Of a DNA stretch of 64,000 nucleotides, positions 1 to 64,000 are shown piece by piece. Numbering within the stretch: the first letter of the stretch is position 1; each line of letters starts with the position of its first letter. The stretch is from a virus. The DNA lies in the IMG/VR virus record IMGVR_UViG_3300035698_011651, positions 1-64,000 of that record. One strand, given 5' to 3'. The translations under genes were made by a program, and so were the position numbers. Below the pieces are notes generated by a model that was not told the origin of the DNA, did no database searches, and was given only the letters and a program-made list of their open reading frames with translations.

Positions 1-824
1 GGCTGCGTAGGAAGAGCCCCACCCCCACTAACAGGAGGTACAACAGCCGGTTTAATAAACCCACCCAGGGACCTATCAACAACGTCTGGATCCAATCCCA
101 TCTTACTAAATGCCTCCTGCAGCGCCTTCACCTGCGCCACTCCCTCTGTGTCAGTCCCACCAACAAACTTCTTATAAGCATTACCCATAGCGGAATTGTC
201 CACCTTTTGCCTATTTGCATTGAGCAAATCCTTACCCCAATAATCTTGTAAGTCATTGTCAGATAAACCAATTCCCTTAAGAATCGGGTACAAGGGGAGA
301 TGAGCGTTTCCTACCCCCATTTTGAACACTCCGGTCTCTGGATCCATGTGTATTCTGAATGAACGACCACTCCCTGGCATGATATTGAAGTGCGCCTCTA
401 AGTCCCCGTTGTCTTTCTTCCTGGCATATACACCCGGCCGTAACCTCATCTGGTTAGCAACAGTGTACTCAGACCCCTTATTGATGAATGTACCACGCTG
501 AGTCATATATGGTACGTTAGCTACCGTGGCCTTACGACTATCCACTGTTTCATCAGTAGCCTTATCAACGAGCTTCCAGGTACCCTGTAGTCGCCAGTAC
601 AGGCTTCTCCTTGAAAGCAACGCCAACTTCTGGTCCTTGAGACTAAAGTCTTTAGGCTTGTCGTAACGGACGTCTGTGAGCTCCAGGCGGTACCTTTCGT
701 TCTCCATAGGGTACCTGGCCTTAGTAGATGCCAATACATTATCAAAGATCATCTGCCGCATCTTAGTTGGGTCATTGAACTTACGGAATGTTACCGGCTG
801 TTTAAGCTGTGGGTTTAGTTGCAT
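1..824 (-). CDS. Multisubunit RNA polymerase beta-like subunit, N-terminal part
   Basis: Open from ATG 824 (GGGGGAAC upstream) to the window edge, 274 codons, incomplete. Residues about 103-133 read VPYMTQRGTFINKGSEY then TVANQMRLRPGVY. This matches the protrusion/lobe signature of bacterial RpoB (PxMTxRGTFIINGxExVxVxQLxRSPGVY). Further on, LPLYPILKGIGLSDND matches the RpoB segment around LLRALGYSDEE. So the virus encodes at least one RNA polymerase core-like subunit, as phiKZ-like and PBS1/AR9-like phages do. The catalytic parts lie outside the window. Confidence 0.87.
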   Translation of the reverse strand, partial: MQLNPQLKQPVTFRKFNDPTKMRQMIFDNVLASTKARYPMENERYRLELTDVRYDKPKDFSLKDQKLALLSRRSLYWRLQGTWKLVDKATDETVDSRKATVANVPYMTQRGTFINKGSEYTVANQMRLRPGVYARKKDNGDLEAHFNIMPGSGRSFRIHMDPETGVFKMGVGNAHLPLYPILKGIGLSDNDLQDYWGKDLLNANRQKVDNSAMGNAYKKFVGGTDTEGVAQVKALQEAFSKMGLDPDVVDRSLGGFIKPAVVPPVSGGGALPTQ

Positions 825-1383
825 CTTGTTCCCCCGTAATAGCGCCCCAGTAATCCTTACCAAAGATATCAGACATAAGACCGCCCTTGCCACTTAGATT
901 CCCAGTACCCATGAAATTAAGCATAGACTTGGCGGGACCAGTGAACTGAGTCTTATTAATCACCCCAGAAAGGTTCTCCGGAGTAATAAGAGAAGATAAC
1001 TCCCCAGATACGCCCTCAGCAAAAGGAGAACCAGGCTTGGCAATAGTCTGACCTATCTGCTGGCCAAAATTAGGATCCTTGTCCCAAGCAGTGCCTGCCT
1101 TAAACATCGTAGAAGCAAGTGGCTGCGCCCAATTAGGCATACTAGTGGTCCAATCACTCATACGCTTATTAATAAGACCAGCTAAACGACCCTGTAAATC
1201 AGCTCCCTCACTCTTGAGCTTAGTAGTAAGCTGCTCACCCAACTGCTTGCCAAAGTTACGATCACCAGATACATCATTAGCAGCCTGAGTAACGCTGGTC
1301 CTAATAGTAGGATCCATGTCAAACATACCAGTACTTTTAGGCGGAGTAGTCGTGGGAGTAGAACCGTCTAACTGAGCAGTCAT
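802..1383 (-). CDS. Unknown protein, probably virion-associated
   Basis: 193 residues, ATGA-coupled to the preceding gene (overlap 1380..1383). Rich in Gly/Thr/Ser with repeated DPNFGQQIGQT/DRNFGKQLGEQ-like segments about 70 residues apart, which suggests an internal duplication. No recognised family. It overlaps the RNA polymerase gene by 23 bases. Confidence 0.62.
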   Translation of the reverse strand: MTAQLDGSTPTTTPPKSTGMFDMDPTIRTSVTQAANDVSGDRNFGKQLGEQLTTKLKSEGADLQGRLAGLINKRMSDWTTSMPNWAQPLASTMFKAGTAWDKDPNFGQQIGQTIAKPGSPFAEGVSGELSSLITPENLSGVINKTQFTGPAKSMLNFMGTGNLSGKGGLMSDIFGKDYWGAITGEQDATKPTA

Positions 1384-2687
1384 TTCATGCCCCCCATAAG
1401 AGCGCCAAAACCACCAGCACCCTGGAAACCCTGCGCACCACCCTCCATCGCACCACTCATACCACCCTTCTGGTAACCAAGTAAACTACTCATAATAGCA
1501 GGAGCAACCGGAGAACTAAAGTTCTGCCAAGTGCTACTAGGGTTCTGCTGCATGTGCTGACCAATACCAGTACTCACACCGCCAGCTACACCCTCATCAA
1601 ATGTAGAAGCAGCAGGCTGGGACTGATTAACTATGGAATCAACAAGCTTACTTGAATCGAGATTCTGTACGCCCGCTTGTAACTTGTCCCGTATCATGGT
1701 GTTAGGGTTAGTACCTGTGACCTTCTGATACGCTTTCATGCCCTGGCCCTTTATATCATCTAGCCAACCCCCATCCTTACTCAAGGGGGGCTGCGTGAAA
1801 GGGGGCGGTGTAGCGCCCTCCGCCTCCAACTCAGCTAACTCCTCGCCAGGCATCTCAAGCGGTGTAGCGCCCTCCGCCTCCAACTCAGCTAACTCCTCGC
1901 CAGGCATCTCAAATGGTATAGGAGCGAGCCGCTGAGCATTCCTAAGCTGCCGTAGCTTCTTGAGCGCCTCAATCTTAGCCCTCTCCGGATCCTTACTACC
2001 AAAGTAATTCTTAGCCATCATGTGCGTAAGCAGCCAAATAAGACCGCCACCAGCTAAAGCACCGCCAGCAGCTACAGAAGGACTAGCAAGAGATGGCATA
2101 CCCCGCCACCTGACCTTTGACTTAATCCAGTCAGCCCAATCAGCACACTTCTCAAACTCATCATAAAGAGTGTCAGGATCAAAAGAACCCCTCTTCAAAT
2201 GACTGGACTGAAGAGCGCGCTCAAACTCAGCCTGCGCAGAAGCAAGCTCCTGCTTGTTCTCACGCTCACGCAACTGAGACATAACCCACTCCATACCCTT
2301 ATACCCGCCATAAGCCCCAAGACTGCCCCCACCTAACAACATGGGCAGTGCCCACGGTGAAGACTCAAGGAAATGACCCACACTAGACTGAGGTACAGGC
2401 ACCGCCGGTGTAGTCTTAGCTGGAGCAATAGCCGCGGCGTCACTAGCCTTAGCCTCGTCAGCAGCACGCTTATACCGACTCCTAGTATTAGGGAGGGTGA
2501 GCTTAACGGTGTTGTCCGGAGCACCCATGAATGCAGACCCGGCCTGTAGTCGGTTTATCCTACGCATGAGCTCCTTAAACATACTGGCGCCACCACCAAA
2601 AGCTACACCAGCTAAAGCAAGACGAAGCGCTTGAGCCTTCGCCTGATCCCATCCAGGATTAGTGGTAGATTCTTCTATGTCCGGCAT
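1380..2687 (-). CDS. Large Ala/Gly-rich protein with tandem repeat
   Basis: 435 residues from ATG 2687, with GGAGG 9 bases upstream. Two Gly-rich hydrophobic segments (about 24-40 and 108-125), another at about 205-225, a charged helical region (about 130-165), and two 18-residue EMPGEELAELEAEGATPL repeats. The C-terminal 60 residues are Gly/Met-rich. It resembles the other structural-type proteins in the cluster. No enzymatic motif. Its stop overlaps the next start. Confidence 0.65.
   Translation of the reverse strand: MPDIEESTTNPGWDQAKAQALRLALAGVAFGGGASMFKELMRRINRLQAGSAFMGAPDNTVKLTLPNTRSRYKRAADEAKASDAAAIAPAKTTPAVPVPQSSVGHFLESSPWALPMLLGGGSLGAYGGYKGMEWVMSQLRERENKQELASAQAEFERALQSSHLKRGSFDPDTLYDEFEKCADWADWIKSKVRWRGMPSLASPSVAAGGALAGGGLIWLLTHMMAKNYFGSKDPERAKIEALKKLRQLRNAQRLAPIPFEMPGEELAELEAEGATPLEMPGEELAELEAEGATPPPFTQPPLSKDGGWLDDIKGQGMKAYQKVTGTNPNTMIRDKLQAGVQNLDSSKLVDSIVNQSQPAASTFDEGVAGGVSTGIGQHMQQNPSSTWQNFSSPVAPAIMSSLLGYQKGGMSGAMEGGAQGFQGAGGFGALMGGMK
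1807..1914 (-). repeat. Two 54-bp tandem repeats
   Basis: Units 1807..1860 and 1861..1914 are nearly identical and encode two 18-residue acidic repeats within the gene at 1380..2687. Confidence 0.93.
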
Positions 2688-3018
2688 CGTCTTGTGCCTC
2701 CGCTGGGTCTTCAAGAAAGAACTCGCCCCAGACTAATAGTACCCGCCAGCTCTTAATACCAGGATCATAAGTCTCGAGCTGTTTAGATACGTAACCTTTA
2801 CTCCGGGAACAAAGATTCAAAATATGTTGTAACTTCTTCGCATCATCAGAGATAGACATATCTAACTGATCGACATGCATATCCACTACTGTAACCGGCT
2901 TCTTCTTCTCCGGATCGTCATGCTTCAGATTCGGTACACCATTACGTGTCCTATAAGGAATACCATCAATACCTGGAAATACCTGTTGACCAAGAACTCC
3001 CTCTTCTTGCTCATGCAT
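2659..3018 (-). CDS. Unknown 119-residue protein (full copy of the gene cut at right edge)
   Basis: Start at 3018 with AAGGAGGAGG upstream. Its part from 2749 on is the mirror of 63731..64000; the rest (2659..2748) is single copy in this window. N-terminal half polar and Lys-rich, C-terminal half with a WRVLLVWGEFF strand and an acidic end. Overlaps the following gene by 29 bases. No family recognised. Confidence 0.65.
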   Translation of the reverse strand: MHEQEEGVLGQQVFPGIDGIPYRTRNGVPNLKHDDPEKKKPVTVVDMHVDQLDMSISDDAKKLQHILNLCSRSKGYVSKQLETYDPGIKSWRVLLVWGEFFLEDPAEAQDDAGHRRIYH

Positions 3019-3388
3019 AAAGATCCTCCTCCTTCTGGGCTTCCTGCTTACGTTTAAACAACTTACGCCAATTGCGTTGCTCACTACGCTGCGTAATACG
3101 CTTAGCCTGCCTCTTGTACTCAGAGATAAGCTCATTACGCTTCATTGCCTCAACATCCGTAGGCGTTACATCATTCATCATAGAATGCGCCTTACCAGTG
3201 TATATACCGCCAAGCATGGGAACACCTAAGCCCAATAACAGCCCATACGAACCCAAACTCTTGACACCACGTAATGCCTCAGCAGCAATACCACCCTCTG
3301 CTAACTTGCGGAATGTCGCTGGAGTGTGCCCAAGCTCGGCAACCTTTGTGTAATATCCAACCCGGAATGCATCTCGTCTATCCATCAT
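3011..3388 (-). CDS. Small hydrophobic-segment protein, left copy
   Basis: Mirror of 63361..63738: one Gly/Leu-rich segment, basic helical tail. Confidence 0.6.
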   Translation of the reverse strand: MMDRRDAFRVGYYTKVAELGHTPATFRKLAEGGIAAEALRGVKSLGSYGLLLGLGVPMLGGIYTGKAHSMMNDVTPTDVEAMKRNELISEYKRQAKRITQRSEQRNWRKLFKRKQEAQKEEDLYA

Positions 3389-4146
3389 ATCACTCCTGCT
3401 CCACGTAGTAAGCCGGCAACAGCTCCAATCCTTGATAAAGTAGACTGAGCCTGTGGCCTCAAACCAAATACCGCTCCCATAACTTTGCTGCCCATAGCAG
3501 CAGCGCCATAACCTAACCCAGCCCCAAGCATTCCCCCAAACAACTTACGGCCTGGATTACTAAGCAGCCCTGAGTCCTGACCATGAGTGGCCCGGCTCAT
3601 GTAACCCAGAGTACGTACCTTCTCGCTAACACTCATAGCTGGATCGGCATATATAGTACCTTGCGCCTGCGCAATACCTATAGGTGGCATGTTGCCAGAT
3701 GGTAACGATGGCAGAGCGCCAAAACCACCCTCCTTCTCCTGCGTAGTAGTAACTTGGGCTTTAACAGCAGGAGCCGCGGGGGCCTTGGTGAACGGATAAG
3801 CATCTCCAGTTGTACTGTATAACGGCTCCTTATGCTTCCGCGCTGAGCTGATAGCAGGCCAGGCAGCTAAGCCACCAAGCAATGCCCCGCCCAAGCCAAG
3901 ACCAATACGTAACCGCCTTGGGTCAAACCTATTGGGGAATAAAGCGTTTAATAGTGGGGCAGCAACCATAGACCCCATACCTGCTCCCAATGCAGACTGA
4001 CCAATAGCCCCTGGCAGTACTCCAGTAGGAATACCCTTAGGCCAGAAGCCTCTCTTAAAACCAGTTGCCTGGAAATACTTATTAAGCAGATTTATCATCC
4101 CAGCTGGTTTAGCCTGAGCCTTTGGTTGTACGACGTCAGCAGACAC
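3385..4146 (-). CDS. Gly-rich hydrophobic virion-type protein, left copy
   Basis: Mirror of 62603..63364; GTG start, 253 residues. Confidence 0.62.
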   Translation of the reverse strand: MSADVVQPKAQAKPAGMINLLNKYFQATGFKRGFWPKGIPTGVLPGAIGQSALGAGMGSMVAAPLLNALFPNRFDPRRLRIGLGLGGALLGGLAAWPAISSARKHKEPLYSTTGDAYPFTKAPAAPAVKAQVTTTQEKEGGFGALPSLPSGNMPPIGIAQAQGTIYADPAMSVSEKVRTLGYMSRATHGQDSGLLSNPGRKLFGGMLGAGLGYGAAAMGSKVMGAVFGLRPQAQSTLSRIGAVAGLLRGAGVI

Positions 4147-4168
4147 TATATAACCTCCGTATACATGA

Positions 4169-4750
4169 TCAACGCTTTGCAGCTGGAACTACAGGGGCTT
4201 TCTTTTTCTTGGGACTTGCTGCGCCAATAGCGCCACCGGCCGCGCCAGCTGCCGTAGCCGCACCAGCTGCAATAGCTGGGGCCACGGGCTTAGCTTTTGG
4301 CTTACTAACTGCTGTGGGCGAAACTGCAGAGGCTGCCAAGGGTGACAGACCTCTCAAGGCAGCCAATAATGGTGATGTCACTGAATTAGCTGCCCCCATT
4401 ACGCCTTCAGCAACAGGCCTCTTAGCTGCAGGCTTCTTAGCTGCAGGCGCGGGCGCGGGCGCAGGCGCTGGTTTAGTTACTTTAGCTGCTGGAGGAGTAC
4501 CCCCGCCCGTGATAGTCATTGGACTAAACTTGGGGGGCTTAGAAGAAGTACCAGTCGGCCCACTCATTAAATGTCTAGCACCCAAAGCAGCTGGTATACT
4601 CATAGCTGTAGTGGCCGCTGCAGTAGGGGCTGTTAGCCTTACCAACGGATTCTTACGGATCTTACGGGACCCTCGGCTCATCATACGGAGGATATCACCA
4701 ATGCCTGACTTCTTGTATATACACCCACTCCTAGATTTACTGGTAGTCAT
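4169..4750 (-). CDS. Ala/Pro/Lys-rich basic protein, left copy
   Basis: Mirror of 61999..62580, including the PAPAPAPA and AAKKPAAKRP stretches. Confidence 0.62.
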   Translation of the reverse strand: MTTSKSRSGCIYKKSGIGDILRMMSRGSRKIRKNPLVRLTAPTAAATTAMSIPAALGARHLMSGPTGTSSKPPKFSPMTITGGGTPPAAKVTKPAPAPAPAPAAKKPAAKRPVAEGVMGAANSVTSPLLAALRGLSPLAASAVSPTAVSKPKAKPVAPAIAAGAATAAGAAGGAIGAASPKKKKAPVVPAAKR

Positions 4751-4817
4751 GACGCCTCCTACAAGGTTATTGCCTTCATAAGCTGTTCAAGCTGCTTGAA
4801 GACTTAAAAGATTGCAA

Positions 4818-5186
4818 TCAAGAAGATGAACTACTTGAGCTTTCAGATGACTCACTGCTTTCTGACGACTCACTGCTTTCTGACGACTCCGGCTGCAATG
4901 ACGATTCACTGCTCTCAGACGACTCCGATGAATTTATTGAAGAAGATGACTCCAATGAACTTACTGAAGAAGACTCTATCGGTTGTATGTCATCAGGCCC
5001 TGTAGCCCAGGCCGCGCGGCCACGCCTAATAGTTCCACGATTAGGATCGCCAGGGGTGCACTCACGCCACTCAGCCGCTCTATCCGCCGACTTATTGTTA
5101 ACATAGGCGTTACGGCCAGCCGGAACAACGTTCTTTACGTCAGTCCCAACAAGACCCCACTTTGAATACTTTCCTTTGTCAGCCAT
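4818..5186 (-). CDS. Small protein with poly-Ser/Glu tail, left copy
   Basis: Mirror of 61563..61931. Confidence 0.65.
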   Translation of the reverse strand: MADKGKYSKWGLVGTDVKNVVPAGRNAYVNNKSADRAAEWRECTPGDPNRGTIRRGRAAWATGPDDIQPIESSSVSSLESSSSINSSESSESSESSLQPESSESSESSESSESSESSSSSSS

Positions 5187-5228
5187 TGTAAACTCCTTAT
5201 CTGTAAATCAATAAAATAGATTAATATA

Positions 5229-5864
5229 TTAGAACCCGCCAGAGGCGCCACTACAACCTCCGCCAGCAATAGGTGGCTTAGGTGCAGGTTTAGCTACAGG
5301 AGCCGGCTTCCTCTTGCCACCTAAAGTAGATGCATAATAGCCGCCGCCAGCAATAGGTGGCTTAGGTGCAGGTTTAGCTACAGGAGCCGGCTTCTTCTTG
5401 CCACCTAAAGTAGATGCATAATAGCCGCCGCCAGCCAATAATGGAAGTAAAAGGCTGCTAAGAGACATACCACCGCCGCCCCCGCGGGAACGATCTCCGC
5501 CGCCGCCGCCAAATAGTGAAGAAAGCAAAGATCCACCAACGCCGGTTCCGGTACCTACCAACAGGGCCCGCTGCCACGCTGGCATACTGCTGAAAGTTTT
5601 GCTTATATCACCCCACCAATCAGTCTTTTTGGCCTGCGCAGGGGCTAGCTGTCTGGCCGTAGCGGGAACTTGAGGCTGAGGAACCGCAGCGGGAACTTGA
5701 GGCTGAGAAACCGCAGCGGGAACTCGGGGCTGCACGCCAGGTGAGACAGTTCCAGGAAGCTGAACTCCTCCAATTTGGTTGAGGGCTACGGGTGGGGCCT
5801 TTGCCACCGGGACTGGCTCAGCTGATAGTTTAGTCATATTTTCCCAAGCTTCTTTTGCTTCCAT
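5229..5864 (-). CDS. Gly/Pro-rich repeat protein, left copy
   Basis: Mirror of 60885..61520; its 84-bp repeats fall at 5268..5435 and its 27-bp repeats at 5670..5723. Confidence 0.65.
   Translation of the reverse strand: MEAKEAWENMTKLSAEPVPVAKAPPVALNQIGGVQLPGTVSPGVQPRVPAAVSQPQVPAAVPQPQVPATARQLAPAQAKKTDWWGDISKTFSSMPAWQRALLVGTGTGVGGSLLSSLFGGGGGDRSRGGGGGMSLSSLLLPLLAGGGYYASTLGGKKKPAPVAKPAPKPPIAGGGYYASTLGGKRKPAPVAKPAPKPPIAGGGCSGASGGF
5268..5435 (-). repeat. Two 84-bp tandem repeats, left copy
   Basis: Mirror of 61314..61481. The single-codon difference between units is the same in both arms. Confidence 0.95.
5670..5723 (-). repeat. Two 27-bp tandem repeats, left copy
   Basis: Mirror of 61026..61079. 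Confidence 0.9.
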
Positions 5865-5875
5865 GGTATTCTCCT

Positions 5876-7183
5876 TTATGCGTCATCCCAATCGGCGATA
5901 CCGCCAATACGCTGCAGTACCCGCAAGCGTTCAACGGGGGCGGCAAGCCCGCCAATCATTGTGTATACTACAGGGCGCGGGTTATTACCTGCGTATATCC
6001 CTCTATGCACGGCGCTGCCAGAACTTAGCATTCTACCTAACATAGAGAAACCATCGTCCAGCGCATCCTGCTTTACACTCCTCAAAACGTCCTTATTAGC
6101 TACAAGGACACAGCCAGCAACCGACCCACTAGAAAGATCAAGACCACCTACCAGCACGTTCCTTTTAAGATTATCTCTTATGGCTACGCCCATGTCTTCC
6201 CGGGCGTCCCACTTTGCCATAGGTGTTGCGCCGAAGACCAGTAAACCAGACTGAAGAATAGTCTCAAGATCGGCTTTATCAAACGAAGTGTACTCAGAGT
6301 GCCTAGCTGACACAACATTGATAAGATGGAAGATTGAACAAATGGTCTGATTTGAACGGGTCCAAAACTCTTCCACACTTAAATCAGGGTACAGTTTACT
6401 GATACGCTGGTTATCTATTACAATGAGTGGGCTGATCTTATCTGGAAGCATAGAATACAGTTTAGTGAACGTATTAAATGCATTGTAATGCGCATGCTTA
6501 CCGTCAGATTCCTTCGGTAAAGCCAGTATAACTCCAACCTTAGGGTCGCCGCCGTGCTTCCTCAGTTCCAGTTTATCCATAAACTCGCCGCAGATATCAA
6601 CCAGCTCTGCAGCACTACCAGACCCTGTACCGCCACCAGCCGTGGCAGTTATGAGGATTCGATCAAAATCAGTGCCAAACTTTCTGCGCATGATATCATG
6701 TATATCTTCATGATGCTGCTTCGCAGCCTTAAATCCGTCTTCCAGCTTACCGCCAGCTCCGGACGTACCTATTATTAACTTGTTCTCTTCAGGCAGCTGC
6801 AAGGGCTTTATATCTGTCTGCGCTGTATTAACAGCCACGACGCGCCGATAACCCATATTCCAGAACTGGTGGGCAAGCCTTCCGCCGCCCTGCCCAGAAC
6901 CAAGTATAGCCCAATTAAAGGCAACTGGTTTACCTATTTCATCCTCCACTTTCTCTTTCACCTCTTGCGGTGGTAACGGAACATCAGACACATCAAGTAG
7001 ATCCAGTACCTCTGGCTCAGCAGGAACTTCTACAACTGGCGCTGCAGGTGGCTCTTGTGATACCGGCTGTGCTACAGGTTTCTGTTCTTCTGGCATTGGT
7101 TTATCCTTTCTCCTCCGGCCGGCGTATTTGTTACCCGGCGCTTTACTACGATCATGAACTAAAAATGATTTTATCTCTGGCAT
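5876..7183 (-). CDS. Tubulin/FtsZ-family GTPase, left copy
   Basis: Mirror of 59566..60873; T1 GSGQGGG, T4 GGGTGSG and T7-like FDKAD loops all intact. Alternative start at 7096. Confidence 0.88.
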   Translation of the reverse strand: MPEIKSFLVHDRSKAPGNKYAGRRRKDKPMPEEQKPVAQPVSQEPPAAPVVEVPAEPEVLDLLDVSDVPLPPQEVKEKVEDEIGKPVAFNWAILGSGQGGGRLAHQFWNMGYRRVVAVNTAQTDIKPLQLPEENKLIIGTSGAGGKLEDGFKAAKQHHEDIHDIMRRKFGTDFDRILITATAGGGTGSGSAAELVDICGEFMDKLELRKHGGDPKVGVILALPKESDGKHAHYNAFNTFTKLYSMLPDKISPLIVIDNQRISKLYPDLSVEEFWTRSNQTICSIFHLINVVSARHSEYTSFDKADLETILQSGLLVFGATPMAKWDAREDMGVAIRDNLKRNVLVGGLDLSSGSVAGCVLVANKDVLRSVKQDALDDGFSMLGRMLSSGSAVHRGIYAGNNPRPVVYTMIGGLAAPVERLRVLQRIGGIADWDDA

Positions 7184-7193
7184 AATCTCTATT

Positions 7194-8960
7194 TTAAAAC
7201 ATACTTTTTAATTTACTATGTATAGTTTGTATATTTTCAAATGGTTGCTTCCATGGGAGCATGGTATTACCTATGGATTTAAGCCCCTGTAACTTCCAAT
7301 TCTGCTCAGCTCCAGGAGATGGCGCCTGCCCACTCAATACGCGTTGATACGTCTCCGGCTGTGTAGAGTACTGCTTCTTAGCATTAGCAAGCCACGCCTG
7401 AGGTGTAACACCAGCCTTCTGCCAGTTAACAAGATTCATCCAATTAGGCCTGCCAGATGTGGTTCCAGGATTCTTACGCTTAGCATATGCTGGCACCCTA
7501 TTAGGGTGGGAATATCTGTAACCAGACTGCTGTTCTGCTATATCAGCAGTGCCTTCAGCCCTACCCTGAGCAGCATTAGCAAGGTCCAGCGCATTAGTAG
7601 AGCGACCTATAGTTTTACTAAGCGTACTAGGCGCTGTAGTAAGGGCGGAGAGTGCTGCTAATGGGTGCCGTCCGGCTCTTAAAGCTGTGGCCAGAGAGTT
7701 TGGCTCTCTATCGGTAGCTTCGGTAAAGGCTCTGGCTGGAGCAAAGTGAGTAGCTTCTGCTACATAAGGTGCCGAGCCTAAATTCTCATACCCATGCACA
7801 GGGCCGGCCTTATTATAAAGATCAACAGCCCTGCCGGTAGCCCCAATACGCTTACCAATCTCCCCTGCCAGACTAAATCGGGGGGTAGCAAACTCTAACC
7901 CACCAACCCCAGTCTGGATTGCATCATCCACGCTGGATATACCTGGAAGATGCTCAGATAAAGTTCTGCTGTGTGCCCCTGATGGGTCTGACAAAGCTGT
8001 CTGGGCTACTTCTTTTTGCCTGTCAATAAGTCCTGCCTTAGAGCCTGCTCCCCGCCCCATGAGGGTTCTACGCCCGGCAGGGCTTATCATACCTAGACGT
8101 TTAAGCATCTGTATATCTGATCCAGCTTGCTGCGCTGCAGGCTGGCTGCCTACGTAATCAAGTGCTCCCTCTGCGAGAGCTTCCACCGGTAACGCCGCCC
8201 CGCCAATGGCATTTACTATAGCAGGTGGTGCTTTAAATAGGTGCTTAGCTATAATCCCTGATACCTCAGGGGCGAAGTTCAACCCCATGAGCCCGATTCC
8301 TTTATTCCGGTTTAATCCAATATTGCCTGCTTCAATATCCTTATCTATACCCGTTCTCTCGGCTGCAAGCTGATTATACCTATGTAGGTTGCGATAATCC
8401 GAAGTAGTCATGCCGTGTGCGTCTGCAGGCGCTGCCGTAGGTTCGGCTGCGGGCACTGCCGTAGGTTCGACTTGTGGTTGAGCCTGTACAGGTGCATCGC
8501 CCTGTTGAAGCTGTTCTGGAGACGGCTGCTGTACCTGAACTTGTGGAGTCTGAGTAGTAGAGCCTGGGCTCCGGCCTGTAGAGGAGGAGCCGCCTACAGA
8601 ACCTGAAGCCCCGGCAAATAACTTTGATGCCCAGTCCCTTACTTTAGGTGAAGATGCCCCACCAAGGAGGGCGCCAACTAATGCGCCTATAACTCCTCCA
8701 CGACCCCCCTTTAATACTGTTCCTAAACCTCCACCAACAAGTGATGAAAGAATTAGGCGTATCCATTCGTCTCTGCCCATCTCGGCAGCTTTGACCCTCT
8801 CACGCCTATTACGTATATGGCAACCCAACCCACTGCTGCGGCCGATATCTCCAACTCCACGGCGTGGACGCTGACGGTTAGTGTTTGCTTTACGCCCATG
8901 TATAGGCTCACTCCAGCTCGCAGTTAGATCCTTCGTTAGGTGTGATATGTTGTGCGGCAC
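7194..8960 (-). CDS. Large Gly/Ala-rich virion-type protein, left copy
   Basis: Mirror of 57789..59555; GTG start at 8960 behind GGAGG. Confidence 0.65.
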   Translation of the reverse strand: MPHNISHLTKDLTASWSEPIHGRKANTNRQRPRRGVGDIGRSSGLGCHIRNRRERVKAAEMGRDEWIRLILSSLVGGGLGTVLKGGRGGVIGALVGALLGGASSPKVRDWASKLFAGASGSVGGSSSTGRSPGSTTQTPQVQVQQPSPEQLQQGDAPVQAQPQVEPTAVPAAEPTAAPADAHGMTTSDYRNLHRYNQLAAERTGIDKDIEAGNIGLNRNKGIGLMGLNFAPEVSGIIAKHLFKAPPAIVNAIGGAALPVEALAEGALDYVGSQPAAQQAGSDIQMLKRLGMISPAGRRTLMGRGAGSKAGLIDRQKEVAQTALSDPSGAHSRTLSEHLPGISSVDDAIQTGVGGLEFATPRFSLAGEIGKRIGATGRAVDLYNKAGPVHGYENLGSAPYVAEATHFAPARAFTEATDREPNSLATALRAGRHPLAALSALTTAPSTLSKTIGRSTNALDLANAAQGRAEGTADIAEQQSGYRYSHPNRVPAYAKRKNPGTTSGRPNWMNLVNWQKAGVTPQAWLANAKKQYSTQPETYQRVLSGQAPSPGAEQNWKLQGLKSIGNTMLPWKQPFENIQTIHSKLKSMF

Positions 8961-9029
8961 AGGGGCCTCCATAAGCATAACAAGATCAATCCAAAGACAT
9001 TATGCGGTTGTAGCAGTCCTTGGTCAAGT

Positions 9030-10886
9030 CTAACCTGGGGATCCCCCCTGTAATATCTGATATCCACCAATCGACTGAGCCTGCTGCCTAATTGATTCCA
9101 TCTTTGATTTAACCAAGGCATGTAGCGCCTCATTAGACTTCTTCAATTGCAGCATCTGACTCTTACGCTGCTCATATGGCATTTGTAGCAACTGGTTAGC
9201 AATCTGTTCAGCCTGTACAAGCATATCTTGCGGAGTATTGTTACCTCCACCCCCACCCATAGGCGCTCCACCCATAGGCGCTCCGCCCATTGCTGGGTCA
9301 CCCATAGGCATTCCACCCCCCATAGGCATACCTGCGCCGCCAGGCGGCATAGCGCCCGCTGCACCCCGCTCCATAGTGGCGATACGCTCTTCCATTTGTT
9401 GCTGTTCAGACATCTCTCTCTGTGCATCACGTTCAAGTTCGGAAGTTTCCTTCTGCTCGTCAAAGATTCGCCTAGTCTCCTCGGCAACATCAATGCCGAG
9501 TGGGGCGTAGGCTGTCTGCTTACTAATCTGATTGCCGGCAGCCAGCTGCATGAGAATATTCTTCTTCTCAAGATCATCAGCAAGAGTGACTGGCTGCAAC
9601 TGTACACGCGGCGGCTCCCAATTCTTGATACGAGCAGTTTGCTGTACAAACCAGGTAAGCCAGCCATTAAACCCAGATATTAGCTGAGGCCACGTCTGTT
9701 GAAATAACCTAAGAGCTGTAGGGGCAGCTTGTAAGGTCATAGTCCCTTTATAGAAATCTATAGGGACACCCTGGGCGTTCAACATCTCATCAAGAGCGTT
9801 GTTAATCATCTCAGAGGGAACCATAGTGGCTCCTTCACCTCCAAGAGAGCTGTAATTTATAGGGAATGGAAGGAAATGCCATGTTGCAGGATCTTTCCTG
9901 TGCTCTGCCACCATGTTCATAACCTTACTATTATACGCCCCAAGATTCTGATGCAGAATGGGGTCAGCTTCACGACTACTGCCAGCAGACGGTGTTAATA
10001 CCCTGAATGGTACAATATAGTCAAGAGCCAAAGCCTCATTATATCTCTTCAACACCTGGATATAATAAGCCTGCTTGAAATTACTTACCAGCCTTGGTAT
10101 ACCCCACCCCATTACCCTTATACCGGATAAAGTCTCTTCCTTAAAATGATGAAACATCTTGTCATTAAACCTGAACAATTTATCATCCCTGACCGCCTCT
10201 ATGAACTCCCAATGGGTTGTTCTAAGGTAGAACGGATTGCCGTCCCTTATCTCCCTCTTGAAGCTCTCAGGAATACGCCACCTATACTCTACGTCATGGG
10301 ATAGAGGGTTATACTGAATGATTATAGAGTGGGGATCCCACCTTATAATGCGTAGGGTCTCATCTTCTGCAGCCCTGCGATCGCGGCGTTCAAAGATACC
10401 CTTATGCTTACACTTAGGGCAGGTACCTGTAAACTGATAATTCTTACCAAACGTATAGTCAACCTTCTGGATTGGCCGTTCAAGACCGCACTTCTTACAT
10501 ATCAAGAACCGATCGAATGGTACATAGAGGCTGCTGAAGACATTTCCATAACACATGAAGTCGTCACCCAAGTTAGCCAGCAGATCAATAACATTAACTG
10601 ACTCATTAAGGTACTCTCTCCACTTCTTAGCCTCTTGATCCGATACATCCTTAATCTCAATTTGAGTTAAGAAGTACCTGACTGTACGCTCGCAAGCTGT
10701 TCTAAAGGTGCCGTTATTAAGCCAGATATGCTCACACCACTGCAACACATTACGCAGCGTCCGCGGCATCTCCAGCGATGCATAATCGCACCAAGGATCC
10801 GGGAAGTATCCCTTACCAGCTTGGTTGATGTAACCCATACCTGTTATTTTGGAAGTGTTATACACTTCATTGGTGTCACACTGCAT
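9030..10886 (-). CDS. Portal-like protein with zinc ribbon, left copy
   Basis: Mirror of 55863..57719; four ribbon cysteines and the Met/Gly tail repeats are identical. Confidence 0.68.
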   Translation of the reverse strand: MQCDTNEVYNTSKITGMGYINQAGKGYFPDPWCDYASLEMPRTLRNVLQWCEHIWLNNGTFRTACERTVRYFLTQIEIKDVSDQEAKKWREYLNESVNVIDLLANLGDDFMCYGNVFSSLYVPFDRFLICKKCGLERPIQKVDYTFGKNYQFTGTCPKCKHKGIFERRDRRAAEDETLRIIRWDPHSIIIQYNPLSHDVEYRWRIPESFKREIRDGNPFYLRTTHWEFIEAVRDDKLFRFNDKMFHHFKEETLSGIRVMGWGIPRLVSNFKQAYYIQVLKRYNEALALDYIVPFRVLTPSAGSSREADPILHQNLGAYNSKVMNMVAEHRKDPATWHFLPFPINYSSLGGEGATMVPSEMINNALDEMLNAQGVPIDFYKGTMTLQAAPTALRLFQQTWPQLISGFNGWLTWFVQQTARIKNWEPPRVQLQPVTLADDLEKKNILMQLAAGNQISKQTAYAPLGIDVAEETRRIFDEQKETSELERDAQREMSEQQQMEERIATMERGAAGAMPPGGAGMPMGGGMPMGDPAMGGAPMGGAPMGGGGGNNTPQDMLVQAEQIANQLLQMPYEQRKSQMLQLKKSNEALHALVKSKMESIRQQAQSIGGYQILQGGSPG

Positions 10887-10887
10887 T

Positions 10888-11103
10888 CTAAATCCTCGTG
10901 TGTAATGGGGTTAGCGTATCCAGTTGCTGGTCCATAGACTTAATCGCCTCATCAGCTTTCTTCTCAGATATTCCCTGCTTGTCGGACGTAATATAATGAG
11001 TCATGCATACAGCTTCCCCAGCCTTGTTGATAGTCTCAGACTTTCTGCCGCAGTAAGCGCAAGGAGTTACACCCTCTACCACTGAATTATTCTTGGTCGC
11101 CAT
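10888..11103 (-). CDS. 71-residue zinc-finger-like protein, left copy
   Basis: Mirror of 55646..55861 (C15, C18, C33, H36). Confidence 0.62.
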   Translation of the reverse strand: MATKNNSVVEGVTPCAYCGRKSETINKAGEAVCMTHYITSDKQGISEKKADEAIKSMDQQLDTLTPLHTRI

Positions 11104-11821
11104 CTGCTATATCCTTTATCAAAAGAACGATAAGCTCTAGATTGTACGAACTCAGGGAGAACGCCATACCTGTAGAAAGCACATGATGAACGTCAGCTTC
11201 ACTACCTACAGTAACTTCAACCGGCTCGGGCATAATAGATGGCTCAAACTTTGCACCCTTTTTATACCTAGAATCCCATACCAGTACAAGGAACATATCT
11301 TCCCTGACAATGTTATGATAGTAAGTAGTTATCTTACCAAAGGGTAGGCCAAAGTTGAAGACTATGCGCTTATCGGGCTCAGCAACAACAGCGGCAGTGC
11401 CAGGCTCCGTAGCTTTAATTCGCTCCGCCAGCTCCGCTCGAGCTCTCATAAGCTCAAGCTGCTTTACCAAAGATGCCATTGAATGTTCTTCAATAGACTT
11501 CGCTGCCGGCAGAGTAGTCTTCTCTACCTCACAGGCGGGCTCCACCTCCGTGTCCTGCACGCCTTTAATAATAGTTTCAGCAGACTCTCCAGGTATTTTT
11601 ACTGGCTTACCTGCCTTTAAATCGTTGGCATCAAAGACATAAGAAGATGGGAAGTCAGGATCCACCACAACAGGTACTGTGTCGTTAGGGGTGAATACCG
11701 GAGACCCGCCACCCATTGTGGCCTCTGGAATCTGAGTACCAAACTCATTTACAGAATACTCGGTGCGCTTCTCTTTCATAATACCTGACCTACTGTCCTT
11801 CTTAAATTCTGTCTCTCCCAT
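11087..11821 (-). CDS. Unknown protein upstream of portal, left copy
   Basis: Mirror of 54928..55662. Confidence 0.62.
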   Translation of the reverse strand: MGETEFKKDSRSGIMKEKRTEYSVNEFGTQIPEATMGGGSPVFTPNDTVPVVVDPDFPSSYVFDANDLKAGKPVKIPGESAETIIKGVQDTEVEPACEVEKTTLPAAKSIEEHSMASLVKQLELMRARAELAERIKATEPGTAAVVAEPDKRIVFNFGLPFGKITTYYHNIVREDMFLVLVWDSRYKKGAKFEPSIMPEPVEVTVGSEADVHHVLSTGMAFSLSSYNLELIVLLIKDIADGDQE

Positions 11822-11847
11822 GATACTCCTCCTGTGGGCTGATAGCT

Positions 11848-11874
11848 AAAAAGAAGCCTATTTACATAGGCTTC
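11848..11874 (-). terminator. Rho-independent terminator, left copy
   Basis: Mirror of 54875..54901. Confidence 0.88.
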
Positions 11875-11890
11875 CTCTGAAATAATCTCC

Positions 11891-12823
11891 CTAGGCTACA
11901 ATGCCTGCAGCCTCCAACCGGTTAGAGCTGGTAGCAATGTGGTTAAGCCGCTTACGATAATGCGGCTCCACGACTGTAGCTGGGACTGTGTCCCTGCTGC
12001 TGACGTGCCACCCTGTACTCTTCAAGTACAGGTCGTACTTATTACCCGACAAACCAAGTACATCAGCTCGTAGGTAATCTCCCGAATACGTAGCAGCCTC
12101 TACTATCTTTGAGACTTCGTATTCGAACAAGGAAAGTTCCTCCCCCTCAGGTGGAAACTCTCCTTTCTTTGCTGCTGGCCACGCGAGCAACGACCCCTCG
12201 TATACTCGTGTACCAGGCATTACAGTTGGGGCCAGGAACCCGGGTATACTCCAAGTTCCCGCATGATTACCGTCATTCCAGACAATAATCCAATCCGCCC
12301 CTACGCGAGTAACCGCCGTCACTTCAGCAGTCTTCTCGCATCGTAGTAAGGATCCATGAGCTGGCTTTATCTCCCGTGCCAGCAGCTTGCTCCCTACTTC
12401 TTCAATAATATTCGATTCATTGGCAGCGTTGACCCTAACAAAGGCCTGCGCATGAATACCCCTCAGCGGGGCGGTGTCGAGGGCTTTAACGCCCTCAGTA
12501 AGCAACCTTGCCATCGGCTTATTTTTACCAATAGCAAATTGCCCGTGCTTAGAGAGAGCGAGCTTAAGATACGCCCCCTTACCATTTTGCAGTTCCTTGA
12601 AAACGGGATGTCCATCTTCAATCCCTGCAGGGTTCAGAGCAGTAATACTGTGCCCCAAACCATTCTCCTGTTGGATCATCACCAGGAGAACCCTACTACT
12701 GGGCGCCAACCCATGGCGGTGCCCATAGGGTCGCAGATCTTGAACTGACCATGCGACCATTTTACGCTCCCGTTCAACTGCTTGCCTTAACTCTGGGTTA
12801 AGACCTTCCAAAAATCTGTTCAC
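11891..12823 (-). CDS. Unknown protein with structured leader, left copy
   Basis: Mirror of 53926..54858; GTG start at 12823. Confidence 0.65.
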   Translation of the reverse strand: MNRFLEGLNPELRQAVERERKMVAWSVQDLRPYGHRHGLAPSSRVLLVMIQQENGLGHSITALNPAGIEDGHPVFKELQNGKGAYLKLALSKHGQFAIGKNKPMARLLTEGVKALDTAPLRGIHAQAFVRVNAANESNIIEEVGSKLLAREIKPAHGSLLRCEKTAEVTAVTRVGADWIIVWNDGNHAGTWSIPGFLAPTVMPGTRVYEGSLLAWPAAKKGEFPPEGEELSLFEYEVSKIVEAATYSGDYLRADVLGLSGNKYDLYLKSTGWHVSSRDTVPATVVEPHYRKRLNHIATSSNRLEAAGIVA

Positions 12824-12841
12824 AATACTCCTCCTGTAAAT

Positions 12842-12907
12842 GGCCCTACCCGGGCGGGCCGTTGAGGATATAACCTGAACCTGCCGGGTAACAGGTTCCA
12901 AGTTATA
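12842..12907 (-). promoter_or_regulatory. Structured leader with two hairpins, left copy
   Basis: Mirror of 53842..53907. Confidence 0.55.
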
Positions 12908-12929
12908 ATAACGCATTATAGAGTATTTT

Positions 12930-13277
12930 TTAGCGCAGTATTCCACCGGTCTTCCCCACATATTCGTCCGGATCTTCTCCAGACATCCTTAATTCATTAT
13001 TACCTATCCGCAATTTGTACGTACTAATTGGTACTGTGTAATCAATGATGTACCCCTTAAAGGCCCACACCCTACCCAAAAACTCTCCGCGTCTCTGCTT
13101 CTCAAGATACTGATGGAAAGTATATAAGCCCTCCTTAAGATCAGTAAACTCACGTACCTCTGGGGAGCCCATTGGGCCGTTCTTTACTACAACAATGTAT
13201 AGCTTCTCACCAGTAACCTGCAATGGCTGAGGTACTGATTCCTCCGCTGATAAGGAAGATGAGCTACCTTCACACAT
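12930..13277 (-). CDS. Unknown 115-residue protein, left copy
   Basis: Mirror of 53472..53819. Confidence 0.6.
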   Translation of the reverse strand: MCEGSSSSLSAEESVPQPLQVTGEKLYIVVVKNGPMGSPEVREFTDLKEGLYTFHQYLEKQRRGEFLGRVWAFKGYIIDYTVPISTYKLRIGNNELRMSGEDPDEYVGKTGGILR

Positions 13278-13764
13278 TGCTAGCTCCCCTGAAGAAGCTA
13301 CCATCCTCTGAATCTAGCGTCTCAATACCGGGAGGGCCCCCAGCGTTACTCACTACAGGATTGGGTGGCTCCATCAACACTGGTGGTGGTAAGGCTGGTT
13401 CGGCCTCTTGTATTGCTGCTGGAACGAATACAGGCTGCGAGGTATCCCCAAGCATAGCCATCTTACGTACCTTAGCTTCTGACTCAAAGTATTCTTCCTC
13501 GTCAGTATAAACGACTACATACCTCATTATGGCTCTACGCACCAACCTGCCATCTTTGAGTGGATCCTGCATCTGAGACCAGCTAGGACTGACTTGCAGA
13601 ATTACAGCTCCCTCCTTCTCAACCCACTGATTTACTTGCTCATCAATAGGAGTATCGTTGTCTAACTTCCACGCCCCCTGATCTGACCCTGGATGTGTGG
13701 GCGTGAACGTCTTAGTTACTACTTCTGTGAATGTCTTTATTTTACGTCTATCAGCGAGACCCAT
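13270..13764 (-). CDS. Unknown protein with Pro-rich tail, left copy
   Basis: Mirror of 52985..53479. Confidence 0.62.
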   Translation of the reverse strand: MGLADRRKIKTFTEVVTKTFTPTHPGSDQGAWKLDNDTPIDEQVNQWVEKEGAVILQVSPSWSQMQDPLKDGRLVRRAIMRYVVVYTDEEEYFESEAKVRKMAMLGDTSQPVFVPAAIQEAEPALPPPVLMEPPNPVVSNAGGPPGIETLDSEDGSFFRGASNV

Positions 13765-13773
13765 GAATATCTC

Positions 13774-14034
13774 CTATTCGTCTATAGGGGCAGTTATAGG
13801 CTCTAACGGTTGGTGCTTCAAGACAATCTTTCCAGTCTCCCCGTCAACCATAAGTACAGCCATGTCAAGGAGTACCCCCTTATTGTCCTGACTGACTACG
13901 CGCATACCAGTGTGCATGATCTTACCGCTGCTGCGTTGCTTAAAGAACAATGGTTCGTAAACAAGGGCCTCCATTGTTCCCTGCTTCTGTTCTTTTAAAT
14001 GCCATGCTGCTGCTGGGTTTATATTAATAAGCAT
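13774..14034 (-). CDS. Unknown 86-residue beta-rich protein, left copy
   Basis: Mirror of 52715..52975. Confidence 0.62.
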   Translation of the reverse strand: MLININPAAAWHLKEQKQGTMEALVYEPLFFKQRSSGKIMHTGMRVVSQDNKGVLLDMAVLMVDGETGKIVLKHQPLEPITAPIDE

Positions 14035-14684
14035 TATTTTCCTTCCTGCGAGTAAAATTCCAAAGCCCGAGCGCGGATCTTAGGGTCGGGCGGCAGCTTT
14101 ACAAAACCAATCTCTCCGTTAGCTTGCACTACAGTAGACACACTATAGTCACAACCTGTTGGTACGTATACATCTATAGGCACAACTGAAGATACAACTC
14201 CAGGAGTACAGATGCGTACTATCTCCCTGTTGATGGCCCAATACCTGCGCTGTTTGCCCTCACTTGGCAGCTGGTCTATCTCCATAGTAAGAACATATGC
14301 CTTAAACAAGTTGTTATTAGAATCCATAGTGCTACGCACCAAAGACCACGGTAGGCCCTGAATAACGTGGCACCATTGATCCTTGCCATAAAACACTGGA
14401 TGAGAATCTTTACTGACAAACGAGATGCAGTGTGCATCCGCGGTCCCCACCTCGTTCATGAACTGCCTGATTATATCGTGAGGAAATCCTGTAACATAAT
14501 ACACTGGCGCTACAGAAAACAGGTAGTAATCCTTGGCCAGCACATCCAGCTTGTGATCAACCTCCTGTGCCTGTACTTTATCAGTATCCGCCTTGGTTTC
14601 TACTACAGACCCGGGTTCAGCTAATACAGGCTCCCTGCCAGTATCGCTAACATGTGTTGCTTTCAATAAATCAACGTTACTCAT
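14034..14684 (-). CDS. Unknown 216-residue protein, left copy
   Basis: Mirror of 52065..52715. Confidence 0.65.
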   Translation of the reverse strand: MSNVDLLKATHVSDTGREPVLAEPGSVVETKADTDKVQAQEVDHKLDVLAKDYYLFSVAPVYYVTGFPHDIIRQFMNEVGTADAHCISFVSKDSHPVFYGKDQWCHVIQGLPWSLVRSTMDSNNNLFKAYVLTMEIDQLPSEGKQRRYWAINREIVRICTPGVVSSVVPIDVYVPTGCDYSVSTVVQANGEIGFVKLPPDPKIRARALEFYSQEGK

Positions 14685-14714
14685 AGTTCCTCCCTCTCTA
14701 GTAGGCTGTCTGAT

Positions 14715-14755
14715 AGCTAACAAGTTCCACCACCTAGATGGTGGAACTTGTAGCT
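14715..14755 (-). promoter_or_regulatory. Long stem-loop, left copy
   Basis: Mirror of 51994..52034. Confidence 0.6.
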
Positions 14756-14756
14756 G

Positions 14757-15344
14757 CTATGACCCAAGCTTCATATAAGCTGCCTCTATTACTTCAGCAC
14801 GTCCCTCAGCACTCTCAGCCCTGGAGTAGTCTATGTTCTTAAGGCCAAGGAAAGACAATACCGTCTCCTCGGACATCACTGTCCTGAATCCACTGACTAA
14901 CATATCAATGGGATCAAAGAGTACTTCAGAATACATTTCACCGTTAAAAGACTGATGATCATACCACAAGTCAGTATTACATGACTCAAAGCTGTCATTA
15001 CGCATCAACTCATACGCAACAGACCGTATCACAGTCTTTATCTTTCGTCCTACAAATATGGCGTTAGGAGCTCCCGCTATAAACCTAACAAGATTTGCAC
15101 CAGCATTGCTGGTCATAATAGTAGGACTCTCTGTATCGGGGCGAATCACGCAACACTCGTCAAGCTCGAACGCCAACGGGCAGTCATACACCCCTCCTTC
15201 AGCTAGACGCGCCCAATGGCCCTCTATCTTTGCTGCTATCTTCTCCGGATCCTTCAGGTTGCCCAGCTTGGGCTGCTCCATGTAATCCTTCCAATTCTTT
15301 CTCAGCTTCAGGCTGAACCCCAGAAAGTACACTGTCTTCTGCAT
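14757..15344 (-). CDS. Unknown 195-residue protein, left copy
   Basis: Mirror of 51405..51992, with the same 146-base overlap into the RecA-like gene. Confidence 0.62.
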   Translation of the reverse strand: MQKTVYFLGFSLKLRKNWKDYMEQPKLGNLKDPEKIAAKIEGHWARLAEGGVYDCPLAFELDECCVIRPDTESPTIMTSNAGANLVRFIAGAPNAIFVGRKIKTVIRSVAYELMRNDSFESCNTDLWYDHQSFNGEMYSEVLFDPIDMLVSGFRTVMSEETVLSFLGLKNIDYSRAESAEGRAEVIEAAYMKLGS

Positions 15345-16290
15345 CTTTTACTCCCCCAAGTTTTTGACCAGCAACAAACAACTGGCCGTCTTTAATCTCT
15401 ACATCCACAAGGTGTACAGACTCTTGATGAGTAGTAGGCGAGTCTCCCCCCAATGGCTGCTTCAACCCCATTACTACACACTGTTTCTTTTTAGGTATCG
15501 CGCGTAACACACGTCGTATTATGACGTTAAGCCTTCGGCCCCTATCCTCTTCCATGCCTAGACAACATGCCTCCATGTCATCTATTATAATAGCCTTTGA
15601 ATTGATGAATGGCCGAAACACATCCTTTGCGCCCGCCTTCCTGACGGCACAATTACCCCACCATATACGCCCAATCAAACGCTTGTCCTCTTTGACTGGA
15701 GAGCTCATAACAAACCTGCTGTATTCTACCTTCTGCTTTGACAGATTAATAGTTACAGCTTCCAAAGCCTTCTTCACTGCTTCCTCAAGACCTTGCAATA
15801 CAAGTATCTTGCCAGCCTTTAAACCTCCACCAATATGCTCATTTAAATATGGAAATGGTAAAGGTATGCCATTCTCCCTGGCTTCGGCCGCTTTGGCCGC
15901 TACGGTGCTATAAATTCTTTTCTTATCAGCAGCCAATACTGGCATCACGTAATTAGCCACCAACTGCTTAAGATGGGCTACCGTGGAGCCCTTCTGCGCC
16001 TCCTCATACATACGCTGCATTATGCCGCGCACCGTCTCAACAGGAAGATTAAGCTTCTCTAGATGCGCCTTAACCTTCAGCGTTGAATACATGCACAGAC
16101 ATTGCCCGGCATAAAATATAGCTGAATACTTCTTTACCTCATTATCAGACATAAGAAGCTTGTCTGATCTCTTCATCAACTCCTCAGCGTACTGCTTCTG
16201 TTTCTTCGCTTCTTCTGGGCTAACTTTCTCCAACTGCTTCTTAACCTCTTCTTCATTAACCTTTTTGCTCCCAATGTCATCGGCGTCCAT
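15199..16290 (-). CDS. RecA/DnaB-like protein without Walker A, left copy
   Basis: Mirror of 50459..51550; the phosphate-binding loop is missing here too. Confidence 0.68.
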   Translation of the reverse strand: MDADDIGSKKVNEEEVKKQLEKVSPEEAKKQKQYAEELMKRSDKLLMSDNEVKKYSAIFYAGQCLCMYSTLKVKAHLEKLNLPVETVRGIMQRMYEEAQKGSTVAHLKQLVANYVMPVLAADKKRIYSTVAAKAAEARENGIPLPFPYLNEHIGGGLKAGKILVLQGLEEAVKKALEAVTINLSKQKVEYSRFVMSSPVKEDKRLIGRIWWGNCAVRKAGAKDVFRPFINSKAIIIDDMEACCLGMEEDRGRRLNVIIRRVLRAIPKKKQCVVMGLKQPLGGDSPTTHQESVHLVDVEIKDGQLFVAGQKLGGVKDAEDSVLSGVQPEAEKELEGLHGAAQAGQPEGSGEDSSKDRGPLGASS

Positions 16291-16292
16291 AG

Positions 16293-16850
16293 TTACTCCT
16301 GTTTCATAACCAATAATTTGTAAATATCAGTGTCCCTGGCTACTATCAAAGCCGCGGCGGCATCTGCTACATGCTCTCTACTCTTCTCTACTGTTGGCAA
16401 TTCAAAGTCTGGAAACAACTCCCTGATCGAGTTCTGGATGTCTTTCTTTGAGGCGTTCCCTGCGCCTCCAACTTTCTTCTTTATGTCTTCAGGCCGTACC
16501 CACACAACAGGCAGCCGTTTTATCTCCGTATATGCGGCTATCATACCGGAGGCCATACCCATACACCTAAGTGCGCGCGCCCCCTTACCTCCGCCAGACG
16601 GCATCTCTACTGCCAGGGCTGCTACTTCGTGTAATGAAATCATCTCATCAAGCTTATTTATCATTTCTTGACAACATCGTACATCGTCATCAGATACATA
16701 AACCTTATGTTTCTTGTCAGCTTTCTCAGTATGAATACACAATGAATTAATCACCTCGTATCCAGACAGGGTTAACTTAACTGGATCCCCAATTACTATG
16801 CCGGTATGCCTGAATCCCAGATCTATACCAGCGATGCACCGCTTTAACAT
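16293..16850 (-). CDS. RuvC-family Holliday junction resolvase, left copy
   Basis: Mirror of 49899..50456; D10, E82 and D153 intact. Confidence 0.88.
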   Translation of the reverse strand: MLKRCIAGIDLGFRHTGIVIGDPVKLTLSGYEVINSLCIHTEKADKKHKVYVSDDDVRCCQEMINKLDEMISLHEVAALAVEMPSGGGKGARALRCMGMASGMIAAYTEIKRLPVVWVRPEDIKKKVGGAGNASKKDIQNSIRELFPDFELPTVEKSREHVADAAAALIVARDTDIYKLLVMKQE

Positions 16851-17485
16851 AGTAGCTCCTCAAACCAGCCACGCTCACGCATGGCTTCAAGAATACGATA
16901 AACATACTGACAGTCCTCTTCGGCATCGTGATGCCCGCGAACCTCTCCCGCGTTGAGTGTAGAAGCACATAAATTCAAATTCCACTTTATACTTAACCGC
17001 CTATTAACAATACGCTTCTCGTAAGAATAAAGTGTCTCACTGGCACGCATAAAATGATTTCCAAGCTTCTGCTTAGCTATCTGTCGGGCTTTATACAGGC
17101 CTCCGGTATCAATTACTGAAGCCTTATCCTGGAAATCTATAGTTGGCAGCCCATACCGTAAAAAGTTCTCATTTAAAATACGACTGTCAAACCTAATAAT
17201 ATTGTGCCCCGCGATATCCGAGCTCTCACTCACAAACTCATGAATAGCTGCTATAGTCTCCTTAGGATCTTTACCCTCAGCCGCTAACTTCTCAATAGAA
17301 AGATTATGAACATCCTGCGCCCCGGGAGACATGGACGCCCCTGTAGGTAGACGTATCATTACAGCGCCAGAAGACTTTAATTTCCTGCCCTCAATACTTG
17401 CCCATCCAAACTGAACTATGTGTGCCCTCCTGCCCAGTCCGTTTGTCTCCAAGTCAATAACTAGATAATTATCAGGAATCATCAC
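16844..17485 (-). CDS. DEDDh 3'-5' exonuclease, left copy
   Basis: Mirror of 49264..49905; D11, E13, D100, H186 and D191 intact. Confidence 0.9.
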   Translation of the reverse strand: MMIPDNYLVIDLETNGLGRRAHIVQFGWASIEGRKLKSSGAVMIRLPTGASMSPGAQDVHNLSIEKLAAEGKDPKETIAAIHEFVSESSDIAGHNIIRFDSRILNENFLRYGLPTIDFQDKASVIDTGGLYKARQIAKQKLGNHFMRASETLYSYEKRIVNRRLSIKWNLNLCASTLNAGEVRGHHDAEEDCQYVYRILEAMRERGWFEELLC

Positions 17486-18023
17486 TTGTAAGCCTCCTTA
17501 CAATCCACTTCCTACATCTGTCCCAATGCCGAGCCATCCTACGTTTCCATGGAGGCATCTTCATATAACGTATTATAGTGGACGCTTTATCAGCCAAGAG
17601 TGCCTCGCTATAACACGTAATCTCATCATCCGTCTTAAGGGTCACGTCGCGGATACCCCACCAGAAAGCGCCAAACACCTCCTCACCAATCATACTAAAC
17701 ATAACCATACGTAATAAAACAGGTATATCATCTAAACCACTGCGTATGAAAGCATCCTCTACCGATGTAGACTCCTTAACACAGTCAATGCTAAAATAAT
17801 CAGCCAGGGCCTCAGCCAGCCGTCCAACATCATCATCGGAGTACATAGCCTTATGGTCTATTAGCAACCACCGATAAGGAGAGGAATCCTTCTCCCACTC
17901 TATTAAAGCACGATGAACAAGCGCTGGTAGTAACGCAGTAATATCACGCGCCGGCGCATACCATCTCGGCTGCCCCTTGGGCCTGCACTGCTGCGACGGC
18001 ATTATCGGGCTTTTGGGGTCCAT
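17472..18023 (-). CDS. Unknown helical protein, left copy
   Basis: Mirror of 48726..49277. Confidence 0.65.
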   Translation of the reverse strand: MDPKSPIMPSQQCRPKGQPRWYAPARDITALLPALVHRALIEWEKDSSPYRWLLIDHKAMYSDDDVGRLAEALADYFSIDCVKESTSVEDAFIRSGLDDIPVLLRMVMFSMIGEEVFGAFWWGIRDVTLKTDDEITCYSEALLADKASTIIRYMKMPPWKRRMARHWDRCRKWIVRRLTSDDS

Positions 18024-18867
18024 TAGATCTCTCCTTGGTATATACCTTAACGGCTAGCTCACAGAATTCACCGGGACCTACTTTTGGTCCGCTGTAGCCA
18101 CAGTGACAGTCCATACATGTTTCATATCTGCCAGGCTTATACCCGTGGGGGCAGCTGCTGTCATTAAACCTAGCTTTAAGCCTCTTTCTATTTTCATTGC
18201 TAAGAGTTCCTACATTGTAGCTACGCTTATATTCTGCTATCCACTCGTCCTTCCTTGGCGGGTACAACTTTATGTATGAGTACATACCCAGCAAATAGGG
18301 GGCTTCAAACCAGTCCATATTCTTTCTAGGCAGACCCCACCAACGCGCTACAGTAGGGGCGTACCCTTCAACCCACTCTTTCACAAATGTACGTCCAGCC
18401 AAATGTCCAGTATATACAAAATACTTTATTGCAAACCCAGGCGATTTACTCCAACCAACCTTTGACAGAAGGCGTGTCGCTATAACACGACCAAGAACCC
18501 ACTCCACTTCTGGCTGCGCCTTTAACCTACGTATTGCCTCACCTTCCGCAAGTCTTGGTTTGTTGCCAGGGAACTGCCAGCTTATCTCATCAATTACATC
18601 TACAGTGAGATCTGATCCCTCATAATAACTAAGACTATCGCTAATAGAAAAACTATTATATAGCCTTAAAGTTTTGCATATAGCCTCTATTACCTCTAAC
18701 CGTGTTTCTCCCTCAATCCTAAGTCCAGCAAAATCAGACAAAACAGTACGCAGCTTATGGCGCATCCTGCGCAGCTCTTTACGGTTCCAAAATATAGCTG
18801 GTTTATATGGATTTACAGGAGCTACTTCTAACGGCTCCCAATCAGGGTCGTAAGTTAACTCAGACAT
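17944..18867 (-). CDS. Unknown protein with C-terminal Cys cluster, left copy
   Basis: Mirror of 47882..48805. Confidence 0.68.
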   Translation of the reverse strand: MSELTYDPDWEPLEVAPVNPYKPAIFWNRKELRRMRHKLRTVLSDFAGLRIEGETRLEVIEAICKTLRLYNSFSISDSLSYYEGSDLTVDVIDEISWQFPGNKPRLAEGEAIRRLKAQPEVEWVLGRVIATRLLSKVGWSKSPGFAIKYFVYTGHLAGRTFVKEWVEGYAPTVARWWGLPRKNMDWFEAPYLLGMYSYIKLYPPRKDEWIAEYKRSYNVGTLSNENRKRLKARFNDSSCPHGYKPGRYETCMDCHCGYSGPKVGPGEFCELAVKVYTKERSNGPQKPDNAVAAVQAQGAAEMVCAGA

Positions 18868-18893
18868 TCACTCCTCCAGCGGTCTGTATTATA

Positions 18894-19268
18894 TTATTCT
18901 TTGGATGAATAATCAACATCCAAGTTATTATTTTCTTTAACAACAACAACAGGATTTATTGGCGCCTTATTATTTAGAATCTTCTTCTGCCTAGACTCCC
19001 TCAACTTATCATCGTGCTTCTTCTCTCTATGTCGCCTATCCGACATGTCATCATCAAAATCACTAAGAAACTCCTTTAACAACTCCCTGCGATCGCTATC
19101 CATTGAGAAAGGCCGAGCTCTCGCTTCGGCCTCACGCTTTAAACAAACAATACAGTAACGGTTTGCTGATCCTGTGCTTGCAAACTCTATGCCGCAGCAA
19201 ACACATAACCGCAGTCTCCGGTGCTCTGTGATACGCCACTTTGACCGTACAGGTTTCTCGTTTGTCAT
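18894..19268 (-). CDS. Small zinc-ribbon protein, left copy
   Basis: Mirror of 47481..47855. Confidence 0.65.
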   Translation of the reverse strand: MTNEKPVRSKWRITEHRRLRLCVCCGIEFASTGSANRYCIVCLKREAEARARPFSMDSDRRELLKEFLSDFDDDMSDRRHREKKHDDKLRESRQKKILNNKAPINPVVVVKENNNLDVDYSSKE

Positions 19269-19274
19269 AATAGT

Positions 19275-20099
19275 TTACCGAACTGCGATAGCCCACACAT
19301 ATAATGGCCACCGCGGGTCGTGCTCGTTAAGCACTTCTTTAAGGGTGTCAGGATGCATAGGGTCCCACCCGCCATTACTCATGACGGTGTGCATTAAAGC
19401 TCTAGGGCCGCCCCATGTATTTAGATATATCTCTCTGAACCCCTCAAGCATCTTCCTAAGCATACTTGGGGTGAGGCGCCACCAGGTGCGACCAGTAACC
19501 GGCCCAAACAACTGTTCAGTTATGATTAGGTGACCGCCACGCTGCAATACACGTTTAGCAGACAATATAGCCTCATGTGGGTTAGTACAATCAAACAGCA
19601 CATTGTCATAAACTACGTAGTCATATATATTTGCAGGTAGAGGCAGGTCGCAACAGTCTACATCAGGACCTAAAGCATCAATATCCGCATCCATGGCAAA
19701 GAACGTAAGCAATGGCGATACCTTAGGACACAACACACGGCCAGTGCGCTGTACGTTGAAAAAGTTCTTACGAATCTTATCATACAACATAGCATGATGC
19801 GGTAATGCCTCTACCACTTTATCCACCACACCATACTTAGCTGCTTCATCAAGCATTATATACTGAATGATAGCCACGTGGCATGGAAAACATTCTGTCG
19901 CTTTCATATCTTCTATGCCGGCAACAAAATCATGCAGCTTGAAATTTACAATCTTAACCGACCGCTTAGAGGTCTCGCTGTCCAGCCTCCAACGGTCAAA
20001 CTGACTCATTATAGACTCAGAGTAACCCACGCGGCGCCATCCAGTACCGTCTCGCACCATGTGTTTTCTATCAATGAGAGTTTTTATATAACGTTTCAC
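19275..20099 (-). CDS. Methyltransferase-like protein (Methyltransf_11 type), left copy
   Basis: Mirror of 46650..47474; GTG start at 20099. Confidence 0.65.
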   Translation of the reverse strand: MKRYIKTLIDRKHMVRDGTGWRRVGYSESIMSQFDRWRLDSETSKRSVKIVNFKLHDFVAGIEDMKATECFPCHVAIIQYIMLDEAAKYGVVDKVVEALPHHAMLYDKIRKNFFNVQRTGRVLCPKVSPLLTFFAMDADIDALGPDVDCCDLPLPANIYDYVVYDNVLFDCTNPHEAILSAKRVLQRGGHLIITEQLFGPVTGRTWWRLTPSMLRKMLEGFREIYLNTWGGPRALMHTVMSNGGWDPMHPDTLKEVLNEHDPRWPLYVWAIAVR

Positions 20100-20275
20100 T
20101 ATGCCACCGGCAGTAATGAGATAAGCTTATCTATATTAGCTTTTATAGACTTTGCGTGGTCAACAATGTCAGCTCGCTTATCCTCCATTGACTCTACGCT
20201 ATCCTCACTAAACTTCATTGTCCTGCTGGCGAGGTGGCCTGTCTCAATCCAGATGTCACACAATACTGTATTCAT
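20099..20275 (-). CDS. Unknown 58-residue protein, left copy
   Basis: Mirror of 46474..46650. Confidence 0.55.
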   Translation of the reverse strand: MNTVLCDIWIETGHLASRTMKFSEDSVESMEDKRADIVDHAKSIKANIDKLISLLPVA

Positions 20276-20276
20276 T

Positions 20277-21275
20277 TTAAACCCCTTTCACGTAAGTCAT
20301 TACAGCCTCTAATACCTGTGTAGGCGTTATCCGCTTCATACACAATGCCAGGTTTATACTGGGGCCCGCGTACTTATCTTTCAACACCACATTAGAACAC
20401 GGACGATCATTCTTATCGATTAGACTTGCTTTCCAACACCCGTCATCCTTACAACATGGAAGTTTACCAAGAGTATCTAGATAAATGTGGGGAATCATAG
20501 TGTTGATTAAATGTTTAAATTTGTCAGGTACATCAGGAAGGAATCGTTTAAGCATACGCTTATCATAACTGTCCCACCACCAAGGCTCTCTACCACCAGC
20601 TACAACAACACACGGTTTTTGAAACGCCGCGGCTAAGTGCATGATCATAGTTACCCCGCATATTACACCAGAAGAGTGCGCCACCAACCATATCAAATTT
20701 CTCAGAGTGCTCCTATCTCTATAATCCATGGCGCTCTTAACACACGGATGGAAGGCATCATCTGTCTTGCCAACTTGTATAAGCCGCGGAACTGATGGCT
20801 CAAATGCCAGCATTAACCCAAGCTTTTGCCACGACTCTGGGTCCCACCACTTAGGAGTATAATCGTATTTACCCCCCGTACAGATAAGCCAATAAGGCTC
20901 CCCGCGTAACGGCCTGGCCTCCTTCTCTTCCTCCTTCAACTGAATGCACGGCCGGAGCTCAGTAAGTGGCAATGACGTTATACCGTGGGGCTTCAACATA
21001 TCCACAGCTTTCTGCAGATACGCATGCATAAAGTGATGCCTACCTGTGTGTGCTAACTTAACATCGTATGCGATTTTTACCACCTTAGCGGTAGAAGGGA
21101 GTGTAGCCTTGGCCCCGAAGTGTCTGGTAATAAATGGATTGCCACTCCAGATATCTGGGTGGTTGGTCTGCACAGCTATCTCAAACTTACCAGGATACTG
21201 CCTATAAATCTCCCTGGGCACTACCGTCATAACAGCAATATCGCCTGGACATAGTATGTGCTTTAAAACTATCAT
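20277..21275 (-). CDS. GT family 9-like glycosyltransferase, left copy
   Basis: Mirror of 45474..46472. Confidence 0.75.
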   Translation of the reverse strand: MIVLKHILCPGDIAVMTVVPREIYRQYPGKFEIAVQTNHPDIWSGNPFITRHFGAKATLPSTAKVVKIAYDVKLAHTGRHHFMHAYLQKAVDMLKPHGITSLPLTELRPCIQLKEEEKEARPLRGEPYWLICTGGKYDYTPKWWDPESWQKLGLMLAFEPSVPRLIQVGKTDDAFHPCVKSAMDYRDRSTLRNLIWLVAHSSGVICGVTMIMHLAAAFQKPCVVVAGGREPWWWDSYDKRMLKRFLPDVPDKFKHLINTMIPHIYLDTLGKLPCCKDDGCWKASLIDKNDRPCSNVVLKDKYAGPSINLALCMKRITPTQVLEAVMTYVKGV

Positions 21276-21895
21276 GTAGCCTGTGAGTCCCGTCTGCTTA
21301 CTTCCATCTTCTTAAACGTATCAACTTTAACAAGCTTTAACATATTTACACGGTTCTTAGCAAACATATTATAATCCAGACTGTTAAGATCGCAGGACAG
21401 CACCGCTTGAGTCCCAATACGTATAATGCCAACGCCCTCATCCGTATTTACAGTGTACATAGCCAGGTCTGGACGCCTAACACGCAGCTTTACAAATGCT
21501 CGCCACACGGTGCCGTTCCAGTGCCCCCCGGAACGTCTGTATTTCTCGTAAGATCTCTGCCGATGTTCATCCACCGGGTTGCAATCGTGCATCACAATAG
21601 TGCCGTTATCGGACAAGTGATCCAACGAGTTTAGCACATCCTCATATGCCGATTCCTCAGTGTGCATACCGTCTATAAAGATTAGATCATATTTTATAGC
21701 CTTATCAAGACCCTTAAAAAAACTATTAGACGTCATAACGTATGTAGCCTTAGCCTTGGGATTAGGGTCAATACCATGCTTCAACTTACATACTACCTTG
21801 TTGAAATTAACAATTAACTTCCGTACACCAATCTCCAGATACGATTCATACCCATACAATGAAATCAAGAAATTTATAATCTTTGATCTATTCAT
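21272..21895 (-). CDS. SAM-dependent methyltransferase-like protein, left copy
   Basis: Mirror of 44854..45477. Confidence 0.72.
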   Translation of the reverse strand: MNRSKIINFLISLYGYESYLEIGVRKLIVNFNKVVCKLKHGIDPNPKAKATYVMTSNSFFKGLDKAIKYDLIFIDGMHTEESAYEDVLNSLDHLSDNGTIVMHDCNPVDEHRQRSYEKYRRSGGHWNGTVWRAFVKLRVRRPDLAMYTVNTDEGVGIIRIGTQAVLSCDLNSLDYNMFAKNRVNMLKLVKVDTFKKMEVSRRDSQAT

Positions 21896-21907
21896 TTTAT
21901 TTTCCTA

Positions 21908-22465
21908 TCATCCACCAGTCCCGCTGCCTGCGGCCCCGCCTGCCCCGCTAACTGTGAAGCCATCGTCGAAGAAAGCATTAAGCTCGCTAGGTGGCGGTAT
22001 ATTAGTTGATGGAGGGGTTATCACTCCAGGCTCGGACTTGGGCTCTTCAACCGGAGCTGCCTTAGCCTCCAAGCCTTCAGACATCTCCGTTATTTCCTCC
22101 GAAGTTATGCCAATCTGCGCAGTCTCAGGCCCCTCAGGCTCCTTAGGCTCTCCAATCTCCTCAGACTCTTCAGGCTCCTCGGGCCTCACTTCCTCCTGTG
22201 GTGCATTCCTGCGCTCCATGTCCTTCTGCACCTCTTTTATCTTCTTATCCAATATAGTCTCGGTGGGGACCTTCTCTTTCTCCGGCACCAGCTTAATCGG
22301 CTCGAGGTCTCCAGGAGAAACATCGTTGTCAGGAACTGTCAACGGAATTACCACGTCCTCTGGAATAGGTGGAAGGTCTATGATCTCGTTAACAACCGAT
22401 GGCGCGGTTTCCTTGAACAACTTACGGGTGTGGCTGTACCGCCCTCTTTCATAACGATCACTCAT
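21908..22465 (-). CDS. Pro/Glu-rich protein, left copy
   Basis: Mirror of 44284..44841. The opposite strand also has a 264-codon open frame here, an effect of the skewed composition. Confidence 0.65.
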   Translation of the reverse strand: MSDRYERGRYSHTRKLFKETAPSVVNEIIDLPPIPEDVVIPLTVPDNDVSPGDLEPIKLVPEKEKVPTETILDKKIKEVQKDMERRNAPQEEVRPEEPEESEEIGEPKEPEGPETAQIGITSEEITEMSEGLEAKAAPVEEPKSEPGVITPPSTNIPPPSELNAFFDDGFTVSGAGGAAGSGTGG

Positions 22466-22470
22466 TGTAC

Positions 22471-22842
22471 TTATCTCCTCTTATGCCTAGTGACTTTAGA
22501 CGTCTTACATGCCGCCATCGTCTGGTCTGCCAATTCAGCGTATGTCACCCCCTTACCATAAGGGGATATCCTCGTAGTCCGTTTTGTGGTGTACTCTGAA
22601 GGGGTATTCGAGTTATGCTTACAATACTCTAAAAGAGCATCACAGCGTCTAAGCGCAGCTAGCCTGCTGGCGCCTGGAGTAGACCCAAGTGGAATAGACG
22701 CAGCCCCCTCCCGTTCGTAGCACACTATTCCAACCTCATCACAATATACCTTTGTGACTGGACAACCCTCAGCGTAGGCAGTCGGTTCCGCATTATCATC
22801 AAACTTCTTACCACTAATATCTACTATTTCACCCACGGTCAT
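22471..22842 (-). CDS. Unknown Cys-containing basic protein, left copy
   Basis: Mirror of 43907..44278. Confidence 0.6.
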   Translation of the reverse strand: MTVGEIVDISGKKFDDNAEPTAYAEGCPVTKVYCDEVGIVCYEREGAASIPLGSTPGASRLAALRRCDALLEYCKHNSNTPSEYTTKRTTRISPYGKGVTYAELADQTMAACKTSKVTRHKRR

Positions 22843-23099
22843 TCCCCCTTATACATAACAAATGGTGACACCTCTTGCAGTGCACACACCTTACTCTCCC
22901 CCACCGTACCGTCTGGTAAGAAAATAAATACCTTCATCTCCCCAAACGTACTCTTAAGAAGGGTATCGACCTCGTTTTTATATTTGTAAAGAAGTTCTGC
23001 CCCCTTAATAGTCATGTACCCCCACCTAGACCTTGGAGTTACTGTGTGCGCCGTTGTTACTGTCGGAGCCTCGGTATACGCAACTACTAAATATTTCAT
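22839..23099 (-). CDS. Unknown 86-residue protein, left copy
   Basis: Mirror of 43650..43910. Confidence 0.6.
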   Translation of the reverse strand: MKYLVVAYTEAPTVTTAHTVTPRSRWGYMTIKGAELLYKYKNEVDTLLKSTFGEMKVFIFLPDGTVGESKVCALQEVSPFVMYKGE

Positions 23100-23109
23100 A
23101 ACCTCTCCC

Positions 23110-23541
23110 TCATAATCCATCAATATCTAATATGCCATTTAGCTCAAATAATACTTCAGGATCACCCCTAAAGAAATATGGCAAATGATACAGCCGTAAC
23201 TGAAACTCTTCATCAATATTAAACACAATCCCAAACTCAGCCATATCGCCAAGAGAGAGATCAGCTGCACAAGTTCTTATCTCCCGTAACACTCTATCAT
23301 GTAATTCAAATATTTCAACCTTTGAATTTAATTTAGAATCAAGTATTTTAATGTTGCCCAGATCAATTCTTATGGGGAGTAACGGTGTGTCGTCTGACGG
23401 TAGACGTAGATGGCACTCATCACTTAGTATAAGCCACAGCACGTCATCACCAATAACGGCGGCGCGGGCTATTAACCCTGCTACATCCTTAGCGGAAAAT
23501 GCGATATAAGAGTCTTCCAGCTTCCCCATAAACAGCCTCAT
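23110..23541 (-). CDS. Unknown acidic protein, left copy
   Basis: Mirror of 43208..43639; alternative start at 23529. Confidence 0.65.
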   Translation of the reverse strand: MRLFMGKLEDSYIAFSAKDVAGLIARAAVIGDDVLWLILSDECHLRLPSDDTPLLPIRIDLGNIKILDSKLNSKVEIFELHDRVLREIRTCAADLSLGDMAEFGIVFNIDEEFQLRLYHLPYFFRGDPEVLFELNGILDIDGL

Positions 23542-23579
23542 AGCTAGAACATACTTGGGAAATTTTATTTACTATAGTA

Positions 23580-23607
23580 ATAATACAGATCAAAGTTGAT
23601 TTGTCAA
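23580..23607 (-). promoter_or_regulatory. Sigma70-type promoter, left copy
   Basis: Mirror of 43142..43169: TTGACA at 23602..23607, TATTAT at 23580..23585 on the minus strand. Confidence 0.8.
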
Positions 23608-23621
23608 CAACTATTTTAGAA

Positions 23622-23649
23622 TAAAATGAGCCCGGCCGAAACCGGGCTC
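23622..23649 (-). terminator. Rho-independent terminator, left copy
   Basis: Mirror of 43100..43127. Confidence 0.85.
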
Positions 23650-23662
23650 ACCAGGGAACGGA

Positions 23663-23682
23663 CGCAGTGGGGGAGCACTGCG
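23663..23682 (-). other. Hairpin preceding terminator, left copy
   Basis: Mirror of 43067..43086. Confidence 0.6.
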
Positions 23683-23693
23683 AGCGAAAGGGA

Positions 23694-24140
23694 TTAATCT
23701 TTTTTTATATACTTGCAGGCTGTTTCTACCCCAAAGCCAACTACCAAGTCCAGAATCTTCATCTCGATCCTAGTTTCCCAGGGCTCAGGAATAAATGGAA
23801 TATTGATTCGATTCTTGTCTCCGGCCACGCCCTTATCAATAAGGCGGTAAACTTCCTTCGCCATACTGACAACAAATACCTTCTTGTCGGTCCCATCAAC
23901 CTTGCTGCTTTCAGCTATGGCCATCAAGGCCCCTACCGCCTTACCAAAGATTTTAGGAAGGTCTGACAGCTGAAGGCCGTCCTTCGTCTCATCTTCAACG
24001 GTCTGCGCTAGGGCAGTAAACGCTACGAACCTGTTGTAATCCTCAGGGCCTACTGAGGCGTCGGCTATACCGATCTTCGATAGGATATCATATTTTCCTA
24101 TCATTTTCTTAACAAATTCTACTACAGTGTTGTCTGCCAT
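23694..24140 (-). CDS. Unknown small helical protein, left copy
   Basis: Mirror of 42609..43055. Confidence 0.65.
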   Translation of the reverse strand: MADNTVVEFVKKMIGKYDILSKIGIADASVGPEDYNRFVAFTALAQTVEDETKDGLQLSDLPKIFGKAVGALMAIAESSKVDGTDKKVFVVSMAKEVYRLIDKGVAGDKNRINIPFIPEPWETRIEMKILDLVVGFGVETACKYIKKD

Positions 24141-24186
24141 AATCTCTCCTACTAAACAGAAATAATACCTAGATACTGACAGTATA

Positions 24187-24714
24187 TTAAACCGCGGTAG
24201 CTGTGTCAACTTCTAAAGAATCTGACCACTCATCTATTTCTGCTCGATTACCATCATATTTAGCGCGGACGGTCTGCATCATAAGTATCCTGTCCAAAGC
24301 CTTCAACCTTGATCTGGACGTTTCATCCCCTCTGGCTGCTATTGTACCAGCCAATATATCATAATGATACTGTGTGACGTGTAACTGCCTAAAACAGATA
24401 GGACGCTGGCCACGGCTACATAAAGACGAATCCATTAAGAAGCACGATTGACCGTCCTTGTGCCTAGATGACGCCGCCATAGCCTTTGAACTTGCCCACA
24501 CAGTGTGGCCCCCGATAAACGATGGATCAGCAAGCACCTTGGCCCTGCGACTTATCGTTTTCAGCCATCTATGCTCTCCGCGTACCACTAAATACGCCAT
24601 ACTTTTGCCGTACTTACGGATAGGCCCAGTATGCATTACTAAACCTATAACTACGCGTTTATTAGGTGATGTTACCGAAACTCTAGAGCCTAGCCTTACC
24701 TTCTCGGTGCGCAT
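24187..24714 (-). CDS. Unknown basic protein, left copy
   Basis: Mirror of 42035..42562. Confidence 0.65.
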   Translation of the reverse strand: MRTEKVRLGSRVSVTSPNKRVVIGLVMHTGPIRKYGKSMAYLVVRGEHRWLKTISRRAKVLADPSFIGGHTVWASSKAMAASSRHKDGQSCFLMDSSLCSRGQRPICFRQLHVTQYHYDILAGTIAARGDETSRSRLKALDRILMMQTVRAKYDGNRAEIDEWSDSLEVDTATAV

Positions 24715-24739
24715 CTCGACTCCTACATAGTAGAAGGTC

Positions 24740-24925
24740 TCATGTGTATTGCCCCTTTAACATCTCTATAATCTTATTTTTCCACTTATTCAGTTTTAAT
24801 GCTCTTTTCAGCAACTTCTCCGTCTCCAGACACTTGTCGCATATCGGGAGCTGTGTACCGTTCGTCGGTACTTCCACCCCGCACAGGTAGCACGCCTCCT
24901 CTGGTATCTGATTTGATGCACTCAT
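24740..24925 (-). CDS. 61-residue double CxxC protein, left copy
   Basis: Mirror of 41824..42009. Confidence 0.6.
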   Translation of the reverse strand: MSASNQIPEEACYLCGVEVPTNGTQLPICDKCLETEKLLKRALKLNKWKNKIIEMLKGQYT

Positions 24926-25067
24926 TATTATTACCTTCCTTAGAGCTATCACTAATATCCTGGCGCTTAGCATTATCTATAGCCATTAACGTGCTAAACA
25001 ATAAAATGCAGCCACTAGAACATAGACAAAACACCCCAAGTATACTACATAACAACATAGTCCGCAT
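24786..25067 (-). CDS. Small membrane protein, left copy
   Basis: Mirror of 41682..41963. Confidence 0.5.
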   Translation of the reverse strand: MRTMLLCSILGVFCLCSSGCILLFSTLMAIDNAKRQDISDSSKEGNNNECIKSDTRGGVLPVRGGSTDERYTAPDMRQVSGDGEVAEKSIKTE

Positions 25068-25075
25068 TAATACTC

Positions 25076-26119
25076 CTACAAAAAGTTTATATGAGTTGGC
25101 TGGCCTTGCATAACCTTCAGCATCTCATTTATCCCATCACACCTGCACAGCGGTGGACAGTCCTTTGAAACATCTAAATTAGATATTACATACCGCCTAC
25201 GTTCCCCGTTCCATATGTCTTTGAAAGTAGTATCTTTAATATTACCCAAGACAAACTTATCTTTTCCACGCAGAACGCAGCACAAAGCAACATCACCAGT
25301 TGCCGTTATAACCGCGCAGAACTGCTGCCCGTGACATACTGTATAACCCCTGCGTATGTCGCCAGACGCTATTTTATCAAACTTCGGCCCGCTATGAAGT
25401 GTGTTAAATTTATCAGTCTGTAGCTTCCTGGCAGTCTCAAACAAATAACTATATTTTTCAATGTTTATAGACTCCGGACCATCAAACCATCCTCCTATGT
25501 AGTAAGGCCTATATTGTAAATAATCTACCTCCAACGAGTTACACAGCTTAGCAGCTTCAATCATCTCATCTAGCACATCGTTATCTACAAGAAATCCAAC
25601 GCCAATAGTGCATTTAGACTCCTGAGACTTCTTAGCCCCGACAAGACGTCCAATATTAGCAACAACACTATTAAATTCTTCTTCAGATCCTCCGTGACTG
25701 TGTTTATAGCCGGAAGGGCCCCCGGCATCTAAGCTCACACGCACCCAAGTGCAGTATCTAGCAACGGCGTGAACCTGGTCGTCAGACATAAATACTCCAT
25801 TAGTGATCAAAGAACAATCCATATCCTTACTGCGCACATAAGCCATGAGTGTATGAAGATCTTCATGTAAAGTAGGCTCCCCGCCACCAGTGAATATTAC
25901 AGCGCGGGCGCCGTTCTCTGCCAAATCGTCAATAACCCCTCTGACTGTCTCTGAATCCAACTTGCCGCGCCGCTCTCCGCCGGCACATCTCGGGCAGTGA
26001 CTATTGCAAGCCCCGGTAAGGTCTACCTCCACGGTTACAGGGTATGCGTTCTCTCCCTGCTGCCATGCGCGCACCTTATCACCGTGCCACAATAGTTTGT
26101 CGACTACAAAGATATCCAT
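25076..26119 (-). CDS. Radical SAM/SPASM-like protein, left copy
   Basis: Mirror of 40630..41673; the C38-C42-C45 cluster motif and GGGEPT are intact. Confidence 0.88.
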   Translation of the reverse strand: MDIFVVDKLLWHGDKVRAWQQGENAYPVTVEVDLTGACNSHCPRCAGGERRGKLDSETVRGVIDDLAENGARAVIFTGGGEPTLHEDLHTLMAYVRSKDMDCSLITNGVFMSDDQVHAVARYCTWVRVSLDAGGPSGYKHSHGGSEEEFNSVVANIGRLVGAKKSQESKCTIGVGFLVDNDVLDEMIEAAKLCNSLEVDYLQYRPYYIGGWFDGPESINIEKYSYLFETARKLQTDKFNTLHSGPKFDKIASGDIRRGYTVCHGQQFCAVITATGDVALCCVLRGKDKFVLGNIKDTTFKDIWNGERRRYVISNLDVSKDCPPLCRCDGINEMLKVMQGQPTHINFL

Positions 26120-26130
26120 ACAATCTCCTG

Positions 26131-27066
26131 CTAATTGAAGTACCTCTGAAAGATACCGGTCCACGTCTCCGCAGCCGCCGTCATTCCATATTTGCATTCT
26201 TTTACATATGTACGAACACATTCTTTATGAGTTCCTGTAGCCCACCTACCTGAACACACGAACGCCTTATCAATCGCGCCACGTATTGATTCATTTCCAC
26301 AGGCAGCATCATAAAAGAATACCCCACCTGTACCAACTGAAAGTTCACGTACCTCCGGGTTGTCCTCTGTTACTACTGGTATTCCCATATGCAGCGCCAA
26401 GGATGTTCTATTACAACTCTTATATCGAGCCTCTTCACTTGTTCGATACAATACAAGCGCCACAGCTGCATCCATAAGACTACTCGCTAACGTATCCCAA
26501 GTCCACGATCTTATTTCTAGCTGATCTCTAAAAATAGGTCTAAGCTCGCGTTCTGCCAAATCCTGGTACTTCTTTTCAGGGTTAGTAACTATTACAACCT
26601 TATCTGCCCCCTCAAGGACACTATGTAACCCCTTAACACGTAACACATTATAATAAGTCCCGGGCACTACAACAGTCCTGGCCGCTGGGGCTGCCAGCGG
26701 CCAGTCCATTGAATACTCATGTACATCTGGAGCTGTGTGTATTGGCTTCACTAAATGCTTACTGCGTATATAGTTACGCATAGTCTCAGTTGGTACTGTT
26801 ACTACGTCTGTGTCCAAAAGCGCCTTGGTCTCCCCGGGTGTGCGCTCTTTAAAGTTGCAAGTATCTACTATGCACTTAGCTCCAGCAGCCTTTATCCTAC
26901 GAATTAGCCGGCAGTCAAAAACTTTCTGAAGCAATACGGCATCATATTGTACACCCTCTTTGTACAACGAGCAGAACGATATATTCCTGATTAACGCATA
27001 CGCCCTAGAGCCGGCGCTGTAAGAGTATTCAGCGCCCCGTATGCTTGGTACTATCCCTATGTGCAC
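26131..27066 (-). CDS. GT-B-like glycosyltransferase, left copy
   Basis: Mirror of 39683..40618; GTG start at 27066. Confidence 0.65.
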   Translation of the reverse strand: MHIGIVPSIRGAEYSYSAGSRAYALIRNISFCSLYKEGVQYDAVLLQKVFDCRLIRRIKAAGAKCIVDTCNFKERTPGETKALLDTDVVTVPTETMRNYIRSKHLVKPIHTAPDVHEYSMDWPLAAPAARTVVVPGTYYNVLRVKGLHSVLEGADKVVIVTNPEKKYQDLAERELRPIFRDQLEIRSWTWDTLASSLMDAAVALVLYRTSEEARYKSCNRTSLALHMGIPVVTEDNPEVRELSVGTGGVFFYDAACGNESIRGAIDKAFVCSGRWATGTHKECVRTYVKECKYGMTAAAETWTGIFQRYFN

Positions 27067-27538
27067 GTTTAGTCTCCGCTGGATCATGATACTGACATAC
27101 TTTGACGTGCCCCCTAAACTCCAGGCTGCTAATGTCCATTTCATCGCTTGCTGTAGACAGCTCTATCCATCCCCAATCAGAACTGGCCTTGTTGATAATA
27201 GTCTTGCCATCCTCTGATAACCTAGTAAGGATAGGCTTCTCAAAACATAACGGACCGATACCTTTACGGTACGCCTTCTCAGCCACAAGCACCGATGTTA
27301 AACGTGACTCCTTAAACACAGGTATGGTTATATTATAGAACTCCCCGGAATACTTTTTAAGGTCTGTAGGCGGTCCAGCAGCGGCAGCTAGATCAGCTGT
27401 CCCGCCATGATCAGCCATCTCAACGATAGGTCCGCTAATGAACTTGTGTATACGCTTGCCAAAAATCAACCCAAAGCTGCAGCCAAACACAAACACACAA
27501 AACAATATACCATAACGTAGTGACATACTATTAGACAT
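27029..27538 (-). CDS. Membrane-anchored protein, left copy
   Basis: Mirror of 39211..39720. Confidence 0.65.
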   Translation of the reverse strand: MSNSMSLRYGILFCVFVFGCSFGLIFGKRIHKFISGPIVEMADHGGTADLAAAAGPPTDLKKYSGEFYNITIPVFKESRLTSVLVAEKAYRKGIGPLCFEKPILTRLSEDGKTIINKASSDWGWIELSTASDEMDISSLEFRGHVKVCQYHDPAETKRAHRDSTKHTGR

Positions 27539-27541
27539 GAG

Positions 27542-27571
27542 CTCCTCCTACAATAAAAATTGTAAGAGGAG
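27542..27571 (-). promoter_or_regulatory. Hairpin sequestering ribosome site, left copy
   Basis: Mirror of 39178..39207. Confidence 0.65.
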
Positions 27572-27595
27572 TCTCTCTACAAATCAACAACAAAA

Positions 27596-28357
27596 TTATG
27601 CTGCTTCTTGCAGCAACAATGAACGCATGCCATTCATGCCATCCATTTGACGGTTGGGGCTAAGCCTGGGGCGCTCACTACCTTCTGCACCTATAGGAGC
27701 AGACATAACTTGAGTATACGCATTATACAAGCTCCACGCATTCTGCCCTTCAAACTCCTTAAATGAAGGTTGACTATATTCTTTGTCAACCAAACCTACG
27801 TGTCCCCACGCCATCATACCGCGCCTGGCTGCTTCCATAAGAAGATGATCCTTACGTCTGCTAGAAAGAAACATACCCTTCATAGCGTCCACAGTACCAG
27901 ACACGTTACGGATATCGCCGAGCCATCGCTCAACCCCGTTATTAACAGCACTATTAACATCCAGGTTGAGTGTATGCTTCTTACTAAGCACAAACTCCCC
28001 GGTTATTACACCGTTGGAACACACCATAACAGTACCGCCCACAGCCATCTTAATGGCGTAACGCTGCGCATTAGAGCTGCGTATCCCCAAAGCATACTTC
28101 ATACCCTCTGGCTCCGGAATACCATAGCGGTCAGGAAGAGTGACGTCAAAGCCGCCAAACAGGTCCTGTCTATCATTACTTAAAGACCATACCGACCTAG
28201 CCACCTGTATATCCCTGCTACCCAAAGCACCCTCCACAGACCGTGCCAAAGTATGATGATCTACACCCTTCCATCTTGGACCAGCACTCTTCGGCCCAGT
28301 AATCTCTATGCCCTCAAGATCCTCGATTGTTAAATTACCACCACATACATTTATCAT
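27596..28357 (-). CDS. DUF932-like protein, left copy
   Basis: Mirror of 38392..39153. Confidence 0.6.
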   Translation of the reverse strand: MINVCGGNLTIEDLEGIEITGPKSAGPRWKGVDHHTLARSVEGALGSRDIQVARSVWSLSNDRQDLFGGFDVTLPDRYGIPEPEGMKYALGIRSSNAQRYAIKMAVGGTVMVCSNGVITGEFVLSKKHTLNLDVNSAVNNGVERWLGDIRNVSGTVDAMKGMFLSSRRKDHLLMEAARRGMMAWGHVGLVDKEYSQPSFKEFEGQNAWSLYNAYTQVMSAPIGAEGSERPRLSPNRQMDGMNGMRSLLLQEAA

Positions 28358-29466
28358 CGCTTCTTACCACCTTTCTTTATGAAAGCATGCTCACCTTCAA
28401 GCCATTTACCAAACCACTTAAACGCTTCAATATCCTGTAAACTTACTTTAGAGTCATCTTTGTCTGTATTATAACTTATAACAAACGGCACGCCGTTACT
28501 TCCAGCCTTAAGATACAACTTCCTATCCATAGCCAATGTACATATGGACTTGCGTACCGTAGCCATGGCCTTGCCCCCGCCATAACACACTTTACGTGAC
28601 CAATAATTATTACGTATTTTACTGCGCCCGCCGCCAATCTCCCTAAGTATTTTCAAAGTATCCTGCAAAGTTGAAACATACTGACCCTCATCCATATGAT
28701 AACTAATAGTAGAATCACGCCAATGAGCTCGCAATATAAACGTTGGAATAATCTCTGATATAGTCAGACGGACGTACTGCAGTATCGCTGCAATCTTATC
28801 GATTCTATTAGCCGAAGCAGCTTTCGACGCTGTTACAACAGCCTCCCACCTCAACCGTTTACGGTCAGACTCCTTCTGCGCCTCCAGCTTAATGCGTTTC
28901 TTCTCTAACAAATTACTAACTTTAGTATTTAAAGACTTTGCAAGCCTGGCATTCACTAACACTAGCCCCATATCCTTTAAAGCCCTCGGGGGCCTAAACG
29001 TAATATCCTTAGCAACAGAAGCCGAACACTCCCAATCAGCTATCCACCCGTTCACACCAGATAAATGTTTATACATATCCCTAGTGATATTTACCTTACC
29101 AAGCTGGCGTACGGTATTTAACAGCGCATCATACTCCGCTTCCGGCTCAGTACCACCGCCGACAAATGTAGGAAGCTTCGACACTAAAATACAGTTTATC
29201 CTGCTATTATACTTACGCCCCTCGTGGCGCGTGTAACCATGCGGTATGTAAGTACAGTAGTCAGGGGCTGAGTACCTAGCTTCCAGCTCGCCTAAAATAT
29301 CCTCATGTGTATCCCCTATCATCACCTCATTATCAATATTAGAGATCTCTTCCATACTGTTAGTCATCTTCCATGCTTCACGGTATGTAGTCCTAACCCA
29401 TTTATCCCACTTATCGGGTTCTTCCTGTATATCTATACGCACAGCGCCTTTACAAAAATTGTCCAT
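28354..29466 (-). CDS. Unknown basic protein, left copy
   Basis: Mirror of 37283..38395. Confidence 0.7.
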   Translation of the reverse strand: MDNFCKGAVRIDIQEEPDKWDKWVRTTYREAWKMTNSMEEISNIDNEVMIGDTHEDILGELEARYSAPDYCTYIPHGYTRHEGRKYNSRINCILVSKLPTFVGGGTEPEAEYDALLNTVRQLGKVNITRDMYKHLSGVNGWIADWECSASVAKDITFRPPRALKDMGLVLVNARLAKSLNTKVSNLLEKKRIKLEAQKESDRKRLRWEAVVTASKAASANRIDKIAAILQYVRLTISEIIPTFILRAHWRDSTISYHMDEGQYVSTLQDTLKILREIGGGRSKIRNNYWSRKVCYGGGKAMATVRKSICTLAMDRKLYLKAGSNGVPFVISYNTDKDDSKVSLQDIEAFKWFGKWLEGEHAFIKKGGKKR

Positions 29467-29477
29467 CAATCCTCCAT

Positions 29478-29504
29478 AAAAATAGGCGCCCCGAAGGGCG
29501 CCTA
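29478..29504 (-). terminator. Rho-independent terminator, left copy
   Basis: Mirror of 37245..37271. Confidence 0.9.
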
Positions 29505-29525
29505 ATTATTCCATTTACTCCAACA

Positions 29526-30302
29526 CTACTTCTTAGGCGCTGGAAGATACTTCTTATTCGGCTTAGGCAGTGGACGATACTGCACCTCCTGCAGCGACTC
29601 CATAAGACCCTGACTGCATTCACTCTGGGACATTATCTTGGCAGAAAGGCTTCCACGCAACCTGCGCTCATACGCACCAAGATTTTGTTTACGGCGACGC
29701 AATTCCCGTATGCCCTTCTCCAAATCGGTACGCTCCTTAGCTACAGCGATTACAGCCTGCTGCGCTTTACGGATGGCATCGCTAGGATTAACTGTACAGA
29801 CGATTTCAGTCCGTGAATGATAACCATTTTCACCAAATGCTATCTTAAACCTAAATACGTCATCGAACGTAACATCGGAAGGCTTAAACTGCGGAATCTC
29901 CATACTTTTTAGCTTGATAGTATCCACTCCCTTAATTCTGTACAGCTGAGCTGCAATACGCTTGGCGTCCTTAACTGCAGCGACGGCTTTCTTGTTGACA
30001 ACCTTCTTCTGGAAAGAAGCGATAGTGGATTCCACAGTCTTCTTTACCTTAGCCGCAGCCTCGTCACAGGATTCCAGTGCCCTATCATATTCTCCGAGAG
30101 ACTCCTCAAGCTGGCCCTCAAGAGCAGAAACCAGAACGTTAATACCATGTTCGCCCAGCCGTTCACTCTGTTCCACTGCAAGCTCTGCAGTAACTATAGA
30201 GGCGTTAGCCTTAACAAGACCTCGTTCCTCAATAATACCTTCAACAACACTGTCAGCTAGCTTATCTTTGGCCTTCGCACTTACTGCTTCTTTATTACTC
30301 AT
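29526..30302 (-). CDS. Coiled-coil-rich protein, left copy
   Basis: Mirror of 36447..37223. Confidence 0.7.
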   Translation of the reverse strand: MSNKEAVSAKAKDKLADSVVEGIIEERGLVKANASIVTAELAVEQSERLGEHGINVLVSALEGQLEESLGEYDRALESCDEAAAKVKKTVESTIASFQKKVVNKKAVAAVKDAKRIAAQLYRIKGVDTIKLKSMEIPQFKPSDVTFDDVFRFKIAFGENGYHSRTEIVCTVNPSDAIRKAQQAVIAVAKERTDLEKGIRELRRRKQNLGAYERRLRGSLSAKIMSQSECSQGLMESLQEVQYRPLPKPNKKYLPAPKK

Positions 30303-30858
30303 TGATCATTTCTCCTCTGAGACTTACACACCGTATTCCAAGCTCACGGTTGAGAACCTCGTCGATTCCGGTGGATACCGCCCCCACGGGCGATGTAGTT
30401 CCACATTTCTTACAAAATACTTCAGATACTGCTTTCACCCAACTACGCATTAACTTGCCAGTAGACCTATCTACCATCCAGATAGCCTCTCCCATCTCAG
30501 TGGAGAAACCTTCTTTACTGACAATAAACACTTTGCCGTCTGTTGGCTCTATGGCAAAGCACCGAGGACATATAAGACTGCCCTTATGGACTATAATGGT
30601 GCTGATAGTCTCCGTTCCCCTACAAACTTGCAAATTCACCCCCGCAGACTGCTTCGCTATACCAAAGGTGAGCGCAGCATACAAACACTGCCTACCCGCA
30701 AGCTCGGCCGCGCACGGAGTAGAAAAGTCATAATGGTCTGGGAATGGGGCACCATTGTCCATCTCGCCGACACTGCCTGCAAGATAGTCCATGGTTTGTG
30801 GCACTCTACCGAGAAGCTCATCGATAGTAAACGGCTGCATCTTAAAATAGAACGACAT
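30295..30858 (-). CDS. Unknown protein with two CxxC pairs, left copy
   Basis: Mirror of 35891..36454. Confidence 0.7.
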   Translation of the reverse strand: MSFYFKMQPFTIDELLGRVPQTMDYLAGSVGEMDNGAPFPDHYDFSTPCAAELAGRQCLYAALTFGIAKQSAGVNLQVCRGTETISTIIVHKGSLICPRCFAIEPTDGKVFIVSKEGFSTEMGEAIWMVDRSTGKLMRSWVKAVSEVFCKKCGTTSPVGAVSTGIDEVLNRELGIRCVSLRGEMINE

Positions 30859-30872
30859 TGGCTCCTCCAATG
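30856..30872 (-). promoter_or_regulatory. Shine-Dalgarno-in-loop hairpin, left copy
   Basis: Mirror of 35877..35893. Confidence 0.35.
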
Positions 30873-30884
30873 CTGCCTATATCA

Positions 30885-31031
30885 CTAGTCAGTGTCTATT
30901 CGTTCACTCTCTAATGAAATATTTCCACACTCGGAACAACGCAGCCAGGTATACATCTTATTCCCCTCCGTGGCCTTGTGTAATTCTTGCTGGTTGTCTT
31001 CTTCACGACAACACTCGTTGTCAATAATCAC
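30885..31031 (-). CDS. 48-residue CxxC protein, left copy
   Basis: Mirror of 35718..35864. Confidence 0.55.
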   Translation of the reverse strand: MIIDNECCREEDNQQELHKATEGNKMYTWLRCSECGNISLESERIDTD

Positions 31032-31516
31032 AGAATCATCTCCTCTACATAGTCGTCGTCACACGTCTTTTTATGACATTTACCAAAATCGTAATCAGCA
31101 TCATAGACTTTCCATGGGCCATAATCCAGTAACTCCCCTGCACATTCTACTAATAAATGGCCGTTATCACTAAATCTATGTGGAAGCTTTGATCCCTCTA
31201 CGCTATATACCGCACATAAACTCACCTCACATAGCATAAGCCTTAACGGCTTCCCTATGGATGTTATAACTGACAACATCCTGCCGTCACTGCCCGCAAG
31301 AAAACAAGCCCTACGCCCACAGCCAAGCATCCGCTCAGCTCTGGTACGGTGAGCTGGGAGTAACTCAATACATAGGTGTTTATCACGTAAACCTTCAAGC
31401 ATTAGCCTTAAAATCTCCACATGGCGTACTGCTTTATCATTCTCAAGCATTAAATGCATGATAATCAAAAGCAGTACGCACAGGAACAACGGTGATATGG
31501 CCTCGACTATGCTCAA
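31028..31516 (-). CDS. Small membrane-anchored protein, left copy
   Basis: Mirror of 35233..35721; TTG start at 31516. Confidence 0.65.
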   Translation of the reverse strand: MSIVEAISPLFLCVLLLIIMHLMLENDKAVRHVEILRLMLEGLRDKHLCIELLPAHRTRAERMLGCGRRACFLAGSDGRMLSVITSIGKPLRLMLCEVSLCAVYSVEGSKLPHRFSDNGHLLVECAGELLDYGPWKVYDADYDFGKCHKKTCDDDYVEEMIL

Positions 31517-31519
31517 GAG

Positions 31520-32353
31520 CTATCCTTTACTCTTCTTGCCTTTGAGAGCCTTCTCTGCCTTATCAATTTTCCCCTCGGCTGCCTTCAACTCTTTTAGCAG
31601 TACATCGATAACCTTAGCATTCTCTGCTGCCAACTCAAGCGCTTCTTTTACCGCACTCTTATGCAAAACAATGCCTTCATTATCACACTTTTGAAGAAGC
31701 TTTATGCCGATAGTAGCCATGCCGATAGACTCAGAGTAATCCTTTGTCTTGGCCATAAACAACTGCAAGCCCTTAGCTGGGTCCTCTGCTTGCTTATCCC
31801 TAGCTTTACGCTTTGCACTGCGCGTACTCTTGGCCCTCTTGGTAAGGAACCCTGGCTTCTGCGTGGATTCCTCTTCAATAGCAGTAATTAATCCAGCCAC
31901 AGTAAGCTTCTCTGACACCACCCTGTTGGCCATGTCTTTGCGGTCCTCGTTACTACGCACAGCCACAAGCCTAACAATATGAGACAGCGTTAGACCTCGA
32001 TTAATTAGCTTTCCGAACTCGCCTTTGGTCCAGGCCCGAACAATGAGTAAAGTGTTATAGATATAGGTGACATTAGTATTGCAGTCCCCAGCAAAACGCT
32101 TTATATTACGTTCATCATTCTGATCCGCAAACAGCCTCTTAGCATATAAACCTACGTCATACAACTTAGGTAATGCCTCCTTGTTGGCTTTATCAGAGAT
32201 AGCCATATACTCACGCATTACTAATCGCGCGCCTTCTACACAGGCTTTGTACTCCTTCTCATCCATATTCTTAGGAACAAGAAGCTTACTTCCTCCGGCC
32301 GTCGTCGTGGCTGCAGCCGCTTGACGTACCAGATTATCATTTTCTTTTTCCAT
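31520..32353 (-). CDS. Helical DUF1016/ParB-resembling protein, left copy
   Basis: Mirror of 34396..35229. Confidence 0.7.
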   Translation of the reverse strand: MEKENDNLVRQAAAATTTAGGSKLLVPKNMDEKEYKACVEGARLVMREYMAISDKANKEALPKLYDVGLYAKRLFADQNDERNIKRFAGDCNTNVTYIYNTLLIVRAWTKGEFGKLINRGLTLSHIVRLVAVRSNEDRKDMANRVVSEKLTVAGLITAIEEESTQKPGFLTKRAKSTRSAKRKARDKQAEDPAKGLQLFMAKTKDYSESIGMATIGIKLLQKCDNEGIVLHKSAVKEALELAAENAKVIDVLLKELKAAEGKIDKAEKALKGKKSKG

Positions 32354-32356
32354 CAT

Positions 32357-33289
32357 TTACCTCCCTATATTAATACAATCTTTTACGGACAGCATCCCAT
32401 TCAGCTGATCCTGTATAATCACTGTTTCATTGATAATACTTTCACACTGCTCCAGCAAATCTCCAATCTCAGATACTGGTAATTGCCCGCTTGTAGCCTT
32501 CTTAACCGCGTACAGCTTAGACCTCACACCGTCAATCATGACGTTATAAGAACTAGGTATCAACGAAGGCCGTGGGTTATCAATAGCTTCCTTGGACTCC
32601 TCATCCAAAGGCTTCATCGGGAAAGCATAACTACCTGAACATACCTTCAGTTTGTCAGGAGTGGAGGGCTTAGACATCTCAGCTTCAAAGCTACTGGCGT
32701 TATCAACCATTTTATCTTCATGCCACCCCAAGCCTCGGTTCAGATCCTCCCAGGCAATCTCCTTCTCAGAACTGGAATAATTTATTTTATACCAATTCCT
32801 GACATACAGCTGATATTGCGCCCTGATCAAAGGATCACACTTGGATAACGGTATATGATGTATGACCGTACTCTCCCTGTGCTGATAGTCCATCGTGGCA
32901 AACACCCAATACGTGTGTAATGTCTTACCACAGAAAGTCCTGCCCTCATCCCTTTCAGACACCAACGCCAGAGCATCAATACATCTGGAATGGTCCTGCG
33001 GAGTCCAGCAACCTGATAGCAGCTTATCGACTTGGCCACACACTGACAAACCAAATACGTATCGTTGCTCCCTTGCCGTGGCAAAATCAGCTAATACTTT
33101 ACTGGGCTTACCACCGGTAGTAGCAATCATCTGTGACACTTCGGATATCTTAAGGTTATCCCAGTTTAACCTGAGCTGATCAACACACCGCTTAACATCC
33201 AACTCATAGAACGTAGCTACAGCCGTCTGCGACGTCCAGGTTGGCGGTACCCACCTGTATTTCCTCTGTTTAATTAGCTCATTCGCCAT
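32357..33289 (-). CDS. Unknown protein, first gene of left arm
   Basis: Mirror of 33460..34392; start at 33289, 85 bases left of the axis. Confidence 0.75.
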   Translation of the reverse strand: MANELIKQRKYRWVPPTWTSQTAVATFYELDVKRCVDQLRLNWDNLKISEVSQMIATTGGKPSKVLADFATAREQRYVFGLSVCGQVDKLLSGCWTPQDHSRCIDALALVSERDEGRTFCGKTLHTYWVFATMDYQHRESTVIHHIPLSKCDPLIRAQYQLYVRNWYKINYSSSEKEIAWEDLNRGLGWHEDKMVDNASSFEAEMSKPSTPDKLKVCSGSYAFPMKPLDEESKEAIDNPRPSLIPSSYNVMIDGVRSKLYAVKKATSGQLPVSEIGDLLEQCESIINETVIIQDQLNGMLSVKDCINIGR

Positions 33290-33326
33290 CAGGTATTTCC
33301 CCCCTGAACCGTCTACACTTAAACCT

Positions 33327-33355
33327 ATTATAAATGGGCCTAAGAGTATCAACAA
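33327..33355 (-). promoter_or_regulatory. Probable promoter at arm tip, leftward
   Basis: Mirror of the promoter at 33394..33422: -10 TATAAT complement at 33327..33332 and -35 at 33350..33355. The two promoters diverge from the axis. Confidence 0.45.
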
Positions 33356-33393
33356 GCTCCTGTCGCTCTTTAATATTAAAGAGCGACAGGAGC

Positions 33394-33422
33394 TTGTTGA
33401 TACTCTTAGGCCCATTTATAAT
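33394..33422 (+). promoter_or_regulatory. Probable promoter at arm tip, rightward
   Basis: A perfect -10 hexamer TATAAT lies at 33417..33422, with TTGTTG at 33394..33399 after a 17-base spacer. The -35 matches the consensus at three of six positions, so it is weak. It sits about 20 bases from the palindrome axis and would start transcription some 30 bases before the first gene. Confidence 0.45.
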
Positions 33423-33459
33423 AGGTTTAAGTGTAGACGGTTCAGGGGGGAAATACCTG

Positions 33460-34392
33460 ATGGCGAATGAGCTAATTAAACAGAGGAAATACAGGTGGGT
33501 ACCGCCAACCTGGACGTCGCAGACGGCTGTAGCTACGTTCTATGAGTTGGATGTTAAGCGGTGTGTTGATCAGCTCAGGTTAAACTGGGATAACCTTAAG
33601 ATATCCGAAGTGTCACAGATGATTGCTACTACCGGTGGTAAGCCCAGTAAAGTATTAGCTGATTTTGCCACGGCAAGGGAGCAACGATACGTATTTGGTT
33701 TGTCAGTGTGTGGCCAAGTCGATAAGCTGCTATCAGGTTGCTGGACTCCGCAGGACCATTCCAGATGTATTGATGCTCTGGCGTTGGTGTCTGAAAGGGA
33801 TGAGGGCAGGACTTTCTGTGGTAAGACATTACACACGTATTGGGTGTTTGCCACGATGGACTATCAGCACAGGGAGAGTACGGTCATACATCATATACCG
33901 TTATCCAAGTGTGATCCTTTGATCAGGGCGCAATATCAGCTGTATGTCAGGAATTGGTATAAAATAAATTATTCCAGTTCTGAGAAGGAGATTGCCTGGG
34001 AGGATCTGAACCGAGGCTTGGGGTGGCATGAAGATAAAATGGTTGATAACGCCAGTAGCTTTGAAGCTGAGATGTCTAAGCCCTCCACTCCTGACAAACT
34101 GAAGGTATGTTCAGGTAGTTATGCTTTCCCGATGAAGCCTTTGGATGAGGAGTCCAAGGAAGCTATTGATAACCCACGGCCTTCGTTGATACCTAGTTCT
34201 TATAACGTCATGATTGACGGTGTGAGGTCTAAGCTGTACGCGGTTAAGAAGGCTACAAGCGGGCAATTACCAGTATCTGAGATTGGAGATTTGCTGGAGC
34301 AGTGTGAAAGTATTATCAATGAAACAGTGATTATACAGGATCAGCTGAATGGGATGCTGTCCGTAAAAGATTGTATTAATATAGGGAGGTAA
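33460..34392 (+). CDS. Unknown protein, first gene of right arm
   Basis: 310 residues. I do not recognise a family. The ATG at 33460 is chosen because an AGGGGGG ribosome site precedes it. The frame stays open back to 33334, but that extension would cross the palindrome axis and borrow its first codons from the opposite arm, which is not credible for a gene at a genome end. The protein is soluble, mixed alpha/beta in composition, with scattered cysteines and no obvious motif. It is the gene nearest the centre (85 bases from the axis) and its stop abuts the next gene, so it starts the first operon. Terminal position makes a role in early infection or end maintenance conceivable, but nothing in the sequence shows it. 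Confidence 0.75.
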   Translation: MANELIKQRKYRWVPPTWTSQTAVATFYELDVKRCVDQLRLNWDNLKISEVSQMIATTGGKPSKVLADFATAREQRYVFGLSVCGQVDKLLSGCWTPQDHSRCIDALALVSERDEGRTFCGKTLHTYWVFATMDYQHRESTVIHHIPLSKCDPLIRAQYQLYVRNWYKINYSSSEKEIAWEDLNRGLGWHEDKMVDNASSFEAEMSKPSTPDKLKVCSGSYAFPMKPLDEESKEAIDNPRPSLIPSSYNVMIDGVRSKLYAVKKATSGQLPVSEIGDLLEQCESIINETVIIQDQLNGMLSVKDCINIGR

Positions 34393-34395
34393 ATG

Positions 34396-35229
34396 ATGGA
34401 AAAAGAAAATGATAATCTGGTACGTCAAGCGGCTGCAGCCACGACGACGGCCGGAGGAAGTAAGCTTCTTGTTCCTAAGAATATGGATGAGAAGGAGTAC
34501 AAAGCCTGTGTAGAAGGCGCGCGATTAGTAATGCGTGAGTATATGGCTATCTCTGATAAAGCCAACAAGGAGGCATTACCTAAGTTGTATGACGTAGGTT
34601 TATATGCTAAGAGGCTGTTTGCGGATCAGAATGATGAACGTAATATAAAGCGTTTTGCTGGGGACTGCAATACTAATGTCACCTATATCTATAACACTTT
34701 ACTCATTGTTCGGGCCTGGACCAAAGGCGAGTTCGGAAAGCTAATTAATCGAGGTCTAACGCTGTCTCATATTGTTAGGCTTGTGGCTGTGCGTAGTAAC
34801 GAGGACCGCAAAGACATGGCCAACAGGGTGGTGTCAGAGAAGCTTACTGTGGCTGGATTAATTACTGCTATTGAAGAGGAATCCACGCAGAAGCCAGGGT
34901 TCCTTACCAAGAGGGCCAAGAGTACGCGCAGTGCAAAGCGTAAAGCTAGGGATAAGCAAGCAGAGGACCCAGCTAAGGGCTTGCAGTTGTTTATGGCCAA
35001 GACAAAGGATTACTCTGAGTCTATCGGCATGGCTACTATCGGCATAAAGCTTCTTCAAAAGTGTGATAATGAAGGCATTGTTTTGCATAAGAGTGCGGTA
35101 AAAGAAGCGCTTGAGTTGGCAGCAGAGAATGCTAAGGTTATCGATGTACTGCTAAAAGAGTTGAAGGCAGCCGAGGGGAAAATTGATAAGGCAGAGAAGG
35201 CTCTCAAAGGCAAGAAGAGTAAAGGATAG
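34396..35229 (+). CDS. Helical protein resembling YhcG/DUF1016 N-terminal or ParB-like regions
   Basis: 277 residues. Two adjacent ATG codons follow the previous stop. The second (34396) has the better spacing from AGGGAGG. The middle (about 75-165) is predicted helical, with a pattern of the type LTLSHIVRLVAVRSNEDRKD followed by a segment ending in an ITAIEEE-like helix, which recalls the helical N-terminal domain of DUF1016/YhcG proteins and some plasmid ParB-like proteins. The rest is lysine-rich, with a C-terminal coiled-coil-like stretch (about 225-275). A DNA-binding or partition role is a guess from this resemblance. It sits in the terminal operon directly after the first gene. Confidence 0.7.
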   Translation: MEKENDNLVRQAAAATTTAGGSKLLVPKNMDEKEYKACVEGARLVMREYMAISDKANKEALPKLYDVGLYAKRLFADQNDERNIKRFAGDCNTNVTYIYNTLLIVRAWTKGEFGKLINRGLTLSHIVRLVAVRSNEDRKDMANRVVSEKLTVAGLITAIEEESTQKPGFLTKRAKSTRSAKRKARDKQAEDPAKGLQLFMAKTKDYSESIGMATIGIKLLQKCDNEGIVLHKSAVKEALELAAENAKVIDVLLKELKAAEGKIDKAEKALKGKKSKG

Positions 35230-35232
35230 CTC

Positions 35233-35721
35233 TTGAGCATAGTCGAGGCCATATCACCGTTGTTCCTGTGCGTACTGCTTTTGATTATCATGCATTTAAT
35301 GCTTGAGAATGATAAAGCAGTACGCCATGTGGAGATTTTAAGGCTAATGCTTGAAGGTTTACGTGATAAACACCTATGTATTGAGTTACTCCCAGCTCAC
35401 CGTACCAGAGCTGAGCGGATGCTTGGCTGTGGGCGTAGGGCTTGTTTTCTTGCGGGCAGTGACGGCAGGATGTTGTCAGTTATAACATCCATAGGGAAGC
35501 CGTTAAGGCTTATGCTATGTGAGGTGAGTTTATGTGCGGTATATAGCGTAGAGGGATCAAAGCTTCCACATAGATTTAGTGATAACGGCCATTTATTAGT
35601 AGAATGTGCAGGGGAGTTACTGGATTATGGCCCATGGAAAGTCTATGATGCTGATTACGATTTTGGTAAATGTCATAAAAAGACGTGTGACGACGACTAT
35701 GTAGAGGAGATGATTCTGTGA
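35233..35721 (+). CDS. Small membrane-anchored protein of unknown function
   Basis: 162 residues from a TTG start, chosen because AAAGGA lies just upstream and because this start includes the only hydrophobic segment (about residues 7-22), a likely N-terminal membrane anchor. Starting at the downstream ATG (35290) would cut through that helix. The remainder is soluble with several Cys and His residues and an acidic end. It starts 3 bases after the preceding stop and its own stop overlaps the next start (GTGA). No family recognised. Confidence 0.65.
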   Translation: MSIVEAISPLFLCVLLLIIMHLMLENDKAVRHVEILRLMLEGLRDKHLCIELLPAHRTRAERMLGCGRRACFLAGSDGRMLSVITSIGKPLRLMLCEVSLCAVYSVEGSKLPHRFSDNGHLLVECAGELLDYGPWKVYDADYDFGKCHKKTCDDDYVEEMIL

Positions 35722-35864
35722 TTATTGACAACGAGTGTTGTCGTGAAGAAGACAACCAGCAAGAATTACACAAGGCCACGGAGGGGAATAAGATGTATAC
35801 CTGGCTGCGTTGTTCCGAGTGTGGAAATATTTCATTAGAGAGTGAACGAATAGACACTGACTAG
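35718..35864 (+). CDS. 48-residue protein with CxxC pair
   Basis: A short frame starting at GTG overlapping the previous stop (GTGA, translational coupling), with GAGGAG about 6 bases upstream. The product is acidic and carries C32 and C35 in a CxxC knuckle plus a C7-C8 pair, suggesting metal binding. Its size makes the call tentative, but the coupling and the lack of any other gene in this stretch support it. Confidence 0.55.
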   Translation: MIIDNECCREEDNQQELHKATEGNKMYTWLRCSECGNISLESERIDTD

Positions 35865-35876
35865 TGATATAGGCAG

Positions 35877-35893
35877 CATTGGAGGAGCCAATG
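35877..35893 (+). promoter_or_regulatory. Hairpin presenting a Shine-Dalgarno in its loop
   Basis: CATTGG and CCAATG pair as a 6-bp stem around a 5-base loop AGGAG. The ATG of the next gene forms part of the 3' stem. It could modulate initiation, though the stem is short and may be coincidental. Confidence 0.35.
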
Positions 35894-36454
35894 TCGTTCT
35901 ATTTTAAGATGCAGCCGTTTACTATCGATGAGCTTCTCGGTAGAGTGCCACAAACCATGGACTATCTTGCAGGCAGTGTCGGCGAGATGGACAATGGTGC
36001 CCCATTCCCAGACCATTATGACTTTTCTACTCCGTGCGCGGCCGAGCTTGCGGGTAGGCAGTGTTTGTATGCTGCGCTCACCTTTGGTATAGCGAAGCAG
36101 TCTGCGGGGGTGAATTTGCAAGTTTGTAGGGGAACGGAGACTATCAGCACCATTATAGTCCATAAGGGCAGTCTTATATGTCCTCGGTGCTTTGCCATAG
36201 AGCCAACAGACGGCAAAGTGTTTATTGTCAGTAAAGAAGGTTTCTCCACTGAGATGGGAGAGGCTATCTGGATGGTAGATAGGTCTACTGGCAAGTTAAT
36301 GCGTAGTTGGGTGAAAGCAGTATCTGAAGTATTTTGTAAGAAATGTGGAACTACATCGCCCGTGGGGGCGGTATCCACCGGAATCGACGAGGTTCTCAAC
36401 CGTGAGCTTGGAATACGGTGTGTAAGTCTCAGAGGAGAAATGATCAATGAGTAA
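35891..36454 (+). CDS. Unknown protein with split CxxC zinc-ribbon-like pairs
   Basis: 187 residues. ATG 35891 is preferred over an in-frame TTG 12 bases upstream because GGAGGAG precedes it at proper spacing. C97/C100 (CPRC) and C139/C142 (CKKC) form two CxxC pairs about 40 residues apart, the layout of a zinc ribbon with a beta-rich insert. The N-terminal half has no recognisable motif. It overlaps the next gene by 8 bases. A nucleic-acid-binding role is possible but not shown. Confidence 0.7.
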   Translation: MSFYFKMQPFTIDELLGRVPQTMDYLAGSVGEMDNGAPFPDHYDFSTPCAAELAGRQCLYAALTFGIAKQSAGVNLQVCRGTETISTIIVHKGSLICPRCFAIEPTDGKVFIVSKEGFSTEMGEAIWMVDRSTGKLMRSWVKAVSEVFCKKCGTTSPVGAVSTGIDEVLNRELGIRCVSLRGEMINE

Positions 36455-37223
36455 TAAAGAAGCAGTAAGTGCGAAGGCCAAAGATAAGCTAGCTGACAGT
36501 GTTGTTGAAGGTATTATTGAGGAACGAGGTCTTGTTAAGGCTAACGCCTCTATAGTTACTGCAGAGCTTGCAGTGGAACAGAGTGAACGGCTGGGCGAAC
36601 ATGGTATTAACGTTCTGGTTTCTGCTCTTGAGGGCCAGCTTGAGGAGTCTCTCGGAGAATATGATAGGGCACTGGAATCCTGTGACGAGGCTGCGGCTAA
36701 GGTAAAGAAGACTGTGGAATCCACTATCGCTTCTTTCCAGAAGAAGGTTGTCAACAAGAAAGCCGTCGCTGCAGTTAAGGACGCCAAGCGTATTGCAGCT
36801 CAGCTGTACAGAATTAAGGGAGTGGATACTATCAAGCTAAAAAGTATGGAGATTCCGCAGTTTAAGCCTTCCGATGTTACGTTCGATGACGTATTTAGGT
36901 TTAAGATAGCATTTGGTGAAAATGGTTATCATTCACGGACTGAAATCGTCTGTACAGTTAATCCTAGCGATGCCATCCGTAAAGCGCAGCAGGCTGTAAT
37001 CGCTGTAGCTAAGGAGCGTACCGATTTGGAGAAGGGCATACGGGAATTGCGTCGCCGTAAACAAAATCTTGGTGCGTATGAGCGCAGGTTGCGTGGAAGC
37101 CTTTCTGCCAAGATAATGTCCCAGAGTGAATGCAGTCAGGGTCTTATGGAGTCGCTGCAGGAGGTGCAGTATCGTCCACTGCCTAAGCCGAATAAGAAGT
37201 ATCTTCCAGCGCCTAAGAAGTAG
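36447..37223 (+). CDS. Coiled-coil-rich protein of unknown function
   Basis: 258 residues. The first 120 are Ala/Glu/Lys-rich and strongly helical, the middle (about 125-175) is a short globular part, and 175-230 is a second basic helix. The C-terminus is Pro/Lys-rich. The architecture suggests an oligomeric or scaffolding protein. The start overlaps the preceding stop, and the gene ends 21 bases before a terminator, so it is the last gene of the terminal operon. Confidence 0.7.
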   Translation: MSNKEAVSAKAKDKLADSVVEGIIEERGLVKANASIVTAELAVEQSERLGEHGINVLVSALEGQLEESLGEYDRALESCDEAAAKVKKTVESTIASFQKKVVNKKAVAAVKDAKRIAAQLYRIKGVDTIKLKSMEIPQFKPSDVTFDDVFRFKIAFGENGYHSRTEIVCTVNPSDAIRKAQQAVIAVAKERTDLEKGIRELRRRKQNLGAYERRLRGSLSAKIMSQSECSQGLMESLQEVQYRPLPKPNKKYLPAPKK

Positions 37224-37244
37224 TGTTGGAGTAAATGGAATAAT

Positions 37245-37271
37245 TAGGCGCCCTTCGGGGCGCCTATTTTT
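37245..37271 (+). terminator. Rho-independent terminator
   Basis: AGGCGCCC and GGGCGCCT pair around a TTCG tetraloop, extended by one T-A pair and followed by TTTTT. It closes the arm-tip operon 21 bases after its last stop. Confidence 0.9.
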
Positions 37272-37282
37272 ATGGAGGATTG

Positions 37283-38395
37283 ATGGACAATTTTTGTAAA
37301 GGCGCTGTGCGTATAGATATACAGGAAGAACCCGATAAGTGGGATAAATGGGTTAGGACTACATACCGTGAAGCATGGAAGATGACTAACAGTATGGAAG
37401 AGATCTCTAATATTGATAATGAGGTGATGATAGGGGATACACATGAGGATATTTTAGGCGAGCTGGAAGCTAGGTACTCAGCCCCTGACTACTGTACTTA
37501 CATACCGCATGGTTACACGCGCCACGAGGGGCGTAAGTATAATAGCAGGATAAACTGTATTTTAGTGTCGAAGCTTCCTACATTTGTCGGCGGTGGTACT
37601 GAGCCGGAAGCGGAGTATGATGCGCTGTTAAATACCGTACGCCAGCTTGGTAAGGTAAATATCACTAGGGATATGTATAAACATTTATCTGGTGTGAACG
37701 GGTGGATAGCTGATTGGGAGTGTTCGGCTTCTGTTGCTAAGGATATTACGTTTAGGCCCCCGAGGGCTTTAAAGGATATGGGGCTAGTGTTAGTGAATGC
37801 CAGGCTTGCAAAGTCTTTAAATACTAAAGTTAGTAATTTGTTAGAGAAGAAACGCATTAAGCTGGAGGCGCAGAAGGAGTCTGACCGTAAACGGTTGAGG
37901 TGGGAGGCTGTTGTAACAGCGTCGAAAGCTGCTTCGGCTAATAGAATCGATAAGATTGCAGCGATACTGCAGTACGTCCGTCTGACTATATCAGAGATTA
38001 TTCCAACGTTTATATTGCGAGCTCATTGGCGTGATTCTACTATTAGTTATCATATGGATGAGGGTCAGTATGTTTCAACTTTGCAGGATACTTTGAAAAT
38101 ACTTAGGGAGATTGGCGGCGGGCGCAGTAAAATACGTAATAATTATTGGTCACGTAAAGTGTGTTATGGCGGGGGCAAGGCCATGGCTACGGTACGCAAG
38201 TCCATATGTACATTGGCTATGGATAGGAAGTTGTATCTTAAGGCTGGAAGTAACGGCGTGCCGTTTGTTATAAGTTATAATACAGACAAAGATGACTCTA
38301 AAGTAAGTTTACAGGATATTGAAGCGTTTAAGTGGTTTGGTAAATGGCTTGAAGGTGAGCATGCTTTCATAAAGAAAGGTGGTAAGAAGCGATGA
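37283..38395 (+). CDS. Unknown basic protein
   Basis: 370 residues. ATG 37283 follows GGAGGA; an in-frame TTG 3 bases earlier is too close to it. Residues about 180-225 form a Lys/Arg-rich helix, and the C-terminal third contains a GGGRSK-type turn and ends in a run of basic residues (KKGGKKR). The basic character fits nucleic-acid binding. No family recognised. It is the first gene after a terminator without an evident promoter of its own, so some read-through is likely. It overlaps the next gene by 4 bases (ATGA). Confidence 0.7.
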   Translation: MDNFCKGAVRIDIQEEPDKWDKWVRTTYREAWKMTNSMEEISNIDNEVMIGDTHEDILGELEARYSAPDYCTYIPHGYTRHEGRKYNSRINCILVSKLPTFVGGGTEPEAEYDALLNTVRQLGKVNITRDMYKHLSGVNGWIADWECSASVAKDITFRPPRALKDMGLVLVNARLAKSLNTKVSNLLEKKRIKLEAQKESDRKRLRWEAVVTASKAASANRIDKIAAILQYVRLTISEIIPTFILRAHWRDSTISYHMDEGQYVSTLQDTLKILREIGGGRSKIRNNYWSRKVCYGGGKAMATVRKSICTLAMDRKLYLKAGSNGVPFVISYNTDKDDSKVSLQDIEAFKWFGKWLEGEHAFIKKGGKKR

Positions 38396-39153
38396 TAAAT
38401 GTATGTGGTGGTAATTTAACAATCGAGGATCTTGAGGGCATAGAGATTACTGGGCCGAAGAGTGCTGGTCCAAGATGGAAGGGTGTAGATCATCATACTT
38501 TGGCACGGTCTGTGGAGGGTGCTTTGGGTAGCAGGGATATACAGGTGGCTAGGTCGGTATGGTCTTTAAGTAATGATAGACAGGACCTGTTTGGCGGCTT
38601 TGACGTCACTCTTCCTGACCGCTATGGTATTCCGGAGCCAGAGGGTATGAAGTATGCTTTGGGGATACGCAGCTCTAATGCGCAGCGTTACGCCATTAAG
38701 ATGGCTGTGGGCGGTACTGTTATGGTGTGTTCCAACGGTGTAATAACCGGGGAGTTTGTGCTTAGTAAGAAGCATACACTCAACCTGGATGTTAATAGTG
38801 CTGTTAATAACGGGGTTGAGCGATGGCTCGGCGATATCCGTAACGTGTCTGGTACTGTGGACGCTATGAAGGGTATGTTTCTTTCTAGCAGACGTAAGGA
38901 TCATCTTCTTATGGAAGCAGCCAGGCGCGGTATGATGGCGTGGGGACACGTAGGTTTGGTTGACAAAGAATATAGTCAACCTTCATTTAAGGAGTTTGAA
39001 GGGCAGAATGCGTGGAGCTTGTATAATGCGTATACTCAAGTTATGTCTGCTCCTATAGGTGCAGAAGGTAGTGAGCGCCCCAGGCTTAGCCCCAACCGTC
39101 AAATGGATGGCATGAATGGCATGCGTTCATTGTTGCTGCAAGAAGCAGCATAA
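38392..39153 (+). CDS. DUF932-like phage/plasmid protein
   Basis: 253 residues, start overlapping the preceding stop as ATGA. The central part reads LGIRSSNAQRYAIKMAVGG followed by a V(C)SNGVITGEF and a KKHT motif, which is the signature arrangement I associate with DUF932 (phage/plasmid-related TIGR03299 group), a family common on mobile elements with no settled function. The length is within the usual range of shorter members. Identification is from memory of the motif pattern, so moderate. Confidence 0.6.
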   Translation: MINVCGGNLTIEDLEGIEITGPKSAGPRWKGVDHHTLARSVEGALGSRDIQVARSVWSLSNDRQDLFGGFDVTLPDRYGIPEPEGMKYALGIRSSNAQRYAIKMAVGGTVMVCSNGVITGEFVLSKKHTLNLDVNSAVNNGVERWLGDIRNVSGTVDAMKGMFLSSRRKDHLLMEAARRGMMAWGHVGLVDKEYSQPSFKEFEGQNAWSLYNAYTQVMSAPIGAEGSERPRLSPNRQMDGMNGMRSLLLQEAA

Positions 39154-39177
39154 TTTTGTTGTTGATTTGTAGAGAGA

Positions 39178-39207
39178 CTCCTCTTACAATTTTTATTGTA
39201 GGAGGAG
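39178..39207 (+). promoter_or_regulatory. 13-bp hairpin that sequesters the next ribosome site
   Basis: CTCCTCTTACAAT pairs along its whole length with ATTGTAGGAGGAG (one G-T pair) around a TTTT loop. The 3' strand is the GGAGGAG Shine-Dalgarno of the gene starting at 39211, so the folded RNA would block its initiation. No T tract follows, so it does not look like a terminator. Confidence 0.65.
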
Positions 39208-39210
39208 CTC

Positions 39211-39720
39211 ATGTCTAATAGTATGTCACTACGTTATGGTATATTGTTTTGTGTGTTTGTGTTTGGCTGCAGCTTTGGGTTGATTTTTGGCAAGCGTATA
39301 CACAAGTTCATTAGCGGACCTATCGTTGAGATGGCTGATCATGGCGGGACAGCTGATCTAGCTGCCGCTGCTGGACCGCCTACAGACCTTAAAAAGTATT
39401 CCGGGGAGTTCTATAATATAACCATACCTGTGTTTAAGGAGTCACGTTTAACATCGGTGCTTGTGGCTGAGAAGGCGTACCGTAAAGGTATCGGTCCGTT
39501 ATGTTTTGAGAAGCCTATCCTTACTAGGTTATCAGAGGATGGCAAGACTATTATCAACAAGGCCAGTTCTGATTGGGGATGGATAGAGCTGTCTACAGCA
39601 AGCGATGAAATGGACATTAGCAGCCTGGAGTTTAGGGGGCACGTCAAAGTATGTCAGTATCATGATCCAGCGGAGACTAAACGTGCACATAGGGATAGTA
39701 CCAAGCATACGGGGCGCTGA
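39211..39720 (+). CDS. Membrane-anchored protein of unknown function
   Basis: 169 residues. Residues about 9-27 form one hydrophobic helix after a short polar N-terminus, then a soluble domain follows, so it is probably a single-pass protein with its bulk outside the cytoplasm (inferred orientation). The GGAGGAG ribosome site is only 3 bases from the ATG and lies inside a strong hairpin, so translation is likely controlled or low. It overlaps the following glycosyltransferase gene by 38 bases. Confidence 0.65.
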   Translation: MSNSMSLRYGILFCVFVFGCSFGLIFGKRIHKFISGPIVEMADHGGTADLAAAAGPPTDLKKYSGEFYNITIPVFKESRLTSVLVAEKAYRKGIGPLCFEKPILTRLSEDGKTIINKASSDWGWIELSTASDEMDISSLEFRGHVKVCQYHDPAETKRAHRDSTKHTGR

Positions 39721-40618
39721 ATACTCTTACAGCGCCGGCTCTAGGGCGTATGCGTTAATCAGGAATATATCGTTCTGCTCGTTGTACAAAGAGGGTGTAC
39801 AATATGATGCCGTATTGCTTCAGAAAGTTTTTGACTGCCGGCTAATTCGTAGGATAAAGGCTGCTGGAGCTAAGTGCATAGTAGATACTTGCAACTTTAA
39901 AGAGCGCACACCCGGGGAGACCAAGGCGCTTTTGGACACAGACGTAGTAACAGTACCAACTGAGACTATGCGTAACTATATACGCAGTAAGCATTTAGTG
40001 AAGCCAATACACACAGCTCCAGATGTACATGAGTATTCAATGGACTGGCCGCTGGCAGCCCCAGCGGCCAGGACTGTTGTAGTGCCCGGGACTTATTATA
40101 ATGTGTTACGTGTTAAGGGGTTACATAGTGTCCTTGAGGGGGCAGATAAGGTTGTAATAGTTACTAACCCTGAAAAGAAGTACCAGGATTTGGCAGAACG
40201 CGAGCTTAGACCTATTTTTAGAGATCAGCTAGAAATAAGATCGTGGACTTGGGATACGTTAGCGAGTAGTCTTATGGATGCAGCTGTGGCGCTTGTATTG
40301 TATCGAACAAGTGAAGAGGCTCGATATAAGAGTTGTAATAGAACATCCTTGGCGCTGCATATGGGAATACCAGTAGTAACAGAGGACAACCCGGAGGTAC
40401 GTGAACTTTCAGTTGGTACAGGTGGGGTATTCTTTTATGATGCTGCCTGTGGAAATGAATCAATACGTGGCGCGATTGATAAGGCGTTCGTGTGTTCAGG
40501 TAGGTGGGCTACAGGAACTCATAAAGAATGTGTTCGTACATATGTAAAAGAATGCAAATATGGAATGACGGCGGCTGCGGAGACGTGGACCGGTATCTTT
40601 CAGAGGTACTTCAATTAG
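39683..40618 (+). CDS. GT-B-like glycosyltransferase
   Basis: 311 residues from GTG 39683, chosen because GGAG lies 7 bases upstream and the protein then begins MHIGIVPS, a typical first strand of a Rossmann-like GT-B fold. An upstream in-frame ATG would extend it further into the previous gene. The second half has the GT family 1/4-like donor-site pattern: a strand with VVVPGTYYN, a DAAVALVLYR stretch, then LALHMGIPVVTEDNPEVREL. The sugar donor and acceptor are unknown. A radical SAM gene follows after 11 bases, and GT9-like and methyltransferase-like genes lie downstream, suggesting glycan or surface modification. Confidence 0.65.
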   Translation: MHIGIVPSIRGAEYSYSAGSRAYALIRNISFCSLYKEGVQYDAVLLQKVFDCRLIRRIKAAGAKCIVDTCNFKERTPGETKALLDTDVVTVPTETMRNYIRSKHLVKPIHTAPDVHEYSMDWPLAAPAARTVVVPGTYYNVLRVKGLHSVLEGADKVVIVTNPEKKYQDLAERELRPIFRDQLEIRSWTWDTLASSLMDAAVALVLYRTSEEARYKSCNRTSLALHMGIPVVTEDNPEVRELSVGTGGVFFYDAACGNESIRGAIDKAFVCSGRWATGTHKECVRTYVKECKYGMTAAAETWTGIFQRYFN

Positions 40619-40629
40619 CAGGAGATTGT

Positions 40630-41673
40630 ATGGATATCTTTGTAGTCGACAAACTATTGTGGCACGGTGATAAGGTGCGCGCATGGCAGCAGGGAGAGAA
40701 CGCATACCCTGTAACCGTGGAGGTAGACCTTACCGGGGCTTGCAATAGTCACTGCCCGAGATGTGCCGGCGGAGAGCGGCGCGGCAAGTTGGATTCAGAG
40801 ACAGTCAGAGGGGTTATTGACGATTTGGCAGAGAACGGCGCCCGCGCTGTAATATTCACTGGTGGCGGGGAGCCTACTTTACATGAAGATCTTCATACAC
40901 TCATGGCTTATGTGCGCAGTAAGGATATGGATTGTTCTTTGATCACTAATGGAGTATTTATGTCTGACGACCAGGTTCACGCCGTTGCTAGATACTGCAC
41001 TTGGGTGCGTGTGAGCTTAGATGCCGGGGGCCCTTCCGGCTATAAACACAGTCACGGAGGATCTGAAGAAGAATTTAATAGTGTTGTTGCTAATATTGGA
41101 CGTCTTGTCGGGGCTAAGAAGTCTCAGGAGTCTAAATGCACTATTGGCGTTGGATTTCTTGTAGATAACGATGTGCTAGATGAGATGATTGAAGCTGCTA
41201 AGCTGTGTAACTCGTTGGAGGTAGATTATTTACAATATAGGCCTTACTACATAGGAGGATGGTTTGATGGTCCGGAGTCTATAAACATTGAAAAATATAG
41301 TTATTTGTTTGAGACTGCCAGGAAGCTACAGACTGATAAATTTAACACACTTCATAGCGGGCCGAAGTTTGATAAAATAGCGTCTGGCGACATACGCAGG
41401 GGTTATACAGTATGTCACGGGCAGCAGTTCTGCGCGGTTATAACGGCAACTGGTGATGTTGCTTTGTGCTGCGTTCTGCGTGGAAAAGATAAGTTTGTCT
41501 TGGGTAATATTAAAGATACTACTTTCAAAGACATATGGAACGGGGAACGTAGGCGGTATGTAATATCTAATTTAGATGTTTCAAAGGACTGTCCACCGCT
41601 GTGCAGGTGTGATGGGATAAATGAGATGCTGAAGGTTATGCAAGGCCAGCCAACTCATATAAACTTTTTGTAG
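40630..41673 (+). CDS. Radical SAM protein with SPASM-like C-terminus
   Basis: 347 residues from ATG 40630, preceded by AGGAG. C38, C42 and C45 form the CxxxCxxC motif that binds the SAM-cleaving 4Fe-4S cluster, and GGGEPT at 78-83 is the SAM-binding glycine motif. The C-terminal 90 residues hold further cysteines (a CHGQQFC pair, CC, and a closing CPPLCRC), the arrangement of a SPASM auxiliary-cluster domain. SPASM enzymes commonly modify peptides or carbohydrates; the substrate here is unknown. It lies directly after a glycosyltransferase, and no obvious precursor peptide gene is adjacent except the small proteins at 41682 and 41824. Confidence 0.88.
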   Translation: MDIFVVDKLLWHGDKVRAWQQGENAYPVTVEVDLTGACNSHCPRCAGGERRGKLDSETVRGVIDDLAENGARAVIFTGGGEPTLHEDLHTLMAYVRSKDMDCSLITNGVFMSDDQVHAVARYCTWVRVSLDAGGPSGYKHSHGGSEEEFNSVVANIGRLVGAKKSQESKCTIGVGFLVDNDVLDEMIEAAKLCNSLEVDYLQYRPYYIGGWFDGPESINIEKYSYLFETARKLQTDKFNTLHSGPKFDKIASGDIRRGYTVCHGQQFCAVITATGDVALCCVLRGKDKFVLGNIKDTTFKDIWNGERRRYVISNLDVSKDCPPLCRCDGINEMLKVMQGQPTHINFL

Positions 41674-41681
41674 GAGTATTA

Positions 41682-41963
41682 ATGCGGACTATGTTGTTAT
41701 GTAGTATACTTGGGGTGTTTTGTCTATGTTCTAGTGGCTGCATTTTATTGTTTAGCACGTTAATGGCTATAGATAATGCTAAGCGCCAGGATATTAGTGA
41801 TAGCTCTAAGGAAGGTAATAATAATGAGTGCATCAAATCAGATACCAGAGGAGGCGTGCTACCTGTGCGGGGTGGAAGTACCGACGAACGGTACACAGCT
41901 CCCGATATGCGACAAGTGTCTGGAGACGGAGAAGTTGCTGAAAAGAGCATTAAAACTGAATAA
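41682..41963 (+). CDS. Small membrane protein overlapping the next gene
   Basis: 93 residues, ATG preceded by GGAG. Residues about 3-29 are hydrophobic and Cys-rich (LCSSGC), probably a membrane anchor; it is not a clean lipobox because the -3 residue is Ser. The remainder is polar and disordered. The last 140 bases overlap the zinc-knuckle gene at 41824 in another frame. Both have ribosome sites, so both may be real. Confidence 0.5.
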   Translation: MRTMLLCSILGVFCLCSSGCILLFSTLMAIDNAKRQDISDSSKEGNNNECIKSDTRGGVLPVRGGSTDERYTAPDMRQVSGDGEVAEKSIKTE

Positions 41964-42009
41964 GTGGAAAAATAAGATTATAGAGATGTTAAAGGGGCAA
42001 TACACATGA
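41824..42009 (+). CDS. 61-residue double CxxC zinc-knuckle protein
   Basis: ATG 41824 follows AAGGAAGG at good spacing. C12/C15 and C29/C32 form two CxxC knuckles, a likely treble-clef or ribbon zinc site, then a basic helix. Starts inside the preceding small membrane-protein gene in a different frame. Nucleic-acid binding is plausible; unproven. Confidence 0.6.
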   Translation: MSASNQIPEEACYLCGVEVPTNGTQLPICDKCLETEKLLKRALKLNKWKNKIIEMLKGQYT

Positions 42010-42034
42010 GACCTTCTACTATGTAGGAGTCGAG

Positions 42035-42562
42035 ATGCGCACCGAGAAGGTAAGGCTAGGCTCTAGAGTTTCGGTAACATCACCTAATAAACGCGTAGTT
42101 ATAGGTTTAGTAATGCATACTGGGCCTATCCGTAAGTACGGCAAAAGTATGGCGTATTTAGTGGTACGCGGAGAGCATAGATGGCTGAAAACGATAAGTC
42201 GCAGGGCCAAGGTGCTTGCTGATCCATCGTTTATCGGGGGCCACACTGTGTGGGCAAGTTCAAAGGCTATGGCGGCGTCATCTAGGCACAAGGACGGTCA
42301 ATCGTGCTTCTTAATGGATTCGTCTTTATGTAGCCGTGGCCAGCGTCCTATCTGTTTTAGGCAGTTACACGTCACACAGTATCATTATGATATATTGGCT
42401 GGTACAATAGCAGCCAGAGGGGATGAAACGTCCAGATCAAGGTTGAAGGCTTTGGACAGGATACTTATGATGCAGACCGTCCGCGCTAAATATGATGGTA
42501 ATCGAGCAGAAATAGATGAGTGGTCAGATTCTTTAGAAGTTGACACAGCTACCGCGGTTTAA
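42035..42562 (+). CDS. Unknown basic protein
   Basis: 175 residues, ATG preceded by TAGGAG. The N-terminal 75 residues look beta-rich (VRLGSRVSVTSP, then a short KOW/SH3-barrel-like run of strands), and the rest is helical. Several Arg/Lys residues suggest RNA or DNA contact, but I recognise no family. Confidence 0.65.
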   Translation: MRTEKVRLGSRVSVTSPNKRVVIGLVMHTGPIRKYGKSMAYLVVRGEHRWLKTISRRAKVLADPSFIGGHTVWASSKAMAASSRHKDGQSCFLMDSSLCSRGQRPICFRQLHVTQYHYDILAGTIAARGDETSRSRLKALDRILMMQTVRAKYDGNRAEIDEWSDSLEVDTATAV

Positions 42563-42608
42563 TATACTGTCAGTATCTAGGTATTATTTCTGTTTAGTAG
42601 GAGAGATT

Positions 42609-43055
42609 ATGGCAGACAACACTGTAGTAGAATTTGTTAAGAAAATGATAGGAAAATATGATATCCTATCGAAGATCGGTATAGCCGACGCCTCAGTAGG
42701 CCCTGAGGATTACAACAGGTTCGTAGCGTTTACTGCCCTAGCGCAGACCGTTGAAGATGAGACGAAGGACGGCCTTCAGCTGTCAGACCTTCCTAAAATC
42801 TTTGGTAAGGCGGTAGGGGCCTTGATGGCCATAGCTGAAAGCAGCAAGGTTGATGGGACCGACAAGAAGGTATTTGTTGTCAGTATGGCGAAGGAAGTTT
42901 ACCGCCTTATTGATAAGGGCGTGGCCGGAGACAAGAATCGAATCAATATTCCATTTATTCCTGAGCCCTGGGAAACTAGGATCGAGATGAAGATTCTGGA
43001 CTTGGTAGTTGGCTTTGGGGTAGAAACAGCCTGCAAGTATATAAAAAAAGATTAA
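42609..43055 (+). CDS. Unknown small helical protein
   Basis: 148 residues from ATG 42609, chosen for the GGAGAG site just upstream; the frame is open further back but without a ribosome site. It is helical and acidic, with no cysteines of note except one near the end. It is the last gene before the tandem hairpins at 43067..43127, so it ends the operon. Confidence 0.65.
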   Translation: MADNTVVEFVKKMIGKYDILSKIGIADASVGPEDYNRFVAFTALAQTVEDETKDGLQLSDLPKIFGKAVGALMAIAESSKVDGTDKKVFVVSMAKEVYRLIDKGVAGDKNRINIPFIPEPWETRIEMKILDLVVGFGVETACKYIKKD

Positions 43056-43066
43056 TCCCTTTCGCT

Positions 43067-43086
43067 CGCAGTGCTCCCCCACTGCG
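43067..43086 (+). other. Hairpin preceding terminator
   Basis: CGCAGTG and CACTGCG pair around a 6-base C-rich loop. No T tract of its own; it lies 13 bases ahead of the terminator at 43100 and may stabilise the transcript end. Confidence 0.6.
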
Positions 43087-43099
43087 TCCGTTCCCTGGT

Positions 43100-43127
43100 G
43101 AGCCCGGTTTCGGCCGGGCTCATTTTA
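43100..43127 (+). terminator. Rho-independent terminator
   Basis: GAGCCCGG and CCGGGCTC pair around TTTCGG, extended by a T-A pair and followed by TTTTA. It separates the radical SAM operon from the strong promoter at 43142. Confidence 0.85.
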
Positions 43128-43141
43128 TTCTAAAATAGTTG

Positions 43142-43169
43142 TTGACAAATCAACTTTGATCTGTATTAT
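43142..43169 (+). promoter_or_regulatory. Sigma70-type promoter
   Basis: Perfect -35 TTGACA (43142..43147), 16-base spacer, -10 TATTAT (43164..43169, five of six consensus bases) preceded by TG. It lies just after a terminator and 40 bases before the next gene, in an A/T-rich gap. It is the best promoter in the arm and implies use of a host-type sigma70 polymerase for this operon. Confidence 0.8.
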
Positions 43170-43207
43170 TACTATAGTAAATAAAATTTCCCAAGTATGT
43201 TCTAGCT

Positions 43208-43639
43208 ATGAGGCTGTTTATGGGGAAGCTGGAAGACTCTTATATCGCATTTTCCGCTAAGGATGTAGCAGGGTTAATAGCCCGCGCCGCCGTTATTGGT
43301 GATGACGTGCTGTGGCTTATACTAAGTGATGAGTGCCATCTACGTCTACCGTCAGACGACACACCGTTACTCCCCATAAGAATTGATCTGGGCAACATTA
43401 AAATACTTGATTCTAAATTAAATTCAAAGGTTGAAATATTTGAATTACATGATAGAGTGTTACGGGAGATAAGAACTTGTGCAGCTGATCTCTCTCTTGG
43501 CGATATGGCTGAGTTTGGGATTGTGTTTAATATTGATGAAGAGTTTCAGTTACGGCTGTATCATTTGCCATATTTCTTTAGGGGTGATCCTGAAGTATTA
43601 TTTGAGCTAAATGGCATATTAGATATTGATGGATTATGA
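43208..43639 (+). CDS. Unknown acidic protein
   Basis: 143 residues, first gene after the strong promoter. The ATG at 43208 has no clear ribosome site; ATG 43220 four codons later, with GAGG in front, may be the real start. The product is acidic, alpha/beta, with no recognised motif. Confidence 0.65.
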   Translation: MRLFMGKLEDSYIAFSAKDVAGLIARAAVIGDDVLWLILSDECHLRLPSDDTPLLPIRIDLGNIKILDSKLNSKVEIFELHDRVLREIRTCAADLSLGDMAEFGIVFNIDEEFQLRLYHLPYFFRGDPEVLFELNGILDIDGL

Positions 43640-43649
43640 GGGAGAGGTT

Positions 43650-43910
43650 ATGAAATATTTAGTAGTTGCGTATACCGAGGCTCCGACAGTAACAACGGCG
43701 CACACAGTAACTCCAAGGTCTAGGTGGGGGTACATGACTATTAAGGGGGCAGAACTTCTTTACAAATATAAAAACGAGGTCGATACCCTTCTTAAGAGTA
43801 CGTTTGGGGAGATGAAGGTATTTATTTTCTTACCAGACGGTACGGTGGGGGAGAGTAAGGTGTGTGCACTGCAAGAGGTGTCACCATTTGTTATGTATAA
43901 GGGGGAATGA
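43650..43910 (+). CDS. Unknown 86-residue protein
   Basis: ATG 43650 follows AGGGAGAGG; upstream in-frame starts lie inside the previous gene and lack a site. The product begins MKYLVVAYTEAP and is beta-rich. Its stop overlaps the next start (ATGA). Confidence 0.6.
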   Translation: MKYLVVAYTEAPTVTTAHTVTPRSRWGYMTIKGAELLYKYKNEVDTLLKSTFGEMKVFIFLPDGTVGESKVCALQEVSPFVMYKGE

Positions 43911-44278
43911 CCGTGGGTGAAATAGTAGATATTAGTGGTAAGAAGTTTGATGATAATGCGGAACCGACTGCCTACGCTGAGGGTTGTCCAGTCACAAAGG
44001 TATATTGTGATGAGGTTGGAATAGTGTGCTACGAACGGGAGGGGGCTGCGTCTATTCCACTTGGGTCTACTCCAGGCGCCAGCAGGCTAGCTGCGCTTAG
44101 ACGCTGTGATGCTCTTTTAGAGTATTGTAAGCATAACTCGAATACCCCTTCAGAGTACACCACAAAACGGACTACGAGGATATCCCCTTATGGTAAGGGG
44201 GTGACATACGCTGAATTGGCAGACCAGACGATGGCGGCATGTAAGACGTCTAAAGTCACTAGGCATAAGAGGAGATAA
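43907..44278 (+). CDS. Unknown Cys-containing basic protein
   Basis: 123 residues, ATGA-coupled to the preceding gene with AAGGGGG as ribosome site. Six cysteines are scattered in the N-terminal two thirds, and the last 20 residues are rich in Lys/Arg (ends HKRR). No family recognised. Confidence 0.6.
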   Translation: MTVGEIVDISGKKFDDNAEPTAYAEGCPVTKVYCDEVGIVCYEREGAASIPLGSTPGASRLAALRRCDALLEYCKHNSNTPSEYTTKRTTRISPYGKGVTYAELADQTMAACKTSKVTRHKRR

Positions 44279-44283
44279 GTACA

Positions 44284-44841
44284 ATGAGTGATCGTTATGA
44301 AAGAGGGCGGTACAGCCACACCCGTAAGTTGTTCAAGGAAACCGCGCCATCGGTTGTTAACGAGATCATAGACCTTCCACCTATTCCAGAGGACGTGGTA
44401 ATTCCGTTGACAGTTCCTGACAACGATGTTTCTCCTGGAGACCTCGAGCCGATTAAGCTGGTGCCGGAGAAAGAGAAGGTCCCCACCGAGACTATATTGG
44501 ATAAGAAGATAAAAGAGGTGCAGAAGGACATGGAGCGCAGGAATGCACCACAGGAGGAAGTGAGGCCCGAGGAGCCTGAAGAGTCTGAGGAGATTGGAGA
44601 GCCTAAGGAGCCTGAGGGGCCTGAGACTGCGCAGATTGGCATAACTTCGGAGGAAATAACGGAGATGTCTGAAGGCTTGGAGGCTAAGGCAGCTCCGGTT
44701 GAAGAGCCCAAGTCCGAGCCTGGAGTGATAACCCCTCCATCAACTAATATACCGCCACCTAGCGAGCTTAATGCTTTCTTCGACGATGGCTTCACAGTTA
44801 GCGGGGCAGGCGGGGCCGCAGGCAGCGGGACTGGTGGATGA
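44284..44841 (+). CDS. Pro/Glu-rich, probably disordered protein
   Basis: 185 residues after a GGAG site. The middle (about 60-150) consists of Glu/Pro/Lys repeats of the EEPEESEE and EPKEPEGPE kind, and the tail is Gly/Ala-rich. Such sequence is likely unstructured, serving as a linker or scaffold. Function unknown. Confidence 0.65.
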   Translation: MSDRYERGRYSHTRKLFKETAPSVVNEIIDLPPIPEDVVIPLTVPDNDVSPGDLEPIKLVPEKEKVPTETILDKKIKEVQKDMERRNAPQEEVRPEEPEESEEIGEPKEPEGPETAQIGITSEEITEMSEGLEAKAAPVEEPKSEPGVITPPSTNIPPPSELNAFFDDGFTVSGAGGAAGSGTGG

Positions 44842-44853
44842 TAGGAAAATAAA

Positions 44854-45477
44854 ATGAATAGATCAAAGATTATAAATTTCTTGATTTCATTGTATGGGTA
44901 TGAATCGTATCTGGAGATTGGTGTACGGAAGTTAATTGTTAATTTCAACAAGGTAGTATGTAAGTTGAAGCATGGTATTGACCCTAATCCCAAGGCTAAG
45001 GCTACATACGTTATGACGTCTAATAGTTTTTTTAAGGGTCTTGATAAGGCTATAAAATATGATCTAATCTTTATAGACGGTATGCACACTGAGGAATCGG
45101 CATATGAGGATGTGCTAAACTCGTTGGATCACTTGTCCGATAACGGCACTATTGTGATGCACGATTGCAACCCGGTGGATGAACATCGGCAGAGATCTTA
45201 CGAGAAATACAGACGTTCCGGGGGGCACTGGAACGGCACCGTGTGGCGAGCATTTGTAAAGCTGCGTGTTAGGCGTCCAGACCTGGCTATGTACACTGTA
45301 AATACGGATGAGGGCGTTGGCATTATACGTATTGGGACTCAAGCGGTGCTGTCCTGCGATCTTAACAGTCTGGATTATAATATGTTTGCTAAGAACCGTG
45401 TAAATATGTTAAAGCTTGTTAAAGTTGATACGTTTAAGAAGATGGAAGTAAGCAGACGGGACTCACAGGCTACATGA
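44854..45477 (+). CDS. SAM-dependent methyltransferase-like protein (Methyltransf_24 type)
   Basis: 207 residues. YLEIGVRK near residue 20 is the motif I glycine region, GIDPNP near 41 the acidic end of strand 2, and DLIFIDGMHTEESAYEDVL (about 70-90) followed by an NGTIVMHDCNP strand is the pattern of the TylF/Methyltransf_24-like class I fold. The motif I lacks one usual glycine. The acceptor is unknown. It overlaps the GT9-like gene that follows by 4 bases (ATGA), so the two products probably act on the same glycan or small molecule. Confidence 0.72.
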   Translation: MNRSKIINFLISLYGYESYLEIGVRKLIVNFNKVVCKLKHGIDPNPKAKATYVMTSNSFFKGLDKAIKYDLIFIDGMHTEESAYEDVLNSLDHLSDNGTIVMHDCNPVDEHRQRSYEKYRRSGGHWNGTVWRAFVKLRVRRPDLAMYTVNTDEGVGIIRIGTQAVLSCDLNSLDYNMFAKNRVNMLKLVKVDTFKKMEVSRRDSQAT

Positions 45478-46472
45478 TAGTTTTAAAGCACATACTATGT
45501 CCAGGCGATATTGCTGTTATGACGGTAGTGCCCAGGGAGATTTATAGGCAGTATCCTGGTAAGTTTGAGATAGCTGTGCAGACCAACCACCCAGATATCT
45601 GGAGTGGCAATCCATTTATTACCAGACACTTCGGGGCCAAGGCTACACTCCCTTCTACCGCTAAGGTGGTAAAAATCGCATACGATGTTAAGTTAGCACA
45701 CACAGGTAGGCATCACTTTATGCATGCGTATCTGCAGAAAGCTGTGGATATGTTGAAGCCCCACGGTATAACGTCATTGCCACTTACTGAGCTCCGGCCG
45801 TGCATTCAGTTGAAGGAGGAAGAGAAGGAGGCCAGGCCGTTACGCGGGGAGCCTTATTGGCTTATCTGTACGGGGGGTAAATACGATTATACTCCTAAGT
45901 GGTGGGACCCAGAGTCGTGGCAAAAGCTTGGGTTAATGCTGGCATTTGAGCCATCAGTTCCGCGGCTTATACAAGTTGGCAAGACAGATGATGCCTTCCA
46001 TCCGTGTGTTAAGAGCGCCATGGATTATAGAGATAGGAGCACTCTGAGAAATTTGATATGGTTGGTGGCGCACTCTTCTGGTGTAATATGCGGGGTAACT
46101 ATGATCATGCACTTAGCCGCGGCGTTTCAAAAACCGTGTGTTGTTGTAGCTGGTGGTAGAGAGCCTTGGTGGTGGGACAGTTATGATAAGCGTATGCTTA
46201 AACGATTCCTTCCTGATGTACCTGACAAATTTAAACATTTAATCAACACTATGATTCCCCACATTTATCTAGATACTCTTGGTAAACTTCCATGTTGTAA
46301 GGATGACGGGTGTTGGAAAGCAAGTCTAATCGATAAGAATGATCGTCCGTGTTCTAATGTGGTGTTGAAAGATAAGTACGCGGGCCCCAGTATAAACCTG
46401 GCATTGTGTATGAAGCGGATAACGCCTACACAGGTATTAGAGGCTGTAATGACTTACGTGAAAGGGGTTTAA
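45474..46472 (+). CDS. GT family 9 (heptosyltransferase-like) glycosyltransferase
   Basis: 332 residues, ATGA-coupled to the methyltransferase-like gene. N-terminal LKHILCPGDIAVMT resembles the KxxxxGD motif of ADP-heptose:LPS heptosyltransferases. The C-terminal half has YWLICTGGKYDYTPKWW, then HSSGVICGVTMIMHLAAA and PCVVVAGGREP, the donor-binding pattern of GT9 (DTGxxHLAAAL equivalent). A Cys-rich tail (CCKDDGCW) is unusual. Donor and acceptor are unknown. It forms a sugar-modification group with neighbouring genes. Confidence 0.75.
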   Translation: MIVLKHILCPGDIAVMTVVPREIYRQYPGKFEIAVQTNHPDIWSGNPFITRHFGAKATLPSTAKVVKIAYDVKLAHTGRHHFMHAYLQKAVDMLKPHGITSLPLTELRPCIQLKEEEKEARPLRGEPYWLICTGGKYDYTPKWWDPESWQKLGLMLAFEPSVPRLIQVGKTDDAFHPCVKSAMDYRDRSTLRNLIWLVAHSSGVICGVTMIMHLAAAFQKPCVVVAGGREPWWWDSYDKRMLKRFLPDVPDKFKHLINTMIPHIYLDTLGKLPCCKDDGCWKASLIDKNDRPCSNVVLKDKYAGPSINLALCMKRITPTQVLEAVMTYVKGV

Positions 46473-46473
46473 A

Positions 46474-46650
46474 ATGAATACAGTATTGTGTGACATCTGG
46501 ATTGAGACAGGCCACCTCGCCAGCAGGACAATGAAGTTTAGTGAGGATAGCGTAGAGTCAATGGAGGATAAGCGAGCTGACATTGTTGACCACGCAAAGT
46601 CTATAAAAGCTAATATAGATAAGCTTATCTCATTACTGCCGGTGGCATAG
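46474..46650 (+). CDS. Unknown 58-residue protein
   Basis: A short frame between two well-supported genes, with AAGGGG 7 bases before the ATG. Its last base is the first base of the next GTG start (TAGTG). The product is helical and acidic. It fills the only gap in this operon and is accepted on that basis. Confidence 0.55.
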   Translation: MNTVLCDIWIETGHLASRTMKFSEDSVESMEDKRADIVDHAKSIKANIDKLISLLPVA

Positions 46651-47474
46651 TGAAACGTTATATAAAAACTCTCATTGATAGAAAACACATGGTGCGAGAC
46701 GGTACTGGATGGCGCCGCGTGGGTTACTCTGAGTCTATAATGAGTCAGTTTGACCGTTGGAGGCTGGACAGCGAGACCTCTAAGCGGTCGGTTAAGATTG
46801 TAAATTTCAAGCTGCATGATTTTGTTGCCGGCATAGAAGATATGAAAGCGACAGAATGTTTTCCATGCCACGTGGCTATCATTCAGTATATAATGCTTGA
46901 TGAAGCAGCTAAGTATGGTGTGGTGGATAAAGTGGTAGAGGCATTACCGCATCATGCTATGTTGTATGATAAGATTCGTAAGAACTTTTTCAACGTACAG
47001 CGCACTGGCCGTGTGTTGTGTCCTAAGGTATCGCCATTGCTTACGTTCTTTGCCATGGATGCGGATATTGATGCTTTAGGTCCTGATGTAGACTGTTGCG
47101 ACCTGCCTCTACCTGCAAATATATATGACTACGTAGTTTATGACAATGTGCTGTTTGATTGTACTAACCCACATGAGGCTATATTGTCTGCTAAACGTGT
47201 ATTGCAGCGTGGCGGTCACCTAATCATAACTGAACAGTTGTTTGGGCCGGTTACTGGTCGCACCTGGTGGCGCCTCACCCCAAGTATGCTTAGGAAGATG
47301 CTTGAGGGGTTCAGAGAGATATATCTAAATACATGGGGCGGCCCTAGAGCTTTAATGCACACCGTCATGAGTAATGGCGGGTGGGACCCTATGCATCCTG
47401 ACACCCTTAAAGAAGTGCTTAACGAGCACGACCCGCGGTGGCCATTATATGTGTGGGCTATCGCAGTTCGGTAA
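46650..47474 (+). CDS. Methyltransferase-like protein (Methyltransf_11 type)
   Basis: 274 residues from GTG overlapping the previous stop. The C-terminal half shows the late half of a class I methyltransferase: CCDLPLPANIYDYVVYDNVL (strand 4 region), CTNPHEAILSAKRVLQRGGH and LIITEQLFGP. This recalls the DLPFxdxsFDvV...LxEixRVLKPGG pattern. A clear glycine-rich motif I is not evident, so SAM binding is uncertain. Substrate unknown; the neighbouring GT9-like and methyltransferase genes suggest glycan modification. Confidence 0.65.
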   Translation: MKRYIKTLIDRKHMVRDGTGWRRVGYSESIMSQFDRWRLDSETSKRSVKIVNFKLHDFVAGIEDMKATECFPCHVAIIQYIMLDEAAKYGVVDKVVEALPHHAMLYDKIRKNFFNVQRTGRVLCPKVSPLLTFFAMDADIDALGPDVDCCDLPLPANIYDYVVYDNVLFDCTNPHEAILSAKRVLQRGGHLIITEQLFGPVTGRTWWRLTPSMLRKMLEGFREIYLNTWGGPRALMHTVMSNGGWDPMHPDTLKEVLNEHDPRWPLYVWAIAVR

Positions 47475-47480
47475 ACTATT

Positions 47481-47855
47481 ATGACAAACGAGAAACCTGT
47501 ACGGTCAAAGTGGCGTATCACAGAGCACCGGAGACTGCGGTTATGTGTTTGCTGCGGCATAGAGTTTGCAAGCACAGGATCAGCAAACCGTTACTGTATT
47601 GTTTGTTTAAAGCGTGAGGCCGAAGCGAGAGCTCGGCCTTTCTCAATGGATAGCGATCGCAGGGAGTTGTTAAAGGAGTTTCTTAGTGATTTTGATGATG
47701 ACATGTCGGATAGGCGACATAGAGAGAAGAAGCACGATGATAAGTTGAGGGAGTCTAGGCAGAAGAAGATTCTAAATAATAAGGCGCCAATAAATCCTGT
47801 TGTTGTTGTTAAAGAAAATAATAACTTGGATGTTGATTATTCATCCAAAGAATAA
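47481..47855 (+). CDS. Small zinc-ribbon protein with basic tail
   Basis: 124 residues. C22/C25 and C39/C42 form a compact zinc ribbon, followed by an Asp/Arg/Lys-rich charged stretch (about 55-100) and an Asn-rich end. Likely nucleic-acid or protein binding. No clear family. Confidence 0.65.
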   Translation: MTNEKPVRSKWRITEHRRLRLCVCCGIEFASTGSANRYCIVCLKREAEARARPFSMDSDRRELLKEFLSDFDDDMSDRRHREKKHDDKLRESRQKKILNNKAPINPVVVVKENNNLDVDYSSKE

Positions 47856-47881
47856 TATAATACAGACCGCTGGAGGAGTGA

Positions 47882-48805
47882 ATGTCTGAGTTAACTTACG
47901 ACCCTGATTGGGAGCCGTTAGAAGTAGCTCCTGTAAATCCATATAAACCAGCTATATTTTGGAACCGTAAAGAGCTGCGCAGGATGCGCCATAAGCTGCG
48001 TACTGTTTTGTCTGATTTTGCTGGACTTAGGATTGAGGGAGAAACACGGTTAGAGGTAATAGAGGCTATATGCAAAACTTTAAGGCTATATAATAGTTTT
48101 TCTATTAGCGATAGTCTTAGTTATTATGAGGGATCAGATCTCACTGTAGATGTAATTGATGAGATAAGCTGGCAGTTCCCTGGCAACAAACCAAGACTTG
48201 CGGAAGGTGAGGCAATACGTAGGTTAAAGGCGCAGCCAGAAGTGGAGTGGGTTCTTGGTCGTGTTATAGCGACACGCCTTCTGTCAAAGGTTGGTTGGAG
48301 TAAATCGCCTGGGTTTGCAATAAAGTATTTTGTATATACTGGACATTTGGCTGGACGTACATTTGTGAAAGAGTGGGTTGAAGGGTACGCCCCTACTGTA
48401 GCGCGTTGGTGGGGTCTGCCTAGAAAGAATATGGACTGGTTTGAAGCCCCCTATTTGCTGGGTATGTACTCATACATAAAGTTGTACCCGCCAAGGAAGG
48501 ACGAGTGGATAGCAGAATATAAGCGTAGCTACAATGTAGGAACTCTTAGCAATGAAAATAGAAAGAGGCTTAAAGCTAGGTTTAATGACAGCAGCTGCCC
48601 CCACGGGTATAAGCCTGGCAGATATGAAACATGTATGGACTGTCACTGTGGCTACAGCGGACCAAAAGTAGGTCCCGGTGAATTCTGTGAGCTAGCCGTT
48701 AAGGTATATACCAAGGAGAGATCTAATGGACCCCAAAAGCCCGATAATGCCGTCGCAGCAGTGCAGGCCCAAGGGGCAGCCGAGATGGTATGCGCCGGCG
48801 CGTGA
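47882..48805 (+). CDS. Unknown protein with C-terminal Cys cluster
   Basis: 307 residues, ATG preceded by GGAGGAG. The first 230 residues are Trp/Tyr-rich and helical, and near 240-262 a cluster CPHGY...CMDCHCGY holds four cysteines, likely a zinc site. The last 30 residues are low complexity Ala/Gln and overlap the next gene by 80 bases in another frame. No family recognised. Confidence 0.68.
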   Translation: MSELTYDPDWEPLEVAPVNPYKPAIFWNRKELRRMRHKLRTVLSDFAGLRIEGETRLEVIEAICKTLRLYNSFSISDSLSYYEGSDLTVDVIDEISWQFPGNKPRLAEGEAIRRLKAQPEVEWVLGRVIATRLLSKVGWSKSPGFAIKYFVYTGHLAGRTFVKEWVEGYAPTVARWWGLPRKNMDWFEAPYLLGMYSYIKLYPPRKDEWIAEYKRSYNVGTLSNENRKRLKARFNDSSCPHGYKPGRYETCMDCHCGYSGPKVGPGEFCELAVKVYTKERSNGPQKPDNAVAAVQAQGAAEMVCAGA

Positions 48806-49277
48806 TATTACTGCGTTACTACCAGCGCTTGTTCATCGTGCTTTAATAGAGTGGGAGAAGGATTCCTCTCCTTATCGGTGGTTGCTAATAGACCATAAGG
48901 CTATGTACTCCGATGATGATGTTGGACGGCTGGCTGAGGCCCTGGCTGATTATTTTAGCATTGACTGTGTTAAGGAGTCTACATCGGTAGAGGATGCTTT
49001 CATACGCAGTGGTTTAGATGATATACCTGTTTTATTACGTATGGTTATGTTTAGTATGATTGGTGAGGAGGTGTTTGGCGCTTTCTGGTGGGGTATCCGC
49101 GACGTGACCCTTAAGACGGATGATGAGATTACGTGTTATAGCGAGGCACTCTTGGCTGATAAAGCGTCCACTATAATACGTTATATGAAGATGCCTCCAT
49201 GGAAACGTAGGATGGCTCGGCATTGGGACAGATGTAGGAAGTGGATTGTAAGGAGGCTTACAAGTGATGATTCCTGA
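48726..49277 (+). CDS. Unknown helical protein
   Basis: 183 residues. AAGGAGAG precedes the ATG at 48726, so the 80-base overlap with the preceding gene appears genuine. The body is helical, with Trp residues (FWWGIRD) and a strongly basic C-terminus (WKRRMARHWDRCRKW). Function unknown. It ends 14 bases into the exonuclease gene. Confidence 0.65.
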   Translation: MDPKSPIMPSQQCRPKGQPRWYAPARDITALLPALVHRALIEWEKDSSPYRWLLIDHKAMYSDDDVGRLAEALADYFSIDCVKESTSVEDAFIRSGLDDIPVLLRMVMFSMIGEEVFGAFWWGIRDVTLKTDDEITCYSEALLADKASTIIRYMKMPPWKRRMARHWDRCRKWIVRRLTSDDS

Positions 49278-49905
49278 TAATTATCTAGTTATTGACTTGG
49301 AGACAAACGGACTGGGCAGGAGGGCACACATAGTTCAGTTTGGATGGGCAAGTATTGAGGGCAGGAAATTAAAGTCTTCTGGCGCTGTAATGATACGTCT
49401 ACCTACAGGGGCGTCCATGTCTCCCGGGGCGCAGGATGTTCATAATCTTTCTATTGAGAAGTTAGCGGCTGAGGGTAAAGATCCTAAGGAGACTATAGCA
49501 GCTATTCATGAGTTTGTGAGTGAGAGCTCGGATATCGCGGGGCACAATATTATTAGGTTTGACAGTCGTATTTTAAATGAGAACTTTTTACGGTATGGGC
49601 TGCCAACTATAGATTTCCAGGATAAGGCTTCAGTAATTGATACCGGAGGCCTGTATAAAGCCCGACAGATAGCTAAGCAGAAGCTTGGAAATCATTTTAT
49701 GCGTGCCAGTGAGACACTTTATTCTTACGAGAAGCGTATTGTTAATAGGCGGTTAAGTATAAAGTGGAATTTGAATTTATGTGCTTCTACACTCAACGCG
49801 GGAGAGGTTCGCGGGCATCACGATGCCGAAGAGGACTGTCAGTATGTTTATCGTATTCTTGAAGCCATGCGTGAGCGTGGCTGGTTTGAGGAGCTACTAT
49901 GTTAA
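49264..49905 (+). CDS. DEDDh 3'-5' exonuclease (DnaQ-like)
   Basis: 213 residues. All three exonuclease motifs are present: D11 and E13 in VIDLETNGL (Exo I), D100 in AGHNIIRFD (Exo II), and H186 with D191 in HDAEED (Exo III), so the two-metal catalytic set of the DEDDh subgroup is intact. Length equals that of a stand-alone epsilon/RNase T-type domain. It could proofread, trim ends, or recycle nucleotides. GTG 49264 is 7 bases from GGAGG; the ATG right after it is an alternative start. The stop overlaps the RuvC-like gene. Confidence 0.9.
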   Translation: MMIPDNYLVIDLETNGLGRRAHIVQFGWASIEGRKLKSSGAVMIRLPTGASMSPGAQDVHNLSIEKLAAEGKDPKETIAAIHEFVSESSDIAGHNIIRFDSRILNENFLRYGLPTIDFQDKASVIDTGGLYKARQIAKQKLGNHFMRASETLYSYEKRIVNRRLSIKWNLNLCASTLNAGEVRGHHDAEEDCQYVYRILEAMRERGWFEELLC

Positions 49906-50456
49906 AGCGGTGCATCGCTGGTATAGATCTGGGATTCAGGCATACCGGCATAGTAATTGGGGATCCAGTTAAGTTAACCCTGTCTGGATACGAGGTGATT
50001 AATTCATTGTGTATTCATACTGAGAAAGCTGACAAGAAACATAAGGTTTATGTATCTGATGACGATGTACGATGTTGTCAAGAAATGATAAATAAGCTTG
50101 ATGAGATGATTTCATTACACGAAGTAGCAGCCCTGGCAGTAGAGATGCCGTCTGGCGGAGGTAAGGGGGCGCGCGCACTTAGGTGTATGGGTATGGCCTC
50201 CGGTATGATAGCCGCATATACGGAGATAAAACGGCTGCCTGTTGTGTGGGTACGGCCTGAAGACATAAAGAAGAAAGTTGGAGGCGCAGGGAACGCCTCA
50301 AAGAAAGACATCCAGAACTCGATCAGGGAGTTGTTTCCAGACTTTGAATTGCCAACAGTAGAGAAGAGTAGAGAGCATGTAGCAGATGCCGCCGCGGCTT
50401 TGATAGTAGCCAGGGACACTGATATTTACAAATTATTGGTTATGAAACAGGAGTAA
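49899..50456 (+). CDS. RuvC-family Holliday junction resolvase
   Basis: 185 residues. The RNase H-like fold signature of RuvC is clear: D10 in IAGIDLGFRHTG, E82 in VEMP, a GASG-like helix following (GMASGMIAAY), VRPEDIKKKVGG near 118-128 with NASKKD, and D153 in EHVADAAAAL. These give the acidic residues that cut four-way junctions symmetrically. Length is close to bacterial RuvC. It sits between the exonuclease and a RecA/DnaB-like gene, in a recombination module. In this palindromic genome it is a candidate for resolving cruciform or head-to-head junctions (inference). Confidence 0.88.
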   Translation: MLKRCIAGIDLGFRHTGIVIGDPVKLTLSGYEVINSLCIHTEKADKKHKVYVSDDDVRCCQEMINKLDEMISLHEVAALAVEMPSGGGKGARALRCMGMASGMIAAYTEIKRLPVVWVRPEDIKKKVGGAGNASKKDIQNSIRELFPDFELPTVEKSREHVADAAAALIVARDTDIYKLLVMKQE

Positions 50457-50458
50457 CT

Positions 50459-51550
50459 ATGGACGCCGATGACATTGGGAGCAAAAAGGTTAATGAAGAA
50501 GAGGTTAAGAAGCAGTTGGAGAAAGTTAGCCCAGAAGAAGCGAAGAAACAGAAGCAGTACGCTGAGGAGTTGATGAAGAGATCAGACAAGCTTCTTATGT
50601 CTGATAATGAGGTAAAGAAGTATTCAGCTATATTTTATGCCGGGCAATGTCTGTGCATGTATTCAACGCTGAAGGTTAAGGCGCATCTAGAGAAGCTTAA
50701 TCTTCCTGTTGAGACGGTGCGCGGCATAATGCAGCGTATGTATGAGGAGGCGCAGAAGGGCTCCACGGTAGCCCATCTTAAGCAGTTGGTGGCTAATTAC
50801 GTGATGCCAGTATTGGCTGCTGATAAGAAAAGAATTTATAGCACCGTAGCGGCCAAAGCGGCCGAAGCCAGGGAGAATGGCATACCTTTACCATTTCCAT
50901 ATTTAAATGAGCATATTGGTGGAGGTTTAAAGGCTGGCAAGATACTTGTATTGCAAGGTCTTGAGGAAGCAGTGAAGAAGGCTTTGGAAGCTGTAACTAT
51001 TAATCTGTCAAAGCAGAAGGTAGAATACAGCAGGTTTGTTATGAGCTCTCCAGTCAAAGAGGACAAGCGTTTGATTGGGCGTATATGGTGGGGTAATTGT
51101 GCCGTCAGGAAGGCGGGCGCAAAGGATGTGTTTCGGCCATTCATCAATTCAAAGGCTATTATAATAGATGACATGGAGGCATGTTGTCTAGGCATGGAAG
51201 AGGATAGGGGCCGAAGGCTTAACGTCATAATACGACGTGTGTTACGCGCGATACCTAAAAAGAAACAGTGTGTAGTAATGGGGTTGAAGCAGCCATTGGG
51301 GGGAGACTCGCCTACTACTCATCAAGAGTCTGTACACCTTGTGGATGTAGAGATTAAAGACGGCCAGTTGTTTGTTGCTGGTCAAAAACTTGGGGGAGTA
51401 AAAGATGCAGAAGACAGTGTACTTTCTGGGGTTCAGCCTGAAGCTGAGAAAGAATTGGAAGGATTACATGGAGCAGCCCAAGCTGGGCAACCTGAAGGAT
51501 CCGGAGAAGATAGCAGCAAAGATAGAGGGCCATTGGGCGCGTCTAGCTGA
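50459..51550 (+). CDS. RecA/DnaB-like protein without Walker A
   Basis: 363 residues. The N-terminal 120 are Lys/Glu-rich helices. From about 145 the sequence reads IPLPFPYLNEHIGGGLKAGK followed by ILVLQG, matching the start of RecA/DnaB-type ATPase cores, and IIIDDMEACC near 237-246 resembles Walker B. The loop that should be GxxGxGKT is GLEEAVKKAL, so nucleotide binding is probably lost. The last 50 residues are low complexity. It may be a structural partner of a helicase or recombinase. The end overlaps the next gene by 146 bases. Confidence 0.68.
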   Translation: MDADDIGSKKVNEEEVKKQLEKVSPEEAKKQKQYAEELMKRSDKLLMSDNEVKKYSAIFYAGQCLCMYSTLKVKAHLEKLNLPVETVRGIMQRMYEEAQKGSTVAHLKQLVANYVMPVLAADKKRIYSTVAAKAAEARENGIPLPFPYLNEHIGGGLKAGKILVLQGLEEAVKKALEAVTINLSKQKVEYSRFVMSSPVKEDKRLIGRIWWGNCAVRKAGAKDVFRPFINSKAIIIDDMEACCLGMEEDRGRRLNVIIRRVLRAIPKKKQCVVMGLKQPLGGDSPTTHQESVHLVDVEIKDGQLFVAGQKLGGVKDAEDSVLSGVQPEAEKELEGLHGAAQAGQPEGSGEDSSKDRGPLGASS

Positions 51551-51992
51551 AGGAGGGGTGTATGACTGCCCGTTGGCGTTCGAGCTTGACGAGTGTTGCG
51601 TGATTCGCCCCGATACAGAGAGTCCTACTATTATGACCAGCAATGCTGGTGCAAATCTTGTTAGGTTTATAGCGGGAGCTCCTAACGCCATATTTGTAGG
51701 ACGAAAGATAAAGACTGTGATACGGTCTGTTGCGTATGAGTTGATGCGTAATGACAGCTTTGAGTCATGTAATACTGACTTGTGGTATGATCATCAGTCT
51801 TTTAACGGTGAAATGTATTCTGAAGTACTCTTTGATCCCATTGATATGTTAGTCAGTGGATTCAGGACAGTGATGTCCGAGGAGACGGTATTGTCTTTCC
51901 TTGGCCTTAAGAACATAGACTACTCCAGGGCTGAGAGTGCTGAGGGACGTGCTGAAGTAATAGAGGCAGCTTATATGAAGCTTGGGTCATAG
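51405..51992 (+). CDS. Unknown protein starting inside the RecA-like gene
   Basis: 195 residues. GGGGGAG lies 5-6 bases before ATG 51405, which supports the long overlap, although an in-frame ATG at 51468 with AAGGA is possible. The product is alpha/beta with no motif I recognise. A stem-loop follows directly after the stop. Confidence 0.62.
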   Translation: MQKTVYFLGFSLKLRKNWKDYMEQPKLGNLKDPEKIAAKIEGHWARLAEGGVYDCPLAFELDECCVIRPDTESPTIMTSNAGANLVRFIAGAPNAIFVGRKIKTVIRSVAYELMRNDSFESCNTDLWYDHQSFNGEMYSEVLFDPIDMLVSGFRTVMSEETVLSFLGLKNIDYSRAESAEGRAEVIEAAYMKLGS

Positions 51993-51993
51993 C

Positions 51994-52034
51994 AGCTACA
52001 AGTTCCACCATCTAGGTGGTGGAACTTGTTAGCT
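51994..52034 (+). promoter_or_regulatory. Long stem-loop in leader of next gene
   Basis: AGCTACAAGTTCCACCA and TGGTGGAACTTG-T-TAGCT form 17 base pairs with one bulged T and a 6-base loop. No T tract follows, so it is either an RNA-processing or stability element or a weak terminator. The Shine-Dalgarno of the next gene (52053..52060) is outside the stem. Confidence 0.6.
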
Positions 52035-52064
52035 ATCAGACAGCCTACTAGAGAGGGAGGAACT

Positions 52065-52715
52065 ATGAGTAACGTTGATTTATTGAAAGCAACACATGTT
52101 AGCGATACTGGCAGGGAGCCTGTATTAGCTGAACCCGGGTCTGTAGTAGAAACCAAGGCGGATACTGATAAAGTACAGGCACAGGAGGTTGATCACAAGC
52201 TGGATGTGCTGGCCAAGGATTACTACCTGTTTTCTGTAGCGCCAGTGTATTATGTTACAGGATTTCCTCACGATATAATCAGGCAGTTCATGAACGAGGT
52301 GGGGACCGCGGATGCACACTGCATCTCGTTTGTCAGTAAAGATTCTCATCCAGTGTTTTATGGCAAGGATCAATGGTGCCACGTTATTCAGGGCCTACCG
52401 TGGTCTTTGGTGCGTAGCACTATGGATTCTAATAACAACTTGTTTAAGGCATATGTTCTTACTATGGAGATAGACCAGCTGCCAAGTGAGGGCAAACAGC
52501 GCAGGTATTGGGCCATCAACAGGGAGATAGTACGCATCTGTACTCCTGGAGTTGTATCTTCAGTTGTGCCTATAGATGTATACGTACCAACAGGTTGTGA
52601 CTATAGTGTGTCTACTGTAGTGCAAGCTAACGGAGAGATTGGTTTTGTAAAGCTGCCGCCCGACCCTAAGATCCGCGCTCGGGCTTTGGAATTTTACTCG
52701 CAGGAAGGAAAATAA
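52065..52715 (+). CDS. Unknown protein
   Basis: 216 residues from ATG 52065 preceded by GAGGGAGGA. An acidic, disordered-looking N-terminus (about 1-45) is followed by an alpha/beta domain with several aromatic residues. Ends by overlapping the next start (TAATG). I do not recognise it. Confidence 0.65.
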   Translation: MSNVDLLKATHVSDTGREPVLAEPGSVVETKADTDKVQAQEVDHKLDVLAKDYYLFSVAPVYYVTGFPHDIIRQFMNEVGTADAHCISFVSKDSHPVFYGKDQWCHVIQGLPWSLVRSTMDSNNNLFKAYVLTMEIDQLPSEGKQRRYWAINREIVRICTPGVVSSVVPIDVYVPTGCDYSVSTVVQANGEIGFVKLPPDPKIRARALEFYSQEGK

Positions 52716-52975
52716 TGCTTATTAATATAAACCCAGCAGCAGCATGGCATTTAAAAGAACAGAAGCAGGGAACAATGGAGGCCCTTGTTTACGAACCATT
52801 GTTCTTTAAGCAACGCAGCAGCGGTAAGATCATGCACACTGGTATGCGCGTAGTCAGTCAGGACAATAAGGGGGTACTCCTTGACATGGCTGTACTTATG
52901 GTTGACGGGGAGACTGGAAAGATTGTCTTGAAGCACCAACCGTTAGAGCCTATAACTGCCCCTATAGACGAATAG
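52715..52975 (+). CDS. Unknown 86-residue beta-rich protein
   Basis: Coupled to the preceding gene by TAATG, with AGGAAGG as ribosome site. The composition of short strands (ALVYEPLFF, VLLDMAVLMV, GKIVLKHQP) suggests a small beta barrel or sandwich. No family recognised. Confidence 0.62.
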   Translation: MLININPAAAWHLKEQKQGTMEALVYEPLFFKQRSSGKIMHTGMRVVSQDNKGVLLDMAVLMVDGETGKIVLKHQPLEPITAPIDE

Positions 52976-52984
52976 GAGATATTC

Positions 52985-53479
52985 ATGGGTCTCGCTGATA
53001 GACGTAAAATAAAGACATTCACAGAAGTAGTAACTAAGACGTTCACGCCCACACATCCAGGGTCAGATCAGGGGGCGTGGAAGTTAGACAACGATACTCC
53101 TATTGATGAGCAAGTAAATCAGTGGGTTGAGAAGGAGGGAGCTGTAATTCTGCAAGTCAGTCCTAGCTGGTCTCAGATGCAGGATCCACTCAAAGATGGC
53201 AGGTTGGTGCGTAGAGCCATAATGAGGTATGTAGTCGTTTATACTGACGAGGAAGAATACTTTGAGTCAGAAGCTAAGGTACGTAAGATGGCTATGCTTG
53301 GGGATACCTCGCAGCCTGTATTCGTTCCAGCAGCAATACAAGAGGCCGAACCAGCCTTACCACCACCAGTGTTGATGGAGCCACCCAATCCTGTAGTGAG
53401 TAACGCTGGGGGCCCTCCCGGTATTGAGACGCTAGATTCAGAGGATGGTAGCTTCTTCAGGGGAGCTAGCAATGTGTGA
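52985..53479 (+). CDS. Unknown protein with Pro-rich tail
   Basis: 164 residues, ATG preceded by AGGAGAT. An N-terminal globular part (1-100) is followed by a Pro/Ala/Glu-rich tail (about 110-150), and the end overlaps the next gene by 8 bases. Function unknown. Confidence 0.62.
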   Translation: MGLADRRKIKTFTEVVTKTFTPTHPGSDQGAWKLDNDTPIDEQVNQWVEKEGAVILQVSPSWSQMQDPLKDGRLVRRAIMRYVVVYTDEEEYFESEAKVRKMAMLGDTSQPVFVPAAIQEAEPALPPPVLMEPPNPVVSNAGGPPGIETLDSEDGSFFRGASNV

Positions 53480-53819
53480 AGGTAGCTCATCTTCCTTATC
53501 AGCGGAGGAATCAGTACCTCAGCCATTGCAGGTTACTGGTGAGAAGCTATACATTGTTGTAGTAAAGAACGGCCCAATGGGCTCCCCAGAGGTACGTGAG
53601 TTTACTGATCTTAAGGAGGGCTTATATACTTTCCATCAGTATCTTGAGAAGCAGAGACGCGGAGAGTTTTTGGGTAGGGTGTGGGCCTTTAAGGGGTACA
53701 TCATTGATTACACAGTACCAATTAGTACGTACAAATTGCGGATAGGTAATAATGAATTAAGGATGTCTGGAGAAGATCCGGACGAATATGTGGGGAAGAC
53801 CGGTGGAATACTGCGCTAA
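53472..53819 (+). CDS. Unknown 115-residue protein
   Basis: ATG 53472 follows GGGGAG; earlier in-frame starts lie within the preceding gene. A Ser-rich beginning (about 4-20) leads to a beta-rich domain with KLYIVVVKNGP. No recognised family. Confidence 0.6.
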   Translation: MCEGSSSSLSAEESVPQPLQVTGEKLYIVVVKNGPMGSPEVREFTDLKEGLYTFHQYLEKQRRGEFLGRVWAFKGYIIDYTVPISTYKLRIGNNELRMSGEDPDEYVGKTGGILR

Positions 53820-53841
53820 AAAATACTCTATAATGCGTTAT

Positions 53842-53907
53842 TATAACTTGGAACCTGTTACCCGGCAGGTTCAGGTTATATCCTCAACGGCCCGCCCGGG
53901 TAGGGCC
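53842..53907 (+). promoter_or_regulatory. Structured leader with two hairpins
   Basis: TATAAC (53842..53847) pairs with GTTATA (53875..53880) and, inside a small internal loop, GAACCTG (53851..53857) pairs with CAGGTTC (53866..53872). A second hairpin pairs GGCCC (53889..53893) with GGGCC (53903..53907). Neither has a T tract. They occupy the 106-base gap before the GTG start at 53926. A TATAAT at 53829..53834 lacks a convincing -35. Confidence 0.55.
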
Positions 53908-53925
53908 ATTTACAGGAGGAGTATT

Positions 53926-54858
53926 GTGAACAGATTTTTGGAAGGTCTTAACCCAGAGTTAAGGCAAGCAGTTGAACGGGAGCGTAAAATGGTCGCATGG
54001 TCAGTTCAAGATCTGCGACCCTATGGGCACCGCCATGGGTTGGCGCCCAGTAGTAGGGTTCTCCTGGTGATGATCCAACAGGAGAATGGTTTGGGGCACA
54101 GTATTACTGCTCTGAACCCTGCAGGGATTGAAGATGGACATCCCGTTTTCAAGGAACTGCAAAATGGTAAGGGGGCGTATCTTAAGCTCGCTCTCTCTAA
54201 GCACGGGCAATTTGCTATTGGTAAAAATAAGCCGATGGCAAGGTTGCTTACTGAGGGCGTTAAAGCCCTCGACACCGCCCCGCTGAGGGGTATTCATGCG
54301 CAGGCCTTTGTTAGGGTCAACGCTGCCAATGAATCGAATATTATTGAAGAAGTAGGGAGCAAGCTGCTGGCACGGGAGATAAAGCCAGCTCATGGATCCT
54401 TACTACGATGCGAGAAGACTGCTGAAGTGACGGCGGTTACTCGCGTAGGGGCGGATTGGATTATTGTCTGGAATGACGGTAATCATGCGGGAACTTGGAG
54501 TATACCCGGGTTCCTGGCCCCAACTGTAATGCCTGGTACACGAGTATACGAGGGGTCGTTGCTCGCGTGGCCAGCAGCAAAGAAAGGAGAGTTTCCACCT
54601 GAGGGGGAGGAACTTTCCTTGTTCGAATACGAAGTCTCAAAGATAGTAGAGGCTGCTACGTATTCGGGAGATTACCTACGAGCTGATGTACTTGGTTTGT
54701 CGGGTAATAAGTACGACCTGTACTTGAAGAGTACAGGGTGGCACGTCAGCAGCAGGGACACAGTCCCAGCTACAGTCGTGGAGCCGCATTATCGTAAGCG
54801 GCTTAACCACATTGCTACCAGCTCTAACCGGTTGGAGGCTGCAGGCATTGTAGCCTAG
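53926..54858 (+). CDS. Unknown protein with structured leader
   Basis: 310 residues from GTG 53926, preceded by AGGAGGAG. The frame is open upstream, but that part covers the hairpin leader and overlaps the previous gene. The protein is alpha/beta, basic, with a Gly-rich turn (GNHAGTWSIPGFLAP, about 175-190) and no motif I can assign. It is followed by a terminator. Confidence 0.65.
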   Translation: MNRFLEGLNPELRQAVERERKMVAWSVQDLRPYGHRHGLAPSSRVLLVMIQQENGLGHSITALNPAGIEDGHPVFKELQNGKGAYLKLALSKHGQFAIGKNKPMARLLTEGVKALDTAPLRGIHAQAFVRVNAANESNIIEEVGSKLLAREIKPAHGSLLRCEKTAEVTAVTRVGADWIIVWNDGNHAGTWSIPGFLAPTVMPGTRVYEGSLLAWPAAKKGEFPPEGEELSLFEYEVSKIVEAATYSGDYLRADVLGLSGNKYDLYLKSTGWHVSSRDTVPATVVEPHYRKRLNHIATSSNRLEAAGIVA

Positions 54859-54874
54859 GGAGATTATTTCAGAG

Positions 54875-54901
54875 GAAGCCTATGTAAATAGGCTTCTTTT
54901 T
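54875..54901 (+). terminator. Rho-independent terminator
   Basis: GAAGCCTAT and ATAGGCTTC pair around GTAA (two further A-T/G-T pairs extend the stem) and TTTTT follows. It lies 16 bases after the stop at 54858. The next gene starts 26 bases later without an obvious promoter, so termination may be partial. Confidence 0.88.
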
Positions 54902-54927
54902 AGCTATCAGCCCACAGGAGGAGTATC

Positions 54928-55662
54928 ATGGGAGAGACAGAATTTAAGAAGGACAGTAGGTCAGGTATTATGAAAGAGAAGCGCACCGAGTATTCTGTAA
55001 ATGAGTTTGGTACTCAGATTCCAGAGGCCACAATGGGTGGCGGGTCTCCGGTATTCACCCCTAACGACACAGTACCTGTTGTGGTGGATCCTGACTTCCC
55101 ATCTTCTTATGTCTTTGATGCCAACGATTTAAAGGCAGGTAAGCCAGTAAAAATACCTGGAGAGTCTGCTGAAACTATTATTAAAGGCGTGCAGGACACG
55201 GAGGTGGAGCCCGCCTGTGAGGTAGAGAAGACTACTCTGCCGGCAGCGAAGTCTATTGAAGAACATTCAATGGCATCTTTGGTAAAGCAGCTTGAGCTTA
55301 TGAGAGCTCGAGCGGAGCTGGCGGAGCGAATTAAAGCTACGGAGCCTGGCACTGCCGCTGTTGTTGCTGAGCCCGATAAGCGCATAGTCTTCAACTTTGG
55401 CCTACCCTTTGGTAAGATAACTACTTACTATCATAACATTGTCAGGGAAGATATGTTCCTTGTACTGGTATGGGATTCTAGGTATAAAAAGGGTGCAAAG
55501 TTTGAGCCATCTATTATGCCCGAGCCGGTTGAAGTTACTGTAGGTAGTGAAGCTGACGTTCATCATGTGCTTTCTACAGGTATGGCGTTCTCCCTGAGTT
55601 CGTACAATCTAGAGCTTATCGTTCTTTTGATAAAGGATATAGCAGATGGCGACCAAGAATAA
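54928..55662 (+). CDS. Unknown protein upstream of the portal gene
   Basis: 244 residues, ATG preceded by AGGAGGAG. The N-terminal 110 residues are polar and probably disordered, then a short Glu/Arg coiled-coil-like helix (about 112-135), then a beta-rich C-terminal domain. Position just before the portal gene suggests a structural or assembly role, which is inference only. Overlaps the next gene by 17 bases. Confidence 0.62.
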   Translation: MGETEFKKDSRSGIMKEKRTEYSVNEFGTQIPEATMGGGSPVFTPNDTVPVVVDPDFPSSYVFDANDLKAGKPVKIPGESAETIIKGVQDTEVEPACEVEKTTLPAAKSIEEHSMASLVKQLELMRARAELAERIKATEPGTAAVVAEPDKRIVFNFGLPFGKITTYYHNIVREDMFLVLVWDSRYKKGAKFEPSIMPEPVEVTVGSEADVHHVLSTGMAFSLSSYNLELIVLLIKDIADGDQE

Positions 55663-55861
55663 TTCAGTGGTAGAGGGTGTAACTCCTTGCGCTTACTGCG
55701 GCAGAAAGTCTGAGACTATCAACAAGGCTGGGGAAGCTGTATGCATGACTCATTATATTACGTCCGACAAGCAGGGAATATCTGAGAAGAAAGCTGATGA
55801 GGCGATTAAGTCTATGGACCAGCAACTGGATACGCTAACCCCATTACACACGAGGATTTAG
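55646..55861 (+). CDS. 71-residue zinc-finger-like protein
   Basis: C15/C18 (CAYCG) and C33/H36 (CMTH) form a CCCH zinc site of treble-clef or ribbon type, followed by a helical C-terminus. It overlaps the previous gene and ends one base before the portal start, so it is co-translated with structural genes. Confidence 0.62.
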   Translation: MATKNNSVVEGVTPCAYCGRKSETINKAGEAVCMTHYITSDKQGISEKKADEAIKSMDQQLDTLTPLHTRI

Positions 55862-55862
55862 A

Positions 55863-57719
55863 ATGCAGTGTGACACCAATGAAGTGTATAACACTTCCAA
55901 AATAACAGGTATGGGTTACATCAACCAAGCTGGTAAGGGATACTTCCCGGATCCTTGGTGCGATTATGCATCGCTGGAGATGCCGCGGACGCTGCGTAAT
56001 GTGTTGCAGTGGTGTGAGCATATCTGGCTTAATAACGGCACCTTTAGAACAGCTTGCGAGCGTACAGTCAGGTACTTCTTAACTCAAATTGAGATTAAGG
56101 ATGTATCGGATCAAGAGGCTAAGAAGTGGAGAGAGTACCTTAATGAGTCAGTTAATGTTATTGATCTGCTGGCTAACTTGGGTGACGACTTCATGTGTTA
56201 TGGAAATGTCTTCAGCAGCCTCTATGTACCATTCGATCGGTTCTTGATATGTAAGAAGTGCGGTCTTGAACGGCCAATCCAGAAGGTTGACTATACGTTT
56301 GGTAAGAATTATCAGTTTACAGGTACCTGCCCTAAGTGTAAGCATAAGGGTATCTTTGAACGCCGCGATCGCAGGGCTGCAGAAGATGAGACCCTACGCA
56401 TTATAAGGTGGGATCCCCACTCTATAATCATTCAGTATAACCCTCTATCCCATGACGTAGAGTATAGGTGGCGTATTCCTGAGAGCTTCAAGAGGGAGAT
56501 AAGGGACGGCAATCCGTTCTACCTTAGAACAACCCATTGGGAGTTCATAGAGGCGGTCAGGGATGATAAATTGTTCAGGTTTAATGACAAGATGTTTCAT
56601 CATTTTAAGGAAGAGACTTTATCCGGTATAAGGGTAATGGGGTGGGGTATACCAAGGCTGGTAAGTAATTTCAAGCAGGCTTATTATATCCAGGTGTTGA
56701 AGAGATATAATGAGGCTTTGGCTCTTGACTATATTGTACCATTCAGGGTATTAACACCGTCTGCTGGCAGTAGTCGTGAAGCTGACCCCATTCTGCATCA
56801 GAATCTTGGGGCGTATAATAGTAAGGTTATGAACATGGTGGCAGAGCACAGGAAAGATCCTGCAACATGGCATTTCCTTCCATTCCCTATAAATTACAGC
56901 TCTCTTGGAGGTGAAGGAGCCACTATGGTTCCCTCTGAGATGATTAACAACGCTCTTGATGAGATGTTGAACGCCCAGGGTGTCCCTATAGATTTCTATA
57001 AAGGGACTATGACCTTACAAGCTGCCCCTACAGCTCTTAGGTTATTTCAACAGACGTGGCCTCAGCTAATATCTGGGTTTAATGGCTGGCTTACCTGGTT
57101 TGTACAGCAAACTGCTCGTATCAAGAATTGGGAGCCGCCGCGTGTACAGTTGCAGCCAGTCACTCTTGCTGATGATCTTGAGAAGAAGAATATTCTCATG
57201 CAGCTGGCTGCCGGCAATCAGATTAGTAAGCAGACAGCCTACGCCCCACTCGGCATTGATGTTGCCGAGGAGACTAGGCGAATCTTTGACGAGCAGAAGG
57301 AAACTTCCGAACTTGAACGTGATGCACAGAGAGAGATGTCTGAACAGCAACAAATGGAAGAGCGTATCGCCACTATGGAGCGGGGTGCAGCGGGCGCTAT
57401 GCCGCCTGGCGGCGCAGGTATGCCTATGGGGGGTGGAATGCCTATGGGTGACCCAGCAATGGGCGGAGCGCCTATGGGTGGAGCGCCTATGGGTGGGGGT
57501 GGAGGTAACAATACTCCGCAAGATATGCTTGTACAGGCTGAACAGATTGCTAACCAGTTGCTACAAATGCCATATGAGCAGCGTAAGAGTCAGATGCTGC
57601 AATTGAAGAAGTCTAATGAGGCGCTACATGCCTTGGTTAAATCAAAGATGGAATCAATTAGGCAGCAGGCTCAGTCGATTGGTGGATATCAGATATTACA
57701 GGGGGGATCCCCAGGTTAG
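55863..57719 (+). CDS. Portal-like protein with embedded zinc ribbon
   Basis: 618 residues. The layout fits a phage portal: an N-terminal helical part with WLNNGTFRTACERTVRYFL (crown/wing start), a YGNVFSSLYVPF strand, a long stem region (about 290-470), and a Gln/Glu-rich tail. C130, C133, C156 and C159 form a zinc ribbon inserted in the wing. Residues about 510-550 are Met/Gly/Pro repeats (MGGAPMGG type). Portals form the dodecameric DNA gateway of the capsid. The call is from overall pattern, not from a specific motif. Neighbours are other structural-looking genes. Confidence 0.68.
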   Translation: MQCDTNEVYNTSKITGMGYINQAGKGYFPDPWCDYASLEMPRTLRNVLQWCEHIWLNNGTFRTACERTVRYFLTQIEIKDVSDQEAKKWREYLNESVNVIDLLANLGDDFMCYGNVFSSLYVPFDRFLICKKCGLERPIQKVDYTFGKNYQFTGTCPKCKHKGIFERRDRRAAEDETLRIIRWDPHSIIIQYNPLSHDVEYRWRIPESFKREIRDGNPFYLRTTHWEFIEAVRDDKLFRFNDKMFHHFKEETLSGIRVMGWGIPRLVSNFKQAYYIQVLKRYNEALALDYIVPFRVLTPSAGSSREADPILHQNLGAYNSKVMNMVAEHRKDPATWHFLPFPINYSSLGGEGATMVPSEMINNALDEMLNAQGVPIDFYKGTMTLQAAPTALRLFQQTWPQLISGFNGWLTWFVQQTARIKNWEPPRVQLQPVTLADDLEKKNILMQLAAGNQISKQTAYAPLGIDVAEETRRIFDEQKETSELERDAQREMSEQQQMEERIATMERGAAGAMPPGGAGMPMGGGMPMGDPAMGGAPMGGAPMGGGGGNNTPQDMLVQAEQIANQLLQMPYEQRKSQMLQLKKSNEALHALVKSKMESIRQQAQSIGGYQILQGGSPG

Positions 57720-57788
57720 ACTTGACCAAGGACTGCTACAACCGCATAATGTCTTTGGATTGATCTTGTTATGCTTATGGAGGCCCCT

Positions 57789-59555
57789 GTGCCGCACAAC
57801 ATATCACACCTAACGAAGGATCTAACTGCGAGCTGGAGTGAGCCTATACATGGGCGTAAAGCAAACACTAACCGTCAGCGTCCACGCCGTGGAGTTGGAG
57901 ATATCGGCCGCAGCAGTGGGTTGGGTTGCCATATACGTAATAGGCGTGAGAGGGTCAAAGCTGCCGAGATGGGCAGAGACGAATGGATACGCCTAATTCT
58001 TTCATCACTTGTTGGTGGAGGTTTAGGAACAGTATTAAAGGGGGGTCGTGGAGGAGTTATAGGCGCATTAGTTGGCGCCCTCCTTGGTGGGGCATCTTCA
58101 CCTAAAGTAAGGGACTGGGCATCAAAGTTATTTGCCGGGGCTTCAGGTTCTGTAGGCGGCTCCTCCTCTACAGGCCGGAGCCCAGGCTCTACTACTCAGA
58201 CTCCACAAGTTCAGGTACAGCAGCCGTCTCCAGAACAGCTTCAACAGGGCGATGCACCTGTACAGGCTCAACCACAAGTCGAACCTACGGCAGTGCCCGC
58301 AGCCGAACCTACGGCAGCGCCTGCAGACGCACACGGCATGACTACTTCGGATTATCGCAACCTACATAGGTATAATCAGCTTGCAGCCGAGAGAACGGGT
58401 ATAGATAAGGATATTGAAGCAGGCAATATTGGATTAAACCGGAATAAAGGAATCGGGCTCATGGGGTTGAACTTCGCCCCTGAGGTATCAGGGATTATAG
58501 CTAAGCACCTATTTAAAGCACCACCTGCTATAGTAAATGCCATTGGCGGGGCGGCGTTACCGGTGGAAGCTCTCGCAGAGGGAGCACTTGATTACGTAGG
58601 CAGCCAGCCTGCAGCGCAGCAAGCTGGATCAGATATACAGATGCTTAAACGTCTAGGTATGATAAGCCCTGCCGGGCGTAGAACCCTCATGGGGCGGGGA
58701 GCAGGCTCTAAGGCAGGACTTATTGACAGGCAAAAAGAAGTAGCCCAGACAGCTTTGTCAGACCCATCAGGGGCACACAGCAGAACTTTATCTGAGCATC
58801 TTCCAGGTATATCCAGCGTGGATGATGCAATCCAGACTGGGGTTGGTGGGTTAGAGTTTGCTACCCCCCGATTTAGTCTGGCAGGGGAGATTGGTAAGCG
58901 TATTGGGGCTACCGGCAGGGCTGTTGATCTTTATAATAAGGCCGGCCCTGTGCATGGGTATGAGAATTTAGGCTCGGCACCTTATGTAGCAGAAGCTACT
59001 CACTTTGCTCCAGCCAGAGCCTTTACCGAAGCTACCGATAGAGAGCCAAACTCTCTGGCCACAGCTTTAAGAGCCGGACGGCACCCATTAGCAGCACTCT
59101 CCGCCCTTACTACAGCGCCTAGTACGCTTAGTAAAACTATAGGTCGCTCTACTAATGCGCTGGACCTTGCTAATGCTGCTCAGGGTAGGGCTGAAGGCAC
59201 TGCTGATATAGCAGAACAGCAGTCTGGTTACAGATATTCCCACCCTAATAGGGTGCCAGCATATGCTAAGCGTAAGAATCCTGGAACCACATCTGGCAGG
59301 CCTAATTGGATGAATCTTGTTAACTGGCAGAAGGCTGGTGTTACACCTCAGGCGTGGCTTGCTAATGCTAAGAAGCAGTACTCTACACAGCCGGAGACGT
59401 ATCAACGCGTATTGAGTGGGCAGGCGCCATCTCCTGGAGCTGAGCAGAATTGGAAGTTACAGGGGCTTAAATCCATAGGTAATACCATGCTCCCATGGAA
59501 GCAACCATTTGAAAATATACAAACTATACATAGTAAATTAAAAAGTATGTTTTAA
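57789..59555 (+). CDS. Large Gly/Ala-rich protein, probably virion-associated
   Basis: 588 residues from GTG 57789, chosen because GGAGG at 57779..57783 is ideally spaced; two in-frame ATGs upstream lack a site. An Arg-rich N-terminus (about 22-60) is followed by a hydrophobic Gly-rich segment (about 70-95, VGGGLGTVL and GALVGALLGG), a Gln/Pro/Ala linker (about 130-185), and a helical remainder. The pattern resembles internal or membrane-penetrating virion proteins. No enzyme motif was seen. Confidence 0.65.
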   Translation: MPHNISHLTKDLTASWSEPIHGRKANTNRQRPRRGVGDIGRSSGLGCHIRNRRERVKAAEMGRDEWIRLILSSLVGGGLGTVLKGGRGGVIGALVGALLGGASSPKVRDWASKLFAGASGSVGGSSSTGRSPGSTTQTPQVQVQQPSPEQLQQGDAPVQAQPQVEPTAVPAAEPTAAPADAHGMTTSDYRNLHRYNQLAAERTGIDKDIEAGNIGLNRNKGIGLMGLNFAPEVSGIIAKHLFKAPPAIVNAIGGAALPVEALAEGALDYVGSQPAAQQAGSDIQMLKRLGMISPAGRRTLMGRGAGSKAGLIDRQKEVAQTALSDPSGAHSRTLSEHLPGISSVDDAIQTGVGGLEFATPRFSLAGEIGKRIGATGRAVDLYNKAGPVHGYENLGSAPYVAEATHFAPARAFTEATDREPNSLATALRAGRHPLAALSALTTAPSTLSKTIGRSTNALDLANAAQGRAEGTADIAEQQSGYRYSHPNRVPAYAKRKNPGTTSGRPNWMNLVNWQKAGVTPQAWLANAKKQYSTQPETYQRVLSGQAPSPGAEQNWKLQGLKSIGNTMLPWKQPFENIQTIHSKLKSMF

Positions 59556-59565
59556 AATAGAGATT

Positions 59566-60873
59566 ATGCCAGAGATAAAATCATTTTTAGTTCATGATCG
59601 TAGTAAAGCGCCGGGTAACAAATACGCCGGCCGGAGGAGAAAGGATAAACCAATGCCAGAAGAACAGAAACCTGTAGCACAGCCGGTATCACAAGAGCCA
59701 CCTGCAGCGCCAGTTGTAGAAGTTCCTGCTGAGCCAGAGGTACTGGATCTACTTGATGTGTCTGATGTTCCGTTACCACCGCAAGAGGTGAAAGAGAAAG
59801 TGGAGGATGAAATAGGTAAACCAGTTGCCTTTAATTGGGCTATACTTGGTTCTGGGCAGGGCGGCGGAAGGCTTGCCCACCAGTTCTGGAATATGGGTTA
59901 TCGGCGCGTCGTGGCTGTTAATACAGCGCAGACAGATATAAAGCCCTTGCAGCTGCCTGAAGAGAACAAGTTAATAATAGGTACGTCCGGAGCTGGCGGT
60001 AAGCTGGAAGACGGATTTAAGGCTGCGAAGCAGCATCATGAAGATATACATGATATCATGCGCAGAAAGTTTGGCACTGATTTTGATCGAATCCTCATAA
60101 CTGCCACGGCTGGTGGCGGTACAGGGTCTGGTAGTGCTGCAGAGCTGGTTGATATCTGCGGCGAGTTTATGGATAAACTGGAACTGAGGAAGCACGGCGG
60201 CGACCCTAAGGTTGGAGTTATACTGGCTTTACCGAAGGAATCTGACGGTAAGCATGCGCATTACAATGCATTTAATACGTTCACTAAACTGTATTCTATG
60301 CTTCCAGATAAGATCAGCCCACTCATTGTAATAGATAACCAGCGTATCAGTAAACTGTACCCTGATTTAAGTGTGGAAGAGTTTTGGACCCGTTCAAATC
60401 AGACCATTTGTTCAATCTTCCATCTTATCAATGTTGTGTCAGCTAGGCACTCTGAGTACACTTCGTTTGATAAAGCCGATCTTGAGACTATTCTTCAGTC
60501 TGGTTTACTGGTCTTCGGCGCAACACCTATGGCAAAGTGGGACGCCCGGGAAGACATGGGCGTAGCCATAAGAGATAATCTTAAAAGGAACGTGCTGGTA
60601 GGTGGTCTTGATCTTTCTAGTGGGTCGGTTGCTGGCTGTGTCCTTGTAGCTAATAAGGACGTTTTGAGGAGTGTAAAGCAGGATGCGCTGGACGATGGTT
60701 TCTCTATGTTAGGTAGAATGCTAAGTTCTGGCAGCGCCGTGCATAGAGGGATATACGCAGGTAATAACCCGCGCCCTGTAGTATACACAATGATTGGCGG
60801 GCTTGCCGCCCCCGTTGAACGCTTGCGGGTACTGCAGCGTATTGGCGGTATCGCCGATTGGGATGACGCATAA
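59566..60873 (+). CDS. Tubulin/FtsZ-family GTPase
   Basis: 435 residues. After a disordered, Pro/Glu-rich leader (1-85) comes a complete tubulin/FtsZ core: GSGQGGG at 95-101 (T1), VNTAQTD at 118-124, GAGG at 142-145 (T3), the tubulin signature GGGTGSG at 183-189 (T4), and FDKADLETIL at 301-310, equivalent to the FtsZ T7 loop DFADVxxVM with its catalytic acids. So it should bind GTP, assemble and hydrolyse. It is longer than PhuZ and lies among structural genes. A second start, ATG 59653, has a stronger AAAGGA site. Confidence 0.88.
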   Translation: MPEIKSFLVHDRSKAPGNKYAGRRRKDKPMPEEQKPVAQPVSQEPPAAPVVEVPAEPEVLDLLDVSDVPLPPQEVKEKVEDEIGKPVAFNWAILGSGQGGGRLAHQFWNMGYRRVVAVNTAQTDIKPLQLPEENKLIIGTSGAGGKLEDGFKAAKQHHEDIHDIMRRKFGTDFDRILITATAGGGTGSGSAAELVDICGEFMDKLELRKHGGDPKVGVILALPKESDGKHAHYNAFNTFTKLYSMLPDKISPLIVIDNQRISKLYPDLSVEEFWTRSNQTICSIFHLINVVSARHSEYTSFDKADLETILQSGLLVFGATPMAKWDAREDMGVAIRDNLKRNVLVGGLDLSSGSVAGCVLVANKDVLRSVKQDALDDGFSMLGRMLSSGSAVHRGIYAGNNPRPVVYTMIGGLAAPVERLRVLQRIGGIADWDDA

Positions 60874-60884
60874 AGGAGAATACC

Positions 60885-61520
60885 ATGGAAGCAAAAGAAG
60901 CTTGGGAAAATATGACTAAACTATCAGCTGAGCCAGTCCCGGTGGCAAAGGCCCCACCCGTAGCCCTCAACCAAATTGGAGGAGTTCAGCTTCCTGGAAC
61001 TGTCTCACCTGGCGTGCAGCCCCGAGTTCCCGCTGCGGTTTCTCAGCCTCAAGTTCCCGCTGCGGTTCCTCAGCCTCAAGTTCCCGCTACGGCCAGACAG
61101 CTAGCCCCTGCGCAGGCCAAAAAGACTGATTGGTGGGGTGATATAAGCAAAACTTTCAGCAGTATGCCAGCGTGGCAGCGGGCCCTGTTGGTAGGTACCG
61201 GAACCGGCGTTGGTGGATCTTTGCTTTCTTCACTATTTGGCGGCGGCGGCGGAGATCGTTCCCGCGGGGGCGGCGGTGGTATGTCTCTTAGCAGCCTTTT
61301 ACTTCCATTATTGGCTGGCGGCGGCTATTATGCATCTACTTTAGGTGGCAAGAAGAAGCCGGCTCCTGTAGCTAAACCTGCACCTAAGCCACCTATTGCT
61401 GGCGGCGGCTATTATGCATCTACTTTAGGTGGCAAGAGGAAGCCGGCTCCTGTAGCTAAACCTGCACCTAAGCCACCTATTGCTGGCGGAGGTTGTAGTG
61501 GCGCCTCTGGCGGGTTCTAA
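60885..61520 (+). CDS. Gly/Pro-rich repeat protein, probably structural
   Basis: 211 residues. It contains VPAAVSQPQ-type 9-residue repeats (about 48-70), a Gly-rich hydrophobic segment (about 98-145), and two 28-residue repeats of the type GGGYYASTLGGK followed by PAPVAKPAPKPPI. No enzyme motif. The low complexity and location after the tubulin-like gene suggest a virion-associated or envelope-facing protein. Confidence 0.65.
   Translation: MEAKEAWENMTKLSAEPVPVAKAPPVALNQIGGVQLPGTVSPGVQPRVPAAVSQPQVPAAVPQPQVPATARQLAPAQAKKTDWWGDISKTFSSMPAWQRALLVGTGTGVGGSLLSSLFGGGGGDRSRGGGGGMSLSSLLLPLLAGGGYYASTLGGKKKPAPVAKPAPKPPIAGGGYYASTLGGKRKPAPVAKPAPKPPIAGGGCSGASGGF
61026..61079 (+). repeat. Two 27-bp tandem repeats in the Pro-rich region
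   Basis: Units at 61026..61052 and 61053..61079 differ only in one codon (TCT/CCT) and are followed by a partial third unit. They keep the reading frame. Confidence 0.9.
61314..61481 (+). repeat. Two 84-bp tandem repeats
   Basis: Units 61314..61397 and 61398..61481 differ at one codon (AAG/AGG) and encode the 28-residue repeat. A partial third copy begins at 61482. Near identity at DNA level means recent duplication or ongoing expansion. Confidence 0.95.
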
Positions 61521-61562
61521 TATATTAATCTATTTTATTGATTTACAGATAAGGAGTTTACA

Positions 61563-61931
61563 ATGGCTGACAAAGGAAAGTATTCAAAGTGGGGTCTTGT
61601 TGGGACTGACGTAAAGAACGTTGTTCCGGCTGGCCGTAACGCCTATGTTAACAATAAGTCGGCGGATAGAGCGGCTGAGTGGCGTGAGTGCACCCCTGGC
61701 GATCCTAATCGTGGAACTATTAGGCGTGGCCGCGCGGCCTGGGCTACAGGGCCTGATGACATACAACCGATAGAGTCTTCTTCAGTAAGTTCATTGGAGT
61801 CATCTTCTTCAATAAATTCATCGGAGTCGTCTGAGAGCAGTGAATCGTCATTGCAGCCGGAGTCGTCAGAAAGCAGTGAGTCGTCAGAAAGCAGTGAGTC
61901 ATCTGAAAGCTCAAGTAGTTCATCTTCTTGA
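61563..61931 (+). CDS. Small protein with poly-Ser/Glu tail
   Basis: 122 residues. The first 75 form a small basic domain (WGLVGTD, RRGRAAW), and the last 50 are almost only Ser and Glu in SSESSE repeats, ending in a Ser run. The tail is surely unstructured and negatively charged, possibly a flexible decoration on a virion protein. Function unknown. Confidence 0.65.
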   Translation: MADKGKYSKWGLVGTDVKNVVPAGRNAYVNNKSADRAAEWRECTPGDPNRGTIRRGRAAWATGPDDIQPIESSSVSSLESSSSINSSESSESSESSLQPESSESSESSESSESSESSSSSSS

Positions 61932-61998
61932 TTGCAATCTTTTAAGTCTTCAAGCAGCTTGAACAGCTTATGAAGGCAATAACCTTGTAGGAGGCGTC

Positions 61999-62580
61999 AT
62001 GACTACCAGTAAATCTAGGAGTGGGTGTATATACAAGAAGTCAGGCATTGGTGATATCCTCCGTATGATGAGCCGAGGGTCCCGTAAGATCCGTAAGAAT
62101 CCGTTGGTAAGGCTAACAGCCCCTACTGCAGCGGCCACTACAGCTATGAGTATACCAGCTGCTTTGGGTGCTAGACATTTAATGAGTGGGCCGACTGGTA
62201 CTTCTTCTAAGCCCCCCAAGTTTAGTCCAATGACTATCACGGGCGGGGGTACTCCTCCAGCAGCTAAAGTAACTAAACCAGCGCCTGCGCCCGCGCCCGC
62301 GCCTGCAGCTAAGAAGCCTGCAGCTAAGAGGCCTGTTGCTGAAGGCGTAATGGGGGCAGCTAATTCAGTGACATCACCATTATTGGCTGCCTTGAGAGGT
62401 CTGTCACCCTTGGCAGCCTCTGCAGTTTCGCCCACAGCAGTTAGTAAGCCAAAAGCTAAGCCCGTGGCCCCAGCTATTGCAGCTGGTGCGGCTACGGCAG
62501 CTGGCGCGGCCGGTGGCGCTATTGGCGCAGCAAGTCCCAAGAAAAAGAAAGCCCCTGTAGTTCCAGCTGCAAAGCGTTGA
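61999..62580 (+). CDS. Ala/Pro/Lys-rich basic protein
   Basis: 193 residues, ATG preceded by AGGAGG. It has a basic N-terminus (RGSRKIRKNP), then PAPAPAPA and AAKKPAAKRP repeats reminiscent of histone H1-like tails, an Ala-rich hydrophobic stretch (about 150-178), and a basic end. It could condense DNA or cross membranes. The codon-level AAKKPAAK pattern is low complexity, so no homology is claimed. Confidence 0.62.
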   Translation: MTTSKSRSGCIYKKSGIGDILRMMSRGSRKIRKNPLVRLTAPTAAATTAMSIPAALGARHLMSGPTGTSSKPPKFSPMTITGGGTPPAAKVTKPAPAPAPAPAAKKPAAKRPVAEGVMGAANSVTSPLLAALRGLSPLAASAVSPTAVSKPKAKPVAPAIAAGAATAAGAAGGAIGAASPKKKKAPVVPAAKR

Positions 62581-62602
62581 TCATGTATACGGAGGTTATA
62601 TA

Positions 62603-63364
62603 GTGTCTGCTGACGTCGTACAACCAAAGGCTCAGGCTAAACCAGCTGGGATGATAAATCTGCTTAATAAGTATTTCCAGGCAACTGGTTTTAAGAGAGG
62701 CTTCTGGCCTAAGGGTATTCCTACTGGAGTACTGCCAGGGGCTATTGGTCAGTCTGCATTGGGAGCAGGTATGGGGTCTATGGTTGCTGCCCCACTATTA
62801 AACGCTTTATTCCCCAATAGGTTTGACCCAAGGCGGTTACGTATTGGTCTTGGCTTGGGCGGGGCATTGCTTGGTGGCTTAGCTGCCTGGCCTGCTATCA
62901 GCTCAGCGCGGAAGCATAAGGAGCCGTTATACAGTACAACTGGAGATGCTTATCCGTTCACCAAGGCCCCCGCGGCTCCTGCTGTTAAAGCCCAAGTTAC
63001 TACTACGCAGGAGAAGGAGGGTGGTTTTGGCGCTCTGCCATCGTTACCATCTGGCAACATGCCACCTATAGGTATTGCGCAGGCGCAAGGTACTATATAT
63101 GCCGATCCAGCTATGAGTGTTAGCGAGAAGGTACGTACTCTGGGTTACATGAGCCGGGCCACTCATGGTCAGGACTCAGGGCTGCTTAGTAATCCAGGCC
63201 GTAAGTTGTTTGGGGGAATGCTTGGGGCTGGGTTAGGTTATGGCGCTGCTGCTATGGGCAGCAAAGTTATGGGAGCGGTATTTGGTTTGAGGCCACAGGC
63301 TCAGTCTACTTTATCAAGGATTGGAGCTGTTGCCGGCTTACTACGTGGAGCAGGAGTGATATGA
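62603..63364 (+). CDS. Gly-rich hydrophobic virion-type protein
   Basis: 253 residues from GTG with CGGAGG upstream. Gly/Ala-rich hydrophobic segments at about 45-68, 80-98 and 208-228 alternate with polar linkers, the composition seen in membrane-active virion proteins. It overlaps the next gene by 4 bases. Function unknown. Confidence 0.62.
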   Translation: MSADVVQPKAQAKPAGMINLLNKYFQATGFKRGFWPKGIPTGVLPGAIGQSALGAGMGSMVAAPLLNALFPNRFDPRRLRIGLGLGGALLGGLAAWPAISSARKHKEPLYSTTGDAYPFTKAPAAPAVKAQVTTTQEKEGGFGALPSLPSGNMPPIGIAQAQGTIYADPAMSVSEKVRTLGYMSRATHGQDSGLLSNPGRKLFGGMLGAGLGYGAAAMGSKVMGAVFGLRPQAQSTLSRIGAVAGLLRGAGVI

Positions 63365-63738
63365 TGGATAGACGAGATGCATTCCGGGTTGGATATTACA
63401 CAAAGGTTGCCGAGCTTGGGCACACTCCAGCGACATTCCGCAAGTTAGCAGAGGGTGGTATTGCTGCTGAGGCATTACGTGGTGTCAAGAGTTTGGGTTC
63501 GTATGGGCTGTTATTGGGCTTAGGTGTTCCCATGCTTGGCGGTATATACACTGGTAAGGCGCATTCTATGATGAATGATGTAACGCCTACGGATGTTGAG
63601 GCAATGAAGCGTAATGAGCTTATCTCTGAGTACAAGAGGCAGGCTAAGCGTATTACGCAGCGTAGTGAGCAACGCAATTGGCGTAAGTTGTTTAAACGTA
63701 AGCAGGAAGCCCAGAAGGAGGAGGATCTTTATGCATGA
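63361..63738 (+). CDS. Small protein with one hydrophobic segment and basic tail
   Basis: 125 residues, starting at one of two consecutive ATGs overlapping the previous stop. Residues about 46-66 are Gly/Leu-rich (LLLGLGVPMLGG), a likely membrane segment, and the last 50 are Lys/Arg/Glu-rich helix. Belongs to the same series of structural-looking genes. Confidence 0.6.
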   Translation: MMDRRDAFRVGYYTKVAELGHTPATFRKLAEGGIAAEALRGVKSLGSYGLLLGLGVPMLGGIYTGKAHSMMNDVTPTDVEAMKRNELISEYKRQAKRITQRSEQRNWRKLFKRKQEAQKEEDLYA

Positions 63739-64000
63739 GCAAGAAGAGGGAGTTCTTGGTCAACAGGTATTTCCAGGTATTGATGGTATTCCTTATAGGA
63801 CACGTAATGGTGTACCGAATCTGAAGCATGACGATCCGGAGAAGAAGAAGCCGGTTACAGTAGTGGATATGCATGTCGATCAGTTAGATATGTCTATCTC
63901 TGATGATGCGAAGAAGTTACAACATATTTTGAATCTTTGTTCCCGGAGTAAAGGTTACGTATCTAAACAGCTCGAGACTTATGATCCTGGTATTAAGAGC
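63731..64000 (+). CDS. Unknown protein, cut by window edge
   Basis: ATG 63731 follows AAGGAGGAGG and overlaps the previous gene by 8 bases. 90 codons lie in the window. The complete version is visible in the left arm at 2659..3018 (119 residues). Polar, with a DxxHxDQLD stretch; no recognised motif. Confidence 0.62.
   Translation, partial: MHEQEEGVLGQQVFPGIDGIPYRTRNGVPNLKHDDPEKKKPVTVVDMHVDQLDMSISDDAKKLQHILNLCSRSKGYVSKQLETYDPGIKS

Follow-up and report, generated by a model that had tools for sequence, protein, structure and literature searches.

In N15-type phages, which carry hairpin telomeres, the covalently closed end of the linear genome would read as a palindrome without a spacer. The same spacer-less form is taken by reads with a missed adapter and by template-complement reads, and long palindromes of this kind are unstable in cells.

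Mirrored and duplicated contigs have been described from several settings. Exactly mirrored contigs in single-cell cyanobacterial genomes were judged very likely to be assembly artefacts and were discarded (PMC12755884); the record analysed here is mirrored in the same way, but it is a phage contig in a public virus collection. In that type of collection, CheckV reported IMG/VR contigs with repeated genome copies, which were ascribed to assembly (PMC8116208); these resemble the present case in holding sequence about twice over, but here one copy of a fragment is inverted and joined head to head. Among rearrangements generated by MDA, inverted sequences exceeded 85% in one study, inverted chimeras being the main type (PMC1855051), and long reads from amplified DNA often contain artificial palindromes (PMC6218980). 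With respect to the phage itself, the likeness is to Salmonella phage Arash and the Vibrio phages D181, D148 and D69 (181-187 kb), which have a homologous portal protein, with an RNA polymerase (RNAP) beta gene annotated beside the portal gene in Arash. These phages differ from the present record by their distance (26-32% portal identity) and by their long, non-palindromic genomes. Arash, the single described isolate, is a myovirus and possesses a terminase (PMC10585845).

Based on analysis of the whole record, comparison to related records and a simple assembly model, we find the palindrome truly present in the data and propose that it is very probably not a biological feature: the assembly would have joined a 33-kb phage piece to its own mirror image.

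Extent and exactness of the palindrome

The window, i.e. the whole stretch of 64,000 bases that was analysed, comprises bases 1-64000 of a virus record that is 66,748 bases long, and the remaining 2,748 bases were added for the whole-record test. Inside the window, each of the 30,626 pairs of positions x and 66749-x (2749-33374 against its mirror) is complementary, with 0 mismatches, which bears out the exact mirroring and zero spacer described in an earlier note on this DNA. The perfect palindrome that the note placed at 2749-64000 is confirmed, and was understated: the symmetry continues past 64000, the final 2,748 bases complete it exactly, and the entire record, from 1 to 66748, is identical to its reverse complement at every base. 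Its axis, 33374/33375, is the exact midpoint of the record. The sequence is indeed palindromic from 2749 onwards, but this start merely mirrors the window cut at 64000. Unique information in the record amounts to 33,374 bases only (Table 1).

Chance is no explanation for a palindrome of this size, which lies far beyond it, because the longest other perfect palindrome within the arm measures only 14 bp. In the related records examined, the longest perfect palindromes are 14-22 bp. IMG/VR lists the record as 'linear' and without end repeats, yet its ends are exact inverted copies of each other; since such a record was classed in this manner, other palindromic contigs may hide in the collection.

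Table 1. Coordinates of the arms, the axis and the principal genes, in positions of the record.
Feature	Position	Strand	Description
Left arm	1..33374	.	Sole unique sequence of the record; large tailed-phage genome fragment; record = arm plus its reverse complement
Right arm	33375..64000 in the window, to 66748 in full	.	Exact reverse complement of the left arm; no independent information
Symmetry axis	33374..33375	.	Midpoint, no spacer; false join most likely
RNA polymerase beta subunit, N-terminus	3..821	-	Truncated at residue 273, where the record ends; mirror copy 65928-66746
Tubulin/FtsZ-like GTPase	5876..7183	-	Pfam Tubulin, E 1.2e-15
Portal protein	9030..10886	-	PHROG portal; 40% identical to IMG/VR relatives
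First whole gene beside the axis	32357..33289	-	310 aa, MANELIKQ..., no database relatives
Open frame into the axis	33279..33374	-	IKERQELVDTLRPIYNRFKCRRFRGEIPDGE, then TGA; overlaps the start of the following gene

The interrupted polymerase gene and the sequence at the axis

Both ends of the record interrupt one and the same gene, RNAP beta, after 273 residues; the multisubunit RNA polymerase-like gene of the earlier note was thus rightly recognized, as the N-terminus of this subunit. Position 1 is an arbitrary cut inside a gene, identical at both record ends. In 16 related records the beta frame mostly spans 1,471-2,388 codons and occurs once per record (16/16), and it is found twice solely in the present one; G013, G014, G015, G017, G018 and G020 extend 38-199 kb upstream of beta without a second copy. 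Because beta is cut at residue 273 here and is whole in related records, which reach 211 kb, the arm is, as judged from its sequence, a 33,374-bp piece of a large Arash-like phage genome, the whole of which probably measures around 180-210 kb. The portal and beta genes lie close together in the arm, and both are homologous to those of IMG/VR relatives, the beta gene of Arash being known by annotation only. From beta to the upstream end, the longer related records measure approximately 9, 24, 27, 30, 38, 61, 98, 132, 159 and 199 kb, and the corresponding distance from beta to the axis here is 32.6 kb, i.e. the relatives, many of which may be fragments, have no end in common.

At the axis, two reading frames on the same strand run into the join without a stop, that of the preceding gene (31 codons) and that of the downstream gene. 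Codon usage in the preceding frame is phage-typical, its score being equalled or exceeded in 70% of coding windows; of the off-frame windows on the same strand 0.6%, and of the antisense windows 2.6%, combine freedom from stops with a score as high. A short overlap joins the end of the frame to the next start codon, a spacing that is usual in the arm: of its 44 gene junctions, 30 are overlaps or gaps of at most 12 bp. It probably represents the C-terminal tail of a gene severed by the join. With two frames of one strand running open into it, the axis probably cuts through genes instead of being a terminus, and it looks as a severed operon would, a suggestive reading with moderate statistics and no homologue behind it. 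We note that an open reading frame called from 33415 is spurious, as its first codons are borrowed from the mirrored copy.

Relatives of the two axis-proximal genes were found neither in viral contigs nor in genome contigs, GenBank phages or the related records, and no relative was seen to continue through a homologous tip, the tip genes being without homologues in the records searched. Similarly, related contigs ending at the same tip did not emerge from an exact 30-mer search of other IMG/VR contigs, and no repeat of at least 12 bases links the last 80 bases of the tip to the rest of the arm. The first whole gene starts 85 bases from the axis. A -10-like TATAAT is located 43-48 bp from the axis, but is weak as a candidate tip promoter, with 20 TATAAT occurrences on that strand of the arm.

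Origin of the palindrome

A fold-back artefact could arise in the following manner. The 33,374-bp fragment would end where coverage or the assembly graph stopped, and a chimeric fold-back read, or a few such reads, for which we infer a library step (inverted chimera, snap-back synthesis or similar), would fuse this end with its reverse complement. To a k-mer assembler both strands are one path, and it would then go out along the arm and return along the same arm, leaving an exact palindrome of twice the arm length (2L), both ends of which stop at the same place. Two signs of such an origin were checked and are present: the contig is palindromic throughout, exactly and about its midpoint, and the contig ends show the same in-gene cut on both sides, at residue 273 of RNAP beta.

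The behaviour of the assembler was modelled using a toy de Bruijn assembly, for which random sequence was supplied together with fold-back reads. With a spacer of 0 and no coverage past the join, a 3,000-base region was returned as a single, exact palindrome of 6,000 bases, whereas spacers of 1, 2, 8 and 40 bases yielded no exact 2L palindrome, and normal coverage beyond the join did not do so either. As modelled, an exact palindrome without a spacer and with arms of equal length is the expected output of the assembler, and its exactness is neutral between an artefact and a hairpin. In the toy case the assembler singled out the fold-backs that lack a spacer and forced the arms to be identical and of one length, so these properties are no evidence for biology. 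The argument that perfection and the missing spacer point to a biological origin is reversed by this assembly, which gives both from one fold-back junction.

The earlier note offered three explanations, and the fold-back artefact is the one supported, the hairpin end and the replication concatemer being left without positive support. A variant of the artefact, counted within the same explanation, places its origin in long reads (a missed SMRTbell adapter or a template-complement read) instead of a chimera formed in amplification or in the library; amplified long reads are documented to contain artificial palindromes (PMC6218980), and we regard this variant as unlikely. If the phage genome were linear and closed covalently at 33374 by an N15-like hairpin telomere through which sequencing had passed, the same contig would result, with a perfect palindrome and no spacer, and the genes pointing away from the tip, as well as the nearby TATAAT as a promoter, could be explained by a real tip. 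However, no protelomerase (PF16684) was detected in the record, itself a fragment, or in eight related records, although a positive-control genome was matched; two frames reach the axis without a stop, the beta gene is interrupted at the record ends, and the ends of the related records are scattered from 9 to 199 kb upstream of beta, with no common terminus, many of these records possibly being fragments. The arm thus differs from N15-type phages in lacking a protelomerase and a terminus common to relatives, and in its apparently coding tip, and its relative Arash is a tailed phage by morphology and encodes a terminase (PMC10585845). Hence, we consider a hairpin very unlikely, and marginally less credible still is its specific form, a large phage of the Arash type that has an RNA polymerase of its own and, at the axis, a covalently closed hairpin end of its linear genome made by an enzyme unlike known protelomerases.

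Least probable, to the point of being barely tenable, is a head-to-head replication concatemer or a genuine inverted duplication in the phage population. The same mirrored order would result if such a junction were frequent, but RNAP beta and the portal would then be doubled, whereas beta is single-copy in the 16 related records; moreover, the 33-kb arm is a cut-ended fragment with its end inside beta, and no genome unit, and the general instability of long spacer-less palindromes in cells also argues against this origin. With the fold-back artefact as the favoured explanation, the palindrome says nothing on phage genome architecture and carries no biological weight, and neither the 66.7 kb length of the record nor its doubled set of genes is real. 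Half of the record should accordingly be dropped before gene counts, completeness estimates or claims on architecture are made.

Further content of the arm

The arm is gene-dense, with its genes on one strand. A copy of the tubulin/FtsZ-like GTPase with 43-44% identity is present in one related 190-kb record (G002:90670-91788) and was not found in 16 other related records searched. Additional products of the arm include a RuvC-like resolvase, an exonuclease, a glycosyltransferase and a radical SAM/SPASM protein. The last of these, a radical SAM protein that carries a SPASM domain and is borne here by a phage fragment, is encoded at 25076-26221 on the minus strand. A heptosyltransferase-like glycosyltransferase (20277-21275, by Pfam) belongs to a minus-strand cluster at 19275-21895, in which two neighbours resemble methyltransferases by eye, with no match to a named family; the cluster possibly serves in surface or DNA modification. 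No relative of 27596-28357 was detectable in the records searched, and 802-8800 gave no match to phages at the DNA level. A 444-aa protein contains an internal tandem repeat at 1780-1920, in which EMPGEELAELEAEGATP occurs twice, and a small protein encoded at 4818-5186 on the minus strand carries a long C-terminal serine/glutamate repeat (SSESSESSESS...).
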